From positions 1,240,001 to 1,304,000 of the forward strand of contig NZ_CP129965.1 in NCBI RefSeq assembly GCF_030503635.1: 64,000 nt of DNA, read 5' to 3'. The notes beneath the pieces were generated by a model. That model did no database searches. It had not been told where the DNA came from and saw nothing but the letters and a program-made list of their open reading frames with translations. The position numbers and the translations under genes are program-made. Below, one piece after another: positions 1 through 64,000 of the stretch (position 1 is its first letter; each line of letters opens with the position of its first letter). This stretch comes from Corynebacterium sp. P3-F1 (lineage in GTDB: Bacteria; Actinomycetota; Actinomycetes; Mycobacteriales; Mycobacteriaceae).

Positions 1-358
1 TGGCACTGGGTTGATCGTCGTGGCCGGCCTGACCGGAGCACTCGCTCTCGCCCTGAGTGGGAGCTCGCACCTTCTCGGTGTCGCTCTCGCCGTCCTCGTC
101 GTGGGCTTTCTCGGTCTCGCCGGGGGAGGGCTCCCCACTGTTGCGACAACGATCTTTCTTTTCGCCGGGGGTGCGAACCAGAACCGCGCCTCATCCATTT
201 ACGTGGTCACTTTCCAGGTCGGGATCGCGAGCGGCTCCGCTCTTGGAGCGCTTCCCGTGGATGCGGGCTTCTTCACCGGAACCCTTCTCATCACCGCCGT
301 GCTCGGAGCCCTCGCCTCGGCAGAATTGAGCCTTCGCGCCCGCCCCCTGCTGCGCTAG
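1..358 (+). CDS. MFS transporter, C-terminal part (cut by window start)
   Basis: The reading frame is already open at the left edge (first whole codon at base 2) and ends with TAG at 356-358, so only the last ~118 residues are visible. They contain about three hydrophobic helices separated by short loops. The stretch NRASSIYVVTFQVGIASGS followed by GALPVD resembles the late helices of DHA1-type drug or sugar efflux permeases, where a conserved N-x-G/A-S element follows a helix break. It would be an inner-membrane proton-driven exporter. The substrate cannot be inferred. The apparent TTG start at position 11 is internal and should not be used as the gene start. Confidence 0.7.
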   Translation, partial: GTGLIVVAGLTGALALALSGSSHLLGVALAVLVVGFLGLAGGGLPTVATTIFLFAGGANQNRASSIYVVTFQVGIASGSALGALPVDAGFFTGTLLITAVLGALASAELSLRARPLLR

Positions 359-377
359 CTCATGTAGCCTGAGCGTC

Positions 378-977
378 ATGACCACCCCGCACGAGCGCCG
401 TCCTGGCGCGGCAGACGTGGATGTGCGCCAGCTGCCGATCCCCAGCCACACCGGCCCTGGCGCATGGCATTCCGTCGGCACCGTTCCCCATAATGATGCA
501 CTGACCATCACGTGGGAGTTCTCCGGTGACAAGAACCCAGGAGTTCTCCACCCCGGAGCGGAGAATACGGAACGTCGCAGCGTGCTCCTTTGTGTGGATT
601 CCTCCCATAATTGGGACCCTCAAGGTTTTGAGCAGCAGGAACCCGACGCCTTCAGATTGACTAGCTTCAATGGCGTCGAAGCCGGGGAAGCCCGGGTCTT
701 CGCGGGCTCTATCTTCGGCAAATCCAGTCCCATCGACTTCGGTGCGGAGATTCTGGGCGCGGAGTTGCGCATCCGCCCCCACGAGGAATTCGTGTTCGTG
801 ATCGACCAGGGCTACTCCCATGCGCTGCTCAACATCACCGGGAACCTCTTCCTCGAGGACATCGCCTTGGAACCTGAGACGATGGGCTTTGTCAAGGAAG
901 GAACCACTACGCTGCACGTCATCAATGCCGGCGACGACGAGGCTGTAGCTATCTTGCTTGGCGGCGGTGCCCACTAA
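378..977 (+). CDS. Pirin-like cupin protein, short form
   Basis: This is a 199-residue soluble protein beginning 19 bases after the MFS gene. Residues ~100-195 fit the second cupin half of pirins: an ARVFAGSIFGKSSPI segment like the pirin A-R-V-x-x-G-x-x-G-x-x-S-P-V element, then a beta-rich stretch ending in AVAILLGG. Pirins are normally about 290-320 residues with a metal-binding first cupin. Here the front part is only ~95 residues and I do not see the usual His-rich metal site, so a canonical quercetinase activity is doubtful. Family assignment rests on pattern recall. It could be a degenerate or divergent pirin. Confidence 0.5.
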   Translation: MTTPHERRPGAADVDVRQLPIPSHTGPGAWHSVGTVPHNDALTITWEFSGDKNPGVLHPGAENTERRSVLLCVDSSHNWDPQGFEQQEPDAFRLTSFNGVEAGEARVFAGSIFGKSSPIDFGAEILGAELRIRPHEEFVFVIDQGYSHALLNITGNLFLEDIALEPETMGFVKEGTTTLHVINAGDDEAVAILLGGGAH

Positions 978-1042
978 GGCAGCGTCCACTGGAGTGGACA
1001 CCCTCAGCACTTTTCACGCCGCAAGCGAGGGCGGAGCGCCGT

Positions 1043-2359
1043 ATGGTAGCAACCATGATCCTCACGCTGCTCATGACTCTGGAGGGATCACGCCCCGAAA
1101 TCTCGCGGCTGGTCAATGTCGAGGACGATGTCCGTCTCGATGAATTCGCGCCCGTCATTGACGCTGCTTTCGGATTCTCCGGAGCAGCCGGGCACCTCTA
1201 CATGGGCACCGCTGACGGTGAGCCGATTCTCTTCTCTTCCAACCCCAGTGGCGGTGAGCGCGACGAGACCGCCTTCACCCTCGGCGACATCGATTCAATG
1301 ACGTACGTCTACGACCCGTCGGCGAACTGGAACATCAAACTGGACATCCTCGGGGTCACGGACATCGACACACCGTCGCCCCTGCTTATCGACGCCCAAG
1401 GGCCCGATGTCATCGAACCCTGCGCCGGCCCTGAGCTCATGACGGCGTTTCACACGGAAGCGCGCCGTTTGGCTGCGGGACTGGACCCCGACATGAAAGT
1501 CTCACCGCTCCTGCTGAGCTTCATGCCGGTGATGAGCCCCGAGCGCCTCATCCAGCGTTTATCCCAAGCCGACCACACCACCGTGGCCGAACGCATCGCG
1601 TTCACTGCCGAGCAACTTTTCACGGAAGACGCAGAGGATTTCTCCGACGATCCGCGCGCTCCTGAACTCACCGACGAATTCGACTCCTTCATGGAGACAC
1701 GCCCCGATTTGCAGCAAATTCTCGCGCTCGACCCCAATCCTGAGCGCAATCCGACATTGATCGCGGCGATCTCCGAGTTCTTTTCGGACCGCGCACCGGA
1801 TGTCATGGAGGACAACCTCTACCCGTTCACCCGCGTTGTGGCCAATATCCGGGCATTCATTTACCACTGCTCCGAACCCATCCGCTTAACGTCGGGAGGC
1901 ACCCTACGGTCTCCAGATGTGCGCTCGCTTGCCGACGCCTTGTCGCTCAACATCTCCCCAGGCAACCACCGCGAGGAAGCGGTGCCGGCCCTGGGCGCAT
2001 TGCGCACCTTTCTGCAATTCGCGGACCTTTTGGAATCCCGCGACGGGATGCTCTGCGTCAACGAGGATGCTCTCGATCTAGTCACCAGCGCCGAAGCCGT
2101 CCTATACATGTTCGAGGAGGAGTTCTACCGCTTCTGCGAGGTGCACCAAGACGAAGACGGCGAACAGGTGCTCACATGGGCAGCCAACGCGGCCGGTCTG
2201 GGCATTCCGCCCGCATTTCTCGCCCCACCGAAGGATCCCTCCTTCACAGTGAACCTTCTCATTGCGTTGGGGATCTATGAGCCCTCATCCACCGAGACCG
2301 CGCCGGTTCTCACCGAGCCTGGCAGGGGAGTGCTCGCTGTGCTCCTGGATCTGGACTGA
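1043..2359 (+). CDS. Plasmid pRiA4b ORF-3-like domain protein
   Basis: The protein has 438 residues. The first ~110 match the pRiA4b ORF-3/IS1096 TnpR-like pattern (PF07929): an opening beta strand, a PEISRLVNVEDDVRLDEFAP segment, the FGFSGAAGHLY core, then a T-Y-x-YD-x-x-x-NW-x-I-K-L-D strand where relatives have Y-x-YD-x-GD-x-W-x-H. The remaining ~320 residues are mostly helical and acidic with no motif I recognise. The role of this family is unknown, although it travels with plasmids and mobile elements. The start may be ATG 1043 or ATG 1055. No strong ribosome site separates them. It is convergent with the DUF202 gene, six bases away. Confidence 0.6.
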   Translation: MVATMILTLLMTLEGSRPEISRLVNVEDDVRLDEFAPVIDAAFGFSGAAGHLYMGTADGEPILFSSNPSGGERDETAFTLGDIDSMTYVYDPSANWNIKLDILGVTDIDTPSPLLIDAQGPDVIEPCAGPELMTAFHTEARRLAAGLDPDMKVSPLLLSFMPVMSPERLIQRLSQADHTTVAERIAFTAEQLFTEDAEDFSDDPRAPELTDEFDSFMETRPDLQQILALDPNPERNPTLIAAISEFFSDRAPDVMEDNLYPFTRVVANIRAFIYHCSEPIRLTSGGTLRSPDVRSLADALSLNISPGNHREEAVPALGALRTFLQFADLLESRDGMLCVNEDALDLVTSAEAVLYMFEEEFYRFCEVHQDEDGEQVLTWAANAAGLGIPPAFLAPPKDPSFTVNLLIALGIYEPSSTETAPVLTEPGRGVLAVLLDLD

Positions 2360-2365
2360 CACGCC

Positions 2366-2695
2366 TTAGCCCGTAGCCACTAAGTACAGCCCCAGTCCTC
2401 CAAGTACGGCCATACCCACTGTGATCGCCAGAACTCCGATGGCGTTGGGCTCCACGTGCTCGTGGTACACGCCGTGCGCTTCCGCCCGGTATTCGGCCCG
2501 GTTTCGGACGATGATTGACAGCGCCAGAACCGCCAGCAGAATGATCGCACCGAACACCAAACTGGAATAGTTGTCGGACCAGCGCAGCAGCGTCAACGAG
2601 CACACCATCATGGCTGCGGCCGTTCTCGTCCACGACAGCGCAGTTCGCTCCGGTTGTAAGCCGGAATCGGCAACAGGAATCGGTGTTCGGGCCAC
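2366..2695 (-). CDS. DUF202 family small membrane protein
   Basis: This is a 109-residue protein with a GTG start placed 9 bases after an AAGGAA ribosome site. The N-terminal LQPERTALSWTRTAAAMMV is the DUF202 signature (x-x-ERT-x-L-x-W-x-RTA). It is followed by about three membrane helices with a short loop around residues 65-80. Function is unknown. It lies 12 bases downstream of a second, slightly longer DUF202 gene, so the two are likely co-transcribed and could form a heteromer. The leuS-vanZ-DUF202-DUF202 run has no large gaps, which suggests one transcript. Confidence 0.75.
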   Translation of the reverse strand: MARTPIPVADSGLQPERTALSWTRTAAAMMVCSLTLLRWSDNYSSLVFGAIILLAVLALSIIVRNRAEYRAEAHGVYHEHVEPNAIGVLAITVGMAVLGGLGLYLVATG

Positions 2696-2707
2696 TATGA
2701 CGGTTCC

Positions 2708-3103
2708 TTAGTACAACGCCGTCAGGACAATGATGCTGGCCACGGTGATGCCTACCCCGAGAACAGGCACGATGCCCGGCGCGGGGAGGGGGCGGTCGTT
2801 TCGGAGAGATCGCTCGATGCGCACCCACCTGACTGCCGAACCGAGCGAAATGGCCATGCCCACGAGGATCAAAGTGATGGATGCGGTGCGGCGCCAGTCT
2901 CCGTCGAAACCCGGCAGGCCGAAGGCCTCCAGCGCGATTCCGCCGGCCAGAAATGCGAGCGCGGTGCGTGTCCACGCGAGAAATGTTCGTTCATTGGCCA
3001 GGGTGAAGCGGGGGTCCGGTTCCTCGCCCGTGGGGAAGACGGTGCGCGTCCACCACCCACGTTCCTCATCCCCGCCCGTGAGGTTGTTCTTCGGACCACT
3101 CAT
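2708..3103 (-). CDS. DUF202/YidH family membrane protein
   Basis: The protein has 131 residues. Residues ~35-55 hold the family signature ANERTFLAWTRTALAFLAGG, followed by hydrophobic helices around 53-70, 80-98 and 112-130. The ~30-residue hydrophilic N-terminus (NNLTGGDEERGWW) is typical of YidH-like members. No biochemical role is established for the family. It sits ten bases downstream of the VanZ-family gene and just upstream of the second DUF202 gene. Tandem DUF202 pairs are common in actinobacteria. Confidence 0.75.
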   Translation of the reverse strand: MSGPKNNLTGGDEERGWWTRTVFPTGEEPDPRFTLANERTFLAWTRTALAFLAGGIALEAFGLPGFDGDWRRTASITLILVGMAISLGSAVRWVRIERSLRNDRPLPAPGIVPVLGVGITVASIIVLTALY

Positions 3104-3113
3104 AGCTCACAGT

Positions 3114-3647
3114 CTAGAGCTGCTTCACCTTGTCTGGGCCCCCAAGGCTATCTCCAGCGAGAACAAAACCGATGAACACTGCGACGGCGGCGAAGGTGAG
3201 TCCGACCCAGAGCCGGTAGAGCCGCGGCCCGCACCAGCGGGCGATTGTGGCACCGACGAACGCGCCCAGCGTGTTCATCAAGAAATCATCGATATCCGTG
3301 TACCCCAGTTGCGCGAAATACTGCGTCGCCTCAATGGCCATGCTAAAGAGTCCGCCAAACACCGTCGCCCATTTCACCCGTTCGGTGAGGATGAACAGAA
3401 GCAGGCCGATCGGAATGAAGAAAGCTAGGTTGCCGCCGTAGCCAAAGAGCGGACCAAACCACGTTGATGCGATGAAGACCTCGTGAAAGGGAATGAATGA
3501 GTGTCCGAGGAATGGTTTATTCTCTGGATCCCACAGGTACCCGATGCGGAAGAATTGCTTCAGCATCGTCAGCGAAGTCACTACGCCTGAGTAGGCGAAT
3601 AGAGCGCCGAGGGCGGCGCCCCTTGTTACCCGCTGCTCTGCTTGCAC
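3114..3647 (-). CDS. VanZ-family membrane protein
   Basis: The protein has 177 residues and about five hydrophobic helices. The central segment FFIPIGLLLFIL then SMAIEATQYFAQLG, with DIDDFLMNTLGAFVG after it, is the VanZ-like pattern (G-x-x-x-E-x-x-Q, then D-x-x-D-x-x-x-N-x-x-G). VanZ relatives are membrane proteins, one of which gives low-level teicoplanin resistance. The housekeeping role is unknown. The start is GTG at 3645-3647, four bases after the leuS stop, so it is probably translated from the leuS message. Confidence 0.75.
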   Translation of the reverse strand: MQAEQRVTRGAALGALFAYSGVVTSLTMLKQFFRIGYLWDPENKPFLGHSFIPFHEVFIASTWFGPLFGYGGNLAFFIPIGLLLFILTERVKWATVFGGLFSMAIEATQYFAQLGYTDIDDFLMNTLGAFVGATIARWCGPRLYRLWVGLTFAAVAVFIGFVLAGDSLGGPDKVKQL

Positions 3648-3651
3648 CTAG

Positions 3652-6510
3652 TTACTTCACCACCAGGTTCACCATGCGGCCGGGCACCACGATGGTCTTC
3701 ACCACGTTCTTGCCGTCGATAAGCTCGACCACTCGTGCGTCGGCAAGCGCGATGCCCTCGATGTCTTCCTTTGTAGCCTCGGACGGCACGTCAACTCGCG
3801 CGCGCACCTTCCCGTTGATCTGGACGGGGATCTCAACGGTGTCATCGACGAGCAAGCTCTCGTCGAAAGTGGGGAAAGACTCGAAGGTGATCGTGCCTTC
3901 GTGGCCGAGACGCGCCCACAGCTCCTCGGCGATGTGCGGCGCGACGGGGGAGACCATCTGAACGAGCGGTTCCACCGTTTCACGTGAAACATTGCCGTTT
4001 TCCTTGCTCTCGCGCGCCTTGGTCAGGTAGTTCACGTACTCGATGAGCTTGGCCACGACCGTGTTGTCGCGCAGATGCTCGTAATCGTCGCGCACTCCGG
4101 CGATCGTGCGGTGGAGCTGCTTGGCGTCATCGTCACTCATCGCGGCATCGCTGACGGTGAGTTCTCCGGTCTCCTCGTCCACGATCAAGCGCCACAGGCG
4201 CTGGAGGAAGCGGTGCGCACCCACGACGTCCTTCGTCGCCCACGGGCGGGAAGTATCGAGCGGCCCCATCGACATCTCGTACACGCGCAACGTGTCGGCG
4301 CCGAAATCCCGGGCAATATCATCCGGAGCGACGGCGTTCTTGAGGGACTTACCCATTTTGCCGTACTCTTGGTTGACTTCCTCGCCGTTGTAGAAGAACT
4401 TCCCGTCCTTCTCCTCGACCTCCGCCGCCGGCACGTAAACACCGCGGGAATCCGTGTAGGCGTAGGCCTGGATATAGCCCTGGTTGTACAGGCGGCGGTA
4501 CGGCTCCTTCGACGTCACGTACCCCAAGTCAAAGAGAACCTTGTGCCAGAAGCGCGCGTACAGGAGGTGCAGGACCGCGTGCTCCACGCCGCCGACGTAG
4601 AGGTCCACTCCACCCGGGTCGTTCTCGCCGTGCTTTTCCGGCTGGGGGCCGGTCCAGTAACGCTCGTTCTCAATGTCGCAGAAAACGTCCGAGTTCGTCG
4701 GATCGATGTAGCGCAGCTGGTACCACGAGGAGCCGGCCCACTGCGGCATGACGTTGGTGTCGCGAGTGTACTGCTTCTCGCCGTCGCCGAGGTCCAGCGT
4801 GACGTTCACCCAATCAGTCGCCTTCGCCAGTGGGGGAGAGGGCTCGGAGTCGGCGTCGTCCGGATCGAAGGAGACCGGGTTGTAGTCCTCCACATCCGGA
4901 AGCTCCACAGGAAGCATCGATTCCGGCAGCGCGTGCGCCATACCGTCTGAGTCATAGACGATCGGGAAAGGCTCACCCCAGTAGCGCTGGCGGGCAAAGA
5001 GCCAGTCACGGAGCTTGTACTGGATACGTTCCTCACCGGCACCTTCTGCGACGAGCCAGGAAATAGCCTTCTCAATGGCGTCGCTCTTGCCCAGCCCGTT
5101 CAGGTCCAAACCGGACTCGTTTGCCGAGTTGATGTGCGGACCGTCTTCCGTGAACGCCGCTTCATCCACGTTCCCGCCGTCGAGCACAGGAATGATCGGC
5201 AGCCCGAAAACGGTGGCGAACTCATAGTCGCGCTCATCGTGAGCCGGCACCGCCATGATGGCGCCCGTGCCGTAGCCGGTGAGCACGTAGTCCGCAATGA
5301 ACACCGGCACCTGCTCGCCGTTCACGGGGTTCGTGGCGTAGGCGCCCAGGAAGACACCCGTCTTCTCCTTATTCTCCTGGCGCTCTACGTCGGACTTCGC
5401 CGCGATCGCGCGCTTGTACGCGTCCACAGCATCCTTCGGCGTCGCTTCGCCGTACGTCCACCGCTTATCGACGCCCCCCTCGTACCCATCCGCCACCAAC
5501 TCATCCACCAGCTCATGCTCCGGCGCGAGAACCATGTATGTGGCACCGAACAGGGTGTCCGGACGAGTGGTGAAGACGTTGATGGGGCCAGCAGCCGACT
5601 GGAAGGAGACCTCAGCACCACGGGAGCGGCCGATCCAGTTGCGCTGCATGGCCTTGACCTTCTCGGGCCAGTCGAGCAGCTCAAGATCGTCCAGCAACCG
5701 GTCGGAGTACGCGGTGATGCGCATCATCCACTGACGCAGACGCTTACGGAAGACGGGGTAGTTCCCGCGTTCCGACCGCCCGTCAGCGGTGACTTCCTCG
5801 TTAGCCAGCACGGTTCCCAGGCCGGGGCACCAATTGACCATGGAGTCGGAGAGGTAGACGAGACGGAACTCGTCGATCGCGCGCTGCTTTTCCGCGGTAT
5901 CCAATTCGGCGTAGGTGCGGCCATCCTTGGTGGTGCGCGTACCGGCCTCGAGCTCACTGATCAGCTCGGAGATCGGGCGCGCCTTCTGCTGCTCATCGTC
6001 GAACCAGGCGTTGTAAATCTGCAGGAAGATCCACTGGGTCCAGCGGTAGAACTCCGGGTCCGTCGTGGCCACGGAGCGGCGGCGGTCATGTCCCAGCCCC
6101 AGCGCGTCGAGCTGGCGGGTCATGTTCTCAATATTCGCCATCGTCGTGGTGCGCGGGTGCGTACCAGTCTGAATCGCGTACTGCTCAGCCGGCAGACCGA
6201 ACGCGTCGTAACCGAGCGTGTGAAGCACGTTCTTGCCCAACATGCGGTTGTAGCGCGCGAACACGTCGGTGGCGATGTACCCGAGCGGGTGCCCCACGTG
6301 CAGGCCAGCACCCGAGGGGTAGGGGAACATGTCCTGAACGTTGAGCTTGTCAGCCGGAAGCTCGGTGGATCCCGTCTCCGGCGCTAGCGGACCGACAGGG
6401 TTCGGGGCATCGAACGTCCCGTTGTCGATCCAGTGCTTCTGCCATCTCTGTTCGATCTCGTTGGCAAGGCCCGCAGAGTAGCGGAACGCCGGTCCAGTAG
6501 CGCTAGTCAT
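3652..6510 (-). CDS. leuS: Leucyl-tRNA synthetase
   Basis: This is a 952-residue class I aminoacyl-tRNA synthetase that charges tRNA-Leu in the cytoplasm. The HIGH-type signature is HVGH at residues ~71-74 inside [14 protein letters not shown]. The KMSKS loop is KMGKS near residue 720. Between them lies the CP1 editing domain with the T-rich [13 protein letters not shown] segment around 320. The C-terminal anticodon-binding and leucine-specific regions are complete. The start is ATG 6508-6510. The gene contains a parS-like site (3976-3991) read as NVSRET in a variable C-terminal linker, and two copies of the CGTCGATAAGC word, read as LID and VDK. The vanZ gene follows with no space for a promoter. 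Confidence 0.97.
3976..3991. other. parS-like centromere site (one mismatch) inside leuS
   Basis: CGTTTCACGTGAAACA differs from the bacterial parS palindrome TGTTTCACGTGAAACA only at the first base. It is the ParB loading site used for origin segregation. It is embedded in leuS coding sequence, where it encodes NVSRET. It is about 35 kb left of dnaA, with three further sites nearby. Confidence 0.8.
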
Positions 6511-6566
6511 GGTTAGCCAGTGTAGTAGGCCACCTGAACCAGTTCATGGCCGGACGACGAAATCAA

Positions 6567-6582
6567 TGTTTCACGTGAAACA
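6567..6582. other. parS site, perfect, intergenic
   Basis: TGTTTCACGTGAAACA is a perfect 16-bp match to parS. It lies in the short gap between the leuS start (6510) and the stop of the flavodoxin-like gene (6600). ParB encoded at 33-34 kb is expected to bind here. Confidence 0.95.
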
Positions 6583-6599
6583 CCGTGGAATTCGGGCGG

Positions 6600-7127
6600 T
6601 CAGCTTTCAGCCCACTCCACGATTGGTTCGAGCCGCCCCAAATCCACGCGGTCGACGTCCTTGTCGTAGGTGTCGATCATCATCTGGTCGTTCTCAGACT
6701 TCCCCGGTTTCATCCTGAGCATCGCGATGAGCCCCTTCATGATGTTCCGGTGCTTACTGTTTAACTCCGAGTAGTTCATCCGGCCAGGCAAGTAGAAGCG
6801 CTCCACGCTCCCCGCGAGGTTGCCCAAGAGCTCGCCCGCCGGGTCCTGCGCGGCAACGACATCGTCGAGCGTCATGCCGACAGTCGCCAAAGCAACACGT
6901 CGCTTTTCCGCGGCGCCCGCCTTTTCAAGCTCCTTGACGAACTTCACACCGGGGTGCGACGGCCCGTGAATGGGGGAGAGGACGATGATGGGGTCGGCAG
7001 AGGAGGCGTCGATAAGCGCTGCTTGCTCGTCGCTGATCTCCCGGGCGGTGACCCCGAGCCGCGCCGCGAGCGCGTCGGCGTACTGCTTGGTGGAACCGTA
7101 ATACGTTGCGTAGAAGACGTCCGTCAC
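6600..7127 (-). CDS. Flavodoxin-domain protein
   Basis: This is a 175-residue protein with a flavodoxin fold. The first strand leads to the FMN phosphate loop YATYYGSTKQYA (T-x-x-x-S/T-T-x-x-x-A pattern). The following SPIHGPSHPG resembles the second FMN loop S-P-I-x-x-G. It best fits the HemG-like flavodoxin_5 group (PF12724), which includes menaquinone-dependent protoporphyrinogen oxidases, but no haem gene is near. It is probably an electron carrier or small oxidoreductase. It is transcribed toward leuS and follows the TPM gene by nine bases. One CGTCGATAAGC word is read as ALIDAS. Confidence 0.7.
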   Translation of the reverse strand: MTDVFYATYYGSTKQYADALAARLGVTAREISDEQAALIDASSADPIIVLSPIHGPSHPGVKFVKELEKAGAAEKRRVALATVGMTLDDVVAAQDPAGELLGNLAGSVERFYLPGRMNYSELNSKHRNIMKGLIAMLRMKPGKSENDQMMIDTYDKDVDRVDLGRLEPIVEWAES

Positions 7128-7136
7128 ACGACCAGC

Positions 7137-8591
7137 TTAAAACGAGGATGAACTTCCCGCCGCACTGAAACCGGAAGATGCTACACCTGCGGAGGTGCCG
7201 CCACCCGAGGTTTGCTGCTCGTGTGTCTGCACGTTGCTCGTGTGCCAATCGTTCATGACAACGAAGGGGACGTAGCCGTAGTAGTTGTAGCCGCTGTCGT
7301 AGATGGCGGGCTTGCGCAGGGGCTCGTATTCCTTCACATCGGAGAATTCGCGGCGCTTCACTTCCTCAAGCAACACACGGTAATCGCCGAGCACGCGGAC
7401 GAAGTCATCGACGAATGCAGGGGAGTCCGGGTTAGCGTCGAGGGCATTGATGCGCTGCTCGAGCAGCTCGAGGTCCTTCTTCAGGCCCCTGTTCTTGATC
7501 TTGTGCTTCGCTTCGATGACATCCTTCCGGATCTCCGTGAGAGCGGCGCGGCGCGCGCCCGCATCGCCCTGCTCGATCTCGAAGAGGCGGTTGATGTTGT
7601 CCTCCGCGTTGGACACGTGCTCGACAGAGGTGGCCGCACTACGGAGTTTCTTGTGGTTGCGTAGGGCTTCCTTGTCGTCGTCGATGCGGATATCGCCGAT
7701 CCCGCCGGCGCCGCTGACAGCATCGTGGTAGCCGAAGAAAGTTTCCCGGACTTCCTGCCACTGCTTGCGCAGCTCCGCGTCGGCAAAGGAGGAGGACACG
7801 GAGTTCGCGCGGATATCGATCTCGTCGAGGCGCCCAGCGAGTGCCGTGTATTCCGTGGTGATCGCCCGGTAGTCCTCACGGGCCTGTTCGATCTTCTTAC
7901 GGCGGCTGTTGGAAATGGCGAAACCCGTGGCGGCACCCGCAGCACCGAGTCCTAACCCGGCGGCGCCAGCGCCAATCACACCGCCCTCACGGTCATTCTT
8001 GGCGTTGTTGTAGCCGTAGTCCTGCGCGGCCTGCCTGTCGAAGGCGGTTTTAGCAGCATTGAATAACCCCGCCGGAATATTGCCGTCGCGCACACCGGGC
8101 TTCATCGCGTCGAGGACCTGCTCGTCGCGCTGGCCGTGGTCCACTTGGAGCTCACGGACGACATCGTCACCGTAATAAGCGAACGCCTGGCGTGGGTCGA
8201 GACCGACTCCAATGATAGCTAGACCGTCAGCGAAGCGGTTGTCGGCGTTCTCCGCATTACCGATCAAATCGGGGTGGTTGTCGCGCATGTACTCCTCGAC
8301 GGAGTCGAAGACGTTCTCGTGGTTTTTCGCGAAGACCATGTAGTGGAGTTCCTTCACCACGTCCGGGTGGTCGAGGCGTTCGACGTCGCGCATCATGCGC
8401 TCTTCGTCTTCAGGCGTCAGGACGTCATCGGGATCGTCGATGACCACCTTCGGGGCCTGCTGCGCCACTTCTACCGCGTAATGATCTTCGACCGGCGGGG
8501 TAGTCAGCGCGTACGCGAGCCCGGCTCCGGCGCCGCCGAGCAGAACAGCGCTGCCGATTGTTCCCAATACAGCTCTCGTAGTCGATCCCAT
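7137..8591 (-). CDS. TPM-domain membrane protein (DUF5129-like)
   Basis: I chose the ATG at 8591 (484 residues); an upstream GTG at 8630 would begin almost inside the parS hairpin. Residues ~7-27 form a membrane anchor or uncleaved signal. Residues ~45-190 look like a TPM domain (a DDVLTPEDEERMMRDVERL opening, and later IGVGLDPRQAFAYYGDDV). A second hydrophobic Gly/Ala-rich helix lies around 210-230, followed by RRKK and a long coiled-coil region to ~430. The tail is Gly/Ser-rich (GGGTSAGVASSGFSAAG). The arrangement fits corynebacterial DUF5129 proteins of the cell envelope. The biochemical function is unknown. Confidence 0.6.
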   Translation of the reverse strand: MGSTTRAVLGTIGSAVLLGGAGAGLAYALTTPPVEDHYAVEVAQQAPKVVIDDPDDVLTPEDEERMMRDVERLDHPDVVKELHYMVFAKNHENVFDSVEEYMRDNHPDLIGNAENADNRFADGLAIIGVGLDPRQAFAYYGDDVVRELQVDHGQRDEQVLDAMKPGVRDGNIPAGLFNAAKTAFDRQAAQDYGYNNAKNDREGGVIGAGAAGLGLGAAGAATGFAISNSRRKKIEQAREDYRAITTEYTALAGRLDEIDIRANSVSSSFADAELRKQWQEVRETFFGYHDAVSGAGGIGDIRIDDDKEALRNHKKLRSAATSVEHVSNAEDNINRLFEIEQGDAGARRAALTEIRKDVIEAKHKIKNRGLKKDLELLEQRINALDANPDSPAFVDDFVRVLGDYRVLLEEVKRREFSDVKEYEPLRKPAIYDSGYNYYGYVPFVVMNDWHTSNVQTHEQQTSGGGTSAGVASSGFSAAGSSSSF

Positions 8592-8635
8592 AGCCCCATC
8601 GTAACCGTTCTGGAAAATATCACCGCGCACGAAAA

Positions 8636-8663
8636 AACCGATGTTTCACGTGAAACATCGGTT
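8636..8663. terminator. parS site embedded in a 28-bp palindrome that is also an intrinsic terminator
   Basis: The perfect parS core TGTTTCACGTGAAACA (8642-8657) is extended on both sides by AACCGA/TCGGTT-type arms to a 28-bp perfect inverted repeat. Read on the minus strand, the stem is followed at once by six T residues (8637-8632). That is the layout of a Rho-independent terminator for the symporter gene ending at 8686. It therefore appears to serve both ParB binding and termination. Confidence 0.85.
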
Positions 8664-8685
8664 CTCGGACGGATCGGCCGGGGAG

Positions 8686-9930
8686 CTACACGCGGGTGCT
8701 GCCTTCGGCGGTGGCGGGGCGGTCGTCGATAAGCGACTGCTCCTGCGACGTGCCCTCGATCTTGCCGGCTGCGAAGCGGTTGAGCACGAGCGCGATGGCG
8801 CCGTCACCCGTCACGTTGGCCGCAGTACCGAAAGAGTCAATGACGATGTAGGCTGCGATCATCAAAGCGACCATATCGTCTGTGAAGCCCAGCATGGACG
8901 CGAGGAGGCCGGTCGCCGCCATGATCGCACCGCCCGGGACACCCGGCGCGGCGATCATCATTATGCCGAGCAGCAGAATGAATCCGAGCGACAGACCCCA
9001 AGAAACGTCGAGACCGCCCATGTAGATGACGGCGAACGCGTAGAGACCGATCTTCATCATGGACCCGGACAGGTGGATCGTCGCACACAAAGGTACGACG
9101 AAACCGGCCACGTTCTCGTCCACCTTGTTGTTCAGGGTGGAACGCAGGGTGACCGGGATCGTCGCGGCAGACGACGACGTACCCAGAGCCGTGAAGTAAG
9201 CCGGGAGCATATTGCGCAGCGCAGTGAACGGGTTGATGCCCGCGACGATGCCGGCGATCAGGTACTGGCAGACCAGCAGGACGATGGTCATGAGGACTGC
9301 CAGAACCAGGACCTTGCCGAAGGCCGCCATGGTCGAGCCGAGATTCTCGTTCATGCCCAAGTTCAGGAAGATGCCGAAGATGTAGATCGGCAGCAGCGGA
9401 ATCACGAACGCGGTGACCACTTTCATGATCGCGCTCTCGAGCTCGGTGGCCACTTTGTACATGGTGTCGGACTTCACGGCAGTCATGGAAAGACCGATAC
9501 AGAAAGCCAAGACCAGTGCGGTCATCACCTCGAAGGGTGCGGGAATCTCCACCTCGAAAAACGGCGACAGGGAACCGGCGTCCACGTCGTCGACATTCGT
9601 GACCAACGTCTGGTCGCCGAGCATCCAGGGGTAGAGCGCCGCGGACAGACCCCACGCGATCAGACCGGAGATCACGGTCGAGCCGTAGGCCAGGCCGGCG
9701 GTAATGCCCAACCACTTCCCGGCGCCGCGGCCGAGACCAGCGATGGCAGGGGTGATCAGCGCGAAAATAAGGACGGGCACGAAGAAGCCCAGGAAATTGG
9801 AGAAGAGCCCGTTGAACGTGATGAAGATGCGGGCAAGCCACTCCGGGAAGAAGAAGCTGCAGCAGATGCCGAGCACGATGGCCACGACGATCCAGAACAG
9901 CAGCGACCTCGTGATCGACTTGGTGTTCAT
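8686..9930 (-). CDS. Dicarboxylate/amino acid:cation symporter (DAACS family)
   Basis: This 414-residue integral membrane protein belongs to PF00375. It carries the hallmark serine-rich re-entrant loop TALGTSSSAATIP around residue 255 and the substrate/sodium segment APGVPGGAIM near 330. FVVPLCATIHLSGSMM precedes the latter. The final helix contains D-S-F-G-T-A-A-N-V-T-G-D, the conserved transport-domain motif. It imports acidic or small neutral amino acids or C4-dicarboxylates with sodium or protons. The SstT-like versus GltP/DctA-like choice cannot be made by eye. The last 20 residues are hydrophilic and include a CGTCGATAAGC word read as SLIDDR. Termination is at the parS hairpin. Confidence 0.85.
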   Translation of the reverse strand: MNTKSITRSLLFWIVVAIVLGICCSFFFPEWLARIFITFNGLFSNFLGFFVPVLIFALITPAIAGLGRGAGKWLGITAGLAYGSTVISGLIAWGLSAALYPWMLGDQTLVTNVDDVDAGSLSPFFEVEIPAPFEVMTALVLAFCIGLSMTAVKSDTMYKVATELESAIMKVVTAFVIPLLPIYIFGIFLNLGMNENLGSTMAAFGKVLVLAVLMTIVLLVCQYLIAGIVAGINPFTALRNMLPAYFTALGTSSSAATIPVTLRSTLNNKVDENVAGFVVPLCATIHLSGSMMKIGLYAFAVIYMGGLDVSWGLSLGFILLLGIMMIAAPGVPGGAIMAATGLLASMLGFTDDMVALMIAAYIVIDSFGTAANVTGDGAIALVLNRFAAGKIEGTSQEQSLIDDRPATAEGSTRV

Positions 9931-9980
9931 GTTTTACCCTTTGCTCGGTACGCCTGAGTCAGGCGGGGTACGGGGAAATG

Positions 9981-10004
9981 AATAAGGCGGCAGCGCACCT
10001 TATT
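9981..10004. promoter_or_regulatory. Inverted repeat upstream of the symporter gene (possible operator)
   Basis: AATAAGG and CCTTATT are separated by 10 bases in the AT-richer stretch between the divergent symporter and SdpI genes. The position, ~50-75 bases before the symporter start, suits a regulator site. No regulator gene is adjacent. Confidence 0.3.
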
Positions 10005-10093
10005 AATTGTTATTCTTCCTGACCCTCACCCCCAGAGAAAAACCGGCGTTTCCGCAGGACCCCCCGAACACGTGCGCTCCATCACACGGAAAG

Positions 10094-10099
10094 TAGACT
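10094..10099 (+). promoter_or_regulatory. -10 box for the SdpI gene, probably leaderless
   Basis: TAGACT matches the corynebacterial TANANT -10 consensus and ends eight bases before the ATG at 10108. No ribosome-binding site precedes that ATG, as expected for a leaderless message. No clear -35 is visible. It may also feed the trp operon, since only 25 bases separate the two genes. Confidence 0.4.
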
Positions 10100-10107
10100 G
10101 CTGGTTT

Positions 10108-10548
10108 ATGACTGGAGTGGTTATCAGTGTTGTCTTCATTATCTTCGCACTCGCTTTGCTGATTCCAGGAGTGCTCGCCGCCCTCGGCCGCTTGCCCGGC
10201 AATAACATGGTCGGGTTGCACGTGCCGGAGGTGCGCAAGGACGAAGAGATCTGGGTGCAGGCCCACAAGGTGACCGGTCCATACCTGATCCTCGGCGGTC
10301 TCGCCCTCGTCTTCGGCGCAGCCTTTTCTTTCATCGCCGACGGTTGGCTCTGGGCCGGCCCCGTGATCTTGGCGATCGTCGCGGTTGCCGCTGTGGCCGC
10401 GGCCGGCAACCAAGGTGCACGCGCAGCGAAGCTCTTCGCGCAAGCGAAAGAGAGCGAGACTGACTCCGCTTCTCAAGCCACGCAGCCCGCCCCCCAAGTC
10501 GATCTCGGTGCCCTGCGAAACGCCGCCCGCCGCGCAGACGACAGGTAG
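10108..10548 (+). CDS. SdpI-family membrane protein
   Basis: The protein has 146 residues from the ATG at 10108. A first helix (~2-22) leads into ALGRLPGNNMVGLHVPEVRK, the SdpI signature (G-R-L-x-x-N-x-x-x-G-x-R-x-P). This is followed by W-x-x-A-H-K and two more helices around 58-100. The C-terminal ~35 residues are hydrophilic. In Bacillus, SdpI is an immunity and signalling protein, but most homologues have no known role. It lies directly upstream of trpE in the same direction, so read-through into the trp operon is likely. Confidence 0.75.
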   Translation: MTGVVISVVFIIFALALLIPGVLAALGRLPGNNMVGLHVPEVRKDEEIWVQAHKVTGPYLILGGLALVFGAAFSFIADGWLWAGPVILAIVAVAAVAAAGNQGARAAKLFAQAKESETDSASQATQPAPQVDLGALRNAARRADDR

Positions 10549-10573
10549 TCTCATTGCAGAAAGGAGGCCTGAC

Positions 10574-12115
10574 GTGAGCGAGTTCCGCCCCCAGGTCACG
10601 CACCTCGATGTGCGCTACCACGCCGACGCGTCGACCTTATTCGCCGCTATCGGCGGCACAGACATGACGGATTCTGTGCTGCTCGAGAGCGCCGACATCA
10701 CCACCAAGTCCGGGCTACAGTCGGTCGCGGTCCTCGGGGCTTCCCTACGCGTCACGTGCAACGGACCGGATGTCGCGGTGGAGGCACTCAGCACGGACGG
10801 CGAGGCGATCGCAGACCGCCTGCACGGGCAGCTCGCGGACTTCGTGACGGGGGAGCGCACCTTCCGCTTCCCGGTCTCCACCGCCGCGGACGAGCGTGAG
10901 CGGCTCACCGCGCCGAGTTCCGCGGATGTCCTCCGTGCGCTCACAACTGGTGCCGGTTACACCGACACCGAGCACAGCACGCTTCCCATGCTCGTCGGCG
11001 GATTCGCTTTCGACTACTTGGCCACCTTCGAGGACCTGCCCAGCGTCGCCGATAGCACGAACACGTACCCCGACTACCAATTCATCCTCGCGGACATCGT
11101 GCTCACGATCGACCACCGCGCGAACACCGCTCGGCTCACAGGGGTGGATGGGGGACAGGGGGACGTCGATAAGCGGATGCGCGAATTCGCCGAGCTTATC
11201 GACGCCGCCGAGCCCCCCACCCCCCGCTCATCCAGCGCCGAGGAGCCACTGCGCGTGGAAGCGAGCATTGACGACGCTGACTTCCGCCGCGATGTGGAGA
11301 AGCTCAAAGACAATATCTACAACGGCGACATCTACCAGGTGGTGCCGGCGCGGGCGTTCACTGCCGAGTGCCCGGACGCGTTCGTCGCGTACCAGTGCCT
11401 CCGCGAGACGAATCCGTCGCCGTACATGTTCTATGTCCGCGGACTCGACCGGAACGGCGACGCATATGAGCTCCTCGGCGCATCACCCGAATCGAACCTG
11501 AAGTTCTCAGCTGCCTCCCGCGAGGTGCAGCTGTACCCGATTGCCGGGACACGGCCGCGCGGCACCACGCATGAATTGGACACGCGTATGGAGCTCGAGC
11601 TGCGTACCGACGCCAAGGAGATCGCCGAGCACACGATGCTCGTCGATCTAGCACGCAACGACCTCGCACGCGTCGCTGAGCCCGGTACCCGCCAAGTCCG
11701 TGAGCTCCTCCAGGTCGACCGCTACTCCCGCGTCATGCACCTCGTCTCCCGCGTGACAGCGACCCTCTCAGCCGACCTCGACGCCCTGGACGCTTACCGC
11801 GCGTCCATGAATATGGGCACTTTGACCGGCGCCCCCAAGCTGCGCGCAACGCAGCTAATCCGTGAGCTCGAAGGCGTCCGCCGCGGCTCCTATGGCGGGG
11901 CAGTGGGGTATCTGCGCGGCAACGGTGACTTCGACACATGCATCGTCATCCGCTCCGCGTTCGTGCGCGGCGGCGTAGCCACCGTCCAGGCAGGTGCTGG
12001 TGTCGTGCGCGATTCCATCCCGCAGGCCGAAGCGGACGAGACTCTGCACAAGGCCTACGCCGTCCTCAACGCCATTGCCATGGCCAGCGGCCGCAAGGTA
12101 GAGGTGATCCGATGA
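10574..12115 (+). CDS. trpE: Anthranilate synthase component I
   Basis: The protein has 513 residues with a GTG start seven bases after AAGGAGG (10561-10567). It makes anthranilate from chorismate together with TrpG, the first step of tryptophan synthesis. The N-terminal LLES motif (36-39) is the tryptophan feedback site known from Corynebacterium. The C-terminal chorismate-binding half has PIAGTRPRG, D-L-A-R-N-D-L-x-R-V and GTLTGAPKL. No Trp-rich leader peptide fits in the 25-base gap before it, unlike the attenuated C. glutamicum operon. A Gly/Asp-rich linker near residue 197 carries two inverted CGTCGATAAGC words. It is trpE rather than pabB because trpGDCBA follow. Confidence 0.95.
   Translation: MSEFRPQVTHLDVRYHADASTLFAAIGGTDMTDSVLLESADITTKSGLQSVAVLGASLRVTCNGPDVAVEALSTDGEAIADRLHGQLADFVTGERTFRFPVSTAADERERLTAPSSADVLRALTTGAGYTDTEHSTLPMLVGGFAFDYLATFEDLPSVADSTNTYPDYQFILADIVLTIDHRANTARLTGVDGGQGDVDKRMREFAELIDAAEPPTPRSSSAEEPLRVEASIDDADFRRDVEKLKDNIYNGDIYQVVPARAFTAECPDAFVAYQCLRETNPSPYMFYVRGLDRNGDAYELLGASPESNLKFSAASREVQLYPIAGTRPRGTTHELDTRMELELRTDAKEIAEHTMLVDLARNDLARVAEPGTRQVRELLQVDRYSRVMHLVSRVTATLSADLDALDAYRASMNMGTLTGAPKLRATQLIRELEGVRRGSYGGAVGYLRGNGDFDTCIVIRSAFVRGGVATVQAGAGVVRDSIPQAEADETLHKAYAVLNAIAMASGRKVEVIR
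11164..11204. repeat. Inverted pair of the CGTCGATAAGC word inside trpE
   Basis: CGTCGATAAGC (11164-11174) and its exact complement GCTTATCGACG (11194-11204) face each other across 19 bases and could form an 11-bp stem. They encode GDVDK and ELIDA in a non-conserved linker. Confidence 0.9.
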
Positions 12116-12768
12116 CCGCCCGAGTGGTCCTCCTGGATAACCAGGACTCTTTTGTGTACAACCTCGTCGACGCACTCGCGACCATGCCGAATGTGGAGTT
12201 CATGGTCTTTCGCAACACGGTCACTGTCGACCGGGTGCTCGACGTAGAACCGGATGTCGTCATTCTCTCTCCCGGCCCCGGATATCCCGCCGACGCCGGC
12301 TGCATGATGGAGCTCATCGAACGTATCCAGGGCACCATTCCGATCTTGGGAATCTGCCTCGGATACCAGGCCCTCATCGAGCACTTTGGTGGCCGCGTCA
12401 CCCCGTGCGGTCCCGTCCACGGTGTAAGCGAATCCATGTACCTGACTGAGGAGGGCATCGGACATCCGCTCTTCCGCGGGCTCACAACCGACAATGGACC
12501 GGAGCACGGCTACACCCCCGGACGATTGGTTCCAGTTGCTCGATACCACTCCCTTGGAACCGTTGGGGTTCCCAATGATCTGGTTCCCCTAGCTCGCATT
12601 TCGAGTGAGAATGGAGAAATAGTGATGTCCGCCGTATCCGAAGACGGCATGTCCATCGGCTTCCAGTTCCACCCTGAATCCATTCTCACACCCCAAGGAC
12701 CATTGATTTTGGAGCGTTCAATCACTCAATTGTTGGAACACTCAACGAAAGGCACGACCAATGGCTAG
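12112..12768 (+). CDS. trpG: Anthranilate synthase component II (glutamine amidotransferase)
   Basis: The protein has 218 residues. ATG overlaps the trpE stop as ATGA, indicating translational coupling and 1:1 synthesis. It hydrolyses glutamine and passes ammonia to TrpE. The class I amidotransferase triad is visible: the nucleophile Cys82 in GICLGYQA, and the His and Glu in FQFHPES near residue 195. The SPGPGYP oxyanion segment precedes them. It is slightly longer than usual at the C-terminus. The last eight bases overlap trpD. Confidence 0.95.
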   Translation: MTARVVLLDNQDSFVYNLVDALATMPNVEFMVFRNTVTVDRVLDVEPDVVILSPGPGYPADAGCMMELIERIQGTIPILGICLGYQALIEHFGGRVTPCGPVHGVSESMYLTEEGIGHPLFRGLTTDNGPEHGYTPGRLVPVARYHSLGTVGVPNDLVPLARISSENGEIVMSAVSEDGMSIGFQFHPESILTPQGPLILERSITQLLEHSTKGTTNG

Positions 12769-13789
12769 CCAAACCTCACTTGAAACTCTTCGTCGCTTCC
12801 TCGATAACAAGGGACCGAGTTTGCAAGAGGCGACGGACGCCTTCGTGCCGCTAACTGTGGGTGACTACGACGATGTTCACATCGCCGCCCTCCTGGCAAC
12901 CGTGCGCACCCGCGGTGAGACCTTCGCCGATATCGCCGGTGCTGCCAAAGCATTCCTCGCAGCCGGCCGTCCTTTCCCCATCACGGGTGCTGGCCTCATG
13001 GACACGGCCGGCACGGGCGGCGACGGCAAGAACACCATCAACATCACCACTGCCGCCTCCCTGGTTGCAGCCGCCGGGGGAGTGAAGATGATCAAGTGCG
13101 GCAACCGGTCCGTCTCCTCCAAGTCCGGCTCCGCCGACGTGCTCGAGGCGCTGAATATTCCCCTGGACCTCGATCCGGACCGCGCCGTGCGCCAGTTCGA
13201 AGCATCTAATTTCACTTTCCTTTTCGCGCCGGCCTACAACCCCGCGATCGCCCATGTTCAGCCTGTTCGTAAATCTTTGGGCATCCCCACTTTGTTCAAC
13301 ACACTGGGTCCGCTGCTGTCGCCGGGGCGTCCGGAGTACCAGATCATGGGCATTGCCAATCCGGATCTGGGCCAGACCATCGCCGAGACGATGCGTGAGC
13401 TCGGCCGCGGCCGCGCGATGATCGTGCATGGAGCCGGCACCGACGAGCTCGCAGTCCACGGAGAGACCCTCGTGTGGGAGCTCGACCGCGACGGCAACAT
13501 CGAGCATTACACGCTCACTCCCGGCGACATGGGGCTGCCGACGTACGCTCTCGAGGAGCTCGAAGGCGGCGACGGGCAAGAGAACGCCGCCGCGATCCGC
13601 GCGATCTTCAATGGCGAAGCCCCTGATGCTCAACGCGATGCCGTCGCCGCCACCGCCGGAGCGATCTTCTACCTCTACGGCTTCGACGACGACATCGCAT
13701 CAGGTGTCGAGCGCGCACAGCAATTGCTTAGCAGCGGCACCGTTGCCCACTGGCTCTCCACCCACGAAGGAGCTGACTACAGTGCCTAA
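12761..13789 (+). CDS. trpD: Anthranilate phosphoribosyltransferase
   Basis: This 342-residue enzyme joins anthranilate to PRPP. The PRPP-binding motif GTGGDGKNTINITTA lies near residues 85-100, and the anthranilate/KCGNRSVSSKSGSAD motif near 108-122, both intact. NTLGPLLSPGRP follows. The start overlaps the trpG stop by eight bases, and the stop overlaps the trpCF GTG. Length is normal for the family. Confidence 0.96.
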   Translation: MASQTSLETLRRFLDNKGPSLQEATDAFVPLTVGDYDDVHIAALLATVRTRGETFADIAGAAKAFLAAGRPFPITGAGLMDTAGTGGDGKNTINITTAASLVAAAGGVKMIKCGNRSVSSKSGSADVLEALNIPLDLDPDRAVRQFEASNFTFLFAPAYNPAIAHVQPVRKSLGIPTLFNTLGPLLSPGRPEYQIMGIANPDLGQTIAETMRELGRGRAMIVHGAGTDELAVHGETLVWELDRDGNIEHYTLTPGDMGLPTYALEELEGGDGQENAAAIRAIFNGEAPDAQRDAVAATAGAIFYLYGFDDDIASGVERAQQLLSSGTVAHWLSTHEGADYSA

Positions 13790-15251
13790 CGAGCAAGCCT
13801 CTGACCAGCGCGGATACGACACAGGACCGTCTGCGGGGTTGCCGACCGTCCTTGAAGGCATCATCACGTCCCGAAAACGTCACATTGACGCAATTAAAGC
13901 CCGCATCGCTCATGTTGATCCCGCGGAGCTCCCGCGGTCCGACCGGTCCCTCTACGATTCGCTCGACCGCCCCGGAACGCGATTCATCATGGAGTGCAAG
14001 TCCTCCTCACCGTCGCTCGGCATGATTCGCGAACATTACCAACCGGGAGACATCGCCGCGGTCTATTCGCGCTATGCCGCCGGAATCTCAGTGCTGTGCG
14101 AGCCCGAGCGTTTCGGGGGTGACTACGACCACCTCGCCACTGTCGCCGCCACAACGCACCTTCCGGTGTTGTGCAAAGACTTCATCATCGACCCGGCACA
14201 GATCCACGCCGCGCGCTATTTTGGTGCCGACGCCATTCTCCTCATGCTCAGCGTTCTCGACGACGATGAATATACGGCTCTTTCCGCCGAGGCAGAGCGC
14301 CTCGGCATGGACGTGCTCACCGAGGTGATCGATGAGGAAGAAGCGGCTCGCGCAACGAAACTGGGCGCAAAGATCTTTGGCATCAACCACCGGAATCTTC
14401 ACGACCTGTCCATCGACCTCGAGCGTTCGGCCCGCCTCGCGCCCCTTGCTCCCGAAGACGCGCTCGTTGTTTCCGAGTCCGGCATCCGCGATGTCGAGAC
14501 CATTCGACGCCTCGGCGACCATTCCGACGGCTTCCTCGTCGGATCCCACCTAACCGGCACCCCGGATATCGACTGGGCCGCCCGCATGTTGGTCTACGGG
14601 CCCAACAAGGTGTGTGGTCTTACCTCCCGGTCAGCCGCACAAGTCGCTCGCGCAGTCGGCGCCCTCTACGGAGGCCTCATCTTCGAAGAGGTCAGCCCCC
14701 GCAATGTTTCACGTGAAACATCGGAAGATATCATCGCTCACGAGCCGGGATTGCACTATGTGGCAGTGAGCCGAAGGACCGACGGGTGGCAGGATCTGGT
14801 CTTCCCGGGAATTCACGCGGTTCAGATCCACGCCCCGTACCGTGGCTCGTTGGACGCCGAGAGGGACCTTGTCCGAACGGTCCGCGATACCGTCCGATCC
14901 ATCGACCCCGGGGTGGAAGTGTGGCGAGCCGTCTCCATGTCAGAGCCCGATGGGCCGGCAGTGGCAGCGGGACTGGCGGGCGACGTCGATAAGCTTGTGC
15001 TCGACGCGAAAGACGGCGGATCCGGCATTGGCTTCGACTGGTCCACGATCCCCGACGAGGTCCGCGCGCACAGCCTCCTCGCCGGAGGGTTGAGCCCCGA
15101 CAATGTCGAGGATGCCCTCGCCGTGGGATGCCTCGGGGTGGACCTGAACTCCGGCGTCGAATACCCGGCGTCCGCAGGTTCGTGGACCGGAATGAAGGAT
15201 GCCGGAGCCCTGCGTACCACCTTCGACCGGATCCGCAATTTCCATTATTGA
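13782..15251 (+). CDS. trpC: Bifunctional indole-3-glycerol phosphate synthase / phosphoribosylanthranilate isomerase
   Basis: This is a 489-residue fusion catalysing two successive steps. Residues 1-~265 are TrpC, with the conserved [29 protein letters not shown] and [12 protein letters not shown] strands. Residues ~275-489 are TrpF, with NKVCGLTSR, the catalytic Cys, and the terminal D-L-N-S-G-V-E segment. The start is GTG 13782 after GAAGGAG, overlapping the trpD stop. The TrpF part contains a perfect parS site read as NVSRET and a CGTCGATAAGC word read as GDVDKL. Fusion of trpC with trpF is typical of corynebacteria and enterobacteria. Confidence 0.95.
14705..14720. other. parS site, perfect, inside the trpCF coding region
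   Basis: TGTTTCACGTGAAACA is a perfect match, read in frame as NVSRET between the TrpF strands. It is the parS site closest to oriC in this window, about 24 kb from dnaA. Confidence 0.95.
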
Positions 15252-15310
15252 TTCCCGTACTAACTCGAATCCTGACTCGAATACTGAAGAACACTCAACA
15301 AGGATTACCC

Positions 15311-16567
15311 ATGACTGACACCACACAGGCACGCGACGGCGGAAGCACTATCCTGCCAGCGTATTTCGGTGAATTCGGCGGACAGTTCGTCGCCGAGTCT
15401 CTGCTTCCGGCACTCGACCAGCTCGAGCAGGCATTCGTCGACGCGTGGAACGACGACCAGTTCATGGATGAATACCGCGGGCTACTGCGGGATTACCTAG
15501 GACGCCCAACGCCACTGACTGAGGCACGGAACCTGACAAAGGACAACGAGTACGCCCGTATCTTCCTCAAACGCGAGGACTTGGTTCACGGTGGCGCACA
15601 CAAGACGAATCAGGTGATCGGCCAAGCCTTGCTGGCCAAGAAGATGGGCAAGACGCGCATCATCGCTGAGACCGGTGCCGGCCAGCACGGCACCGCCACG
15701 GCGCTAGCGTGCGCTCTGATGGGTCTCGACTGCGTCATTTACATGGGCGCCAAGGACATGGAGCGCCAAGCACCGAATGTCTACCGCATGCGACTGATGG
15801 GCGCAGAGGTCATCGGCGTGGACTCCGGCTCCGGCACCCTCAAGGACGCCGTGAACGAGGCACTTCGAGATTGGACCGCGACCTTCCACGAGTCCCACTA
15901 TCTGCTCGGCACCGCGGCCGGCCCGCACCCGTTCCCGACGATCGTGCGTGAATTCCACAAGGTCATCTCGGAAGAGGCCAAGGCCCAGATGCTGGACCGG
16001 ACGGGCGCGCTACCGGATGTCGTAGTCGCCTGCGTCGGCGGCGGCTCCAATGCCATCGGCATGTTCGCGGACTTCATCGACGAGGAATCAGTGCAACTCG
16101 TCGGCACGGAACCGGGAGGGGAGGGCATGGACTCCGGCAAGCACGGCGCCGCGATCGCCGCGGGGACCGTGGGCATCCTCCACGGGACGAAGTCGTACTT
16201 GATGCGCAACCCGGACGGCCAGATCGAAGAGTCCTACTCCATTTCGGCGGGCCTCGACTACCCGGCTGTCGGGCCGCAGCACGCGCACCTGGCCAAATCT
16301 CGCCGCGCACAATACGTCCCTGTCACCGACGGCGATGCCCTGCGCGCCTTCCAGCTTCTGTCCCGTAAGGAGGGCATCATCCCTGCGCTCGAGTCCTCCC
16401 ACGCACTCGCGTACGCGCTGCAGCGCGCCGACGAGGCAACGGACGCCAAACAGCCGGTCACCATCCTCGTCTCGCTATCCGGCCGCGGCGACAAAGACGT
16501 CGCTCACGTGCAACAGGCGCTCGAAGAGCGCCCGGAATACGTACTGAACACAACGAAGGAGAAATAA
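15311..16567 (+). CDS. trpB: Tryptophan synthase beta chain
   Basis: This 418-residue PLP enzyme condenses indole and serine. The start is ATG 15311, 59 bases after trpCF, after AAGGATTACCC. The PLP lysine is in [17 protein letters not shown], and the phosphate-binding GGGSNAIG loop lies near residue 240. The [10 protein letters not shown] segment is intact. The N-terminal FGEFGGQFV is the standard TrpB opening. The stop overlaps the trpA start by one base (TAATG), consistent with alpha-beta complex assembly. Confidence 0.97.
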
Positions 16568-17409
16568 TGTCCCGTTTCACCGCGCTGTTTGATACTCTGC
16601 GCGCCAAGAACGAAGGCGCATTCGTTCCCTTCGTCATGCTCGGCGACCCGACGGCGAAAGAAGCCGTCGACATCATCGACACGCTTATCGACGCCGGTGC
16701 CGACGCTCTCGAACTCGGCATCCCCTTCTCCGACCCTGCGGCCGACGGCCCAACCATTCAAAAATCGCATCTGCGAGCGTTGGACGGGGGCGCTTCCGTG
16801 GATACGTGCTTCGAACAGATCCGTGAGATTCGCCGCCGCCACCCGGACGTGCCAATCGGGATGCTCGTGTACGCGAACGTCCCGTACGTCCGCGGGCTGG
16901 ATTCGTTCTACAACGAACTCCATGAAGCGGGCGCCGACGCAGTCCTCATCCCCGATGTCCCCGTCCGCGAAGGAGCGCCCTTCATCGAGGCGGCGACCGC
17001 CGCCGGAATCGACCCTGTCTTCATCGCCCCAGCTCAGGCACGCCCTGAAGTGCTCGAAGGCGTGGCCGCGCACTCCCGCGGCTACATTTACGCCGTGTCC
17101 CGCGACGGAGTGACTGGTGCCGAGCGCGAATCCCAAACGCAGGGGCTTGCCGACGTCGTCTCCAACATCTCCTCCTACAACGGCGCCCCCGTTCTGCTAG
17201 GATTCGGCATCTCAACTCCGCAGCACGTGGCCGACGCCATCGCCGCAGGTGCAGCTGGCGCCATCACGGGCTCCGCGATAGCTAAAATCATCGACACCCA
17301 CGTGGACTACAACCACCCGAACCCCGGGTCCGTCCGCGACATGGGGGCCCTGACGAAGGAGCTCCGAGAGTACGTTGGCACCATGAAGCAAGCTACGATG
17401 AAGCCATGA
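16567..17409 (+). CDS. trpA: Tryptophan synthase alpha chain
   Basis: This 280-residue TIM-barrel subunit cleaves indole-3-glycerol phosphate. FVPFVMLGDP near the N-terminus and LELGIPFSDPAADGP carry the catalytic Glu and Asp. GFGISTPQHV and GAITGSA bind phosphate. It is the last trp gene, starting within the trpB stop. A CGTCGATAAGC word is read as TLIDAG. The TGA overlaps the ATG of the next gene. Confidence 0.97.
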   Translation: MSRFTALFDTLRAKNEGAFVPFVMLGDPTAKEAVDIIDTLIDAGADALELGIPFSDPAADGPTIQKSHLRALDGGASVDTCFEQIREIRRRHPDVPIGMLVYANVPYVRGLDSFYNELHEAGADAVLIPDVPVREGAPFIEAATAAGIDPVFIAPAQARPEVLEGVAAHSRGYIYAVSRDGVTGAERESQTQGLADVVSNISSYNGAPVLLGFGISTPQHVADAIAAGAAGAITGSAIAKIIDTHVDYNHPNPGSVRDMGALTKELREYVGTMKQATMKP

Positions 17410-17879
17410 TTGGCACCCCCTCCTCGTTCTCCACATCGTCAGCGTCCTCCGCATCATCAGCGTTCTCCGCTGCCAGTAGTTCTAACGTCGGCATGGGCCC
17501 CGTACGGTCTCAATCCTGCTCGCGCCGCGCGTTCCTGCTCGGAACCGCCACCACATTCGCTGGCGCATTCATCGCCGCCTGTGGCAAGGCGCCATCAGCC
17601 GAGGTTGCCGCCACACAGGTACCCGTCGGCAGCGCAGTCATCGTGGACAAGATCATCATTGCCCAGCCGGCGGAGGGCCAGTTCGTCGCGTACTCGACCA
17701 CCTGTCCTCACCAGGGAAGCCCGATCACGCAGGTGGAAGGAAACACGGTGCGATGCCCGTCCCACGGCTCCGTTTTCGACATCGCCACCGGCCAGCCCGT
17801 TTCCGGCCCTGCTACTTCAGCTATGACGACCGTGCCCGTGAGTGAGAACGGTGGCACGGTCACCGCGGGTGAGGCATAA
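17406..17879 (+). CDS. Exported Rieske-type [2Fe-2S] protein
   Basis: The protein has 157 residues if started at the ATG overlapping the trpA stop. A later ATG at 17493 would give 128. A twin-arginine signal (CSRRAFLLGTATTFAG) runs into FIAACG, a possible lipobox cysteine, so the protein is likely Tat-exported and lipid-anchored. The Rieske ligands are complete: CPHQGS and, 16 residues on, CPSHGS. The long Ser-rich extension before the signal argues for the later start. The electron partner is unknown. ATGA coupling to trpA is notable because the gene has no tryptophan role. Confidence 0.8.
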   Translation: MIGTPSSFSTSSASSASSAFSAASSSNVGMGPVRSQSCSRRAFLLGTATTFAGAFIAACGKAPSAEVAATQVPVGSAVIVDKIIIAQPAEGQFVAYSTTCPHQGSPITQVEGNTVRCPSHGSVFDIATGQPVSGPATSAMTTVPVSENGGTVTAGEA

Positions 17880-17894
17880 AAGGAGGGATTTTTG

Positions 17895-18212
17895 ATGACC
17901 TTGTTTGTGAAGACGATCTTCGTCGCCCCCGACGGATCCGGTCTGGTCAATGTGGCCGAGCTCGAGGAGATCGATGACACCCGAACTGCCTGCCGCATGG
18001 TCCGCATGATCGAACTCACCCCAGACAATTCCATTGTCGGCGCTGTCATCGACGGCCGGGTGCACGGCAGTGCGAATATGCCCCTCGATGTCGTCCCGCA
18101 TCCAGACAGGCTCGCGGAATTCCAAGACATCGAACACCAAGTACTTAAGCCGCAGGAATTCGCCGGACTTTGGGCTGAGGCGCAAACCCTCTTCCCGGAT
18201 CTGCGAGATTAA
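17895..18212 (+). CDS. Small conserved-type hypothetical protein
   Basis: The protein has 105 residues, with ATG seven bases after AGGAGGG. The sequence is soluble and acidic. Strand-like segments run from LFVKTIFVA to LVNVAELEEIDDTRTACRMV, and a tail FAGLWAEAQTLFPDL looks helical. The general pattern recalls DUF6881-type small proteins, but I am not confident. It lies 15 bases after the Rieske gene and is probably the last gene of the trp transcript. Confidence 0.6.
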   Translation: MTLFVKTIFVAPDGSGLVNVAELEEIDDTRTACRMVRMIELTPDNSIVGAVIDGRVHGSANMPLDVVPHPDRLAEFQDIEHQVLKPQEFAGLWAEAQTLFPDLRD

Positions 18213-18239
18213 CCGGTTTAGGCGGACCGGTTTAGGCGG
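18212..18239 (+). repeat. Tandem 14-bp direct repeat
   Basis: ACCGGTTTAGGCGG occurs twice back to back right after the preceding stop codon. It is followed by a short GATCTGACAGATC palindrome. It may be part of the end of the trp transcript. No T-run is present. Confidence 0.7.
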
Positions 18240-18312
18240 ATCTGACAGATCTGCGGGATCTCTTGCACTCTTCCAACCGAAACACCGTTGTTTCTGAGGC
18301 TGCGGGAGATCC

Positions 18313-18471
18313 TTAGAACGGGGGCATGTCGTCTACCTCTGCTTGGGCGTTCAGCATCGGCGTCTGTGATTCCTCATCCACCTCCTCCGGCGGCTCGGGG
18401 CGGAAGGGGAATTCCATCCCGAATTCCCTCTCCAATTCGGTGATCGCCTCCAAGCATTCCTCGTGTGTCAT
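18313..18471 (-). CDS. Tiny acidic ORF, 52 residues, uncertain
   Basis: The ATG at 18471 is preceded in frame by a stop four codons upstream. The peptide starts MTHEECLEAITELEREFG and is rich in Glu and Pro. Its ATG overlaps the stop of another small ORF (18468-18620) as ATGA. No convincing ribosome site is seen. The amino-acid make-up looks more natural than random frames here. It matches nothing I recognise. Confidence 0.3.
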   Translation of the reverse strand: MTHEECLEAITELEREFGMEFPFRPEPPEEVDEESQTPMLNAQAEVDDMPPF

Positions 18472-18620
18472 GGGCGCTGGATCAGGCGATTCGCCAGTGA
18501 GTTCTCCACTATTCGCAGCTTTTTCGTTGGTGGGGCGGGGGAGGTGGGTGGGTCGGTTTCAGGCTCTCTGGATTCAGGTGGTCTCGCTGCAGTCATGGCA
18601 GTGGCTTTCAGTGAGTGCAT
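18468..18620 (-). CDS. Tiny Pro-rich ORF, up to 50 residues, uncertain
   Basis: It can start at ATG 18620 or ATG 18596 and ends at TGA overlapping the next ORF's ATG. It reads MTAARPPESREPETDPPTSP, then a basic KKLRIVENSLANRLIQRP tail. Overlapping stop and start codons hint at translational coupling, or at one broken gene needing a frameshift. There is no family match. Confidence 0.25.
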   Translation of the reverse strand: MHSLKATAMTAARPPESREPETDPPTSPAPPTKKLRIVENSLANRLIQRP

Positions 18621-18729
18621 CGGCTGGTTTCATAGAACACTCTTTCACACAGGTGTAACCATTCTGCTGGATAACGGTCACCAGTTAGCTTGATTATTCG
18701 ATTCTGAAGGCAAAAAGCCAGCTCATCCC

Positions 18730-18738
18730 TGTGGATAA
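18730..18738 (-). other. Isolated DnaA box
   Basis: TGTGGATAA (complement TTATCCACA) is a perfect consensus DnaA box about 20 kb left of dnaA, in an intergenic region. It is the only perfect box I found away from dnaA. Confidence 0.6.
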
Positions 18739-18830
18739 CTCAATGTTTTCGAACGGCACCTAACAGAAACGTCAGCGTCCCAGGCCGATTAGACGCGGAG
18801 GACCAGGTGCTCAGCCCCCGGCAGCGAAGC

Positions 18831-18877
18831 GCTCCCCCTAACTGCACGCCAGAAACCCAGCGCAGTTAGCGGGGAGC
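18831..18877. repeat. Long imperfect inverted repeat
   Basis: GCTCCCCCTAACTGC and GCAGTTAGCGGGGAGC pair with a single one-base bulge across a 16-base loop. A second small hairpin, TCCCC/GGGGGA, follows near 18900. It could be a structured RNA end or a remnant element terminus. The rest of 18240-19017 shows no supported gene apart from the tiny ORFs and DnaA box listed. Confidence 0.6.
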
Positions 18878-19017
18878 AATTCAGAATAGACCCTCAAAGG
18901 TCCCCAATTTAGGGGGATGCCTCAAAACTAGTGCGGCAGAAGCGCGTCGAGCTGACGAAGAGCGTCCGCATGCATGCGATCCAGATCAGCGGCGGACGGA
19001 ATCTGGATCAGACCGGC

Positions 19018-19482
19018 CTAGTTCGCTGCAAACACGCCGCCCAGCAGACCCGCCAGAACGCCGGCAGCGATCCAGAGGTTCAGGCCTGTACCCATCCGGT
19101 ACCCCTGATGTGCATCCCACTTCAGAGAGCTGCCGATCACCTTGTTCAGGGCCTCCTTGGACTGGTACTTCCCCCAGTTGGCATTTATCTCTGGGTAGTC
19201 CTCCCCTTCTTCCCGCAGAGATTCCGGGATCTCGAGGTCGTAGATGCCCTTGATCAGCGGGGAGAAGAAGCCCATGCGAGTGGCTTTGCCCCACGCGTCC
19301 TCGAGCCCCTGGTCGTCAGCGAAGCTCGAGTGCTCGGCCATGTGAGAGGGGGAGCTTAGCTCCAGCATGGGCTTAATGGAGCTGCCTTCATCTTTGATCG
19401 GGCGCTCTTCACCAGCGTGTGCAGGTGCTGCGCCCGCGATGAGAGAAACGGACAGAACTGCGGCAACGATACGGCGCTTCAT
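19018..19482 (-). CDS. Small secreted protein with C-terminal membrane segment
   Basis: The protein has 154 residues from the second of two adjacent ATG codons, which is spaced five bases from AAGGAG. A clear signal peptide (MKRRIVAAVLSVSLIAGAAP, then AHA) is followed by a charged ~95-residue region containing DEGSSIKPMLELSSPSH. It ends with a hydrophobic helix LNLWIAAGVLAGLLGGVFA. It is likely exported and membrane-tethered. I recognise no family. It is transcribed alone, away from brnFE. Confidence 0.6.
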   Translation of the reverse strand: MKRRIVAAVLSVSLIAGAAPAHAGEERPIKDEGSSIKPMLELSSPSHMAEHSSFADDQGLEDAWGKATRMGFFSPLIKGIYDLEIPESLREEGEDYPEINANWGKYQSKEALNKVIGSSLKWDAHQGYRMGTGLNLWIAAGVLAGLLGGVFAAN

Positions 19483-19600
19483 CATGACTCCTTGGGCAAA
19501 AGGCTTCCGGCACAGCAAGCATAAGACTTCATCCCAGATGAAGCAGCACGTACATAGAAAATTCACCCACGTAACACGCAGATTTCGCTTATCGACGTTT

Positions 19601-19667
19601 CAGCCGCGCCACCAGAGCTCAAACGCGGCGGCGTGTGGATGGGTGGCAGGGCTGGGTGGCGCGGCTG
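19601..19667. terminator. 13-bp inverted repeat downstream of brnE
   Basis: CAGCCGCGCCACC (19601-19613) and GGTGGCGCGGCTG (19655-19667) are exact complements separated by 41 bases. They sit just after the brnE stop on the minus strand and next to a CGTCGATAAGC word (19587-19597). A terminator or processing hairpin is likely, although no T-run follows. Confidence 0.45.
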
Positions 19668-19688
19668 AGGGGCGGGTCAACAACGGGG

Positions 19689-19940
19689 CTAGAGAACGAG
19701 ATTGACGAGGGCCGTGTAGATGACGGTGCCCCCGAGAATTGATAGTCCAGCACGGCGCTGCCAGGCGTGGAGCAGAAGCGTAATGCCGGCGGCCAGGAGC
19801 GCGGCCCCGATCCCGCCGGGGTTGTCGCGGGTGCCGGAGAGGGTGTAAATGACAAGAACTGTCAGAAGGATGGTGACGATGGCCACGGGGATGAGCACGG
19901 CGGCGACCATGCCGAGAGAGACACCGGTTGGAAGGCCCAT
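19689..19940 (-). CDS. brnE: Branched-chain amino acid export subunit, AzlD/BrnE type
   Basis: This is an 83-residue protein that is almost all membrane, with helices around 8-30, 43-60 and 65-82. The size and the pairing with an AzlC-type gene two bases upstream identify it as the small subunit of a two-component exporter. In C. glutamicum BrnFE exports isoleucine, leucine, valine and methionine under Lrp control. Here no lrp gene is adjacent, so regulation may be remote or different. Confidence 0.75.
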   Translation of the reverse strand: MGLPTGVSLGMVAAVLIPVAIVTILLTVLVIYTLSGTRDNPGGIGAALLAAGITLLLHAWQRRAGLSILGGTVIYTALVNLVL

Positions 19941-19942
19941 CG

Positions 19943-20686
19943 TTATCCTTCACGGCTCCCGCCGGGCTGGGCGTGGGGGTCTGCGTGCGGGCGGAGCTCC
20001 AGGGCGCGGTCGACACCCGGGAGTGCGTAGCGCAGGAGAAGGACGAGGAAGTAGGCGGTCAGCGCGACCATGAGGACCCAGCTGGGGGCGAGCACGGCGA
20101 CGACCACGGCGATGGCTGTGGCGGTCAGGGGCAGGGAGAAATCCTTGTTCGAGGTGAAGGACTCGTAGGCGAGCACCACGAAGAGGGCGGTGAGGGCGAA
20201 GTCCATGCCTTTGACCTCCGGCGGGATGACCACCCCCAGAAGCGCGCCAGCGATTCCGGGAAGGACCCACAGAAGCTGGCAGACGATCTGCACGGTAAGG
20301 ATGCGTGTGCCGGACAGGCTGGCGCGGGTGGACGGGGGGAGGGAGGAGATGACGGCGTAGGTTTCGTCGGTGAGCGCGTATGTGGAATACGCGCGTCCGA
20401 GCAGTGACGAAATGCGGTGGCGGGGGAATGTGAGCCCGTAGAAGATGTGGCGGAAATTCACCATGAACCCGGTGACAGCGGCGGACATGGGGCCGACACC
20501 CGCGGTGACGAGCTGAACCGCAAGGAATTCCATCGAGCCGGCGTAAATCACCACCGAGAAGATGGGGGTCCACCACCAGGCGAAACCTGCCTGTGTCATG
20601 ACCAGGCCGAACGCCAGGCCGAGGGGAATGAGACCCAGGCCGACAACCCAGAGGTCCTTCAACGCGGCGCGGATCTCCTCACCCAT
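19943..20686 (-). CDS. brnF: Branched-chain amino acid export subunit, AzlC/BrnF type
   Basis: The protein has 247 residues and several membrane helices. The family segment LGLIPLGLAFGLVMTQAGF is followed by SVVIYAGSMEFLAVQL and FRHIFYGLTFP, the AzlC core, and an ALTDETYA motif near residue 110. It is the large subunit of a branched-chain amino acid (and methionine) exporter with the next gene. The start ATG is just upstream of the YqgE stop region in the same direction, so brnFE may lie in a pcnA-yqgE-brnFE transcript. Confidence 0.8.
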   Translation of the reverse strand: MGEEIRAALKDLWVVGLGLIPLGLAFGLVMTQAGFAWWWTPIFSVVIYAGSMEFLAVQLVTAGVGPMSAAVTGFMVNFRHIFYGLTFPRHRISSLLGRAYSTYALTDETYAVISSLPPSTRASLSGTRILTVQIVCQLLWVLPGIAGALLGVVIPPEVKGMDFALTALFVVLAYESFTSNKDFSLPLTATAIAVVVAVLAPSWVLMVALTAYFLVLLLRYALPGVDRALELRPHADPHAQPGGSREG

Positions 20687-20689
20687 GCA

Positions 20690-21298
20690 CTAGTTGTCCT
20701 CGAGGTCCGCGGGGAACGTGGAGAACAACGGCAAAGGCATCGGCTGGCGGCGCAGCACGTCGCTGTACAGATCGGATGCGGCAGGGGCGATCACATCGGT
20801 GGGGAGGGCAGGGGCGACGTACCAGTCGCCGCGTTCGATCTCCTCGTCGAGCTGCCCCGGAGCCCATTCGGCGTAGCCGGAGAAGACACGCATGCCTTCA
20901 AGCAGGCCGGCGACGCTTGCAGGTTCCGCCTGCAGATTCACATGAACCAGGCGGTTAGCCAGCCGGGTAAACTCCGGGTGGTCCTCGATGACGGTGCCGG
21001 TGGCGGTCATCCCGACAGCGATCGCGGCCTGGGGGCGCAGCGGGCCACCAATGTAGAGGGCCTGGGGCTTTGCCACCTCAGGCAGCCACTCGGGCAGGAC
21101 GGAGTGGACTGCCACTTCGCTGCGGCGGTTGAGGATGACGCCGAAGGTGGCGTCGGGGGAGACGTCGATAAGCAAAATGACGGTGCGGGCGAAGTCTTCG
21201 GCGAGCATGCCCGGCGCGGCGACCAGCAGCATGCCGGGCGCCGGCGTTTCGCGTTCGAGCGCGGTGAACAAGCGGTCCGCGTAAAAGAACTCAGCCAT
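20690..21298 (-). CDS. YqgE/AlgH family protein (UPF0301)
   Basis: The protein has 202 residues from the ATG at 21298, preceded by GAAGG. The family pattern is evident: PAPGMLLVAAPGM, FARTVILLIDVSPDATFGVILNR, ALYIGGPL, and RVFSGYAEWAPGQLDEEIERGDWYV. The biochemical role of the family is unsettled. It overlaps the pcnA stop by eight bases. A CGTCGATAAGC word falls in LLIDVS. Confidence 0.9.
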   Translation of the reverse strand: MAEFFYADRLFTALERETPAPGMLLVAAPGMLAEDFARTVILLIDVSPDATFGVILNRRSEVAVHSVLPEWLPEVAKPQALYIGGPLRPQAAIAVGMTATGTVIEDHPEFTRLANRLVHVNLQAEPASVAGLLEGMRVFSGYAEWAPGQLDEEIERGDWYVAPALPTDVIAPAASDLYSDVLRRQPMPLPLFSTFPADLEDN

Positions 21299-22820
21299 TT
21301 TCCTTCTCCCACCAAGCCTTGAGCTCCGCAACCGCCTCATCGTGGTCGAGCTCGCCACGCTCGAGGCGCAGGTCCTTCATATACTTCCAGGCTTTACCCA
21401 CCCCGGGGCCTGGTTTGAGGCCCAGAATCTCCATGATCTCGTTGCCGTCAAGGTCGGGGCGAACGCGGGCGAGGTCCTCCTTGGCGGAGAGATCCGCGAT
21501 GCGCTCCTCAAGCTGGTCGTACGTGCGCTGCAGGCGGGCGGCCTTCTTCGGATTGCGCGTGGTGCAGTCGGCGCGGACGAGCTTGTGCAGGCGGGGGAGG
21601 AGATCCCCCGCATCCGTGACGTAGCGGCGCACAGCCGAATCGGTCCACTGGCCCTCACCGAAACCGTGGAAGCGCATGTGCAGATAGACGAGCTGCCCCA
21701 CATCCTCGATGACGTGCTTCGGGTATTTCAGCTTGCGCATGCGCTTGCGGGTCAGCTTCGCCCCGACAACCTCGTGGTGGTGGAAGGACACCCCGCCGCC
21801 GGGCTTGAGTTCGCGCGTGTCCGGCTTGCCGATGTCGTGGAGCAGCGCCGCCCACCGCAACTTCAGGTCGGGGCCCTCTTCCTCGAGGTCCGTGGCCTGA
21901 CGCAGCACGGTGAGGGAGTGGGCGTAGACGTCCTTGTGCTGCATGTGCTCGTCGCGCTCGAGCTGGAGCGCCGGGACCTCGGGCAAGATGTGGTCCGCCA
22001 AACCGGTCTCCACCAGCAGGTCAATGCCCTCCCACGGCTGCAGGCCCAGCATGAGCTTGTCCAACTCCGCCTGGACGCGCTCGACCGTGATGCGGGTGAT
22101 CTCCTCCGCCATGTCCGTCATGGCCTGTTTGACGCGGGGGCTGACGGTGAAGCCCAACTGCGACACGAAACGGGCCGCGCGCAGCATGCGAAGAGGATCG
22201 TCGCGGAAGCTCACCTCGGGCGCCTGGGGGGTGTCCAGAACACGGTCGAGAAGGTCCTTCAAACCGTCGACGGGATCGTGGAAGTCCAGCTTGAGCGTTG
22301 CAGCTCCGTCGGCGGCGGTGGAGGGGACAAGTTCGATCGCCATGGCGTTCGCCCGGAAATCGCGGCGGACCAGGTCTCCCTCGATGGTGTCGCCGAAGGT
22401 GACTTCGGGGTTCCGGGTCACGCCGTCATACAGATCGGCACGGAAGGTAGTCACCTCCACCTGCTGGCCCAGCTTCACGGTAGACACCGTTCCGAATTGA
22501 ATGCCGGTGTCCCACACAGCCTCGCCCCAGTCCGTCAAAATCGCCTTGATGGTCTCGGGCCGGGCTGAGGTGGTGAAGTCCAGATCGTGGCCCAACCGGC
22601 CCAGCATCGCGTCGCGCACGGGCCCGCCGACGAGGTAGAGGGACTCGCCCTGCGCCGCGAACGCCGCGGCGAGCGGCCCGAGCAGATCAGCGAGCTCGCT
22701 TACCGCGCTCTCCGCACGGGCCAGCAAAGCGATGAAAGCTGTCGGATCCCCCTTCTCCGGCAGGTTGAACAGCTCCGCTGGGTCGGTGGAATTCGTCGCA
22801 CTGTTCATCATGCTGTTCAT
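21291..22820 (-). CDS. pcnA: CCA tRNA nucleotidyltransferase
   Basis: The protein is about 509 residues; ATG 22820 is assumed and GTG 22832, spaced from AAGG, is an alternative. The nucleotidyltransferase core is [13 protein letters not shown] then HDLDFTT, with the catalytic aspartates. An HD domain follows ([12 protein letters not shown]). It adds or repairs the 3' CCA of tRNAs. It is the corynebacterial/mycobacterial form with a C-terminal HD domain, divergent from the Nudix gene as in Mycobacterium tuberculosis (Rv3907c/Rv3908). Confidence 0.92.
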
Positions 22821-22917
22821 CGGCGTGGTCACCCGCACAACCTTACAGCCCCGCACAAACCCGGGATGCCGGGTCTCAAGTACCACACAGGCACCAGGGC
22901 CGGATACGATTCAAGGG

Positions 22918-23775
22918 ATGGCTCCGCACACCTCCGGCGACTCCGATTCGCCGCAGAACTCTACGCGCAAGCGCAAACGCCGCCGGCGCGCGTCGAGCCA
23001 CGCCCAAAACAAGGGCAGCAACAGTGCCGCCAGCAGCTCCAACGCGGGCAACCCTCACGCCAGCGACTCCAGCGGCAACGGAAGGAACAGCGGCAGCACC
23101 AAGAACAACAACAAGAACCGCAACCGCCGCAAGCACCGCGGGGGCAACAACAACCAGCGTCGCCAGGGCGGCAACCAGAAGAATAACCAGCGAGGCGGCC
23201 AGAGGAACCGAGGCGGCGGCACCAATAAATACCGGAAGCCGCAGCAGCATGCTGCGCACACCTCGCAAAACATGGAGACCCGCGACGAGACCAGTGCAGG
23301 TGGCCTCGTCGTCTCCGGCATGGCAGAAGCCGTCGCCCCCGACGGTTCCGTGGACCTGTCGCAGATTTACGTTGCACTCATCGGGCGGCTCGATCGCCGC
23401 GGCCGCCTGCTGTGGTCCATGCCCAAAGGCCACGTCGAGCAGGGCGAGCATCAGTGGGACACCGCACGCCGCGAGGTCTGGGAGGAAACCGGCATCATCG
23501 GCGAACCGTTCGCGGAGCTGGGCACCATCGATTACTGGTTTGTGTCCAACGGGGTGCGCATCCACAAGACGGTTCACCACAACTTGCTGCGTTACGTCGA
23601 CGGCGTTCTGAACGACGAGGACCCGGAGGTCACCGAGGTTGCTTGGGTGCCGGTCAGCGAACTGATCGAGCATTTGGCGTACGCGGACGAGCGGAAATTG
23701 GCCCGCACCGCCTTCGACAAAATGCCGGTTTACGCGCGGGCGGAAAAGGAAGCGGGAAGGACCACTCCCCGGTGA
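22918..23775 (+). CDS. Nudix hydrolase with a disordered basic N-terminus
   Basis: The protein has 285 residues. The first ~115 are low complexity, dominated by Asn, Arg, Lys, Ser, Gly and Gln, and probably disordered and nucleic-acid binding. The Nudix box is intact at ~171-193: G-H-V-E-Q-G-E then R-R-E-V-W-E-E-T-G. It is positionally equivalent to M. tuberculosis MutT4 (Rv3908) next to pcnA. Likely substrates are (d)NTPs or nucleoside diphosphate derivatives. Its TGA overlaps the GTG of the next gene. Confidence 0.88.
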
Positions 23776-26267
23776 CGGCCCGGCGCACACATCGGGCAGC
23801 CGCGGTGCTCGCTGCGGCGGCGCTCGCATGCGCACCACTGGGCACAGGAGTGCCAGCAACTACCGCCGTGGAGCCCGTTCCGCTCAACCCGCACGACCCT
23901 GCAGTCGCGCACGAGTGGATCAACCCGACCATTCGCCCGGACGACGGAAAGCAGGGACTCACGCTTTCGCTTATCGACGCACCACCGTCAACCCCCTCCG
24001 GCACCCCCGTTTCCGTCACCGTGCGCATCCGAAACGAGTCTGAAACAGAGGCGTCCGGTCTGACCATTGCTCCGTTGCAGGGCCCGGCATCCGGGTCGGT
24101 GGCCGATGCACGAGCTGCCACAGTCGCGGCGATTTCCGAATACAGGCCCGCCGGCGACGAGGTCGACGTACCCGCCTTAGAGCAGGGTGAAGAGACCGAC
24201 GTGACAATCACAATCGCCACTGACAGGCATCCAGCGACCACCACGCTGCCCATGATGCTCGTGCTGGCGCAGGACGGCATGCGACTGGATACCGAGCGGT
24301 GGCATATGACGACAACGGGCACCGAGCCCGCACCGTCGCTGACACCGGCCGGAATGAGCGTGCTGTTTCCTATCTCCGCACGGGTGGACATCGTGCCAGG
24401 GGAAACCGGAGAAGCACCGAACCGGCCGCCACTGATCCTTTCGTCCGAGAACCTGGCCGATCAGCTCGCCCCCGGGGGGCGGCTCGACGCTCTGGTGGAC
24501 ACGTACACCGAAGCGATGCAGGACAACGGTGCGCGCGCGGCAACCTGCTTGGCCGTTGACCCGGCGCTGTTGGACACCGTCGAGCGCATGGGTGAGGGAT
24601 ACACGGTAGATGAGGACCGGCCAGCGCCCGGGCTGAACCGGAAACGCCTACGAGACTCCTGGGGCAGCGACGACACCAGTGCCGGCTCCGAACCGGGCAC
24701 CGGATCCGATCACGCCAAAGCATGGCTGACCAAGCTGCGCGCCGCCGCCAACGACAATTGCACCGTGGCATTGCCGTGGGCGAACGCGGACTTGAACGCT
24801 GTGGCGCGCACCGGCGACACCTGGCTCATGCGCGAATCCCTGGAGCGCGGCCCCTTCACCCTGGAACGTGTGTTGCAGACCCCCGTACTGCGCAACGTGG
24901 TCGTGCCCGGCGCGGGGTACCTCATCCCCGAAGCCGCGCCGGGCATGGGCTGGGCCGACCTGAGCCGATCCACGCTGCCGGCAACGGGCATGCAATCGGA
25001 GTGGGAGCGCGACCAAGCGGCGCGGGCGCGCACGGCGGACGCCCCCGGCGGCCGTATCGAGGGGGAGCAGCGCAGCAACTTGGACAACCCGGCGCTGCCG
25101 GCTGCGGGGGAGATCACCGCACCGGCGCCAGGGGAGACGGTGCGGGTGCTGGTGGCCGGCAACACCGTTGGAACTTATTCCCGAAAAGTCTCGCTCAGCC
25201 CGGGAGTGGATGCGGTCACGTTCAACGAGGCGCTGGCATCTACCCTCGCCGCCACCGGGCCGCTGCCGGAGACCCCGGGATACTCGGACGAGAACCTGCG
25301 CTTTGATTTCACCCTAGACTCTCAGGCGGCCCGGGACCTGACTGCAGCGACTGCTGTGCGCACCGCAGCGCAATCGGTGGCGTCCTATAGGGAAGGGAAC
25401 CAACCTGAGCTGGACCCCACCTTGGTCAACCCGCCCGCGTCATGGGAACCATCCACCGCCCGGGCAGTCATGGAAGCGGTCACCGCTTCGTTGACTGACC
25501 GCACTGCCGCGCCGATGGCGCTTGCGGACTACGTGCGGGCACCGGGGCAGGGGGAGCAGGGGGACGTCGATAAGCTGGGCGCCCCTGAATCCGACCCCGC
25601 GGAATTCACCGACACCGAGGTGCTCAATTCCGCGCAGCAAGCACGCTTCATCAACGACCTCACTGCTCTGCTAGCTAACGACGGTACGATCGCGCTGACG
25701 CGCTACGGGTATACGCTGCCATTGCGCAGCGATCTGCTGACAGCGCTGACCGTGACGCAGCGGCGCGCGTACAAAGGTTATGCGGAAGCAGAGAAACTCA
25801 CGCGCGAGCGGTTGAACGGGGACCGGGACACCCTGTCGCAATTACGCTCCTCAATCGCACTCATCCCCCCGGGCAATGTTTACACCCGCACGTCTGCATC
25901 GTCGCCATTGCTCATCGTCGCGCAAAACGGCCTGCCTCTTCCCGTGGATGCGACGATTCTCTACCGCGGGCCGGACGGCGCCCTGCTGAACACCCCACCG
26001 AATTTCCGGATCCCAGCGCGGGGATCGCTGACTCTGCAGATGACAGCGGACCTGCCCTCGGACAAAGAGCGTACCGACCTGCAGCTATACCTGGCCACAC
26101 CCCAGAACCAGCCGATCTCTCCGCCGGTGAGGATCGGGGTGCAAACGGCGGGGGCGTCGATGAGCAACTTGTTTCTGGTGTCGCTGCTGGCTGGACTGTT
26201 CGTGCTCGCCGTCACCGCGCAATTGGGGAAACGCCGACGGGATAGAGATTCCAGGCAAGCCGACTAA
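23772..26267 (+). CDS. DUF6049 secreted/membrane protein (Rv3909-like)
   Basis: The protein has 831 residues with a GTG start overlapping the Nudix stop as GTGA. An N-terminal signal ([19 protein letters not shown]) is followed by a long extracytoplasmic region with an Ig-like opening ([19 protein letters not shown]). A C-terminal helix (~797-818) and an RRRDRD tail give an N-out, C-in topology. The location just before murJ suggests a peptidoglycan or envelope role. Two CGTCGATAAGC words are read as SLIDAP and GDVDKLG, the second in a Gly/Gln-rich insert. Confidence 0.8.
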
Positions 26268-26396
26268 CATACCCTTGACCCAGAATTCCTAGGATGGTCT
26301 CAGGGCAGTTTCACCCAGATTCAACTTGAGCCACGCAGTCCGGGATTCGTTCGAGGTGCAATTGCAGACTATTTCCGGGACCAAGGTGAGCGTGTC

Positions 26397-29300
26397 ATGG
26401 TGGACCAGCCCGTAGCGGCGTCGGAGGACGAAAAACAAACGAGCGACAGAGCTGTCGTCCGGTCCACCGGTTCCATGGCCGTGGCCACACTGATGTCGCG
26501 CATCACCGGGTTCATCCGCACGGTGATGATCACCTCGGCGCTCGGCGGCGCAGTCGCTTCCGCATTCAACACCGCCAACACCCTGCCGAACATGATCACA
26601 GAGATCGTGCTCGGCTCCGTGCTCACGGCATTGGTTGTGCCCGTGCTCGTGCGCGCGGAGAAGGAGGACCCCGACCGCGGCGAAGCCTTCATCCGGCGGT
26701 TGTTCACGCTGACAATCACTCTGCTGACGGCCGTCACCGTGATCACCGTTGTCGGGGCGCCGCTTCTCACCGAGGTGATGTTGAAGGAAGGCGGGCACGT
26801 CAACCTGGTGCAGGCGACGTCCTTTGCCTACCTCCTGCTTCCGCAGATCATGTTCTACGGCCTGTTCTCCTTGTTCATGGCCATTCTGAACACCAAGGAA
26901 GTGTTCCGCCCCGGGGCGTGGGCGCCGGTGGCGAACAACCTGGTCTCCATCGGCGTCATGCTGCTGTACATGGTCCTGCCGGGGCAACTCGACCCGGCGG
27001 AGCACACAGGGGTGACCGACCCGCACATTCTGTTGCTGGGATTGGGAACCACGCTCGGTGTGGCGGTGCAGTGCCTGATCATGCTGCCGGCACTACGGCG
27101 GCTGAATATCGACCTGCGCCCTCTGTGGGGCATCGATGAACGCCTGAAACAGTTCGGCGGAATGGCCCTGGCAATTGTCACCTACGTGGCCATCTCCCAG
27201 GCCGGCTACATCATCAACAACAGAATCGCCTCGGGCGTGGACAGCTCCGCCCCCGTCATCTACATGCAACACTGGCAGCTGCTGCAGGTGCCCTACGGCA
27301 TTGTGGGTGTAACGCTGCTGACCGCCATCATGCCGCGGCTATCCCGAAACGCCGCTGACGGGGATGACGAAGCGGTGGTGCGCGACCTGACGCTAGGCAC
27401 GAAGCTGACGTTCCTCGCGCTCATCCCGATCATCATTTTCATGACGGCGTTGGGGCCCGACATCGGTAACGCGTTGTTCGGCTACGGCAACTTCACCAAC
27501 CAAGAAGCCCGCACACTGGGTATGACGCTCAGCTTCGCCGCTTTCACCCTCATCCCGTACGCCTTGGTCATGCTGCACCTGCGCGTCTTCTATGCACGCG
27601 AGGAAGCATGGACGCCGACCTTCATCATCGCCGGCATCACGCTGACCAAGGTCGTGCTGGCGCTGCTGGCGCCCACGGTTGCGTCGCGCCCCGACCAGGT
27701 GGTCGTCCTGCTCGGTGCTGCGAACGGCTTCGGTTTCGTGGCCGGTGCGCTCATCGGCGCTTTTCTGCTGCGACGCAAGCTCGGCTCACTGAATTCCGGG
27801 TCGGTTCTGCACACCTCCGTGTGGGCCGCTGCCGCCGGTCTCGCGGGAATCGCAGCCACCTTGCTCGTGCGCTTCCTGCTCCACCTCATCCCAGGCGGCA
27901 TGCCGGGCCTGGCCGTCGCACTTGGCCGACGTGACTCCTTCGGCCTGCTGCTGGAGATCCTCATCCTCGGCGCGGTGTTCGTCATTGCCACAGGCATCGC
28001 CCTGTCCTTTTCCAACCTGCCGGAGGTGCGAACCCTCGGCGCCGCCCTCGCCCGCATCCCGGGCCTGGGCCGCATCGTGCGCACCAAGGAATCCGACCAA
28101 TTCACTGTCGGGGAAGTGGACCCCCAAGAAGTCTCCTCCCAGTTCTTGGTCTCCGACACGTTCAACACGTCACCTGTCCCGCCACCGATGTCCGCTGGCG
28201 TGGTCCGCGGCCCGCGTCTCGTGCCCGGCGCGGCCGTGTCCGACGGCCGCTTCCGCCTCCTGCGCGACTACGGGGCAAGCTCGTCCGCCCAGTTCTGGCA
28301 GGCCCGGGAGCAAAGCACCGGACGGATGGTCGCGCTGACTTTCGTGGACACCTGCGGCGCAGCCCCGCTCGCGCCTGTGAACCCGCGTCAGGCGGCACTG
28401 GACGCAGCCGGTGTCTGCCACCGCACCAGCCAACTGCATCAACTGAACTTGCCCGCCGTTGCACCAGTCATTGAGACGATCCGGTACCGCACCGGATGTG
28501 TCGTCGTGGCGGAGTGGGTTCCTGGCTCCGACCTGAAGACCGTCGCCGATGCCGGGGAACCGCTCCTGGACCAAGCGGTCGCCGCCGCGATGGTGCCGCT
28601 CACAACCTCCATCGCCCAGGCGCACGAACAGGGAGTACCGCTCGGACTGGATAACCGCAACCGCATGCGTGTCAGCGATGACGGCACGGTGATCCTCGCG
28701 TTCCCCGCGGTGTTGCCCACCGCAGCCACCGGCAACGATGATGCCGCGTACGCCTTCGCCCTCGAACTTCTTGCGGGGGCAGCCGGGACCGAAGCCTTGG
28801 CAGAGGTCATCCGCGACGCCCGTTCTGAACAGACCGATTACCGCAGGATTGGAGAGTCCCTCTCCGCCATCGCCCGTGAAGCCGCACCGAGCAAGCTCGT
28901 GCGGGAACCGGAGCAGGATCCGGTGGACACCCAACACACGCCGCGTCGAGCTGGTTTCGGCGCGAAGGGAGTGGGCACATTGGGCACAGCCGGGCTCGTA
29001 GCCGTGGCAATCACGGCGGTGGTGCTCGTCGCCGCGCTGACGATGTACCTGGTCGGCTTGTTTAGCAACCGCCCGGATTCGCCGATCACCAGCGAATCCG
29101 CGCGCGACGGCGCCGAACACGTCTCGGAAGGCATTGAAAATGCTCCGCACGGCAAACTGCCCGTCATCATTGCGCCGCTGACAGCCAACGCCTGGGGCGA
29201 CGCATCCGACACGGCCAAGAGCACGGACTTCGCCGCACTGGTGGACGGCCAAGACAGCACCACAGCCTCCGCGTCACCCGGGGAGAAAATTCTGCTCACT

Positions 29301-29609
29301 CCCCAGGACAGCAACCCGTTCGTGCCGGAGGAAATCAACATCGATTCCGCCACCGGCGGATTGGATTACACCGTCTACGCCGTAGACGAACAGACCCAGA
29401 ACTACACGGACGTCAACCACCTGCGCATTCTGGCCACCGGCACCGTGAAGGACGAGCGCACGACCATCGACATCGAAGATCACCCAACCGTCACCGGCCT
29501 CGTCGTCTCCTTCACCTCTGCGGACCAGGGGGACGGAGAAAATAACGGAAAGGATGCGAAGGCCGCCGTCATCCGCGACGTCACCGTCATCGGATCGCGC
29601 ATGCGGTGA
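26397..29609 (+). CDS. murJ: Lipid II flippase MurJ with C-terminal pseudokinase and external domain
   Basis: The protein has 1070 residues. Residues 1-~550 are the MurJ/MviN multi-helix flippase (LMSRITGFIRTVMITSALG, then NTANTLPNMITEIVLGSVL) that flips lipid II across the membrane. From ~611 a kinase-like fold begins (GRFRLLRDYGASSSAQFW) but no HRD or DFG catalytic motifs are visible, so it is a pseudokinase. A membrane helix (~868-890) leads to an external beta-rich domain. This is the actinobacterial form, in which the phosphorylated pseudokinase binds the FHA protein FhaA. The start ATG follows AAGGTGAGCGTC. The upstream gap of 129 bases has no other gene. Confidence 0.93.
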   Translation: MVDQPVAASEDEKQTSDRAVVRSTGSMAVATLMSRITGFIRTVMITSALGGAVASAFNTANTLPNMITEIVLGSVLTALVVPVLVRAEKEDPDRGEAFIRRLFTLTITLLTAVTVITVVGAPLLTEVMLKEGGHVNLVQATSFAYLLLPQIMFYGLFSLFMAILNTKEVFRPGAWAPVANNLVSIGVMLLYMVLPGQLDPAEHTGVTDPHILLLGLGTTLGVAVQCLIMLPALRRLNIDLRPLWGIDERLKQFGGMALAIVTYVAISQAGYIINNRIASGVDSSAPVIYMQHWQLLQVPYGIVGVTLLTAIMPRLSRNAADGDDEAVVRDLTLGTKLTFLALIPIIIFMTALGPDIGNALFGYGNFTNQEARTLGMTLSFAAFTLIPYALVMLHLRVFYAREEAWTPTFIIAGITLTKVVLALLAPTVASRPDQVVVLLGAANGFGFVAGALIGAFLLRRKLGSLNSGSVLHTSVWAAAAGLAGIAATLLVRFLLHLIPGGMPGLAVALGRRDSFGLLLEILILGAVFVIATGIALSFSNLPEVRTLGAALARIPGLGRIVRTKESDQFTVGEVDPQEVSSQFLVSDTFNTSPVPPPMSAGVVRGPRLVPGAAVSDGRFRLLRDYGASSSAQFWQAREQSTGRMVALTFVDTCGAAPLAPVNPRQAALDAAGVCHRTSQLHQLNLPAVAPVIETIRYRTGCVVVAEWVPGSDLKTVADAGEPLLDQAVAAAMVPLTTSIAQAHEQGVPLGLDNRNRMRVSDDGTVILAFPAVLPTAATGNDDAAYAFALELLAGAAGTEALAEVIRDARSEQTDYRRIGESLSAIAREAAPSKLVREPEQDPVDTQHTPRRAGFGAKGVGTLGTAGLVAVAITAVVLVAALTMYLVGLFSNRPDSPITSESARDGAEHVSEGIENAPHGKLPVIIAPLTANAWGDASDTAKSTDFAALVDGQDSTTASASPGEKILLTPQDSNPFVPEEINIDSATGGLDYTVYAVDEQTQNYTDVNHLRILATGTVKDERTTIDIEDHPTVTGLVVSFTSADQGDGENNGKDAKAAVIRDVTVIGSRMR

Positions 29610-29613
29610 CACC

Positions 29614-29631
29614 TGCGCACTGAAGTGCGCA
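29614..29631 (+). terminator. Hairpin after murJ
   Basis: TGCGCAC-TGAA-GTGCGCA forms a perfect 7-bp stem five bases after the murJ stop. There is no T-run, so termination is uncertain. Confidence 0.35.
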
Positions 29632-29714
29632 CCACTGGCGGGCGGCACCCGACCATGCCGGGCAGAATGGACACCGCACCATTCATCGGGGACTTGTTCG
29701 GGGGACGAGGACGC

Positions 29715-30326
29715 ATGACGCACAGTCACGGCCGGTTGGCGCGCACTTACCGGCAAAACGCTCAACGTAAACAGCAACAGCGGGAAAAGACAGATAAAGC
29801 ACTGGTCAAGGACTATGTCGCGGGGGACCACCAGGCATTCGCCATCCTCGTCCACAGGCATAAAAAGCAGATGATGGCGGTAGCCAAACGCTACGCGCAC
29901 AACGAACAGGACGCCCAAGACATCGTCCAAGATGCCCTGTTCAAAGCCGCGCGCAACATGCACACCTTTCGCTCCGAATCCGCGTTGACCACATGGCTCC
30001 ACCGTCTCGTGCTCAACGCCGGGTACGACCACGCGAAACGCGCAGATAACAAGAGGCAGCACGCCAGCCTCGACGACTCGGAGAAGGTCGACCAAGACGC
30101 AAACCGGTACCTCGCGCACGATCCGCTGGGCAACCTCGACCGCTTGCTCGCGCTCCGCCAGGCCATGAGTCAACTTCCGGCCGCGCAACGCAGGGCTTTA
30201 ATGCTTATCGACGTCGCGGGCCACTCCATCAACTCCGCCGCCAACCACCTGGGCGTCCGCCCGGGAACTGTGAAATCACGGCGCAACCGCGCGAGAAAGG
30301 CGCTAACGGAATCCATGGGCAGTTAA
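29715..30326 (+). CDS. sigM: ECF sigma factor SigM
   Basis: The protein has 203 residues from ATG 29715; longer in-frame starts exist but lack support. Sigma region 2 (~35-100) has [19 protein letters not shown] and [17 protein letters not shown]. Region 4 (~145-195) has [18 protein letters not shown] then [18 protein letters not shown]. SigM in C. glutamicum drives the response to disulfide stress and activates trx genes. Here it directly precedes trxB (14 bases). I see no anti-sigma gene beside it, unlike mycobacteria. A CGTCGATAAGC word is read as MLIDVA. Confidence 0.9.
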
Positions 30327-30340
30327 CTACACTGGCATCC

Positions 30341-31420
30341 ATGACTGAGCCGAATGTGCCCAATGTGCCGAATGTGCCGAACGCACCAAGTTTTCCCACC
30401 GCCAACGCACTGGGCGGTTTCAACGCCGCGCCGGAAACCGCTGCGACCGAACAGATGAAGGAAGCTGCGGAACACAACGGTGCGGAGGACAGCAGCTCCA
30501 CGGTGCACGACGTCATCGTCGTCGGTTCCGGCCCCGCCGGCTACACCGCGGCACTGTACACCGCGCGCGCGGACCTGAAACCGCTTGTTTTCGAAGGGTA
30601 CGAGTACGGCGGCGAACTGATGAACACCACTGAGGTGGAGAATTTCCCCGGCTTCCAGAACGGCATCATGGGCCCTGACCTGATGATGGAGATGCGGGCC
30701 CAAGCCGAGCGCTTCGGTGCCGATCTGCGCGCTGACCAGGTGGACCGGGTGGAACTCGAGGGCGAGATCAAGAAGGTCTTCGTCGGCGACGAGGAATTCC
30801 AGGCTCGCTCGGTCATCCTGGCCACCGGCGCCGCACCGCGCCACCTGGGCATCCCGGGTGAGCAGGAGCTCACCGGACGCGGCGTGTCCACCTGTGCGAC
30901 GTGCGACGGTTTCTTCTTCAAAGACCACCACATTGCAGTTGTCGGCGGCGGCGATTCCGCCATGGAGGAAGCCACATTCCTCACCCGCTTCGGCTCCAAG
31001 GTGACCGTCATTCACCGCCGCGACGAATTCCGCGCCTCCCAGATCATGCTCGACCGCGCGAAGGAGAACGACAAGATCGAGCTCCTCACCGATTCGGTCG
31101 TCGAAGAGGTTCTTCAAGACGGCGGTAGCGTCGCTGGCCTGCGCATCAGGAACACGAAGACGGGGGAGGAGTCCACGTTGGATGCCACAGCGATGTTCGT
31201 CGCCATCGGGCACGACCCGCGTTCGAGCTTCCTCGACGGCCAGGTGACCACGGACGCGGAAGGTTACGTCACTGTGGAACAGCCCAGCACAAAGACCTCT
31301 GTTCCGGGTGTCTTCGCCGCCGGCGACCTCGTGGACAACTACTACCGCCAAGCCATCACCGCTGCCGGCTCCGGTTGCCGCGCCGCCATCGATGCCGAGC
31401 ACTACCTCGAAAGCCTCTAG
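30341..31420 (+). CDS. trxB: Thioredoxin reductase
   Basis: The protein has 359 residues, about 45 longer than typical because of an N-terminal tail with [12 protein letters not shown] repeats. It is an FAD/NADPH flavoenzyme that reduces thioredoxin. The FAD site is [12 protein letters not shown], the redox-active pair is in CATCDGFFF (~185-193), and the NADPH loop is [20 protein letters not shown] near the C-terminus also binds FAD. It is paired with trxA 45 bases downstream. The start ATG is 14 bases after sigM. Confidence 0.95.
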
Positions 31421-31465
31421 GGACGAAGCCCCAGCGAACGCAGGAAAGACAGAGCAGAAACGACT

Positions 31466-31789
31466 ATGACTAACACCATCGACATCACTCAGGACACCTT
31501 CAAGTCGGAGGTCGTCGAATCCGACGTGCCAGTCATCGTGGACTTCTGGGCACAGTGGTGCGGACCGTGCAAGAAACTCTCCCCGATTTTGGACGAAGTG
31601 GCAGCCGAACTCGGCGACCAAGTCAAGGTAGCCAAAGTGAACGTGGACCAGGAGCGCACCCTGGCCGCGATGTTCCAGGTCATGTCCATCCCGAACGTCC
31701 TCATCTTCAACGGCGGCCAGAAAGTCGACGAGTTCGTCGGCGTGGTTTCCAAAACCGAGATCGTCTCCCGGCTGCAACCACACCTGTAG
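31466..31789 (+). CDS. trxA: Thioredoxin
   Basis: The 107-residue cytoplasmic disulfide reductase has the active site WCGPC with Cys32 and Cys35, and the cis-proline loop SIPNVLIF near residue 75. It is the substrate of the TrxB encoded just upstream. It is equivalent by position to mycobacterial trxC. The ribosome site is weak (CAGAAACGACT). Confidence 0.96.
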   Translation: MTNTIDITQDTFKSEVVESDVPVIVDFWAQWCGPCKKLSPILDEVAAELGDQVKVAKVNVDQERTLAAMFQVMSIPNVLIFNGGQKVDEFVGVVSKTEIVSRLQPHL

Positions 31790-31883
31790 CCCGTCAGTGC
31801 TCAGGTATGCCGTTAGGCTCCTGAAGTAATAGTGGCAGTAAGATGAAACCGATCCTCAAGGCTCGTGGTCAGGAAGGTGACTT

Positions 31884-33062
31884 GTGTTAGGTACGTATCG
31901 GGTGGGCGACTCCAGCGCGCGCGTCGCCGAAGTCCGCTCGACCCTCGCACGCCTCGGGTTGCTCGACGACTTCACGGGCGATGTGGGCGAGTGGAACCGG
32001 CGCAAGTTTTCCCAGGACGAGATGTTCTTCGACGAGGAACTGAGCACCACGCTGAAAGCATTCCAGCAGGCTCGAGGCATCCTGCCGTCCGGTGAGATCG
32101 ACGGCATCACGTTGCGCGAGCTGCGTCACGCCTCCTATACCTTGGGCGCACGCGCGCTGTCGTACCAGCCGAATCAGATTCTCGTGGGCGATGATGTCAG
32201 CCAACTGCAGAAGCAGCTGCAGGAACTGGGATTCTATTCTGGCCGGATCGATGGGCACTTCGGTCCCGACACCCACGCCGCCCTGTCGAACTACCAGCTG
32301 AATTACGGCATTCAAGATGACGGCGTCTGCGGTCCGGAAACCCTGCACGCGTTGAGTCTGCTGGGCCGCCGCATCACCGGCGGCTCCACCCAAGCAATCC
32401 GCGAACGCGAAGTGGTCCGCATGGCAGGGCCCCACCTGACTGGCAAGCGCGTGGTCATTGACCCGAATTTCAGCGCCGAAGAAATGGTCACTGTCCAGGG
32501 GCCATACGGGCAGATCACCGAGGAAGAAATCCTGTGGGACCTCGCCTCGCGCATCGAGGCACGCATGATCGCCGCCGGGATGGAGACCATCATGTCGCGT
32601 CCCCGCGGCGACAACCCGTCGGCTAAAGCGCGCGCGGACCTTGCCAATAGCTTCGAAGCGGACCTGCTGGTTTCCTTGCAGCTGGACCGCTACCAGAATG
32701 AGAAGGCCAACGGTGTCGCCACCTTCTACTTCGGTTCCGAACTCGGGGCATCCTCGATGACGGGCGAGATGCTCTCCGGATTCATTCAGCGCGAAATTGT
32801 CGCGCGCACGGATTTGGGGAACTGCTTCAACCACGGCCGCACGTGGGAGCTGCTTCGCATGACGCAGATGCCGTCTGTGGAAATCGTGCTGGGGTATGTG
32901 ACCAATGCCCACGACATGGCCATTGTCACCGATCCGACCCAGCGCGATGCCATTGCCGAGGCCATCGTCGTCGCCGTCAAGAGGCTCTACCTGCTCGAGC
33001 AGGACAATCAGCCCACCGGAACCTACTCATTCACCGAGCTGCTGCGGCAGGAACAGGGTTAA
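31884..33062 (+). CDS. cwlM: CwlM-like protein, probably non-catalytic amidase homologue
   Basis: The protein has 392 residues with a GTG start after AGGAAGG. Two peptidoglycan-binding repeats (~5-80 and ~95-165, with IDGHFGPDTHAALSNYQ) precede an amidase_3 fold (~190-380). The expected zinc ligands are absent: the GHGG-type motif is DPNFSAEE, and the S-x-H motif is SLQLDR. This matches CwlM, which in mycobacteria regulates MurA and lipid II flow rather than cutting wall. Its place beside murJ and sigM supports that role. TAAGAT at ~31840 may be its -10 box. Confidence 0.88.
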   Translation: MLGTYRVGDSSARVAEVRSTLARLGLLDDFTGDVGEWNRRKFSQDEMFFDEELSTTLKAFQQARGILPSGEIDGITLRELRHASYTLGARALSYQPNQILVGDDVSQLQKQLQELGFYSGRIDGHFGPDTHAALSNYQLNYGIQDDGVCGPETLHALSLLGRRITGGSTQAIREREVVRMAGPHLTGKRVVIDPNFSAEEMVTVQGPYGQITEEEILWDLASRIEARMIAAGMETIMSRPRGDNPSAKARADLANSFEADLLVSLQLDRYQNEKANGVATFYFGSELGASSMTGEMLSGFIQREIVARTDLGNCFNHGRTWELLRMTQMPSVEIVLGYVTNAHDMAIVTDPTQRDAIAEAIVVAVKRLYLLEQDNQPTGTYSFTELLRQEQG

Positions 33063-33067
33063 CCGTC

Positions 33068-33096
33068 GCTCAGTGAGCGCCCAGCGGGAGCTGGGT
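33068..33096. terminator. Double hairpin between convergent cwlM and parB
   Basis: CGCTCAGTGAGCG is followed at once by CCCAGC-GGGA-GCTGGG in the 50-base gap between the two convergent stops. It probably ends both transcripts, although T-runs are poor. Confidence 0.5.
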
Positions 33097-33112
33097 GGAG
33101 GTTCTTGGTGAA

Positions 33113-34171
33113 CTAGTCCGTGCCCTCGATGAGCGACATGATGCGCTCGAAGTCGTCGCGGTCCCCGAATTCGACGACGATCTTGCCCTTGCGCTTGCCC
33201 ATGGTCACGGAGACCTTGGTGTCCCATTCGTCGGCGAGGCGGCTGGCTGCCTGGGTGAGGAACTCAGGCTGCGGAGTCGGCTCACGCTTCAGCTTCTCCG
33301 GCAGCGCGCCCTGGCGGTTGAGCAAGGTCACCGCTTCCTCGGTCGCGCGGACCGACAGGCCCTCGGCGACAATGCGGTCGGCGAGCTGCTCCTGCGCCTC
33401 GGAACCGACTCTCACTCCGAGAAGTGCGCGGGCATGGCCGGCGCTGAGCACCCCGGCGGCGACGCGGCGCTGAACCGGGACAGGCAAGTTGAGCAAGCGG
33501 ATCGAGTTGGTGATCACCGGGCGGGAACGGCCCAAGCGGTCGGCGAGCTGCTCCTGGGTGACACCGAATTCCTCCAACAGCTGCTGGTACGCCGCCGCCT
33601 CTTCGAGCGGGTTGAGCTGAACGCGGTGGATATTCTCCAGCAGGGCATCGCGCAGCATGTCCTCGTCGGAGGTCTCGCGCACGATCGCGGGGATGCGCTT
33701 CAGCCCCGCCTTGGAAGCTGCGCGCCAGCGGCGCTCACCCATGATGAGCTCGTAGCCGTCCTTCGCCGGGCGGGCCACGATGGGTTGGAGCAGGCCGAAT
33801 TCCTTGACAGAGTGGACCAGCTCAGCGAGCTCATCCTCGTCGAAGCTGGTGCGCGGCTGCTTCGCGTTGGGGAAGATGTCCCCGATCGGGATCTCTTGGT
33901 ACGTCGCACCGAAAGAGTCGGCGGGTTTCGCACCAGTCACCATTGCCGCCGGAACGGACGGCGACCGGCCCACGGACGGCGCACCCGGGATAGTCGGGGC
34001 GCCCTTGACCTTCTTCTTCGTCGGTTCGGTGTCGCGCGCACCCTTGGTCCCGCCGATGATGACATCGGCCGCACCGTCGCCGAGCGGGCCCGTTTTTTCG
34101 TGGTGGTCCGGGTTCGAAGGGATCAGCGCCGCCAGACCGCGGCCAAGGCCGCCTTTGCGTTGCTCTGCCAT
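33113..34171 (-). CDS. parB: Chromosome partitioning protein ParB
   Basis: The protein has 352 residues and is a CTP-dependent clamp that loads at parS. The N-terminal half shows [14 protein letters not shown] and the CTP-binding box [13 protein letters not shown], followed by a helix-turn-helix ([20 protein letters not shown]). A Pro/Lys-rich linker lies in the first ~90 residues. The C-terminal dimer domain is intact. It follows parA by four bases. All four parS sites in the window lie 20-30 kb to the left of this gene. Confidence 0.95.
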
Positions 34172-34175
34172 AGCT

Positions 34176-35123
34176 CTACTCGTCCTCCTCGCTCAGCTGA
34201 GCAAAAATTTCGGGGCTCACACCGATCGGCCCAGTCGTTTCATGCGGCTGGTAATCGCCGCGGGTAGCCAGTTCGCGCGCCGCATCGAAATATGCCAGGG
34301 CGCCTCGGGAACCCGGATCGTACTCGATGACGGTTTGACCGTAGCCGGGCGCCTCGGAGACCTTCACCGAACGCGGAATCATGTTGCGCAGCACCACATC
34401 GCCGAACTGCCCGCGCACCTCCTCCGCGACCTGCTCCGACAGCTTCGTGCGAGCGTCGAACATGGTCAGCAGGACAGCCGAGATGTGCAAATTCGGGTTC
34501 AAAGCGCCGCGGATCATCGTGATGTTGTTCAGCAGCTGGCCAACACCCTCGAGTGCGTAGTACTCGCACTGGATCGGAATGAGCACCTCGTCAACGGCAT
34601 TCATTGCGTTGATGGTGAGTAGACCCAGCGACGGCGGGCAGTCCACAAAGACATAGTCGAAGCCGTGGTCACCCAAGAAGCCGCCGCGCAGTGCGTCCGC
34701 GAGGCGGTATTCGCGGCGAACCAAGCTGACCAACTCGATCTCCGCACCCGCCAGATCGATGGTGGCCGGGATGCACCACAGATTGTCGTTGTCACCGGAG
34801 CGCTGCAAGGCTTCTTCCGCAGTGGCGGCACCGATGAGCAGCTCGTAACTGGACGTCTCGCCGTCGCGGTGCCCCGCGCTAAGCGCGGTGGATGCGTTGC
34901 CCTGCGGGTCCAAGTCCACGACGAGAACCTTCCGGCCCAATTTAGCCAGCGAAGCAGCCAGGTTCACCGAAGTGGTGGTCTTACCCACGCCGCCCTTCTG
35001 GTTCGCCACAGTGATCAGGCGCGGCTGCTCCGGCTTGGGTACCGTCGCCTTCCCGTTACTCATCTGCGCCGCACGGCGAGCCGCCGCAGCAATCGGGGTG
35101 TCATCCCACTGCTGGTCGTCCAC
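34176..35123 (-). CDS. parA: Chromosome partitioning ATPase ParA
   Basis: The protein has 315 residues if started at GTG 35123, which has GGGAGG four bases upstream; a TTG at 35144 is less convincing. The deviant Walker A is [12 protein letters not shown], the A' motif is [11 protein letters not shown], and the Walker B region is [12 protein letters not shown]. It is a nucleoid-binding ATPase that moves ParB-parS complexes and, in corynebacteria, helps polar placement. It is co-transcribed with parB. Confidence 0.95.
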
Positions 35124-35169
35124 ATGGCCTCCCGTCACGGTCAAGTCAAAAGCGAAACGAAATGAACTA

Positions 35170-35190
35170 ACTAGTCAGTGTCAGACTAGT
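35170..35190. promoter_or_regulatory. Inverted repeat between rsmG and parA
   Basis: ACTAGTC and GACTAGT are separated by seven bases in the 85-base gap upstream of parA. It could be an operator for parAB or a short terminator for rsmG. Nothing decides between them. Confidence 0.35.
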
Positions 35191-35208
35191 AGAGCACCCG
35201 GACATCCG

Positions 35209-35853
35209 TTACCCAGCCCGCACAATGCGGATCAGGGTGGTGGGTTGTTCCAGCAAGCCCTTGCCGGCGGTGAGGATCTCCGCATCGGTGCCGCCAGCTT
35301 TGGCAATGATCTTGGCGTCGCGCTCCAGCTCTTCCGCCACGCTCGCGCCCTTCATCGCAGTCATGGATCCGCCGGGGCGAACCAGGGGGAGGGACCAGGA
35401 GGCCAGTTTGCCCAGGGAGGCGACGGCGCGGGAGGTAGTGACGTCGAAAAGCGTCTTTTTCTGCTCCTCCGCGCGGCCGCGCACCACCGTGACGTTGCTC
35501 AGGCGGAGCTCCTCGGTGATCTCGCCCAGGTACGTCGAACGTTTCAGCAATGGTTCGATGAGCGTGATGCTCAAGTCGGGCCGCGCAATGGCGAGCGGGA
35601 TGCCGGGCAACCCGGCACCTGAACCGATGTCGGCGACGCTGAGTCCCTCGTCGAAGGCTTCGGCAATCACGGCGCAATTAAGCAAGTGCCGGCTCCACAA
35701 GCGCGAGACCTCTTTCGGCCCGATGAAGCCGCGTTCGGCAGCGGTGGTGGCCAGGGAATCGTGGTAGGCCTGCGCGAGGGGAAACCGGTCACCGAAGATC
35801 CGGGCCGCCGCCTCGGGCGCCTCCTCCCACTGGGCGGGTGTTGCATCAGGCAT
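35209..35853 (-). CDS. rsmG: 16S rRNA (guanine527-N7) methyltransferase
   Basis: The protein has 214 residues. The SAM-binding motif I is VADIGSGAGLPGIPLAIARP near residues 68-87, followed by the acidic strand LSITLIEP. A VTSRAVASLGKLASW segment completes the family pattern. It methylates G527 of 16S rRNA, and its loss gives low-level streptomycin resistance. The start ATG is five bases after yidC. A jag gene (R3H/KH), found here in mycobacteria, is absent between them. Confidence 0.95.
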   Translation of the reverse strand: MPDATPAQWEEAPEAAARIFGDRFPLAQAYHDSLATTAAERGFIGPKEVSRLWSRHLLNCAVIAEAFDEGLSVADIGSGAGLPGIPLAIARPDLSITLIEPLLKRSTYLGEITEELRLSNVTVVRGRAEEQKKTLFDVTTSRAVASLGKLASWSLPLVRPGGSMTAMKGASVAEELERDAKIIAKAGGTDAEILTAGKGLLEQPTTLIRIVRAG

Positions 35854-35858
35854 GTGCC

Positions 35859-37085
35859 TTAGTTCCCCTTCTTCTTGCCCTGCTTGTTGTTCGGGTTCTT
35901 GCCTTGGTTTTTGCCCTTGTTCTTCTTGCCCTTCTTCGGGTTATCGGGCTTGGCACCGGGTTTGGGCTTGAGGCCGACGTCGGACTGGGTGTCGGTTGGC
36001 TCGACCTTGGTCACGGTCGTGCCGTCTTTCGGCGCCTCTTCCGGTAGGTTCTCTGGGTGGTGATTGTTTGCGCGCTGCTTAGCGGCGTCGCGCTGGCGCT
36101 GCTTCTTGGAACGGTTGTCCACGGTGCGCGCACCGGCGACGGGGGCGGAGGCACGCTTCGCCTCGCGCCGAGCGGCTTCCTCTTCTTCCTCTTCCTTGTC
36201 CATCTTGGCGTAGACGATCTTGGTCTGGAAGAAGGTCCACACGTTGTTGGACAGCATGTAGGTGAGCAGTCCGATGTGCCAAAGGAAGCCGGTGAACAGC
36301 AGGGTTGCCGGGAGGAACCACAGCATCATGCCGTTCATGGTCTTCATCTGCATTTCCATCATTTCCGGCGAGCCCGGGCCAGTCTGCTCCGGTTTCTTGC
36401 CGGCTGCCACCTGCTCCGCCTTGCGCTTGGCCATGCGCTCGCGCTGGCGGCTCATGGACATGCGCGCGTTAAAGTGGGTCAACAGCACACAGGCGATGAC
36501 CATCGGGAGTGCAACGATGATGATGTCAGTGCGAGAGAAATCAGCCGGGGAGAACGCCGCGAACTGCTCCTCAGGCATGGACATGTAGGACGATAGCGGC
36601 ACACCGAAGACACGGGCATCCAGGAAGGACTGGACATCCTCAGGGGAGAAGATGTAGTTCGCGGTGTTGCGGTTTTCCTCCACGGTCATGCCCAGACCGC
36701 CGCCGGAGGTGCCGGTGCGGTTGAAGGAGCGGAGCACGTGCAGCAGACCGATGAACACCGGCATCTGCACCAGCGGCACGATGCAGCTGGCCAACGGGTT
36801 CATGTTGGCTTCCTTGTACAGGCGCTGCATCTCCATCGCCTGTTTCTGCTGGTCATTGCCGTACTTGGCGCGGATCTCCTGCATCTTCGGCTGGAGTTCC
36901 TGCATCTTCCTGCCGGAGCGCAGCTGGTTCACCATTGGCTTGACCAGGAAGATACGGATGGTGAACGTCAGGAACACGATGGCCAGCAGCCACGCGGCAC
37001 CTGAATCCGGCGAGAAGATGTACCCGAAGATCTTGTGCCAGAACCACAGCACCGCTGAGATGGGCCAGTAGATGAAATTCAGCAC
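35859..37085 (-). CDS. yidC: Membrane protein insertase YidC
   Basis: The protein has 408 residues from GTG 37085 after GGAG. Five membrane helices are visible. The substrate-slide arginine lies in TFTIRIFLVKPM. A cytoplasmic hairpin with KMQELQPKMQEIRAKYG and the IVPLVQMPVFIGL helix follow. The last ~90 residues are highly charged and Lys/Asn-rich (GKKNKGKNQGKNPNN), probably ribosome-contacting. It inserts and folds membrane proteins. It belongs to the rpmH-rnpA-yidD-yidC cluster. Confidence 0.95.
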   Translation of the reverse strand: MLNFIYWPISAVLWFWHKIFGYIFSPDSGAAWLLAIVFLTFTIRIFLVKPMVNQLRSGRKMQELQPKMQEIRAKYGNDQQKQAMEMQRLYKEANMNPLASCIVPLVQMPVFIGLLHVLRSFNRTGTSGGGLGMTVEENRNTANYIFSPEDVQSFLDARVFGVPLSSYMSMPEEQFAAFSPADFSRTDIIIVALPMVIACVLLTHFNARMSMSRQRERMAKRKAEQVAAGKKPEQTGPGSPEMMEMQMKTMNGMMLWFLPATLLFTGFLWHIGLLTYMLSNNVWTFFQTKIVYAKMDKEEEEEEAARREAKRASAPVAGARTVDNRSKKQRQRDAAKQRANNHHPENLPEEAPKDGTTVTKVEPTDTQSDVGLKPKPGAKPDNPKKGKKNKGKNQGKNPNNKQGKKKGN

Positions 37086-37105
37086 TGGTTGTCTAACTCC
37101 TGTTT

Positions 37106-37381
37106 CTAGCTGTTGAAAATCACGGGGTCGTAGCCGCCGGGGTGCCATGGCCCGCACTTGCTTAGCCGCACAAGAGCGAGAAGGCCGCCGCGGGCCGCTC
37201 CGTGCCGGGACACTGCTTCAAGCGCGTATGCACTGCATGTTGGCTCGAAGCGGCACGTCGATCCCATCTTAAGGGGTGAGAAATGTTTTTGGTAAAGCCG
37301 CACGCACCCCACCATGACCCTGCTGAGCGGGCCGGAAGGTGCGGGAATGCGCTCGCCGTCCGTGTTGAAGTAGGAGCTCAT
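37106..37381 (-). CDS. yidD: Membrane protein insertion efficiency factor YidD
   Basis: This is a 91-residue amphipathic, Cys-containing protein. The family motif [20 protein letters not shown] is followed by [20 protein letters not shown], with W-H-P-G-G-Y-D-P-V near the end. It assists YidC-dependent insertion at the membrane. The start overlaps the rnpA stop as ATGA, so translation is coupled. Confidence 0.95.
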
Positions 37382-37740
37382 CGGGGCTTCGCCCCTTTAC
37401 GACGCCCCCTGGCCACCCCAGACTCCACATCCTTAGCCAGCTCTGCACTACTGGCGTTGGCGCTGGCCGGCAACGCGCGGATCACCACATCGACATCGCG
37501 GTCCAAGTTTTCCGCCACGTCCATGCACACATGGCGCAGTTGACGGGACACGCGGTGGCGGGTAACAGCGTTGCCTACCTGCTTAGACACAATTAACCCG
37601 AACCGGGGACCGCCGTGAATGACGGTGTCGGTTCGGGTGTAGTAGTGCACCACAACGGTGCGGGTGCCGGCGCGCCCGCCCTTGGAGATCACTCGGCGGA
37701 ATTCAGCCGACGAGGTGAGCTTGTGGGCTCGGGGCAGCAC
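37378..37740 (-). CDS. rnpA: RNase P protein component
   Basis: The protein has 120 residues and is basic, with a GTG start. The RNA-binding signature is [26 protein letters not shown], the RNR-box of RnpA. With the M1-type RNA, encoded elsewhere, it removes tRNA 5' leaders. It lies 36 bases downstream of rpmH and overlaps yidD. Confidence 0.94.
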
Positions 37741-37776
37741 AGCGCGCTCGAGAAAACCTAGGAGGACCTAGGTGAA

Positions 37777-37914
37777 CTAGGCGGTGAGCTTGGAACGGCC
37801 CTTGCGGCGGCGCGCGGAAACAATAGCGCGGCCAGCGCGGGTGTTCATGCGAGTGCGGAAGCCGTGCTTGCGTGCACGACGACGGTTATTCGGCTGGAAA
37901 GTCCGCTTAGACAT
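37777..37914 (-). CDS. rpmH: 50S ribosomal protein L34
   Basis: This 45-residue protein is too short for most gene callers but unmistakable: [20 protein letters not shown], then [20 protein letters not shown] and SKLTA. ATG follows AAGGAG. It is a basic protein of the large ribosomal subunit. It is first in the leftward rpmH-rnpA-yidD-yidC cluster, beside the origin as in most bacteria. Confidence 0.98.
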
Positions 37915-38263
37915 GGCGGGGTACTCCTTGCAATCTATGCGGCGGCCAGCGGCGCGAGCCGCATCATACGGCGGGCGCGCCTTCCCGGGAAGAGGCAGCC
38001 ATGTTCACAACATTGAAGTGAGATGCTCTTACAGCGTGTCCCGCTGCCGGCTTGCGTCATCCGCGCTGACTCGCCCGCACGGGGCGGCCCGGTGCTCGGC
38101 GCCAATGATGCTCTCACGCGCACCCAGGTGATCGCCACGGATTCCTCGGGGAACCCGGGAGGCCACAGAGTGCGACAGACCATGCCAGGATACGTGATCG
38201 GCGTCGCACCGGCCAAATCGACGCGCGGGGGTAGTTCACCCAGAATTTGTCCACCCCCGAAAT

Positions 38264-38291
38264 TACATAAGTGTGTTTTTCCGCAGGTCAA
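38264..38291 (-). promoter_or_regulatory. Promoter for the rpmH cluster
   Basis: On the minus strand TTGACC (38291-38286) and TATGTA (38269-38264) are 16 bases apart, close to the sigma-A consensus. This leaves a ~340-base leader to rpmH. The remainder of 37915-38460 is GC-rich with no gene I can support. Confidence 0.5.
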
Positions 38292-38460
38292 TCCCCGACA
38301 CGCCGACGCAGCCTGCACAGGTCCGGCGGGGGGTCGAACGTGCTTGCTGATGCCGCGCAGTCCGCGCCCCGGCGAAGCATCCGCCGCCTAGACAGTTCGC
38401 TGGGGAGCAGGGTAAGAAAGCTTTATCACCACAACTTCACAGGAAAAATTCCACCGTCGC

Positions 38461-38614
38461 TGTGGATAAACCTCAATCACACCTTGAGGGTGATACCTTC
38501 GACCCGGTAAAAATCCAGGTCAAACACCCATGGTTGTTATTAGTAATTTATCCACAGCGTGATCGTCTCCTTGTGGATAAACTCCACAGGGGCGCGATAT
38601 CCTCCTGTGGATAA
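38461..38614. promoter_or_regulatory. DnaA-box cluster upstream of dnaA
   Basis: Four perfect 9-mers are present: TGTGGATAA at 38461-38469, TTATCCACA at 38548-38556, and TGTGGATAA at 38572-38580 and 38606-38614. They lie 120-280 bases before the dnaA start and probably mediate dnaA autoregulation. They may also be part of a two-sided origin. Confidence 0.85.
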
Positions 38615-38737
38615 CGTTGTGGATTCACATGTTCAGGGCGATGTTCACACTCATGTGAGTTGTGAAAACCCGCCGACGTGGCCGTGGTGCCGCGCGGCGG
38701 GCAGTAGAAGCGATTGGGAAAAGGAAAGCGGGCTTTC

Positions 38738-40399
38738 ATGGCACACGACCAACAGAGTTTGAGTGCTCTGTGGCAGGACATCGTCGCCGAACTGCTCAAC
38801 CTGTCCGAGCGGCCCAATTCCCACGTACCCACCTTCTCACCGGGGGACCGCGCGTACCTGCAGCTGGTGAAACCGGTCATGCTCGTCGACGGGTACTGCA
38901 TTCTCTCCGCCCCGCACACCGCCGCGAAGAACGTAGTGGAGAACAACCTGGGCCCCTACATCGTGGAGCTGCTCAGCCACCACCTAGGCCAGTCCTGCAA
39001 CCTGGCCGTTTCCGTGCACGCGCCTGCTCCACAAGAACAACCGCAGACGCAGCAGACGCAGCAAGCACAACCAGCCCAGCAACTTCACCAACCGGCACCG
39101 CAACCGCGCACCGACAGCTCCGCCGACGATTGGTACAGCACCTATTCGGAGCCCACCTTCCCGCCGGCACCGGCGCGTGAGGCGAACCCGTCGCCGCTGG
39201 CGGGCGAGCAGTTACCGATGGGACTGGATGAGCTTGCCCGCATCCACGCGCAGCAGCAGGAAAACCCGGTCGAGGAATCCTCCCGCCAGCAATCGAGCCA
39301 CCCGATCGTTCCGGCGCCGCAGCGCATTCCGCGCGAGAAACCGGCGCACGACCCGGACCGGGAAATGAGCCTGAATCCGAAGTACACCTTCGAGAACTTC
39401 GTCATCGGCTCCTCCAACCGATTCGCCAACGGAGCGGCCGTCGCCGTCGCGGAGAATCCCGCACGCGCGTACAACCCGCTGTTCATCTGGGGCGGATCAG
39501 GTCTGGGCAAGACACACTTGCTGCACGCGGCCGGCAATTACGCCCAGGTGTTGCAGCCCAATTTGCGCATCAAGTACGTATCCTCCGAGGAGTTCACCAA
39601 CGACTACATCAACTCCGTGCGGGACGACCGGCAGGAATCCTTCAAACGCCGCTACCGCGACCTGGACATTCTCATGGTCGACGACATCCAGTTTTTGGAG
39701 GGTAAGGAAGGTACTCAGGAAGAGTTCTTCCACACCTTCAACGCGCTGCACCAGTCCAACAAGCAGATCATTCTCTCCTCCGACCGTCCGCCGAAGCAGC
39801 TGACCACGCTGGAGGACCGGTTGCGCACGCGTTTCGAAGGTGGTCTCATCACCGATATTCAGCCGCCGGACTTGGAAACGCGCATCGCCATTTTGATGAA
39901 GAAGGCGGCGGCCGACGGCACGCGCGTCAGCGAAGACGTGCTGGAGCTCATCGCATCCCAATTCGAGTCCTCCATCCGCGAACTTGAAGGCGCGCTCATC
40001 AGGGTCTCTGCGTATTCCTCATTGATCAACGAGCCGATAACTCTCGACGTAGCGCAAGTAGCTCTCCGCGACATCCTCCCGGACGAGGGCGACGTGACCA
40101 TCACTGCCGCAACCATCAAGGAAGCCGCCGCCGAGTATTTCCGGGTGCCCATGGACAAGCTCACCGGCGCCGGCAAGACGCGCGTGGTCGCGCACGCCCG
40201 CCAACTGGCCATGTACCTGTGCCGCGAGCTCACCGATTTGTCGTTGCCAAAAATCGGCCAAGAATTCGGGGGCAAGGACCACACGACCGTCATGTACGCC
40301 GACCGGAAGATCCGCAAGGAAATAACGGAGAACCGCGAGACGTATGACGAAATCCAAGAACTCACCCAAATAATCAAGAACAGCGTCCGCGCTCGCTAG
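38738..40399 (+). CDS. dnaA: Chromosomal replication initiator DnaA
   Basis: The protein has 553 residues from ATG 38738; an upstream TTG at 38714 is less likely. Domain I (~1-90) is followed by a Gln/Pro/Ala-rich linker (~95-205). The AAA+ domain has Walker [10 protein letters not shown] near 252 and Walker [13 protein letters not shown]. Domain IV carries the box-binding signature [15 protein letters not shown]. It melts oriC and regulates its own gene. DnaA boxes flank it on both sides. Confidence 0.98.
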
Positions 40400-40431
40400 C
40401 TTCCGCGGCTTATCGACGACACCTTGAAACG

Positions 40432-40470
40432 CCACTGAGGACCCCTCCGGTCCTCGGTGGTCTTTTTCTT
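40432..40470 (+). terminator. Intrinsic terminator of dnaA
   Basis: CCACTGAGGACC and GGTCCTCGGTGG form a 12-bp stem (one G-T pair) with a five-base loop, followed by TCTTTTTCTT. A CGTCGATAAGC word (40408-40418) lies between the dnaA stop and the stem. Confidence 0.9.
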
Positions 40471-40483
40471 GTTCTCCCAGCCA

Positions 40484-40769
40484 TTTTCCACAGCGATTGA
40501 GTTATCCACAGAGATGTTCACACATGTGTAATTTCACGGATGTGGTTCAGTGGAATTGGTCACGTTCGGGTTATCCACAGAATGAAAGCTCTGCCCACAG
40601 GCACGGGATAAAATTGTGATTTGGCGGTGGAATGACACGGATTCGTTGTGAGAAACAACAGCAGCAGTTGTCTTATCCACAACCGCGTCGAGTTATCCAC
40701 AGAAATTACACACCCGTGCCCCACAAGCGCCACGCCGAGCCGACGTGCCCGAATTAGTGCTCTTCCACA
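40484..40769. other. Likely oriC: DnaA-box array in the dnaA-dnaN spacer
   Basis: Four perfect TTATCCACA boxes in one orientation start at 40502, 40571, 40673 and 40693. TTTTCCACA at 40484 and TCTTCCACA at 40761 are variants. The stretch is AT-richer than its surroundings. The dnaA-dnaN spacer is the origin in related actinobacteria, and gene orientation diverges around this region. The unwinding element cannot be fixed by eye. Nothing else is evident between 40470 and the dnaN start. Confidence 0.8.
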
Positions 40770-40978
40770 GACTGCACAGCACCTACTGTTATTGCCGATG
40801 TTTTTCCTAGTATTGAAACCAAGAGAAAGAGAGCGTGGGGACAACTCTCACCGGGCCTGCCCACTTCAGTCGGCAGGCTCTCGTTGAGGGTTAACTGCGC
40901 ACCGCTTAAGGTGAGACGGAAAGTGAGCTCACCGTGACCGGGGTGCCCGGGCAGCCCAAGCAAGGAGCGACGAGGACC

Positions 40979-42166
40979 ATGGACGACAACAACGTGTCAT
41001 TCCGCGTGCACAAAGACGACCTTTCGGACGCCGTCGCGTGGGTCGCGCGTAATTTGCCGACGAAGAACACGCAGCCGGTGCTTCGCGCTGTGGTGATCAC
41101 GGCGGATGACAACGGCTTGGAGTTGGCTGGCTTCGACTACGAAGTCTCCACCCGCGTTCGCGTCAGCGCCGAGGTTTCCGAGCCGGGCCGCGTTGCTGTG
41201 GCCGGCAAGCTCATGGCGGACATCGTCTCGAATATGCCGGCCAAGCCGGTCGAGGTCTTGGTGGATAATTCCCGTCTGCTGCTCCAGGGCGGCTCCGCCC
41301 GCTTCGAACTGCCGTTGATGCCGTTGGACGATTACCCGCAGCTTCCCACCCTGCCGGAGGTCACTGGCACGCTGGACACCTCCACCTTTGTCAACGCTGT
41401 CACCCAGGTAGCCTCCGCGGCTGGCCGGGACGACACGCTTCCAATGCTCACTGGCGTGCACATGGAGATCTCCGGTAACCAGGTGAAACTCGCAGCTACG
41501 GACCGCTTCCGTTTGGCACTGCGCTCCCTGGAGTGGGAGCCGGTGAGCGGCAACGTCGAGGCGAAACTGCTCATTCCGGCGAAAACGCTGCTGGATAACG
41601 CGCGCACCTTGGACACCCACCTGGAGGAGCCGGTAGAAATCGCGGTGGGCAATGACGAGAATGTCGGAGGCGACGGCCTGTTCGGCTTGCATTCAGGCAA
41701 CCGTGAGACCACCACGCGCATGCTGGACGCGGAATTCCCGAATATCGCCCCGCTGCTGCCCAAGACGCACACGTCGATGGCGTCGGTGGAGATCGCACCG
41801 TTAGTGGAGGCCATCCGCCGTGTCAGCTTGGTCGCGGACCGGAATGCGCAGCTACGCATGCACTTCCAGCAGGGCGAGGTCACGCTGTACGCCTCTGGCG
41901 CTGATTCCGGCGAAGCGAGCGAATCACTCCAGTGCGCGTTCACGGGTGCGGATGAATTGCTCATTGCTTTCAACTCCGGTTACTTGCGCGACGGTCTGAG
42001 CGTCATTCCCACCAACCGAGTCGTCTTCGGGTTCACGGAAGCGTCCCGTCCGGCGATCATGATCCCGGAACCGGACGAGATGCCGGAGGCCGGTGCGGAC
42101 GGGACGTTCCAGACCCCGGCCACCGACTTCACGTACCTGCTCATGCCGGTGCGTCTTCCGGGCTAA
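40979..42166 (+). CDS. dnaN: DNA polymerase III beta sliding clamp
   Basis: The protein has 395 residues from ATG 40979 ([20 protein letters not shown]), preceded by AAGGAG. Three repeated clamp domains of ~130 residues are visible, with the usual hydrophobic cleft near the C-terminal [11 protein letters not shown] ending, the canonical LMPxR tail. The dimeric ring tethers the polymerase to DNA. Only 11 bases separate it from recF. Confidence 0.97.
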
Positions 42167-42177
42167 ACGGGATAGAT

Positions 42178-43371
42178 GTGTTTGTCCGTGAGCTCGATCT
42201 GCGTGATTTCCGTTCCTGGCCGGAGTTGAACCTCGCGCTGGATGAAGGGGTCACCGTTTTCTCGGGCCGTAACGGCCACGGCAAGACCAATATAGTTGAG
42301 GCGGTCATCTATTCCGCGACGTTGAGCAGCCACCGGGTTTCCCAAGACCAGCCGCTGGTGCGCGCCGGAGCGCAGAACGCACGTGTGTCAGTGACGACGG
42401 TCAACGAGGGCCGCGAACTGACAACGCACCTGCTGATCAAACCGAAGGAAGCGAACCAGGCGCAGATCAACCGGACGCGCTTGAAGTCGCCGCGTGAGAT
42501 GCTCGGTGTTCTCCGCACAGTGGTCTTCGCTCCCGAGGACTTGGCCCTCGTTGCGGGTGAGCCGGGTGAGAGGCGCAAATTCTTGGATGGCCTGGCCAGC
42601 ATCCGCACTCCGCGGTTTGGCGGTGCGAAAGCGGATTACGACAAGGTGCTCCGGCAGCGCAATGCACTGCTCCGCTCGCAAAATATGCTTCTGCGCCGCG
42701 GCTACAGCGACGATCAGGGCGCGAGCGCGCTTTCAACGCTCGACGCCTGGGATATGCAGTTGGTGTCGCTCGGCTCGCAGGTGATCGCGGGGCGGAAAAA
42801 GCTGGTGGCGGAGCTGTCGGAGCCGGTGCACGATGCGTACGCTTCGGTGGCTCCGGAGTCGCGGCCGGCGGGGATCGGGTACAGCTCGACGGTTGACGGC
42901 GGCGTCGAAAAGCTGGCTGGCGTGGACACCCACGACCCGGAGATTCTGGAAGCAGCATTCCTCACCGAGCTTTCGCGGCGCCGCAAGGAGGAGATCGACC
43001 GCGGAACGACGCTCGTCGGGCCGCACCGCGACGATCTCGTGCTGATGCTCGGCGACCAACCGGCGAAGGGGTATGCGAGCCACGGGGAGACGTGGTCTTT
43101 CGCGCTCGCGTTGCATCTGGCCGAATATGCGCTGCTGGCCTCCGACGGCGCGGAACCGGTGCTGATCTTGGACGACGTGTTCGCGGAATTGGATGCGAAA
43201 CGCCGTCAGCGGCTCGTCGCGGTGGCGGAAAAAGCGCAACAGGTGCTCATCACCGCGGCTGTCGGCGACGATCTTCCAGCAAATCTCGACGATCATGTGT
43301 CCGCCAGATACGGCGTTGTCATGGAAGACAGCGAAGACGGGCGTGTCTCCCGGATCGAGGAACTCGCATGA
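42178..43371 (+). CDS. recF: DNA replication/repair protein RecF
   Basis: The protein has 397 residues with a GTG start. The SMC-like ATPase has Walker [11 protein letters not shown] near residue 30, LRDFRSW before it, and Walker [12 protein letters not shown] near 335. It loads RecA at gaps together with RecOR. It lies between dnaN and the DciA-like gene, whose ATG overlaps the recF stop as ATGA. Confidence 0.95.
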
Positions 43372-44018
43372 GTGAACCTCACCGCGTCGAAGACGCGCAG
43401 CGAGATCTGGTCAACGCCACGTTTGAGAACCTCCGCGCGACCGCGAAGCGCCGTGGCGGAAAGCTTCCGCGGCTGTCGGGTCAGGGCACGAACATCGTGC
43501 CGCGCCGTTCTGTGGGCAAGCTCGCCGTAGCAATGGGAGCAGAAGAAGACTCGGCCCCGGAAATCTCCGTGCCCGGACTGGATCTCGCTTTAGAACCTGC
43601 GGCGGGAAAGCGGTTGCAGCACGGCCGGCCCACGGGACCGGACGGAAGGGCGTTGCAGCGTGATTACACAGTCTCCGGGTTCGGCTCGCTGCTGAAGAAA
43701 GAGATCGCGCAGCGCGAATGGACCGAGCCGATCGCGCACGGCTGGGTCATGGGGAATTGGGAATCGCTGGTGGGGGAGAAAATCGCGCAGCACACCGAAG
43801 TGAGCATGATCAAGAACGGTGAACTATTCATCTCCTGCGATCAGACGGCCTGGGCGACGAACCTGAAGTACATGCAGTCCACCGTGCTGGCGCAGATCGC
43901 GGAGAAGATCGGGCCCGGGGTGATTACGAAATTGCACGTCTACCCGCCGAAGACCAAGAATTGGCGCTACGGGCCGCTGCATGTCAAGGGCCAGGGGCCG
44001 CGGGACACGTACGGGTAA
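43368..44018 (+). CDS. DciA-like protein (DUF721)
   Basis: The protein has 216 residues. The DUF721 core is in the C-terminal half: [20 protein letters not shown], then [18 protein letters not shown], the DciA pattern. The N-terminal ~90 residues are polar and probably flexible. DciA proteins load the replicative helicase in bacteria lacking DnaC. Position between recF and gyrB agrees with mycobacteria. Translation is coupled to recF by ATGA. Confidence 0.88.
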
Positions 44019-44080
44019 AACGTGCGTGAAACACCCTGTCGCTGTCGCTAGCGGTGCGTTTGTGGGGGACCACAACCGTG

Positions 44081-44086
44081 TAAGAT
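44081..44086 (+). promoter_or_regulatory. -10 box for gyrB
   Basis: TAAGAT preceded by TG is an extended -10-like element 50 bases upstream of the gyrB GTG. No strong -35 is visible (TTGTGG at 44060, spacing 15). Confidence 0.4.
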
Positions 44087-44117
44087 GGCCTAGGTTAAAG
44101 ACGTACTTACGCCGTGA

Positions 44118-46241
<2,124 letters not shown>

Positions 46242-46569
46242 GGACACATCTTCGCTCACACCCTCGTTGGGTGAGCAGGACGGGCGGTCGTTGAGCGCTG
46301 CTTCCAACTGCAAGCCTTTGCAGGTCAGCCGGGCGTGCAGCAGATCGGTCAAGCGATCGGTTCCATCGCTGCACTGGCAGCGCTCAGCGGTGTGCTCTAC
46401 GACTGGTGCTTCGTCGATGTCGGTCAGGCCAAGACGGCGATTGACTTCGGTGAAGGAAACTCGGGTCGTCGATAAGCAGAGGCGGAAGTCAAGCACTCCC
46501 ACTAGCATTTTTTGTGCGGGGGTTTTCGTTAGCGCTCATCTGCCATTGTGATCTGGCACACTACAACCC
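46242..46569. other. 328-base spacer after gyrB with a possible gene remnant
   Basis: A hairpin GCTCACACCC/GGGTGAGC follows gyrB. On the plus strand the frame from 46275 to the stop at 46475 stays open (…GQAIGSIAALAALSGVLYDW…) but has only an internal GTG start at 46335. The minus strand is also open (…LTDLLHARLTCKGLQLEAAL…). Neither has a ribosome site. A CGTCGATAAGC word supplies the plus-strand stop. I regard it as non-coding or a remnant. Confidence 0.35.
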
Positions 46570-47487
46570 ATGAGTGAAAACAGTCAGTCGCGCGACTACA
46601 CCTTCGTCAACGCGGATGTGGCATTGCCGGACGGGACAACGTCGCCGGTGTTCGTGTTCCCGGCGAAGGGGGAAGCGGGCAGTGCTAGCGTTTCTGGACA
46701 CGCCGTTAAACCGCTCGTGGCTATCTGGCCGGGGTTCGGCATGGGGGCGCGCTATTTCCGGCCGACAGCGCAGGAATTGGCAAACCGGGGCTACCCTGTC
46801 GTGATCGGTGAACTCCGCGGGCAGGGGAGGAGCAAAGCCAAGGCGTCGCGTGAGGCGCGCTGGGGCTACCACGACACCGCCTCGGAGGATTACCCTGCCA
46901 CGATCCGAGCGGCGAAGAAGGAGCTGGGTCTTCCGGAGGACTATCCGACGGTGCTGTTGACCCACTCGATGGGCGGCCAGGTGGGGTCGCTGTTCCTCGC
47001 GCGCCCGGAGGCGAAGGAGCTCAACGTGGTGGGCATGATGGGCGTCGGTGCTGGCAGCCCGTACAAGAATGGGTTCGTGGGGGCGGACCGCCGCCGTGTG
47101 GCGCTGGGCAGCACGTTCATGACAGCGGTGTCCACGTTGCTCGGCTTCTGGCCGGCGGGGCGCGTTGACTTAGCCGGTTACGGCCGGCAGTCCGATGTGC
47201 ACGTGCGGGAGTGGAAACGGTTCGCGCACACCAACTCGCTGGCGGATCTGCGGGGCCAGGACATCGACTATGAGGCGGAGATGAAAAAGGTCACCGTCCC
47301 GATTCTTCTGACTCGTTTCACTAACGACGAAGACTGCACATTGGCGTCGGTGGCATACCTCGCCGATAAATTCGACCCCGATGATGTTCGTGTCGAACAG
47401 CTCATCGGGGGTCTCGGGCACACGAAGTGGGCGCGGAAGCCGGAGCGGGTCGCTGAACGGCTCGACGAATTCGTGGACTCCCTTTAG
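46570..47487 (+). CDS. Alpha/beta hydrolase
   Basis: The protein has 305 residues. The fold is indicated by VAIWPGFGMGARYF with the oxyanion loop, the nucleophile elbow THSMGGQ near residue 136 (Ser), an acidic residue around 260 in FTNDEDC, and the base in LGHTKWARKP near the end. It resembles monoacylglycerol lipase or serine-aminopeptidase S33 members. The substrate is unknown. It is convergent with tenA (10 bases) and lies between gyrB and gyrA as accessory content. Confidence 0.85.
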   Translation: MSENSQSRDYTFVNADVALPDGTTSPVFVFPAKGEAGSASVSGHAVKPLVAIWPGFGMGARYFRPTAQELANRGYPVVIGELRGQGRSKAKASREARWGYHDTASEDYPATIRAAKKELGLPEDYPTVLLTHSMGGQVGSLFLARPEAKELNVVGMMGVGAGSPYKNGFVGADRRRVALGSTFMTAVSTLLGFWPAGRVDLAGYGRQSDVHVREWKRFAHTNSLADLRGQDIDYEAEMKKVTVPILLTRFTNDEDCTLASVAYLADKFDPDDVRVEQLIGGLGHTKWARKPERVAERLDEFVDSL

Positions 47488-47497
47488 TGGACTCTAC

Positions 47498-48160
47498 TTA
47501 AGCGTCGAGAGCTTGCTGCCAAAAATCCGCCTCGAGGCGCGTTGCTGTGCGGAAAATATCCAGCAGGCGCTCGTAGCGCTGGGTGCCCCTGATCTCTTCG
47601 GCGGGGGTGCCCAACAAGTCGTCCAGAAGCGAGGTCATGGCCTCGGCCTGGTTCTGGAAGTCGGCCCCGGCGTACTCCTGAATCCACTCAGCGTAGGGGT
47701 GGTCGGCGTTCTCCCCGAGCTTCGGCTCCAGGTGTGTGCCGATCTCGGCGTAACCGATCTGGCACGGAGCCAGCGCGATCTGCAGCTCGAGCAAGTCGCC
47801 AGCCATGCCGGTGTCGAGCACGTAGCGGGTGTAGGCGACCGTCGACTTCTTCTCGGGCGCGCGGTCGAGCTCCTCGCGGGAGATGCCCCAGCGCTCCGTC
47901 AGGCGGTGGTGGAGCTCAGTCTCCGTGATGGTGGCGGACAGTGCTTGCGCGGCGGACTGGATCTCACCGAGTGTGCGGGACTTGTACGCCGCGAGTGCGT
48001 TCGCGCGTGCGTACTGGATCAGGAACAGGTAATCCTGCACGAGGTAGTCCTGGAACACCTCGAGGGGGAGTGTTCCTTCACCGAGGTCCTCAACGAATGC
48101 GTGGTGAATGTATGCGTCCCACTCTGGGGCGTCTTGCTTGAGTAGCGACAAGAGATTCAT
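47498..48160 (-). CDS. tenA: TenA-family aminopyrimidine aminohydrolase (Cys type)
   Basis: The protein has 220 residues from ATG 48160, four bases after the upstream tenA paralogue. It is an all-helical TenA fold. The catalytic Cys lies in ALAPCQIGYAEIG, matching the P-C-x-x-x-Y-x-x-x-G element of classical TenA. An acidic pair near the C-terminus is in RLEADFWQQAL. It hydrolyses aminopyrimidines from degraded thiamine to HMP. Expression is under the TPP riboswitch upstream of the first gene. Confidence 0.9.
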   Translation of the reverse strand: MNLLSLLKQDAPEWDAYIHHAFVEDLGEGTLPLEVFQDYLVQDYLFLIQYARANALAAYKSRTLGEIQSAAQALSATITETELHHRLTERWGISREELDRAPEKKSTVAYTRYVLDTGMAGDLLELQIALAPCQIGYAEIGTHLEPKLGENADHPYAEWIQEYAGADFQNQAEAMTSLLDDLLGTPAEEIRGTQRYERLLDIFRTATRLEADFWQQALDA

Positions 48161-48164
48161 GTTC

Positions 48165-48824
48165 TTACACCTCGAGCGGTTGTTCGTAGGAGTTGTTGAA
48201 GAAGTCCAGCTCGAGTTGGACGGCGCGGCCGAAGTAATCGTCAATGATGGCGCGGTCCTCGTCGTTGCGTTCACCGATCCGGTCGACTTCGCTGCGGAGG
48301 AACTCGACGAGGGTGTGGAACTCCGGGTAGTCGTGCAGCTCGATCCACTCGTTGTGCACAAAGCTTTCCGGGCGTTTCTCCGGGGCGTTGGTGGCCCAAT
48401 CGAGGTACAGCCACTCCGCGACAACCAGGACGCCGAGGGCGGCGGCGTACGAGCGGGTCTGCGCCGCTTCACGCATCAGGCCAGTGAACCCTGCGCAGGC
48501 GGCAGTGTCGGGGGTGTTCTCGCGCAATTCGTCGGTCACCCCCAGCTCATTGAAGGAGCGCAAGAAATAGGTGTTCTCGTCGCCGGCGACCTCGCCGATG
48601 AACTGGGAAAGACGCAGGCGCGGCGCCAGATCATCAGCGGTGGACACCGCCGCGCCGAGCAGCTGCAGGAAGCTATCCAGGAAGCGGTAGTCCTGGACCA
48701 GGTAGCCCGCCATCACGGCAGGGTCAATCGTGCCGTTGAAAAGTTCACGCACAAACCGGTGGCCTACTGCGGCATCCCATGTTTCGCGGTGCGTTTCACG
48801 GAGCTCTTCGCTGAATCGTGGCAT
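48165..48824 (-). CDS. tenA: TenA-family protein, Glu-type paralogue
   Basis: The protein has 219 residues from ATG 48824, seven bases after GAAGGA; an ATG at 48839 overlaps that site. The TenA fold is clear (LVQDYRFLDSFLQLLG, like its neighbour's LVQDYLFL). At the active-site position it has VVAEWLYLDWATNA, so the catalytic Cys is replaced by Glu as in the TenA_E subclass. The two paralogues probably act on related thiamine breakdown products. It is the first gene after the riboswitch. Confidence 0.85.
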   Translation of the reverse strand: MPRFSEELRETHRETWDAAVGHRFVRELFNGTIDPAVMAGYLVQDYRFLDSFLQLLGAAVSTADDLAPRLRLSQFIGEVAGDENTYFLRSFNELGVTDELRENTPDTAACAGFTGLMREAAQTRSYAAALGVLVVAEWLYLDWATNAPEKRPESFVHNEWIELHDYPEFHTLVEFLRSEVDRIGERNDEDRAIIDDYFGRAVQLELDFFNNSYEQPLEV

Positions 48825-48879
48825 TGTGTGTCCTTCCATGAGATGTGGAACTAACGGACACAGGGTGTGTTGAAGACAG

Positions 48880-48956
48880 TCCCTCCGCGAATTCGAATTC
48901 GATCAGGTTCGGCGGGTGTGATCTCAGCCCCAGTTTGGCGGGGCACCCCGTGTCTT
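48880..48956 (-). ncRNA. TPP riboswitch upstream of the tenA pair
   Basis: On the minus strand the element runs ACACGGGGTGCC, GGGGCTGAGATCACACCC, then GAACCTGATC and finally GCGGAGGGA. These are the conserved THI-box segments in the correct order. The tenA start is ~57-75 bases further on, room for a ribosome-site sequestering stem. High TPP should switch the operon off. Confidence 0.93.
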
Positions 48957-48970
48957 GAGCGCCCAGGCTA

Positions 48971-49009
48971 CCAATTTCACCCGGACACGCGTGGGCCGGG
49001 TGAAATTGG
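48971..49009. terminator. 14-bp hairpin after the DUF6918 gene
   Basis: CCAATTTCACCCGG and CCGGGTGAAATTGG are exact complements around an 11-base loop. It lies five bases after the DUF6918 stop on the minus strand, just ahead of the TPP riboswitch, and so separates the two units. Confidence 0.8.
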
Positions 49010-49014
49010 GGGTG

Positions 49015-49461
49015 TCACTCAGCGTGACGTTCGATGATCGCGCCGAATTCCGGCAGCGCCGGGGCAATAATGCCGCCGATCTTGCTGCGCATGGACGAAT
49101 AGACCTTCTGCGCGGGAGTGGGCGCACGGCCGGAGAATGAATCCCCGATCTTCAGCACGGAGTCGGTGAGCTTCTCCTCGTTGTCAGCCAGGTAATCGCC
49201 GAAGCTGTGCGCGCCGGAACCTTTGTATCCGGACCAGTAGGGTTCCAGTTCCTCGACGACGTTGGGCAGTAGCTGATTGACGCCGGTGTGCATCGCGTTG
49301 CCGTCGACCTTCTCAGCGGCGGCGAGAGCGGATTTGAGAGCCATGCCCGTCAGCCCCGACTGGTTGTCGATGGTCTGCTCTGCGAGCGCGACCAGTTCAT
49401 CGGTGACGTGGCCGCGGGTGGGGTCCTTCAGGAGGAGTTTCAGATCAGTCATGAAGTCCAT
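49015..49461 (-). CDS. DUF6918 family protein
   Basis: The protein has 148 residues; the start may be ATG 49461 or 49452. The sequence is helical and soluble: LVALAEQTIDNQSGLTGMAL, KSALAAAEKVDGNAM, LLPNVVEELEPYWSGY, and a C-terminal KIGGIIAPALPEFGAIIERH. This pattern is common in Corynebacterium and Mycobacterium, with no known function. It stands alone with its own terminator. Confidence 0.7.
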   Translation of the reverse strand: MDFMTDLKLLLKDPTRGHVTDELVALAEQTIDNQSGLTGMALKSALAAAEKVDGNAMHTGVNQLLPNVVEELEPYWSGYKGSGAHSFGDYLADNEEKLTDSVLKIGDSFSGRAPTPAQKVYSSMRSKIGGIIAPALPEFGAIIERHAE

Positions 49462-49530
49462 CTTATGAGCACAGCAAAACGGCCCCGCATGCGCTTCCCG
49501 GGAGAGAGGGCCGGCGCCTGCAAGGCCGTT

Positions 49531-50013
49531 TTAGCGAATCATCAGTTGCAGTTCTTCCGCCACAGCTTCACTTAAATCACTGCAACCACAACAGCCACAA
49601 CCGTAACAGATGCGCTCGGTCGGTGCCACACGGGGGCTAGAAAGGTAGCTGTTCGCGGAATGTATCCAGCTCAGCCCGCACAGGGGCAACTGGGCGATCG
49701 CTCCGAGGATCCCCGCCACAGCCGCGGCAGACAAGAAGAGCGAGAGCGGCGCGAAACCGGTGTACACGCCAGCGAACGGCCCCTGATCCGGAGCCTCATA
49801 GCCGTCCGGGATCGCGCCCGCATTGTCGCGGTTCCCAGTCACAGTGCTGGAGGAAGAGGAACGGTCCTCCGCCGCATCCGCGGCGGAGGCGTCGAGCAAC
49901 GAGGCGGAAAGTGCCTCAGCGACAACGGCCGAAGTCAGCTTCTTTTTGCTGAGCTTTCTAAGGCGAGTGCCCCCGGCCTGCTGTCCGGGGCAATGAATCA
50001 GTCGCTCTCGCAC
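49531..50013 (-). pseudogene. Cys-rich hydrophobic ORF without a clear start
   Basis: The frame is open from ~50013 to 49531. From the basic RKLSKKKLTSAVVAEALSAS segment it looks like a secreted or membrane protein, with a hydrophobic segment (PLSLFLSAAAVAGILGAIAQ) and a tail with the cluster CYGCGCCGC. No ATG occurs before the signal-like region, and the frame start overlaps the toxin gene. A CCCCGG/CCGGGG hairpin (49969-49990) lies just upstream. It may be a decayed gene that lost its start or one using a non-canonical start. Confidence 0.35.
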
Positions 50014-50267
50014 CAGCGCCGGTAGATCTCCGCGGCGTAGCCGGCGAAAGCCTCGTTGTGGTCAGTCAGCGGCTCGAGGCGCTCGATGCCACGGGCGAGC
50101 GCGGAGGCCGCGGCGGCGGGGGAGTCGAAGATGGCAAGTCCTTCCAACCGTGCGCCGGGAATCGCTGCGGCTGCGCAGATTGCGGAATATCTGCGCACGG
50201 TCACACCCCACGTCGTGCAGCACTCATCGGCGATGATGAGCAGCTGTTCGGGGCTGAGAGGTTTCAT
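49998..50267 (-). CDS. Doc-like toxin candidate, catalytic motif missing
   Basis: The protein has 89 residues. The layout LLIIADECCTTWGVTVRRYS then AICAAAAIPGARLEGLAIFD and SPAAAASALARGIERLEPL resembles death-on-curing (Doc/Fic) toxins. However, the HPFxxGNKR motif is replaced by LTDHNEAFAGYAAEIYRRW. It lies 86 bases downstream of a ribbon-helix-helix gene. A toxin role is inferred from that pairing. If it is Doc-derived it should not AMPylate or phosphorylate. Confidence 0.5.
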   Translation of the reverse strand: MKPLSPEQLLIIADECCTTWGVTVRRYSAICAAAAIPGARLEGLAIFDSPAAAASALARGIERLEPLTDHNEAFAGYAAEIYRRWCESD

Positions 50268-50287
50268 GGGATGCGGTCGGCAGATTC

Positions 50288-50330
50288 GTGCTTGTCGTGC
50301 TTGTCGTGCTGGTTGTACTGGTTGTGGTGG
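50288..50330. repeat. GT-rich short tandem repeat between antitoxin and toxin
   Basis: Units of about nine bases (TTGTCGTGC, drifting to TGGTTGTAC and TGGTTGTGG) repeat roughly four times. They fill the gap between the antitoxin stop and toxin start. Minus-strand frames through it read as Thr/Ser or Gln/Asp repeats. Confidence 0.7.
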
Positions 50331-50353
50331 GCGGATTGGTGGGATCAGTCGTA

Positions 50354-50578
50354 TCAGTCGGCTTCATGCGGTCGGGCGCGGCGGATCCGGGCCTGCAACG
50401 CGGCGCGGCCGGGGATGGTGCTGGTGGCGAGGGAGGCCACTGCGGCGTCGTCAAGCAACTTGCTCGCCGAAATGACTATCGCGCGTTTCGCTGCTTCCTG
50501 CTTGCTGCACCCCCATGCGCTTGCGAGCAGAACGAGCGCGCGGTCTTCCTCGGCGGACAGCCTGAGCGTCATAGCCAT
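50354..50578 (-). CDS. Ribbon-helix-helix antitoxin/repressor candidate
   Basis: The protein has 74 residues; the start is ATG 50578 or 50572. The N-terminus MAMTLRLSAEEDRALVLLAS, then WGCSKQEAAKRAIVISA, fits the MetJ/CopG ribbon-helix-helix: one DNA-binding strand and two helices. The tail, rich in Ala and Arg, could bind the toxin. A perfect 17-bp palindrome lies nine bases before the ATG, so autorepression is likely. The message may be leaderless. Confidence 0.7.
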   Translation of the reverse strand: MAMTLRLSAEEDRALVLLASAWGCSKQEAAKRAIVISASKLLDDAAVASLATSTIPGRAALQARIRRARPHEAD

Positions 50579-50586
50579 GCCGTGAT

Positions 50587-50603
50587 GGTATCACTATGAT
50601 ACC
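50587..50603. promoter_or_regulatory. Operator palindrome of the toxin-antitoxin unit
   Basis: GGTATCACTATGATACC is a perfect inverted repeat (7-3-7) immediately upstream of the antitoxin gene and also in the gyrA leader. It is the expected target of the ribbon-helix-helix protein. A gyrA -10 candidate, TAAACT at 50637, lies 34 bases beyond it. Confidence 0.65.
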
Positions 50604-50678
50604 GCATGGCAGCGAGGGAATGGTTCATGCGGTGCGTAAACTGCTTTATGAACATTTCTAACTGGAAGGCCTTGAACC

Positions 50679-53297
50679 TTGAGTGACGATATTTTCGGTG
50701 GCGGTAGCGAGAGCGACCGTATTCTCCCCATTGACATCAATGAGGAGATGCAGACCAGCTACATCGACTACGCCATGAGCGTCATTGTCGGCCGCGCACT
50801 GCCTGACGTGCGCGACGGCATGAAGCCCGTGCACCGCCGCATTGTCTACGCGATGTACGACTCCGGTTACCGCCCGGAGCGCAGTTACGTGAAGTCCGCG
50901 CGCCCGGTCTCCGACACAATGGGTCAATTCCACCCGCACGGCGACTCCGCGATTTATGACACGTTGGTGCGCCTCGCCCAGCCGTGGGTCATGCGCTACC
51001 CGCTCGTGGACGGCCAGGGCAACTTCGGCTCCCGCGGCAACGACGGCCCAGCGGCGATGCGTTATACCGAGTGCAAGATGACGCCGCTGTCCATGGAGAT
51101 GGTGCGCGATATCCGCGAGAATGCCGTGGACTTCGTGCCCAACTACGACGGCAAAGCGCAAGAGCCCGTTGTACTGCCGTCTCGGGTGCCCAACCTGCTG
51201 CTCAACGGCTCTTCCGGTATTGCCGTGGGTATGGCCACCAACATTCCGCCGCACAACCTGGGCGAGCTGGCGGAGGCCATTTACTGGATTCTGGACAACC
51301 ACGACGCCGACGAAAAGACCACCCTCGACGCGTGCATGGAACGCGTGAAGGGCCCGGATTTCCCCACCGCGGGCCTCATCGTTGGCGACCAGGGCATCAA
51401 AGACGCCTACACCACCGGCCGCGGTTCCATCCGCATGCGCGGTGTCACCGAGATCGAGGAAGTGGGCACCCGCCAGGTCATTGTCATCACCGAGCTGCCG
51501 TACAACGTCAACCCGGATAATTTCATCTCCGGCATTGCGGAGCAGGTCGCCGCGGGCAAGCTCACCGGCATTTCCAAGATCGAGGACGAGTCCTCCGACC
51601 GCGTGGGCATGCGCATCGTGGTCACGCTCAAGCGCGATGCCGTGCCCCGCGTTGTGCTCAACAACCTGTACAAGCACTCGCCGCTCGAGTCGAACTTCAG
51701 CGCCAACATGCTCTCGCTTGTCGACGGCGTGCCGCGCACCCTCCGCCTCGACCAGATGCTCCGCTACTACGTGGCCCACCAAGTCGAGGTCATTGTCCGG
51801 CGCACCCAGTTCCGCCTCGACGAAGCCGAAAAGCGCGCCCACATCCTGCGCGGCCTGGTCAAGGCATTGGACATGCTCGACGAGGTCATCGCGCTCATCC
51901 GTCGTTCGCCGACGGTCGACGAGGCCCGCACGGGCCTCATGGAGCTTCTCGACGTCGACGAGGTCCAGGCCGACGCCATCCTCGCCATGCAGCTGCGCCG
52001 TCTTGCCGCTCTCGAGCGCCAGAAGATCGTCGACGATTTGGCCGCCATCGAGGCCGAGATCGCCGACTACAAGGACATCCTGGCTAAGCCGGAGCGCCAG
52101 CGCCAGATCGTGGCCGACGAGCTGGCAGAGGTAGTGGACAAGCATGGCGACGAGCGCCGCACCCGCCTCGTCGCCGCCACCGGCGATGTCACCGAGGAAG
52201 ACCTCATCGCCTGCGAGAACGTCGTGGTCACCATCACTGCCACCGGCTACGCCAAGCGCACCAAGGTGGACGCCTACAAGTCCCAGAAGCGCGGCGGCAA
52301 GGGCGTCCGCGGCGCCGAGCTGAAGCAGGACGATGTGGTGAAGAACTTCTTCATCTGCTCCACCCACGACTGGATCCTCTTCTTCACCAACTTCGGCCGC
52401 GTCTACCGCCTCAAGGCGTTTGAACTGCCGGAGGCAGGCCGCACCGCCCGCGGCCAGCACGTGGCCAACCTGCTGGAATTCCAGCCGGAAGAGAAGATCG
52501 CCCAGGTCATTCAGATCCAGACCTACCAGGACGCTCCGTACCTGGTCCTGGCCACCCGCGACGGCCGGGTGAAGAAGTCCCGCCTGACCGATTACGAGTC
52601 CGCCCGCTCCGCCGGCTTGATCGCCATCAACCTCAACGAGGGCGACACCCTGATCGGTGCCTCCCTGGTCAGCGAGGACGACGACATCCTCCTCGTCTCC
52701 GAACAGGGCCAGTCCATCCGCTTCACCGCCGACGACGAGCAGCTGCGCCCGATGGGCCGCGCCACCGCCGGTGTGAAGGGCATGCGCTTCCGCGGCGACG
52801 ACCAGCTGCTGGCCATGACCACCGTGAAGGACGACGACTTCCTGCTCGTGGCCACCTCCGGCGGCTACGGCAAGCGCACCCCGATCTCCGAGTACAACCC
52901 GCAGGGCCGCGGCGGCATGGGTGTGATGACCTTCAAGTACACCCCGAAGCGCGGAAAGCTCATCGGTGCACTCGCAGTGGAGGAAGACGACCAGATCTTC
53001 GCCATCACCGCCGCCGGCGGTGTGATCCGGACCGAGATCAACCAGATCCGTCCGTCCTCCCGCGCGACCATGGGTGTCCGCCTCGTGGACCTGGCTGAGG
53101 GCAACGAGCTCCTCGCCATCGACGTCAATGTCGAGGACGAGGGCGAGCAGGAAGCCACCGCTGTGGCCAAGGGCCAGAAGACCCTCGACCAGGGCGCTGA
53201 GCCGGTGAACGTCAACTCCGTCGAGACCGACGAGGTGGGCGAAAACCACGAGTACGACGAGTCGTCTGAATCCGGCGATGCGGACGGGAAAGAATAA
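50679..53297 (+). CDS. gyrA: DNA gyrase subunit A
   Basis: The protein has 872 residues with a TTG start nine bases after GGAAGG. The catalytic Tyr is in [10 protein letters not shown] near 129. The quinolone-resistance region is [10 protein letters not shown] with Ser90 and Asp94, the susceptible-type residues. The C-terminal half holds six beta-pinwheel blades, including the GyrA box [10 protein letters not shown]. The last ~50 residues are acidic. It cuts and rejoins DNA in the A2B2 gyrase. Confidence 0.98.
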
Positions 53298-53300
53298 CGC

Positions 53301-53642
53301 ATGGCAGTACGTAACGTGAGCGTCACCCGGATTCGACCCGGGAGCGCCTTCAAGGTGGGCATCCTCATGGCGCTCGTCGGCTTTGCCGCCTGGCTGATTG
53401 CCGTGTCACTGCTCTACGTGGCTGTCGACGCCGCCGGAGTGGTCGACTCCTTCAACTCGCTCATCGGTGGCGTGGGTGGGGACACCGCCATCGATTTCCC
53501 CCTCGTGATCGCCCTCGCGGGCCTCTCCGGTGCGATCGGCGTGGTGTTCGTGGCCATCATGGCCCCGCTCACCGCGTTCATCTACAACGCACTGACGGAC
53601 CTCGTCGGCGGACTCGGCCTCGAGCTGACCGACTACCGCTGA
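53301..53642 (+). CDS. DUF3566 membrane protein
   Basis: This 113-residue protein starts four bases after gyrA. RNVSVTRIRPGSAFKVG is the family opening, followed by two helices (~18-45 and ~70-93) and a GGLGLELTD ending. It corresponds to the C-terminal part of the mycobacterial protein encoded after gyrA (Rv0007). The role is unknown and the gene is almost always next to gyrA in actinobacteria. Confidence 0.92.
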   Translation: MAVRNVSVTRIRPGSAFKVGILMALVGFAAWLIAVSLLYVAVDAAGVVDSFNSLIGGVGGDTAIDFPLVIALAGLSGAIGVVFVAIMAPLTAFIYNALTDLVGGLGLELTDYR

Positions 53643-53731
53643 TATGCCAGCACCCGCTCCCGTGCAAGTGGGTGGTCAAGGGTGCTCAAGTCATAGCGTA
53701 GACATTCAGAATACGAAGATGACCAGGCGAT

Positions 53732-53761
53732 TTGGTGTTCAACGGGTCGCCTGGGTAATGT
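53732..53761 (+). promoter_or_regulatory. Promoter for the tRNA-Ile/tRNA-Ala unit
   Basis: TTGGTG (53732-53737) and TAATGT (53756-53761) are 18 bases apart and 16 bases before the tRNA. An AGCACCC/GGGTGCT hairpin (53649-53686) upstream may end the gyrA transcript. Confidence 0.45.
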
Positions 53762-53777
53762 TCTAGAAGTTCCGAGC

Positions 53778-53854
53778 GGGCCTATAGCTCAGTCGGTTAG
53801 AGCGCATCGCTGATAACGATGAGGTCGCAAGTTCGATTCTTGCTAGGCCCACCA
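53778..53854 (+). tRNA. tRNA-Ile (anticodon GAT), with encoded CCA
   Basis: It has a full cloverleaf: acceptor GGGCCTA/TAGGCCC, D-loop AGTCGGTTAGA, anticodon stem CATCG/CGATG with loop CTGATAA, and T-loop GTTCGATTC. CCA follows the discriminator A. The anticodon GAT is at 53812-53814. Confidence 0.97.
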
Positions 53855-53866
53855 GTTCGGAACAAA

Positions 53867-53939
53867 GGGGCATTAGCTCAATTGGTAGAGCGCCTCCCTT
53901 GCAAGGAGGAGGTCAGGAGTTCGATTCTCCTATGCTCCA
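53867..53939 (+). tRNA. tRNA-Ala (anticodon TGC)
   Basis: It has acceptor GGGGCAT/ATGCTCC, anticodon loop CTTGCAA with TGC at 53900-53902, and T-arm AGGAGTTCGATTCTCCT. No CCA is encoded. It lies 12 bases after tRNA-Ile and shares its transcript. Confidence 0.97.
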
Positions 53940-53949
53940 CAGCCCGAGA

Positions 53950-53979
53950 CCCTGCACCGCATGGTGCAGGGTTTTCTGT
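53950..53979 (+). terminator. Intrinsic terminator of the Ile-Ala tRNA unit
   Basis: CCCTGCACC-GCAT-GGTGCAGGG forms a 9-bp stem followed by TTTTCTGTTTT. Confidence 0.93.
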
Positions 53980-54130
53980 TTTGGTGAAACGGGGGTCCGA
54001 GCGGGTGTGCACGAAAGTGCCTGCGTGCTTCAGGGGAAGACTCGACCAAAAGGACCGCCCAGACGCTCTCTGCGCAGCACTCACTCGATTTCCTGGAATG
54101 GCTGGCCCGGATACTTTGGTTCCGACATTG

Positions 54131-54188
54131 CATGAAGGCTAAAAACACCCTAGTAGGAGGCCATTTCAGCTCCTAGCATTCCTTCATG
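54131..54188. repeat. Nested inverted repeats upstream of the secreted protein
   Basis: CATGAAGG (54131-54138) pairs with CCTTCATG (54181-54188). Inside, TAGGAG (54154) pairs with CTCCTA (54170). It is 60 bases before the next gene and could be an operator or a leader structure. Between 53980 and 54130 I see nothing. Confidence 0.6.
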
Positions 54189-54247
54189 GAGCTCACGGAG
54201 CGCCACTTCCGTTTTCACATCTCACCCTCACCAAGAAAGGGCACAAC

Positions 54248-54691
54248 ATGAAGAAGTTCTCCAATGTCGCCGCAGCATCCGTCCTTGCTGGCGCTCTGGT
54301 TCTGGCCGCCACACCGGCCAACGCCGCCACCACTGCGCCTCTCGACACCCCAAGCACTGCGGACACTGCAGCCACCGTCTCCACCGCCGCAACGGCGGCA
54401 CCAAAGGCTGAGCAGACTGCGAAGACTGAGAAGGTGGAGAAGACCGGCAAGGCTGCGAAAGAAGAAAAGGCGAAGCTGACCTGGGAGGAAAAGCAGAAGC
54501 GCGACCGCGCTCAGATCGAGATCACCAATGCGCGTTTGGATAACGCGAAGAAAGGCCTCGACGTCACCAGCGGCATCATCAAGAGCGCCGGCGAGATCAA
54601 GGACCTTTTCACCCCGTCCTTCCTCAAGGGCGACGGTGCGTCCTCGCTGATTAAGGGCATCGCCAAGATCGTGGGCAAGATCCTCCTCTAA
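54248..54691 (+). CDS. Secreted protein with coiled-coil and amphipathic C-terminus
   Basis: The protein has 147 residues with ATG after AAGAAAGGG. A strong signal peptide (MKKFSNVAAASVLAGALVLA, then ATPANA and a cleavage site) is followed by an Ala/Thr-rich stretch. A Lys/Glu-rich helical region (~58-95) and a hydrophobic-cationic end SLIKGIAKIVGKILL complete it. The last 17 residues look like a membrane-active amphipathic helix. No family is recognised. It has its own terminator and upstream hairpin. Confidence 0.65.
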   Translation: MKKFSNVAAASVLAGALVLAATPANAATTAPLDTPSTADTAATVSTAATAAPKAEQTAKTEKVEKTGKAAKEEKAKLTWEEKQKRDRAQIEITNARLDNAKKGLDVTSGIIKSAGEIKDLFTPSFLKGDGASSLIKGIAKIVGKILL

Positions 54692-54715
54692 AACTGGCTC
54701 CCCGTTGACCCGCAC

Positions 54716-54749
54716 ATCCCGTCCGCCATCTGTGGTGGGCGGGATTTTC
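54716..54749 (+). terminator. Terminator of the secreted-protein gene
   Basis: ATCCCGTCCGCCA-TCTG-TGGTGGGCGGGAT forms a 13-base stem with G-T pairs, followed by TTTTCC. Confidence 0.8.
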
Positions 54750-54801
54750 CAGATCGTTTCCCATGAATCTCCGTGGGTTACCGCGGGGTCAGTGTGGCGC
54801 T

Positions 54802-54903
54802 TTAGCTGGGGGTAGTGCTGTCGATGAGGACGAAGCGGTGGCCGATACCGCGCATCTGTTCCAGGGCGGTGCGAACGCCGGCCGCGGTGCCGGAGGGGAA
54901 CTA
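54802..54903 (-). pseudogene. Short protein-like remnant
   Basis: On the minus strand a 33-codon frame between two stops reads FPSGTAAGVRTALEQMRGIG and continues HRFVLIDSTTPS. It looks like the C-terminal end of a longer protein whose front is missing. The rest of 54750-55016 has no gene. Confidence 0.3.
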
Positions 54904-55016
54904 GTCAGACTCCGCCCGTAGGCGGATTGGCCGGACACACTCAACGGGGTGTGCAGGGTGCCGTGATTTTGGAGTGAGCGTGAGACAAGCGTAACGTTTT
55001 CAGATGTTTCCGTTAA

Positions 55017-55089
55017 GGGGCATTAGCTCAGTTGGTAGAGCGTCGCGTTCGCAATGCGAAGGTCAGGGGTTCGATTCCCCTATGCTCCA
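55017..55089 (+). tRNA. tRNA-Ala (anticodon CGC)
   Basis: The acceptor GGGGCAT/ATGCTCC is the same as in the first tRNA-Ala, the anticodon loop is TTCGCAA with CGC at 55050-55052, and the T-arm is AGGGGTTCGATTCCCCT. No CCA is encoded. It probably reads GCG codons. Confidence 0.96.
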
Positions 55090-55098
55090 CAGAATGAA

Positions 55099-55142
55099 CC
55101 CCCTAGCAGTGCATGCTGCACTGCTAGGGGGTTGCTTGGTTT
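55099..55142 (+). terminator. Intrinsic terminator after tRNA-Ala(CGC)
   Basis: A 15-bp perfect stem (from CCCCCTAGCAG to CTGCTAGGGGG) with a 3-base loop is followed by TTGCTTGGTTTT. It may also act on the leftward gene ending at 55200. Confidence 0.92.
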
Positions 55143-55199
55143 TCTCAGCCGTCTAGGGAGACGTTTCCCGGCGCAGAGACGCTGTTCCGGACACCTGAA

Positions 55200-56495
55200 T
55201 TACTTACGGCGCTGCGGCTGTTCGCCGTTGTGCCAGTCCTGGAAGTGGTTGTGGTGGGTCTCTAGGATTGCGTCGTCGTTGTGGAACTTCGCGTAATACT
55301 CCGGGTCGATGTGAGTGGCCTGGGTGTAGATGCCGGAGAGAACGGTCGGACCAGACCCGGGGTAACGGCCGTCGCGCTCGTAGATCTCCTCCACAACGGA
55401 GATGTAGTACTCGATCTGCTCATCGGTTACGCGCTGGATCTGCGACGCGATGCCATGCTGATCCTTGTACGGTCCCTGAGCAGACTTATACGTGCCGTCT
55501 GGCCCGAATTTGCGGTCGATGAATGTCTCCACCGCTTCACCCGGAGACGACACGAAAGGCGGAGCGAGAGTTTCAAAGTACTCGGGCAGGCCGACCGGGT
55601 TCGGAATGCTCTGGGGTCCTGCCTGATCGTAGGTGAAACCAAAGCCTCGGTGCCCCTGCTCGGCGAAGGCTCCCAGCAGCGCATCAGAATTGATTCCGCC
55701 GTACAACCATCCGCCTAGGCCGATAGCTTGCAATGCCAGCTGCGCATTGTAGGGGGCCAGGCTCAGTTCGTGGTTGGCCATCTTGAACAGGTAGGACTCG
55801 AAGAAGGAGTACGGCACCTTCATCTCGGCGTTGAGGTGACCGCTCTTGAGCAACTTCTCCGGCTTGCCGATGGGCCTGTCCGAAGCCTCGTCCCACACGA
55901 CGGTGCCCTCGCCGGAAAGCAGACTCAGGAGGTTCAAACCGTATTCAGCGGAATCCAGCACCGGTACGATCAACGTGGTGCCTGGTTGGAGAGCCGTCCA
56001 CCAGTTGTGTTTATCGATGAAGCCCCATTCTGCTGGGAGAGTAACGGGATCGTCGGAAAGCTTGACAAGATTATTCTTGGCGTGTGCGACGTAGTCATCG
56101 AGTGTCTTCGACTCCGCAATTTCTGCAATCTTGTCTGGAGACAGGTTGCGTGTCTGGGAGATGTACGTACCCGAGTCATCGGTGATGAGAATCTCGCTGG
56201 ACTCGATGCCAGCACCGCTCGGAGCCGTACGGCCCAGGTAGCGGACGATGTAATTCGCTCCCTTATCGGATTCGCCGGATGCGGTGTGCGGCATACCGAG
56301 GTTGAAACCGGTCACACCGAGTGCGGCAAAGGCGAGGAGAGCACGCTCGTCGTCGGAAAGCGGAACGGGCTCGAACGGAGACTCGTACGCCAGCGGGCCG
56401 TCAGGAATGGTGGCACCCAGACCGACGCGCCTGGAGCGGCGGCCGATCAAGGCATCGAAGAGCCCGAAGTCTTGGGCAGATTGGGGGATCGACAC
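55200..56495 (-). CDS. Nitroreductase-like (SagB-type fold) protein
   Basis: The protein has 431 residues with a GTG start after AGAAGGA. The N-terminus FDALIGRRSRRVGLG, then PLSDDERALLAFAALGVTG, fits the FMN-binding opening of SagB/nitroreductase proteins. Later YNAQLALQAIGLGGWLYGG matches their C-terminal nitroreductase helix. The last ~120 residues, ending in HHNHFQDWHNGEQPQ, have no family I know. It is cotranscribed with a YdhR-type monooxygenase, which suggests redox or xenobiotic chemistry. The fold assignment is by pattern only. Confidence 0.5.
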   Translation of the reverse strand: MSIPQSAQDFGLFDALIGRRSRRVGLGATIPDGPLAYESPFEPVPLSDDERALLAFAALGVTGFNLGMPHTASGESDKGANYIVRYLGRTAPSGAGIESSEILITDDSGTYISQTRNLSPDKIAEIAESKTLDDYVAHAKNNLVKLSDDPVTLPAEWGFIDKHNWWTALQPGTTLIVPVLDSAEYGLNLLSLLSGEGTVVWDEASDRPIGKPEKLLKSGHLNAEMKVPYSFFESYLFKMANHELSLAPYNAQLALQAIGLGGWLYGGINSDALLGAFAEQGHRGFGFTYDQAGPQSIPNPVGLPEYFETLAPPFVSSPGEAVETFIDRKFGPDGTYKSAQGPYKDQHGIASQIQRVTDEQIEYYISVVEEIYERDGRYPGSGPTVLSGIYTQATHIDPEYYAKFHNDDAILETHHNHFQDWHNGEQPQRRK

Positions 56496-56521
56496 TGTGA
56501 GTTCCTTCTGGTGCTACCTAT

Positions 56522-56845
56522 TTATGCGTTCGTGCGGCTGAGGACAGCGAAAGTCTGCTTGGAAAATTCTTCCTCGACCTCCCAGTACTGCACCTCGATG
56601 TTGGAATTGCCAAGGTCCTGAAGAGTCTGCACGAGCGGGCCTTCACCCCACTGCTTAGCGTTAGCTTCAGTATCGAAGAGGTAGAAGGAGGCACCGCGTC
56701 CCTCACCCGGTTGCGAGGTCCAGACCTTCCAGACCAGACCAGGGAGCTGCTGCAGATCTGGAATGGCTTGTTCGAATCCTTCGCGGATTTTCTGGTCGGT
56801 GAACTCGTAAGGGCTGTCGAAAGTGACGGAGAGGAGAGTGGACAT
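56522..56845 (-). CDS. YdhR-type putative monooxygenase
   Basis: This 107-residue ferredoxin-like dimeric-barrel protein has ATG after AGAAAGGAA. The pattern LLSVTFDSPYEF, LPGLVWKVWTSQPGEGRGAS, then FYLFDTEANAKQW matches YdhR (PF08803). E. coli YdhR is proposed to oxidise aromatics. It is the first gene of a two-gene unit with the nitroreductase-like gene, 26 bases apart. Confidence 0.85.
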   Translation of the reverse strand: MSTLLSVTFDSPYEFTDQKIREGFEQAIPDLQQLPGLVWKVWTSQPGEGRGASFYLFDTEANAKQWGEGPLVQTLQDLGNSNIEVQYWEVEEEFSKQTFAVLSRTNA

Positions 56846-56873
56846 TGGGATTCCTTTCTTGTGGTAATCGCTG

Positions 56874-56925
56874 TATAGACTGACCTGTCTGCGAACAGTG
56901 GTGTTTACTGTACCAGTCTGTCTAT
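56874..56925. promoter_or_regulatory. Paired inverted operator sites upstream of ydhR-like gene
   Basis: TATAGACTGACC (56874) and the complement of ACCAGTCTGTCTATA (56911-56925), that is TATAGACAGACTGGT, are inverted copies about 25 bases apart. They flank the likely promoter 30-80 bases before the YdhR start. They resemble TetR-family operators, but no such regulator is encoded nearby. Confidence 0.6.
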
Positions 56926-57053
56926 AAGTTGCAAGAGTTCTGGTCTGAAAATTTTCACGGTGGTCCTTTCCGCAGGCTTTCTGCGGTTTAAGGCGGTTGG
57001 GGAGCATGGAACGTCGACAAGCGAAAGCCCCACGAAGCCGGGTGAGGCCTTGG

Positions 57054-57059
57054 TATACC
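57054..57059 (+). promoter_or_regulatory. -10 box for the thi transporter operon
   Basis: TATACC lies about 10 bases before the start of the TPP riboswitch, the right distance for transcription to begin at its 5' stem. The -35 is unclear. Confidence 0.45.
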
Positions 57060-57069
57060 CTGGAATGCG

Positions 57070-57175
57070 TGACACGGGGTGCCGTTGTGGCTGTCCGAGA
57101 CCGCCGCGACGCCGTAAGGCGAAGGCTGAGATGACACCCGTCGAACCTGAACCAGTTAGCACTGGCGGAGGGATG
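57070..57175 (+). ncRNA. TPP riboswitch upstream of the thi ABC operon
   Basis: The segments GACACGGGGTGCC, GGCTGAGATGACACCC, GAACCTGA, and GTTAGCACTGGCGGAGGGA appear in order. The variable P3 arm is longer than in the tenA copy. The start codon lies ~55 bases downstream. Confidence 0.95.
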
Positions 57176-57229
57176 GTCGCTACGATTGCGTGCGTCTGTA
57201 CCTGTCCGCCCCGAAAAAGGCCGAGGTAC

Positions 57230-58252
57230 ATGGGCATTAGCAAGAAAATCGCCGTTTTTCTCACCGCGCTCGCATCCACGATGATGTTGGCGGCGTGCGG
57301 CGGCGGCGCCGGCGATGAGGACGGAATGACCAAGGTCCGCTTCGCGCTGGACTGGACGCCGAACACCAACCACACCGGACTGTACGTGGCCATGAACAAG
57401 GGCTACTTCAAGGATGCTGGTTTGGATGTCGAGGTCGTGCCGTACAACGACAGCAACCCGATCCTGCTCATCGATTCCGGCAACGCCGAGTTCGCGGTGG
57501 ACACCCAGGACCGCATGACCATGGCTAAGGCGGCGGGCGCGGACGTGCGCTCCGTGCTGGCGGTCGAGCAGACCTGGACCACCGAAGTCAGTGTTCTCGC
57601 CGAACGCGACGACATCACGAGCCCGGCCGATCTCGACGGCAAGACCTTCGGCGGTTTCGGCTCTCCGGCAGACCACGCGATCCTGAAGGGGGTCATCCGC
57701 GGCGCCGGCGGCAAGGGCGAGTTCGAGGAGGTCACCCTGGGCACCTCCGCGTACGAGGCGCTGTACTCCAAAGATGTCGACTTCACTGTTCCGTACGTCG
57801 CTTGGGAGGGCATCGAGGCTGAGGACCGCGGGGTCAAGCTGCAGAACTTCGCCTACACCGACTACGGCTTCCCGGACTGCTACCAGATGCTCATCATCGG
57901 CGGGAACAAGTGGATGAACGAGCACCCGGAGGAGAGCAAGAAATTCGTCCAGGCCATCCAGCGCGGCTACCAGGACGCAGTGGACAACCCGGACGAGGCA
58001 GCCGAAATCCTGCAGAAGGAGAATCCGGAGATCCTCACCGACCTCGAATTCCTGAAGAAGAGCCAGCGCATGCTCTCCGAGAAGTACATGCTGGACGAGA
58101 ACGGCAAGTTCGGCCACCAGACGCAGGAGCACTGGGCCGATCTGGGCCAGTTCCTGTTCGACAACGGGCTGCTTGTCGACGACGCCAACAAGCCCCTCAC
58201 CGAGGCTCCGGACTGGGGCACCTACTTCACCAATGAGTACATCGCCGACTAA
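57230..58252 (+). CDS. thiY: Thiamine-pyrimidine ABC transporter substrate-binding lipoprotein
   Basis: The protein has 340 residues. A lipoprotein signal (AVFLTALASTMMLAACGGG, with the Cys after LAA) anchors it outside. FALDWTPNTNHTGLYVAMNK is the hallmark of NMT1/THI5-like proteins such as ThiY, which bind formylaminopyrimidine or related HMP precursors. It is controlled by the TPP riboswitch. It is followed by permease and ATPase genes with overlaps, giving a complete importer. Confidence 0.9.
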   Translation: MGISKKIAVFLTALASTMMLAACGGGAGDEDGMTKVRFALDWTPNTNHTGLYVAMNKGYFKDAGLDVEVVPYNDSNPILLIDSGNAEFAVDTQDRMTMAKAAGADVRSVLAVEQTWTTEVSVLAERDDITSPADLDGKTFGGFGSPADHAILKGVIRGAGGKGEFEEVTLGTSAYEALYSKDVDFTVPYVAWEGIEAEDRGVKLQNFAYTDYGFPDCYQMLIIGGNKWMNEHPEESKKFVQAIQRGYQDAVDNPDEAAEILQKENPEILTDLEFLKKSQRMLSEKYMLDENGKFGHQTQEHWADLGQFLFDNGLLVDDANKPLTEAPDWGTYFTNEYIAD

Positions 58253-59078
58253 ACCCGCGGCTTCCGCCTCCACGTCGGTGGTCGCCGGAGGCGGCGCCGG
58301 GCGGGCGCGGGGACTCAGCAGCAATATTTGGGTCCCGCTGCTCTTCGTCCTCGTCGGGCTGGCGGTGTGGGAGGTACTGGTGCGCGCCACCGGCGTGCGT
58401 CCGCAGGTGCTGCCGGCCCCGTCGCAGGTGGCCCGCTCCGGGTGGGCGCAGCGCGAGATTCTGGGCACCCACGCGATCGCCACGCTGCAGGTGACGCTGA
58501 TTGGCTTCGCGCTCTCGCTGGTCTGTGCGTGGCTCATCGCTATCGCGATCGATTTCTCGCCGACCCTGAAGCGCGGGCTGACCCCGCTGCTCGTCGCCTC
58601 GCAAACAATTCCCGTGGTGGCGATTGCCCCGTTGATGATCATTTGGTTCGGCTTCGGTCTCCTGCCGAAGACACTGGTGGTCGCGCTTGTGACGTTCTTC
58701 CCCATCTCCATCGGCTTGATCGAAGGCTTCGCCCGCACCGACCGCGAAGCATCGAACCTGCTGCGCAGCATGGGAGCGTCGAAATGGCGCGAATTCTGGA
58801 TGGTCCGGTTACCGTCCGCGATGCCGGAGTTCTTCACAGCCCTGCGCATCGGCATCACATACGCGGTGACGGGCGCGATCTTCGCCGAGTACGTCGGCGC
58901 GAAGAAGGGCCTGGGCATCTACATGAGCGTGCAGAAGAACGCGTTCCGCACCGACCTCGTCCTGGCAGCTGTGGTGGTCACCGCGGTGATCAGCATTTTG
59001 CTCTACCTGTCCACCTATCTCATTGAGCGCGCGGTCATTCCGTGGCACATCAAGGAAAGGAAGGCCGAGCGTGCTTGA
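58233..59078 (+). CDS. thiX: ABC transporter permease, thiamine-precursor importer
   Basis: The protein has 281 residues from ATG 58233, overlapping thiY by 20 bases; a later start is possible. About six helices are seen. The cytoplasmic EAA loop is REASNLLRSMGASKWREFWM with a following P-x-x-x-P, contacting the ATPase. It belongs to the SsuC/TauC-like permease group. It works with the adjacent ThiY and ThiZ. Confidence 0.88.
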   Translation: MSTSPTKPAASASTSVVAGGGAGRARGLSSNIWVPLLFVLVGLAVWEVLVRATGVRPQVLPAPSQVARSGWAQREILGTHAIATLQVTLIGFALSLVCAWLIAIAIDFSPTLKRGLTPLLVASQTIPVVAIAPLMIIWFGFGLLPKTLVVALVTFFPISIGLIEGFARTDREASNLLRSMGASKWREFWMVRLPSAMPEFFTALRIGITYAVTGAIFAEYVGAKKGLGIYMSVQKNAFRTDLVLAAVVVTAVISILLYLSTYLIERAVIPWHIKERKAERA

Positions 59079-59784
59079 GCTCGACCAGATCAGCCGCGCA
59101 TTCGGTGACCGCCAGGTGCTCGACCGTGTGAGTTTCGATGTCGCGCCGGGCGAGTTCGTCTCGCTCATCGGCCCATCCGGCGCCGGCAAGTCGACGTTGT
59201 TCAATATCATCGCCGGCCTGGACCAACCCGATTCCGGAGAATGGCGTTTCGACGGCACCACAGCCTACATGCCGCAGAAAGACCTCCTCTTCCCGTGGCG
59301 CACTATCGAAGCCAACGCCGCACTCGGCCTTGAAGTTCAGGGAGTACCCAAAAAAGAGGCCTGCGCCCGCGCCCGCGAATGGTTCCCGCAGTTCGGGCTG
59401 GAAGGATTCGAGGAAGCATTGCCGTTCCAGCTCTCCGGCGGCATGCGCCAGCGCGCCGCACTGTTGCGCACTGTCGTGCAGGAGAAGAGCACCCTGCTTC
59501 TCGACGAACCCTTCGGCGCCCTCGACTCCCTCACCCGTACCGAGCTGCAGAACTGGTTGCAGGGGATGTGGGCGGAGCACGACTGGACCGCCATGCTGAT
59601 CACCCACGACGTGCGGGAGGCCATCATGCTCTCCGACCGGATCGTGGTGCTCAGTCCACGCCCCGCATCCGTCCGGGAGATCATCGACGTAGACCTGCCG
59701 CGCCCCCGCGGCACGGACGTGCTCAGCTCACCAGAATTCGGCGAGCTGGAGCGGCGCATCTTGGAGCACCTGCAGACGCGTTAG
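59071..59784 (+). CDS. thiZ: ABC transporter ATPase, thiamine-precursor importer
   Basis: The protein has 237 residues, GTG start after AAGGAAAGGAAGG, overlapping the permease stop by eight bases. Walker A is GPSGAGKST, the Q-loop is MPQKDLLFPW, the signature is LSGGMRQRAAL, Walker B is LLLDEPFGALD, and the switch is ITHDVREA. It energises import through ThiX. Confidence 0.92.
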   Translation: MLELDQISRAFGDRQVLDRVSFDVAPGEFVSLIGPSGAGKSTLFNIIAGLDQPDSGEWRFDGTTAYMPQKDLLFPWRTIEANAALGLEVQGVPKKEACARAREWFPQFGLEGFEEALPFQLSGGMRQRAALLRTVVQEKSTLLLDEPFGALDSLTRTELQNWLQGMWAEHDWTAMLITHDVREAIMLSDRIVVLSPRPASVREIIDVDLPRPRGTDVLSSPEFGELERRILEHLQTR

Positions 59785-59817
59785 GGGGCGGAGCTGCGAG
59801 GCGAGGGGGCAGAGAGG

Positions 59818-60456
59818 TTAGACGTCCAGCTCCGGGTGGATGTCCTTCTCCATGAGCACCCGCTCCTTCCAGAAGCCCAGCATGGCGAGCAGGAAGGACA
59901 AGACACCGACGGCGCCGAGGACGACCATGGCCACTTCGACGCGGTTATCGCCAGGGAGTGTGCCAAAGAGCGTGTGGCGCATCAGGTCCACCGAGAATCG
60001 CATCGGATCCCACGAGTGGACCCACTGGATGAAGTCCGGCTGCACCTCAGGGGGGTAGAGGCCGTTGGAGGCCACCAGCTGGAGCGACATGAGCACCATG
60101 GTGATCAAGCGGCCCACAGACGGGCCGAAGAGGGCGTAAATGGCCAAGATCGCGGTGTTGAACACTGCGGCGATGAAGCCCAAGGACAGCAGCATCTGCA
60201 CCGGGTGAACCGGATCGACCTTGAGCACGAAGGCCTGCACAACCCACAGGTTGAAGGCCTGCACCAAACCGACCAGGACTGCGGGGATCCACGAGCCCAT
60301 GACCACGCGCGCCGGGTTGGTGCCCGAGTCGATAGCGCGGCGGGAGATCGGGTTGAAGACCATGAACAGAATCAGGCCGCCGAACCACAGCGACAGGGAG
60401 AGGAAGAAGGGGGACAGGCCTTGGCCGCAGCGCCGGCTTCTCGGCCGGTTGCTCAC
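59818..60456 (-). pseudogene. Truncated YhgE/Pip-type membrane protein, C-terminal part
   Basis: The 212-residue frame starts at a GTG with no ribosome site. It begins GQGLSPFFLSLSLWFGGLIL, the usual start of the C-terminal membrane half of YhgE/Pip proteins, which are normally 600 residues or more with a long external domain. About six helices follow (LLSLGFIAAVFNTAILAIYA; YPPEVQPDFIQWVHSWDP). The front half is missing; immediately upstream is an unrelated gene end. It is probably a remnant of a type VII-associated or ABC-2-like exporter. Confidence 0.7.
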
Positions 60457-60547
60457 CGCGTGGCGGCGGGAAGGTTCTTTTCGGAGTCCAAGCGTCTAAA
60501 AACCGAGAGCCCCGTGTCTCGGCACCGCCGCGCCCAGCTTCGCCCTG

Positions 60548-61213
60548 CTACTTGCCCGGATTCTCCCGCTGCGCGTCATCGAGCGTGTCCAGCGTGGACA
60601 GCTGTTCGTCGATGGAGTTCAGCAGCTCCTCATCGCGCTCCGCAGGTTCCTCGCTGAGCGGACCGTGGTCCTTACCGGCGGTGACGCGTGTGGAACCCTG
60701 TGTCGGCGGCTGAGTCTTCTGCACTGCCGGCTTCGCAGGCGCCGCCTTCTGCGGAACCTTCTTGGCTGGTGCCTTTTTAGCCGGTGCCGGGGAATCGGTG
60801 CCGAAGATGAGGTAGTAGACACCGCCGGCGATGGCGGCGAGCAGGGCCAGGATCAGGGCGCCAAGGGCAATGCCGTTGCCGCTCTTGCCGGACTTGCCGG
60901 ATTTCTTGCCCTGCTTCTTCTGTTTCTTCAGGGCCTTTTCCAGCTCCTTCTTCTCTTTTTTGTCCAGCTGGTCTTGCTCGAACAGGGCGCGGCGGCGGTC
61001 CAGGCGGGCGTGAGCTGCACGGGTCACATCGCCGGCCTGGAGGCGGGCGGCGCTGAAGTTGGAGGTGTCTTCATTGATCTCGTCGTTGTCGCCGCGCGCC
61101 ATTAGGCGGACGGCCTCGTACACGTCGCGCTTCTGCTCGTTGTTCAGGTCGCGGTAACGGTTGAACAGTGTTCCCGCCACCGCGGAGGCGATGCGGATAT
61201 TGCGGAGGTTCAT
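60548..61213 (-). CDS. Single-pass membrane protein with charged coiled-coil
   Basis: The protein has 221 residues. An N-terminal segment (IASAVAGTLFNRYRDLNNEQ) precedes a strongly charged coiled-coil (~85-110: KKEKKELEKALKKQKKQGKK). A membrane helix (ALGALILALLAAIAGGVYYL, ~115-135) follows, then a Pro/Ala/Lys-rich external linker and an acidic end. I do not recognise a family. The topology suggests an envelope-linking protein. It is divergent from metF. Confidence 0.6.
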   Translation of the reverse strand: MNLRNIRIASAVAGTLFNRYRDLNNEQKRDVYEAVRLMARGDNDEINEDTSNFSAARLQAGDVTRAAHARLDRRRALFEQDQLDKKEKKELEKALKKQKKQGKKSGKSGKSGNGIALGALILALLAAIAGGVYYLIFGTDSPAPAKKAPAKKVPQKAAPAKPAVQKTQPPTQGSTRVTAGKDHGPLSEEPAERDEELLNSIDEQLSTLDTLDDAQRENPGK

Positions 61214-61549
61214 CGTGTGTTCTGGCCTTTCGTCGTGTGGAGCAACGCTATGTGCTTCCCCACACTAGTGAACTGAGCGGACACCGTCGCGGACTTTCGC
61301 TGTCCTTCGCTATAGTTCCCCGGAAAGTGAACCGCTCGGTTCAGTTTCAGCGAAATTCGCGGTTTTATATTCACACGCGGAACAGTCGTGAACTGCATCA
61401 ATGGGCGCGGAAACAGGGGACCCCTTTGATCGCTCAAACCGGGCCGGGTTACATTCCAACCAGTTTCCAAGTGCTGAGCCCAGCCAACCGGACACCCGCG
61501 TGCCCGGCAGAACGAACACCTGAACCGATAGGACGAAAGGACTCCTTCG
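61214..61549. promoter_or_regulatory. Intergenic region with candidate metF promoter
   Basis: This 336-base divergent region holds TTGATC (61426-61431) and TACATT (61450-61455) 18 bases apart on the plus strand, about 90 bases before the metF ribosome site. I do not see a McbR TAGAC operator or a riboswitch I can name. The minus-strand gene may use TATAGC near 61310. Confidence 0.45.
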
Positions 61550-62518
61550 TTGACTGAAGGACACTTTTCGTCGAGGCTGTCGGCGTCTGCGCCCTTGGAC
61601 CCCCTCGACGAAGCACCACACGACGGTGCCCGCCACGCTGTGAAGCGGCAGACGAGGACCGCCCTGAGTTTCGAGCTCATCCCGCCACGCCATGATGCAG
61701 ACGAGGCGAAGCTGAAAGACCTCATCACCGGCTTGGCGGCCTACAACCCCGACTACGTTGCCGTGACCAGCTCCCGCCGCTCCGGGTGGCTGCAGGGCAC
61801 CGCCGACTTCATCTCCCGGCTCAGCGAGAGCACCAACCTGCCCACGATCGCGCACCTAGCGTGCACCGCGGGGCCCACCGAGGAGTTGGCCGATTGGATT
61901 CGCACGCTCATCGACTCCGGTGTGCGCGGCTTCCTCGCCCTGCGCGGCGACCTCCCGGAGGGGGAGGACCACCTACCGGAGGGCTACCTCCAGTACGCCA
62001 CTGAGCTTTTGACCCTGATCCGGGAGATCGAGGAAGAAAACGCCTACCGCCTCGCAGCGGGCAAACTCGCTCTTTCGGTGGCGTGCTACCCGTCCGGGCA
62101 CGCGGAATCGCCCACGCCCGACCTCGATTTGGACGTGCTCTTGTCCAAGCAGCGGCTCGGCGCGGATTTCGCCATTACGCAACTGTTTTTCGAGGCGGAG
62201 GATTACCTTCGCTTCGCGGAGCAGTCCCGGATGGCGGGCGTGCGCATCCCCCTGATCCCCGGCATCATGCCTATGACGAGCCTGAAGCGGGCCCAGCGCA
62301 TGGGCGTGCTGTCGGGGATCGAGGTGCCGCAGCGTGTCGTCGATAAGCTGGCGGCGGCGAGCGACCCGGACGAGGAATACGAGGTGGGCATGCAGCTCAC
62401 CGCGGAACTCGCCGGCAAGCTTCTCGACGCCGGCGTGGGCGGCCTGCACATCTACACCCACAACAACCTGGCGGTGACGCAAGACCTGCTGTCGCGGCTC
62501 GGAATCGAACCTAAATAG
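61550..62518 (+). CDS. metF: Methylenetetrahydrofolate reductase
   Basis: The protein has 322 residues with TTG start eight bases after GAAAGGA. The TIM-barrel pattern is clear: SFELIPPRHDADEAKLKDLI, PTIAHLAC, GVRGFLALRGDLP, GADFAITQLFFEAEDYLRF and PGIMPMTSLKRAQRM. It makes 5-methyl-THF for methionine synthesis. It lies 20 bases upstream of metE. A CGTCGATAAGC word is read as VVDKLA. Confidence 0.93.
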   Translation: MTEGHFSSRLSASAPLDPLDEAPHDGARHAVKRQTRTALSFELIPPRHDADEAKLKDLITGLAAYNPDYVAVTSSRRSGWLQGTADFISRLSESTNLPTIAHLACTAGPTEELADWIRTLIDSGVRGFLALRGDLPEGEDHLPEGYLQYATELLTLIREIEEENAYRLAAGKLALSVACYPSGHAESPTPDLDLDVLLSKQRLGADFAITQLFFEAEDYLRFAEQSRMAGVRIPLIPGIMPMTSLKRAQRMGVLSGIEVPQRVVDKLAAASDPDEEYEVGMQLTAELAGKLLDAGVGGLHIYTHNNLAVTQDLLSRLGIEPK

Positions 62519-62538
62519 CAAACCCCCAAGGAGAAACT

Positions 62539-64000
62539 GTGAGTACTTTCCCCAAGGCCACGATCGAGGGTTACCCCCGCATCGGCGCCAACCGTGAGCT
62601 CAAGCGCGCGCTGGAGTCCTACTGGTCCGGCCGCATCGACGCCGACACCTTCCGCACGACCACTCGTGCACTGCGCATCGACACCTACAACCATCTGCGC
62701 GACCTCGGCCTGACCGAGGACTACGCCATCCCGGCGGATGTCGCCTACTACGACCAGGTGCTCGAGACCGGCCTCACCGTCGGCCTGATCGCCGGCGGCA
62801 CCGACCTGGACGAGGAATTTGCTCTGGCCCGCGGCAACGACACCCGCGTTCCGCTCGAGATGACCAAGTGGTTCGACACCAACTACCACTACCTCGTGCC
62901 CGAGGTTGAAGCTGGCCAGGACATCACCCCGGCATCGGAGCGCGTGCTTCGTCTCGTCGAGGAAGCTCGCGAGGCCGGCCACAAGGTCCGCCCGGCGCTC
63001 GTCGGCCCGGTCACCCTCCTCGCCCTGGCCAAGCCGGTCGAGTGGTCGCTGCTGGACAAGCTTGTCGACGCCTACGCTGCCGTCTTCGCCGCCCTCAAGG
63101 AAGCCGGTGTCGAGTGGGTCCAGGTCGCTGAGCCGGCACTGGTCGCCGATCTGTCCACCCCGGACGCTGAGCTGGCCAAGTACACCGAGCAGGCATGGAC
63201 CAAGCTCCTGGCCGAAGAAAACCGCCCGAACGTGTACGTGACCACCCCGTACGGCTCCGCCCGCGAGGGCCTGAACGCCCTGGCCACGGTCGCTCCGGAG
63301 GCAGTCCACGTCGACCTGTCCCCGTGGACCCTCGACGCCGACACCGACTACCCGGCACGCGTCGCCGCCGCCTTCGACGGCAAGGACACCACACTCGTCG
63401 CCGGCCTCATCGACGGCCGCAACGTCTGGGCCGCCAACCTGCGCGAGAAGGTCGAAGTGCTGAACAAGCTGGGCACTGCCGCTGACGCACACGTGTCCAC
63501 CTCCACCTCCCTGCAGCACGTCCCGCACACCCTCAACGCCGAGAAGAACCTCCCGGTCGATGTCGCTCCGTGGCTGTCGTTTGCCGACGAAAAGATCGAG
63601 GAGATCACCGCTCTCGTCGCCGGCGAGGAGAACGCGCCGGAGGCATTCGGCCGCTCCGACCGCGCCGTACGCACCCGCGCAGAGTCCACCCGCATCCACA
63701 ACGCAGCCGTCACCGACCGTGTGGCCAAGCTGCCGGAGGGCACCGTTCAGCGTCAGCCGGAGTTCGCGGAGCGCCAGGAAGCTCAGAAGGAGCTCGGCCT
63801 CCCGGCACTGCCGACCACCACGATCGGTTCCTTCCCGCAGACCACCGAGATCCGCAAGGCCCGCGCCGACCACCGCGCCGGCGAACTCAACGACGAGCAG
63901 TACAACGAGGCGCTCAAGACCGAGGTCAAGAACGTCATCGATCTGCAGGAGCGCCTCGGCCTGGACGTCCTCGTCCACGGTGAGCCGGAGCGCAACGACA
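62539..64000 (+). CDS. metE: Cobalamin-independent methionine synthase, cut by window end
   Basis: The GTG start follows AAGGAGAAACT. The 487 codons seen cover the N-terminal barrel (FPKATIEGYPRIGANRELKR; TKWFDTNYHYLVPE) and the start of the C-terminal catalytic half (LPTTTIGSFPQT; VLVHGEPERND). The zinc ligands lie beyond the window. It transfers the methyl from MetF's product to homocysteine. metF-metE pairing is a common actinobacterial layout. The full protein should be about 750 residues. Confidence 0.97.
   Translation, partial: MSTFPKATIEGYPRIGANRELKRALESYWSGRIDADTFRTTTRALRIDTYNHLRDLGLTEDYAIPADVAYYDQVLETGLTVGLIAGGTDLDEEFALARGNDTRVPLEMTKWFDTNYHYLVPEVEAGQDITPASERVLRLVEEAREAGHKVRPALVGPVTLLALAKPVEWSLLDKLVDAYAAVFAALKEAGVEWVQVAEPALVADLSTPDAELAKYTEQAWTKLLAEENRPNVYVTTPYGSAREGLNALATVAPEAVHVDLSPWTLDADTDYPARVAAAFDGKDTTLVAGLIDGRNVWAANLREKVEVLNKLGTAADAHVSTSTSLQHVPHTLNAEKNLPVDVAPWLSFADEKIEEITALVAGEENAPEAFGRSDRAVRTRAESTRIHNAAVTDRVAKLPEGTVQRQPEFAERQEAQKELGLPALPTTTIGSFPQTTEIRKARADHRAGELNDEQYNEALKTEVKNVIDLQERLGLDVLVHGEPERND

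Follow-up and report, generated by a model that had tools for sequence, protein, structure and literature searches.

The stretch of DNA analysed here (the window, 64 kb) carries 17 exact copies of the 11-nt word CGTCGATAAGC between positions 1384 and 62348, nine on the plus and eight on the minus strand; every copy counted in the initial annotation was found again. The copies, their gene context by simple gene calls and one example of the tract that precedes them are as follows, with the dnaA and gyrB assignments being our own reading of the frames.

1384..1394, minus strand: word copy, antisense in gene 1043..2359
3714..3724, plus strand: word copy, antisense in gene 3652..6510
5463..5473, minus strand: word copy, sense in gene 3652..6510; intact in 5 of 5 relatives compared
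7007..7017, plus strand: word copy, antisense in gene 6600..7127
8724..8734, plus strand: word copy, antisense in gene 8686..9930
11164..11174, plus strand: word copy in gene 10385..12115, left arm of an inverted pair with 11194..11204 (gap 19); intact in 5 of 5 relatives compared
11194..11204, minus strand: word copy, right arm of the pair with 11164..11174
14984..14994, plus strand: word copy, intergenic
16683..16693, minus strand: word copy, antisense in gene 16567..17409
19587..19597, minus strand: word copy, intergenic
21163..21173, plus strand: word copy, antisense in gene 20690..21358
23969..23979, minus strand: word copy, antisense in gene 23412..26267
25535..25564, plus strand: G-rich tract preceding the word copy at 25565..25575, given as an example
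25565..25575, plus strand: word copy, sense in gene 23412..26267
30203..30213, minus strand: word copy, antisense in gene 29625..30326
40408..40418, minus strand: word copy, directly downstream of frame 38714..40399 (putative dnaA)
46467..46477, plus strand: word copy, intergenic, downstream of frame 44136..46241 (putative gyrB)
62338..62348, plus strand: word copy, sense in gene 61550..62518

CGTCGATAAGC is the most frequent 11-mer of the window, and its 17 copies compare with a mean of 0.01 and a maximum of 1 in 100 dinucleotide shuffles. The initial annotation had proposed a codon-preserving control; when synonymous codons were shuffled within predicted genes, the 13 genic copies stood against an expectation of 0.47 (sd 0.66, maximum 3 in 300 shuffles). 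Its description of the copies as mostly genic holds (13 of 17), although the coding fraction is itself 0.815, so that genes are neither enriched for nor depleted of the word, and no excess of copies between genes was observed in the window. The imbalance it had noted about oriC (14 copies in 41 kb to the left, 3 in 23 kb to the right) involves few copies and had no equivalent in 20 evenly spaced samples from a complete genome. Spacing of the copies (CV 0.76-1.02) was slightly more even than random at most. Ten further sites in the window differ from CGTCGATAAGC by one mismatch, nine of them at position 7 only; in the window and a sample of relative G003 combined, 44 exact copies were accompanied by 18 one-mismatch sites at position 7 and 12 at all other positions. 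Such rarity of single deviations outside the positions at which dialects differ (see below) is a trait of uptake sequences.

The 30 nt immediately 5' of the 13 genic copies had a mean G content of 0.518, compared with 0.323 at matched positions. In all six sets of genic copies analysed, this tract was richer in G than controls from the same gene, phase and strand (p 2e-3 to 4e-11). Copies were also found in close tail-to-tail inverted pairs (gap 0-20), with 10 observed and 2.5 expected, although 3 of the 10 represent one orthologous site; the other pair classes numbered 1, 1 and 0, and no excess of inverted pairs was seen at gaps of 21-60. Uptake sequences frequently form inverted pairs that serve as terminators; a terminator function of the pairs found here would be putative. 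The G-rich 5' tract, the dialects and the distribution across the genus are additions to what had initially been observed in the sequence.

Comparison with related genomes revealed conservation sharply bounded to the word. Window copies were intact at 13 of 15 aligned sites in G001 and 13 of 14 in G003, compared with fractions of 0.22 and 0.16 for background 11-mers, and identity at orthologous sites was 0.98 within the word vs. 0.77-0.86 in the flanking blocks. In the direction from window to relatives, 65 of 85 sites align, none with a gap, in a count that starts from window words and is blind to insertions in the relatives. The opposite count, which is able to reveal them, placed 54 of the relatives' words on the window: 40 were intact there, 11 substituted, 3 touched by a small gap and none wholly inserted, while 31 of 85 relatives' words fell outside alignments and were not judged for insertion. 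Copies of the word arise mainly by substitution. These counts make it hardly credible that the word is a mobile or selfish repeat spreading by insertion. The many exact copies and the words outside alignments could be read in favor of such a repeat, but no judged copy was wholly inserted, no gap occurred at the 65 aligned window sites, no clean empty site was seen in the relatives, and the flanks of the copies are unrelated in sequence, being biased in composition only.

The initial annotation had also called for counts in relatives. The genomes of six close relatives (G001-G005, G014) each contain 407-679 copies of CGTCGATAAGC, compared with 1-4 of the reversed control. A generalised word, CRTCGNNAAGC, was then scored against its own reversed control in 151 Corynebacterium genomes, and was at least 5-fold over control in 110 of them (median 1128 copies), 2-5-fold in 9, 1.5-2-fold in 4 and less than 1.5-fold in 28. 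Word-rich species include C. urinipleomorphum and C. tuscaniense. Word density is approximately one per 2-6 kb. Species-specific dialects include CGTCGATAAGC, CGTCGGCAAGC, CGTCGAAAAGC and CATCGACAAGC among others, those beyond the first two being drawn from sequence samples. Genomes of the CGTCGGCAAGC dialect contained 603 (G015), 551 (G067), 495 (G008) and 422 (G010) copies of that form and only 59, 71, 26 and 13 copies of CGTCGATAAGC, respectively. The dialects have C.TCG..AA in common and diverge at only a few positions; they track subclades, as judged by eye from the few dialect genomes on the tree. In length (9-12 nt), copy number (hundreds to thousands in a genome) and presence on both strands, the words have the form expected of an uptake sequence.

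On a gyrB tree, 15 of 18 null genomes formed one clade, and the word-poor genomes G028 and G091 were placed among word-rich ones. G028, G091, G051 and C. spheniscorum are taken as separate losses of the word. K-mer scans of null genomes (19-144 kb each, samples so short that rare words would be missed) yielded nothing resembling the present word, and GC-rich 9-mers were conspicuous in three of them. One such 9-mer, GCGGCGTCC, exceeded the codon shuffle in G133 (21 vs. 6.0) and G151 (17 vs. 3.9), and genome-wide it was 7-8-fold over its reversed control in these two null genomes (885 vs. 124 and 1635 vs. 197). In G122 and G051 the counts were 464 vs. 127 and 446 vs. 117, respectively; in most of the remaining 16 genomes searched, the 9-mer was about as frequent as its control or rarer. 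Enrichment of GCGGCGTCC in two null genomes indicates that word enrichment in Corynebacterium may not always have the same cause; some word-poor lineages may have switched to an unrelated word such as this one.

The word is not palindromic, as its sequence shows and as had been stated at the outset, and the claimed absence of strand skew was borne out in the complete genome G067, where 57 of 125 sampled copies lay on the leading strand as assigned by GC skew. No origin or terminus domain of words was seen in the same sample. These observations bear on a binding site for a nucleoid-organising or segregation protein, for which a dispersed, sharply bounded and conserved word would be suitable. 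We found neither the palindromic site nor the chromosomal domain by which parS, MatP and nucleoid-occlusion sites are recognised, and such a protein would leave unexplained the G-rich tract and the joint switch of many hundreds of sites from one dialect to another. The scarcity of the word in phage DNA (below) also counts against it. We regard this explanation as improbable.

Phage and prophage DNA contained 0.10 generalised words per kb, compared with 0.62 for the G067 chromosome, which served as the only yardstick and was set against phages whose hosts in some cases lack a word status. Two of 20 evenly spaced 20-kb stretches of G067 were without its dialect words, and these comprised a prophage and a siderophore-type NRPS cluster. 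Such DNA is word-poor rather than word-free: 7 generalised words (1 reversed) were counted in 41 kb of the Juicebox phage, and 2 in the NRPS cluster. Under-representation in foreign and accessory DNA is again characteristic of uptake sequences. It would also suit a self-mark, such as a methylation or protection site, used by a defence or modification system, as would the absence of the word from some lineages. Modification sites are, however, as a rule shorter than the 9-11 fixed positions found here and usually not enriched, and a self-mark is in our view very unlikely.

Chi sites, which halt a helicase-nuclease during break repair and would therefore be kept in core DNA as recombination hotspots, resemble the word in density, in scarcity in phages and in variation between species. 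Known Chi sites are nonetheless 5-8 nt long, so that eleven positions and a G-rich tract would be long for Chi, and the copies have no replication-strand skew. RecC, the Chi-reading subunit of RecBCD, was found in none of 43 panel genomes, rich or null, in a search whose control matched both E. coli and B. subtilis (above the cut-off in one). A Chi-like role thus seems unlikely. Words of the Chi, KOPS, parS and MatP type are short and dispersed as this one is, and differ from it in that strand skew, palindrome, a domain in the G067 sample and RecC were all absent here.

Genes for DNA uptake were surveyed across the genus. All 151 genomes encode comEC, and its presence was therefore rejected as a cause of word richness; comEA was present in all five null comEC loci examined. 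A T2SSE (Tad-type ATPase) match above the cut-off was obtained in 50 of 52 panel genomes, mostly as one strong match per genome, with two word-rich exceptions, G120 (no match) and G011 (sub-threshold), in which assembly gaps are possible. The idea that null genomes have lost the Tad pilus was likewise unsupported, as the ATPase is kept in 23 of 23 null panel genomes and small pilins in most null loci. Scores of the Tad ATPase were lower in the large null clade. As word-poor genomes, G028 and G091 included, also have ComEC and Tad genes, the machinery is not diagnostic. ComEC open frames of at least 640 aa were found in 26 of 29 word-poor and 14 of 107 word-rich genomes, a count that omits G015, G090, G119 and G143 (no full frame or partial match) and 12 genomes between the cut-offs; longer ComEC in word-poor genomes may reflect descent, given the single clade that holds most null genomes. 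A gene for a small ankyrin protein downstream of holA, near comEC, was common in word-rich genomes but missing from several and present in some low ones, and was rejected. Within the Tad loci of 20 genomes, some incompletely called, no gene presence or absence matched the words, and a sequence-specific surface receptor, such as the ComP or ComN type that reads uptake sequences, was not found.

The likeness to uptake sequences, raised in the initial annotation ahead of a nucleoid-protein or methylase target, has gained from this survey: the observed genus-wide abundance, dialects, orientation without replication-strand skew, bounded conservation, mainly substitutional origin and phage scarcity all fit it, and stand beside the G-rich tract, comEC (with comEA where examined) and the Tad operon. 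That the word acts in uptake, which protein reads it and that it originated through biased uptake, we infer. On sequence grounds, we consider it likely that a DNA uptake sequence is shared across the genus Corynebacterium, with CGTCGATAAGC as its local dialect, and that it forms a third and independently evolved system, the first outside Gram-negatives. DNA-uptake activity in Corynebacterium is assumed here, because no report of natural transformation, competence or uptake sequences in the genus was among the literature matches listed (subscription journals and preprints lay mostly outside their scope). Judged by their titles, the texts listed as containing the word or its complement deal with plants, a duck virus clone and Legionella in Tetrahymena.

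According to this proposal, double-stranded DNA would be recognised at the cell surface through the 11-nt word together with the G-rich stretch on its 5' side, by a receptor that most probably belongs to the Tad-type (type IVc) pilus or to the ComEA path. Word-bearing DNA would be taken up preferentially, cross the membrane via ComEC and then displace the resident allele by homologous recombination. As uptake would favor word-bearing alleles, point mutation and biased replacement would enrich both strands of core DNA in words, and a shift in receptor preference could slowly convert the whole set, giving rise to dialects. We lean, somewhat less firmly, towards the broader view that most of the genus is or was recently naturally competent, with selective uptake through a bipartite signal (G-rich tract and C[GA]TCGNNAAGC) and a Tad-pilus or mycomembrane receptor; this would be a third independent invention, the first known from a Gram-positive phylum, and may be linked to the presence of an outer (mycolate) membrane, Neisseria and Haemophilus having outer membranes of their own. 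If this is true, correctly tagged DNA may be able to transform Corynebacterium species, and dialect would channel the exchange of genes within the genus. The reasons why sequence-tagged uptake evolves could then be examined in Actinomycetota, in a third and independent case that offers many dialects and repeated losses.

In the literature consulted, Neisseriaceae and Pasteurellaceae are given as the only families known to have DUS or USS. The DUS of Neisseriaceae, read by ComP, are described there as non-palindromic, with subclade dialects that keep a core, a core-genome bias and inverted pairs (PMC12616744, PMC5031613). The Corynebacterium word is similar in length (approximately 10-12 nt), lack of palindromy, hundreds to thousands of copies, subclade dialects with a kept inner core, core-genome bias and, perhaps, inverted pairs. 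It differs in its unrelated sequence, its actinomycetotal host, the G-rich 5' tract, the Tad-type pilus genes, the lack of an identified ComP counterpart and a role in uptake that is putative. The USS of Pasteurellaceae, with two dialects, is held in the parts seen to have arisen independently of DUS; it shares with the Corynebacterium word the dialects and a short core with a compositionally biased flank extending to ~30 nt. USS flanks, however, are AT-rich and downstream, in contrast to the G-rich 5' flank in Corynebacterium, where dialects are also more numerous. Among actinobacteria, transformation of Micrococcus luteus involves tad and com genes, including Tad-type ATPases and ComEA (PMC6667448). 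The part of that report consulted describes two tad ATPase genes and mentions no uptake word, whereas our Corynebacterium panel mostly had one strong match; with comEC and a Tad-type pilus operon, Corynebacterium nevertheless carries the same kind of transformation machinery as M. luteus.

The initial annotation had counted 17 exact copies of the 11-nt word CGTCGATAAGC in the 64 kb window (9 plus, 8 minus) and had proposed a codon-preserving control and genome-wide counts in relatives. Our recount gave the same totals, while dinucleotide-preserving shuffles of the window gave 0.01 copies, and the excess persisted in predicted genes, which hold 13 copies versus 0.47 after synonymous-codon shuffling. 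The same control gave 40 copies versus 1.99 in the sample of G003 (G numbers denote the Corynebacterium genomes compared), 42 versus 2.22 in G128 and, for dialects (related words of other species), 65 versus 2.02 for CGTCGGCAAGC in G067 and 9 versus 0.31 for CATCGACAAGC in G118. Given this excess in all five sets, codon use and protein sequence do not account for it. The window also contains GTTTCACGTGA 8 times and CTGTGGATAA 7 times, at several places, which we take to resemble parS and DnaA boxes.

The window's DnaN shares 97% identity with the C. urinipleomorphum protein (DNA identity 88%); judged by sequence, the source is a Corynebacterium close to but distinct from this species. Genome-wide counts in 14 related genomes found via DnaN were 529, 494, 679, 455, 407, 226 and 26 in G001-G007 and 26, 20, 13, 586, 353, 4 and 465 in G008-G014, the highest being G003, against 0-4 for the reversed control (the same word read reversed). 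Across 151 Corynebacterium genomes, exact copies ranged from 0 to 686. The generalised word CRTCGNNAAGC was at least 5-fold above its reversed control in 110 of them (rich; median 1128 copies, maximum 1969 versus 112 reversed) and below 1.5-fold in 28 (null). In a family-wide draw of 121 genomes, only 6 passed this 5-fold threshold; these measure 2.2-2.7 Mb, four being shared with the Corynebacterium draw and two found only in the family draw. The best genome below them reached 2.7-fold. The words therefore appear restricted to the genus Corynebacterium.

CGTCGATAAGC was scarce in G015, G067, G008 and G010, where CGTCGGCAAGC abounds. Dialects vary at positions 2, 6 and 7 (plus the word end in G027) around a constant part, C.TCG..AA.

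Dialect words by genome
CGTCGGCAAGC: G015, 603 copies; G067, 551; G008 (C. propinquum), 495; G010, 422
CGTCGGAAAGC and CGTCGTAAAGC: G067 sample, alongside CGTCGGCAAGC
CATCGACAAGC: G118 sample
CATCGGCAAGC: G102 and G020 samples
CATCGATAAGC: G147 sample
CGTCGAAAAGC: G040 sample
CGTCGTCAAGC: G107 sample
CGTCGGCAAT: G027 (stretches L120, L170 and L134), 10 copies in 44 kb, with the 3' end of the word altered too

In a gyrB tree of 38 rows, read by eye, the three CATCG-form genomes included (G148, G020 and G118) grouped together. A single clade held 15 of 18 null genomes; G028, G091 and G051 were null though their neighbours were rich, and C. spheniscorum was also word-poor. From these scattered cases, word richness was probably lost repeatedly within the genus. 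The null genomes G133 and G151, which are sisters, were enriched 7-8-fold in a 9-mer, GCGGCGTCC (885 versus 124 reversed and 1635 versus 197 reversed; stretches L121, L167, L144, L111 and L140), equally frequent on both strands. It was about 3.7-fold over reversed control in G122 and G051 and not enriched in most other genomes searched. This may be a second, unrelated dispersed word, either another signal or something else.

Conservation was assessed by aligning the window to five relatives.

Window words intact in relatives (unalignable words of the 17 left out)
G001: 13 of 15 aligned, background 0.22; 2 left out
G003: 13 of 14, background 0.16; 3 left out
G002: 6 of 14, background 0.16; 3 left out
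G004: 5 of 12, background 0.08; 5 left out
G014: 4 of 10, background 0.10; 7 left out

Within the word, identity to G001 and G003 was 0.98, versus 0.77 across ten flanking bases on each side, and none of the 65 aligned sites in the five relatives carried a gap. Conversely, the relatives' stretches held 85 words, 31 outside alignments and 54 judged; in the window, 40 of these were intact, 11 substituted and 3 gap-touched, with no whole-word insertion among the 54. At 7 of 8 altered sites G002 (L090-L093) differed by a single base; recent relaxation of constraint on the word is suggested for this lineage, despite 494 copies in its genome.

The 30 nt preceding genic copies were compared with other positions matched for gene, codon phase and strand.

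G fraction in the 30 nt 5' of the word, versus control
Window, 13 copies: 0.518 versus 0.323
G003, 40 copies: 0.485 versus 0.329
G128, 41 copies: 0.458 versus 0.332
G067, 103 copies: 0.377 versus 0.320
G008, 29 copies: 0.337 versus 0.275
G118, 23 copies: 0.393 versus 0.280

The 3' side was also G-rich in G067 and G-poor in G128, and near-miss words in rich genomes had a comparable 5' tract. Words were neither enriched in genes nor excluded from them; genic copies had two preferred reading frames, mainly antisense xxG CTT ATC GAC G. Close inverted pairs were tail-to-tail in 10 cases versus 2.5 expected (1.58 Mb), with 1, 1 and 0 in the other pair classes; those of the window, G001 and G003 are one orthologous site.

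The main rival explanation is a Chi-like function. The lack of strand skew reported initially was borne out: of the 125 dialect words sampled from G067, a complete genome, 57 lay on the leading strand (assigned from GC skew) and showed no trend towards origin or terminus, and window words left of oriC split 7 and 7. RecC, the Chi-reading subunit of RecBCD, was found in 0 of 43 panel genomes. With both strand skew and RecC missing, the Chi reading is weakened.

Even sampling of G067 yielded 2 of 20 stretches without any G067 dialect word: L058, a prophage (tape measure, portal, terminase), and L045, a low-GC cluster of siderophore type that carries NRPS and ornithine/lysine-hydroxylase genes and holds 2 generalised words. 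The remaining sample had 0.62 generalised words per kb (reversed 0.03). Eight phage or prophage pieces (195 kb), whose terminases are 62-99% alike, two being near-identical, and several of whose hosts may not be word-rich, had 0.10 per kb (reversed 0.04), and 296 kb of more distant viral loci had 0.04 (reversed 0.07). The L058 terminase shares 79% identity with its counterpart in Corynebacterium phage Juicebox and 99% with an IMG/VR contig (L174), and the L045 cluster encodes a 3863-aa NRPS.

ComEC was present in all 151 Corynebacterium genomes; loci examined were ordered degV, comEA, comEC, holA, with comEA in 21 of 21. A Tad operon ATPase matched Pfam T2SSE. By resemblance, we take this operon also to contain tad-like genes, a Flp-like pilin and two small pilin-like proteins, and to precede a helicase-like and a topoisomerase-like gene. 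Null genomes retain both ComEC and Tad genes, so these alone are insufficient to account for the words. In Micrococcus luteus, tad and com genes take part in transformation, according to a portion of PMC6667448. Across the 151 genomes the ComEC open frame was longer in word-poor genomes, partly N-terminally; the PF03772 match begins at residue 304 of the G044 protein and at 186 in G128. A small ankyrin-repeat gene follows holA (L102 12103-12492 and relatives) in many Corynebacterium genomes, chiefly word-rich ones. In C. urinipleomorphum (G001) the ComEC match is split in two pieces, yet the words are conserved; the split could reflect either an interrupted gene or an assembly error at that point.

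As described in parts of PMC12616744 and PMC5031613, the DNA uptake sequences (DUS) of Neisseriaceae and uptake signal sequences (USS) of Pasteurellaceae are 9-12 nt long, number hundreds to thousands per genome, form clade-following dialects with a kept core and rare single deviations, cluster in the core genome with a bias to genome-maintenance genes, and occur as inverted pairs with a terminator role; USS have a compositionally biased flank reaching about 32 nt. The 2025 text of this pair, in the same parts, gives such words as known only from these two families. The core-genome bias is matched in Corynebacterium solely through the phage and NRPS DNA. The word is most likely a DNA uptake signal, as far as genomic comparison can indicate. 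In the genomic tests run, it behaves as DUS and USS do: it matches these parts of the description in length, copy number, dialects with a core and rare deviations, may match them in its inverted pairs, and matches USS in its biased flank.
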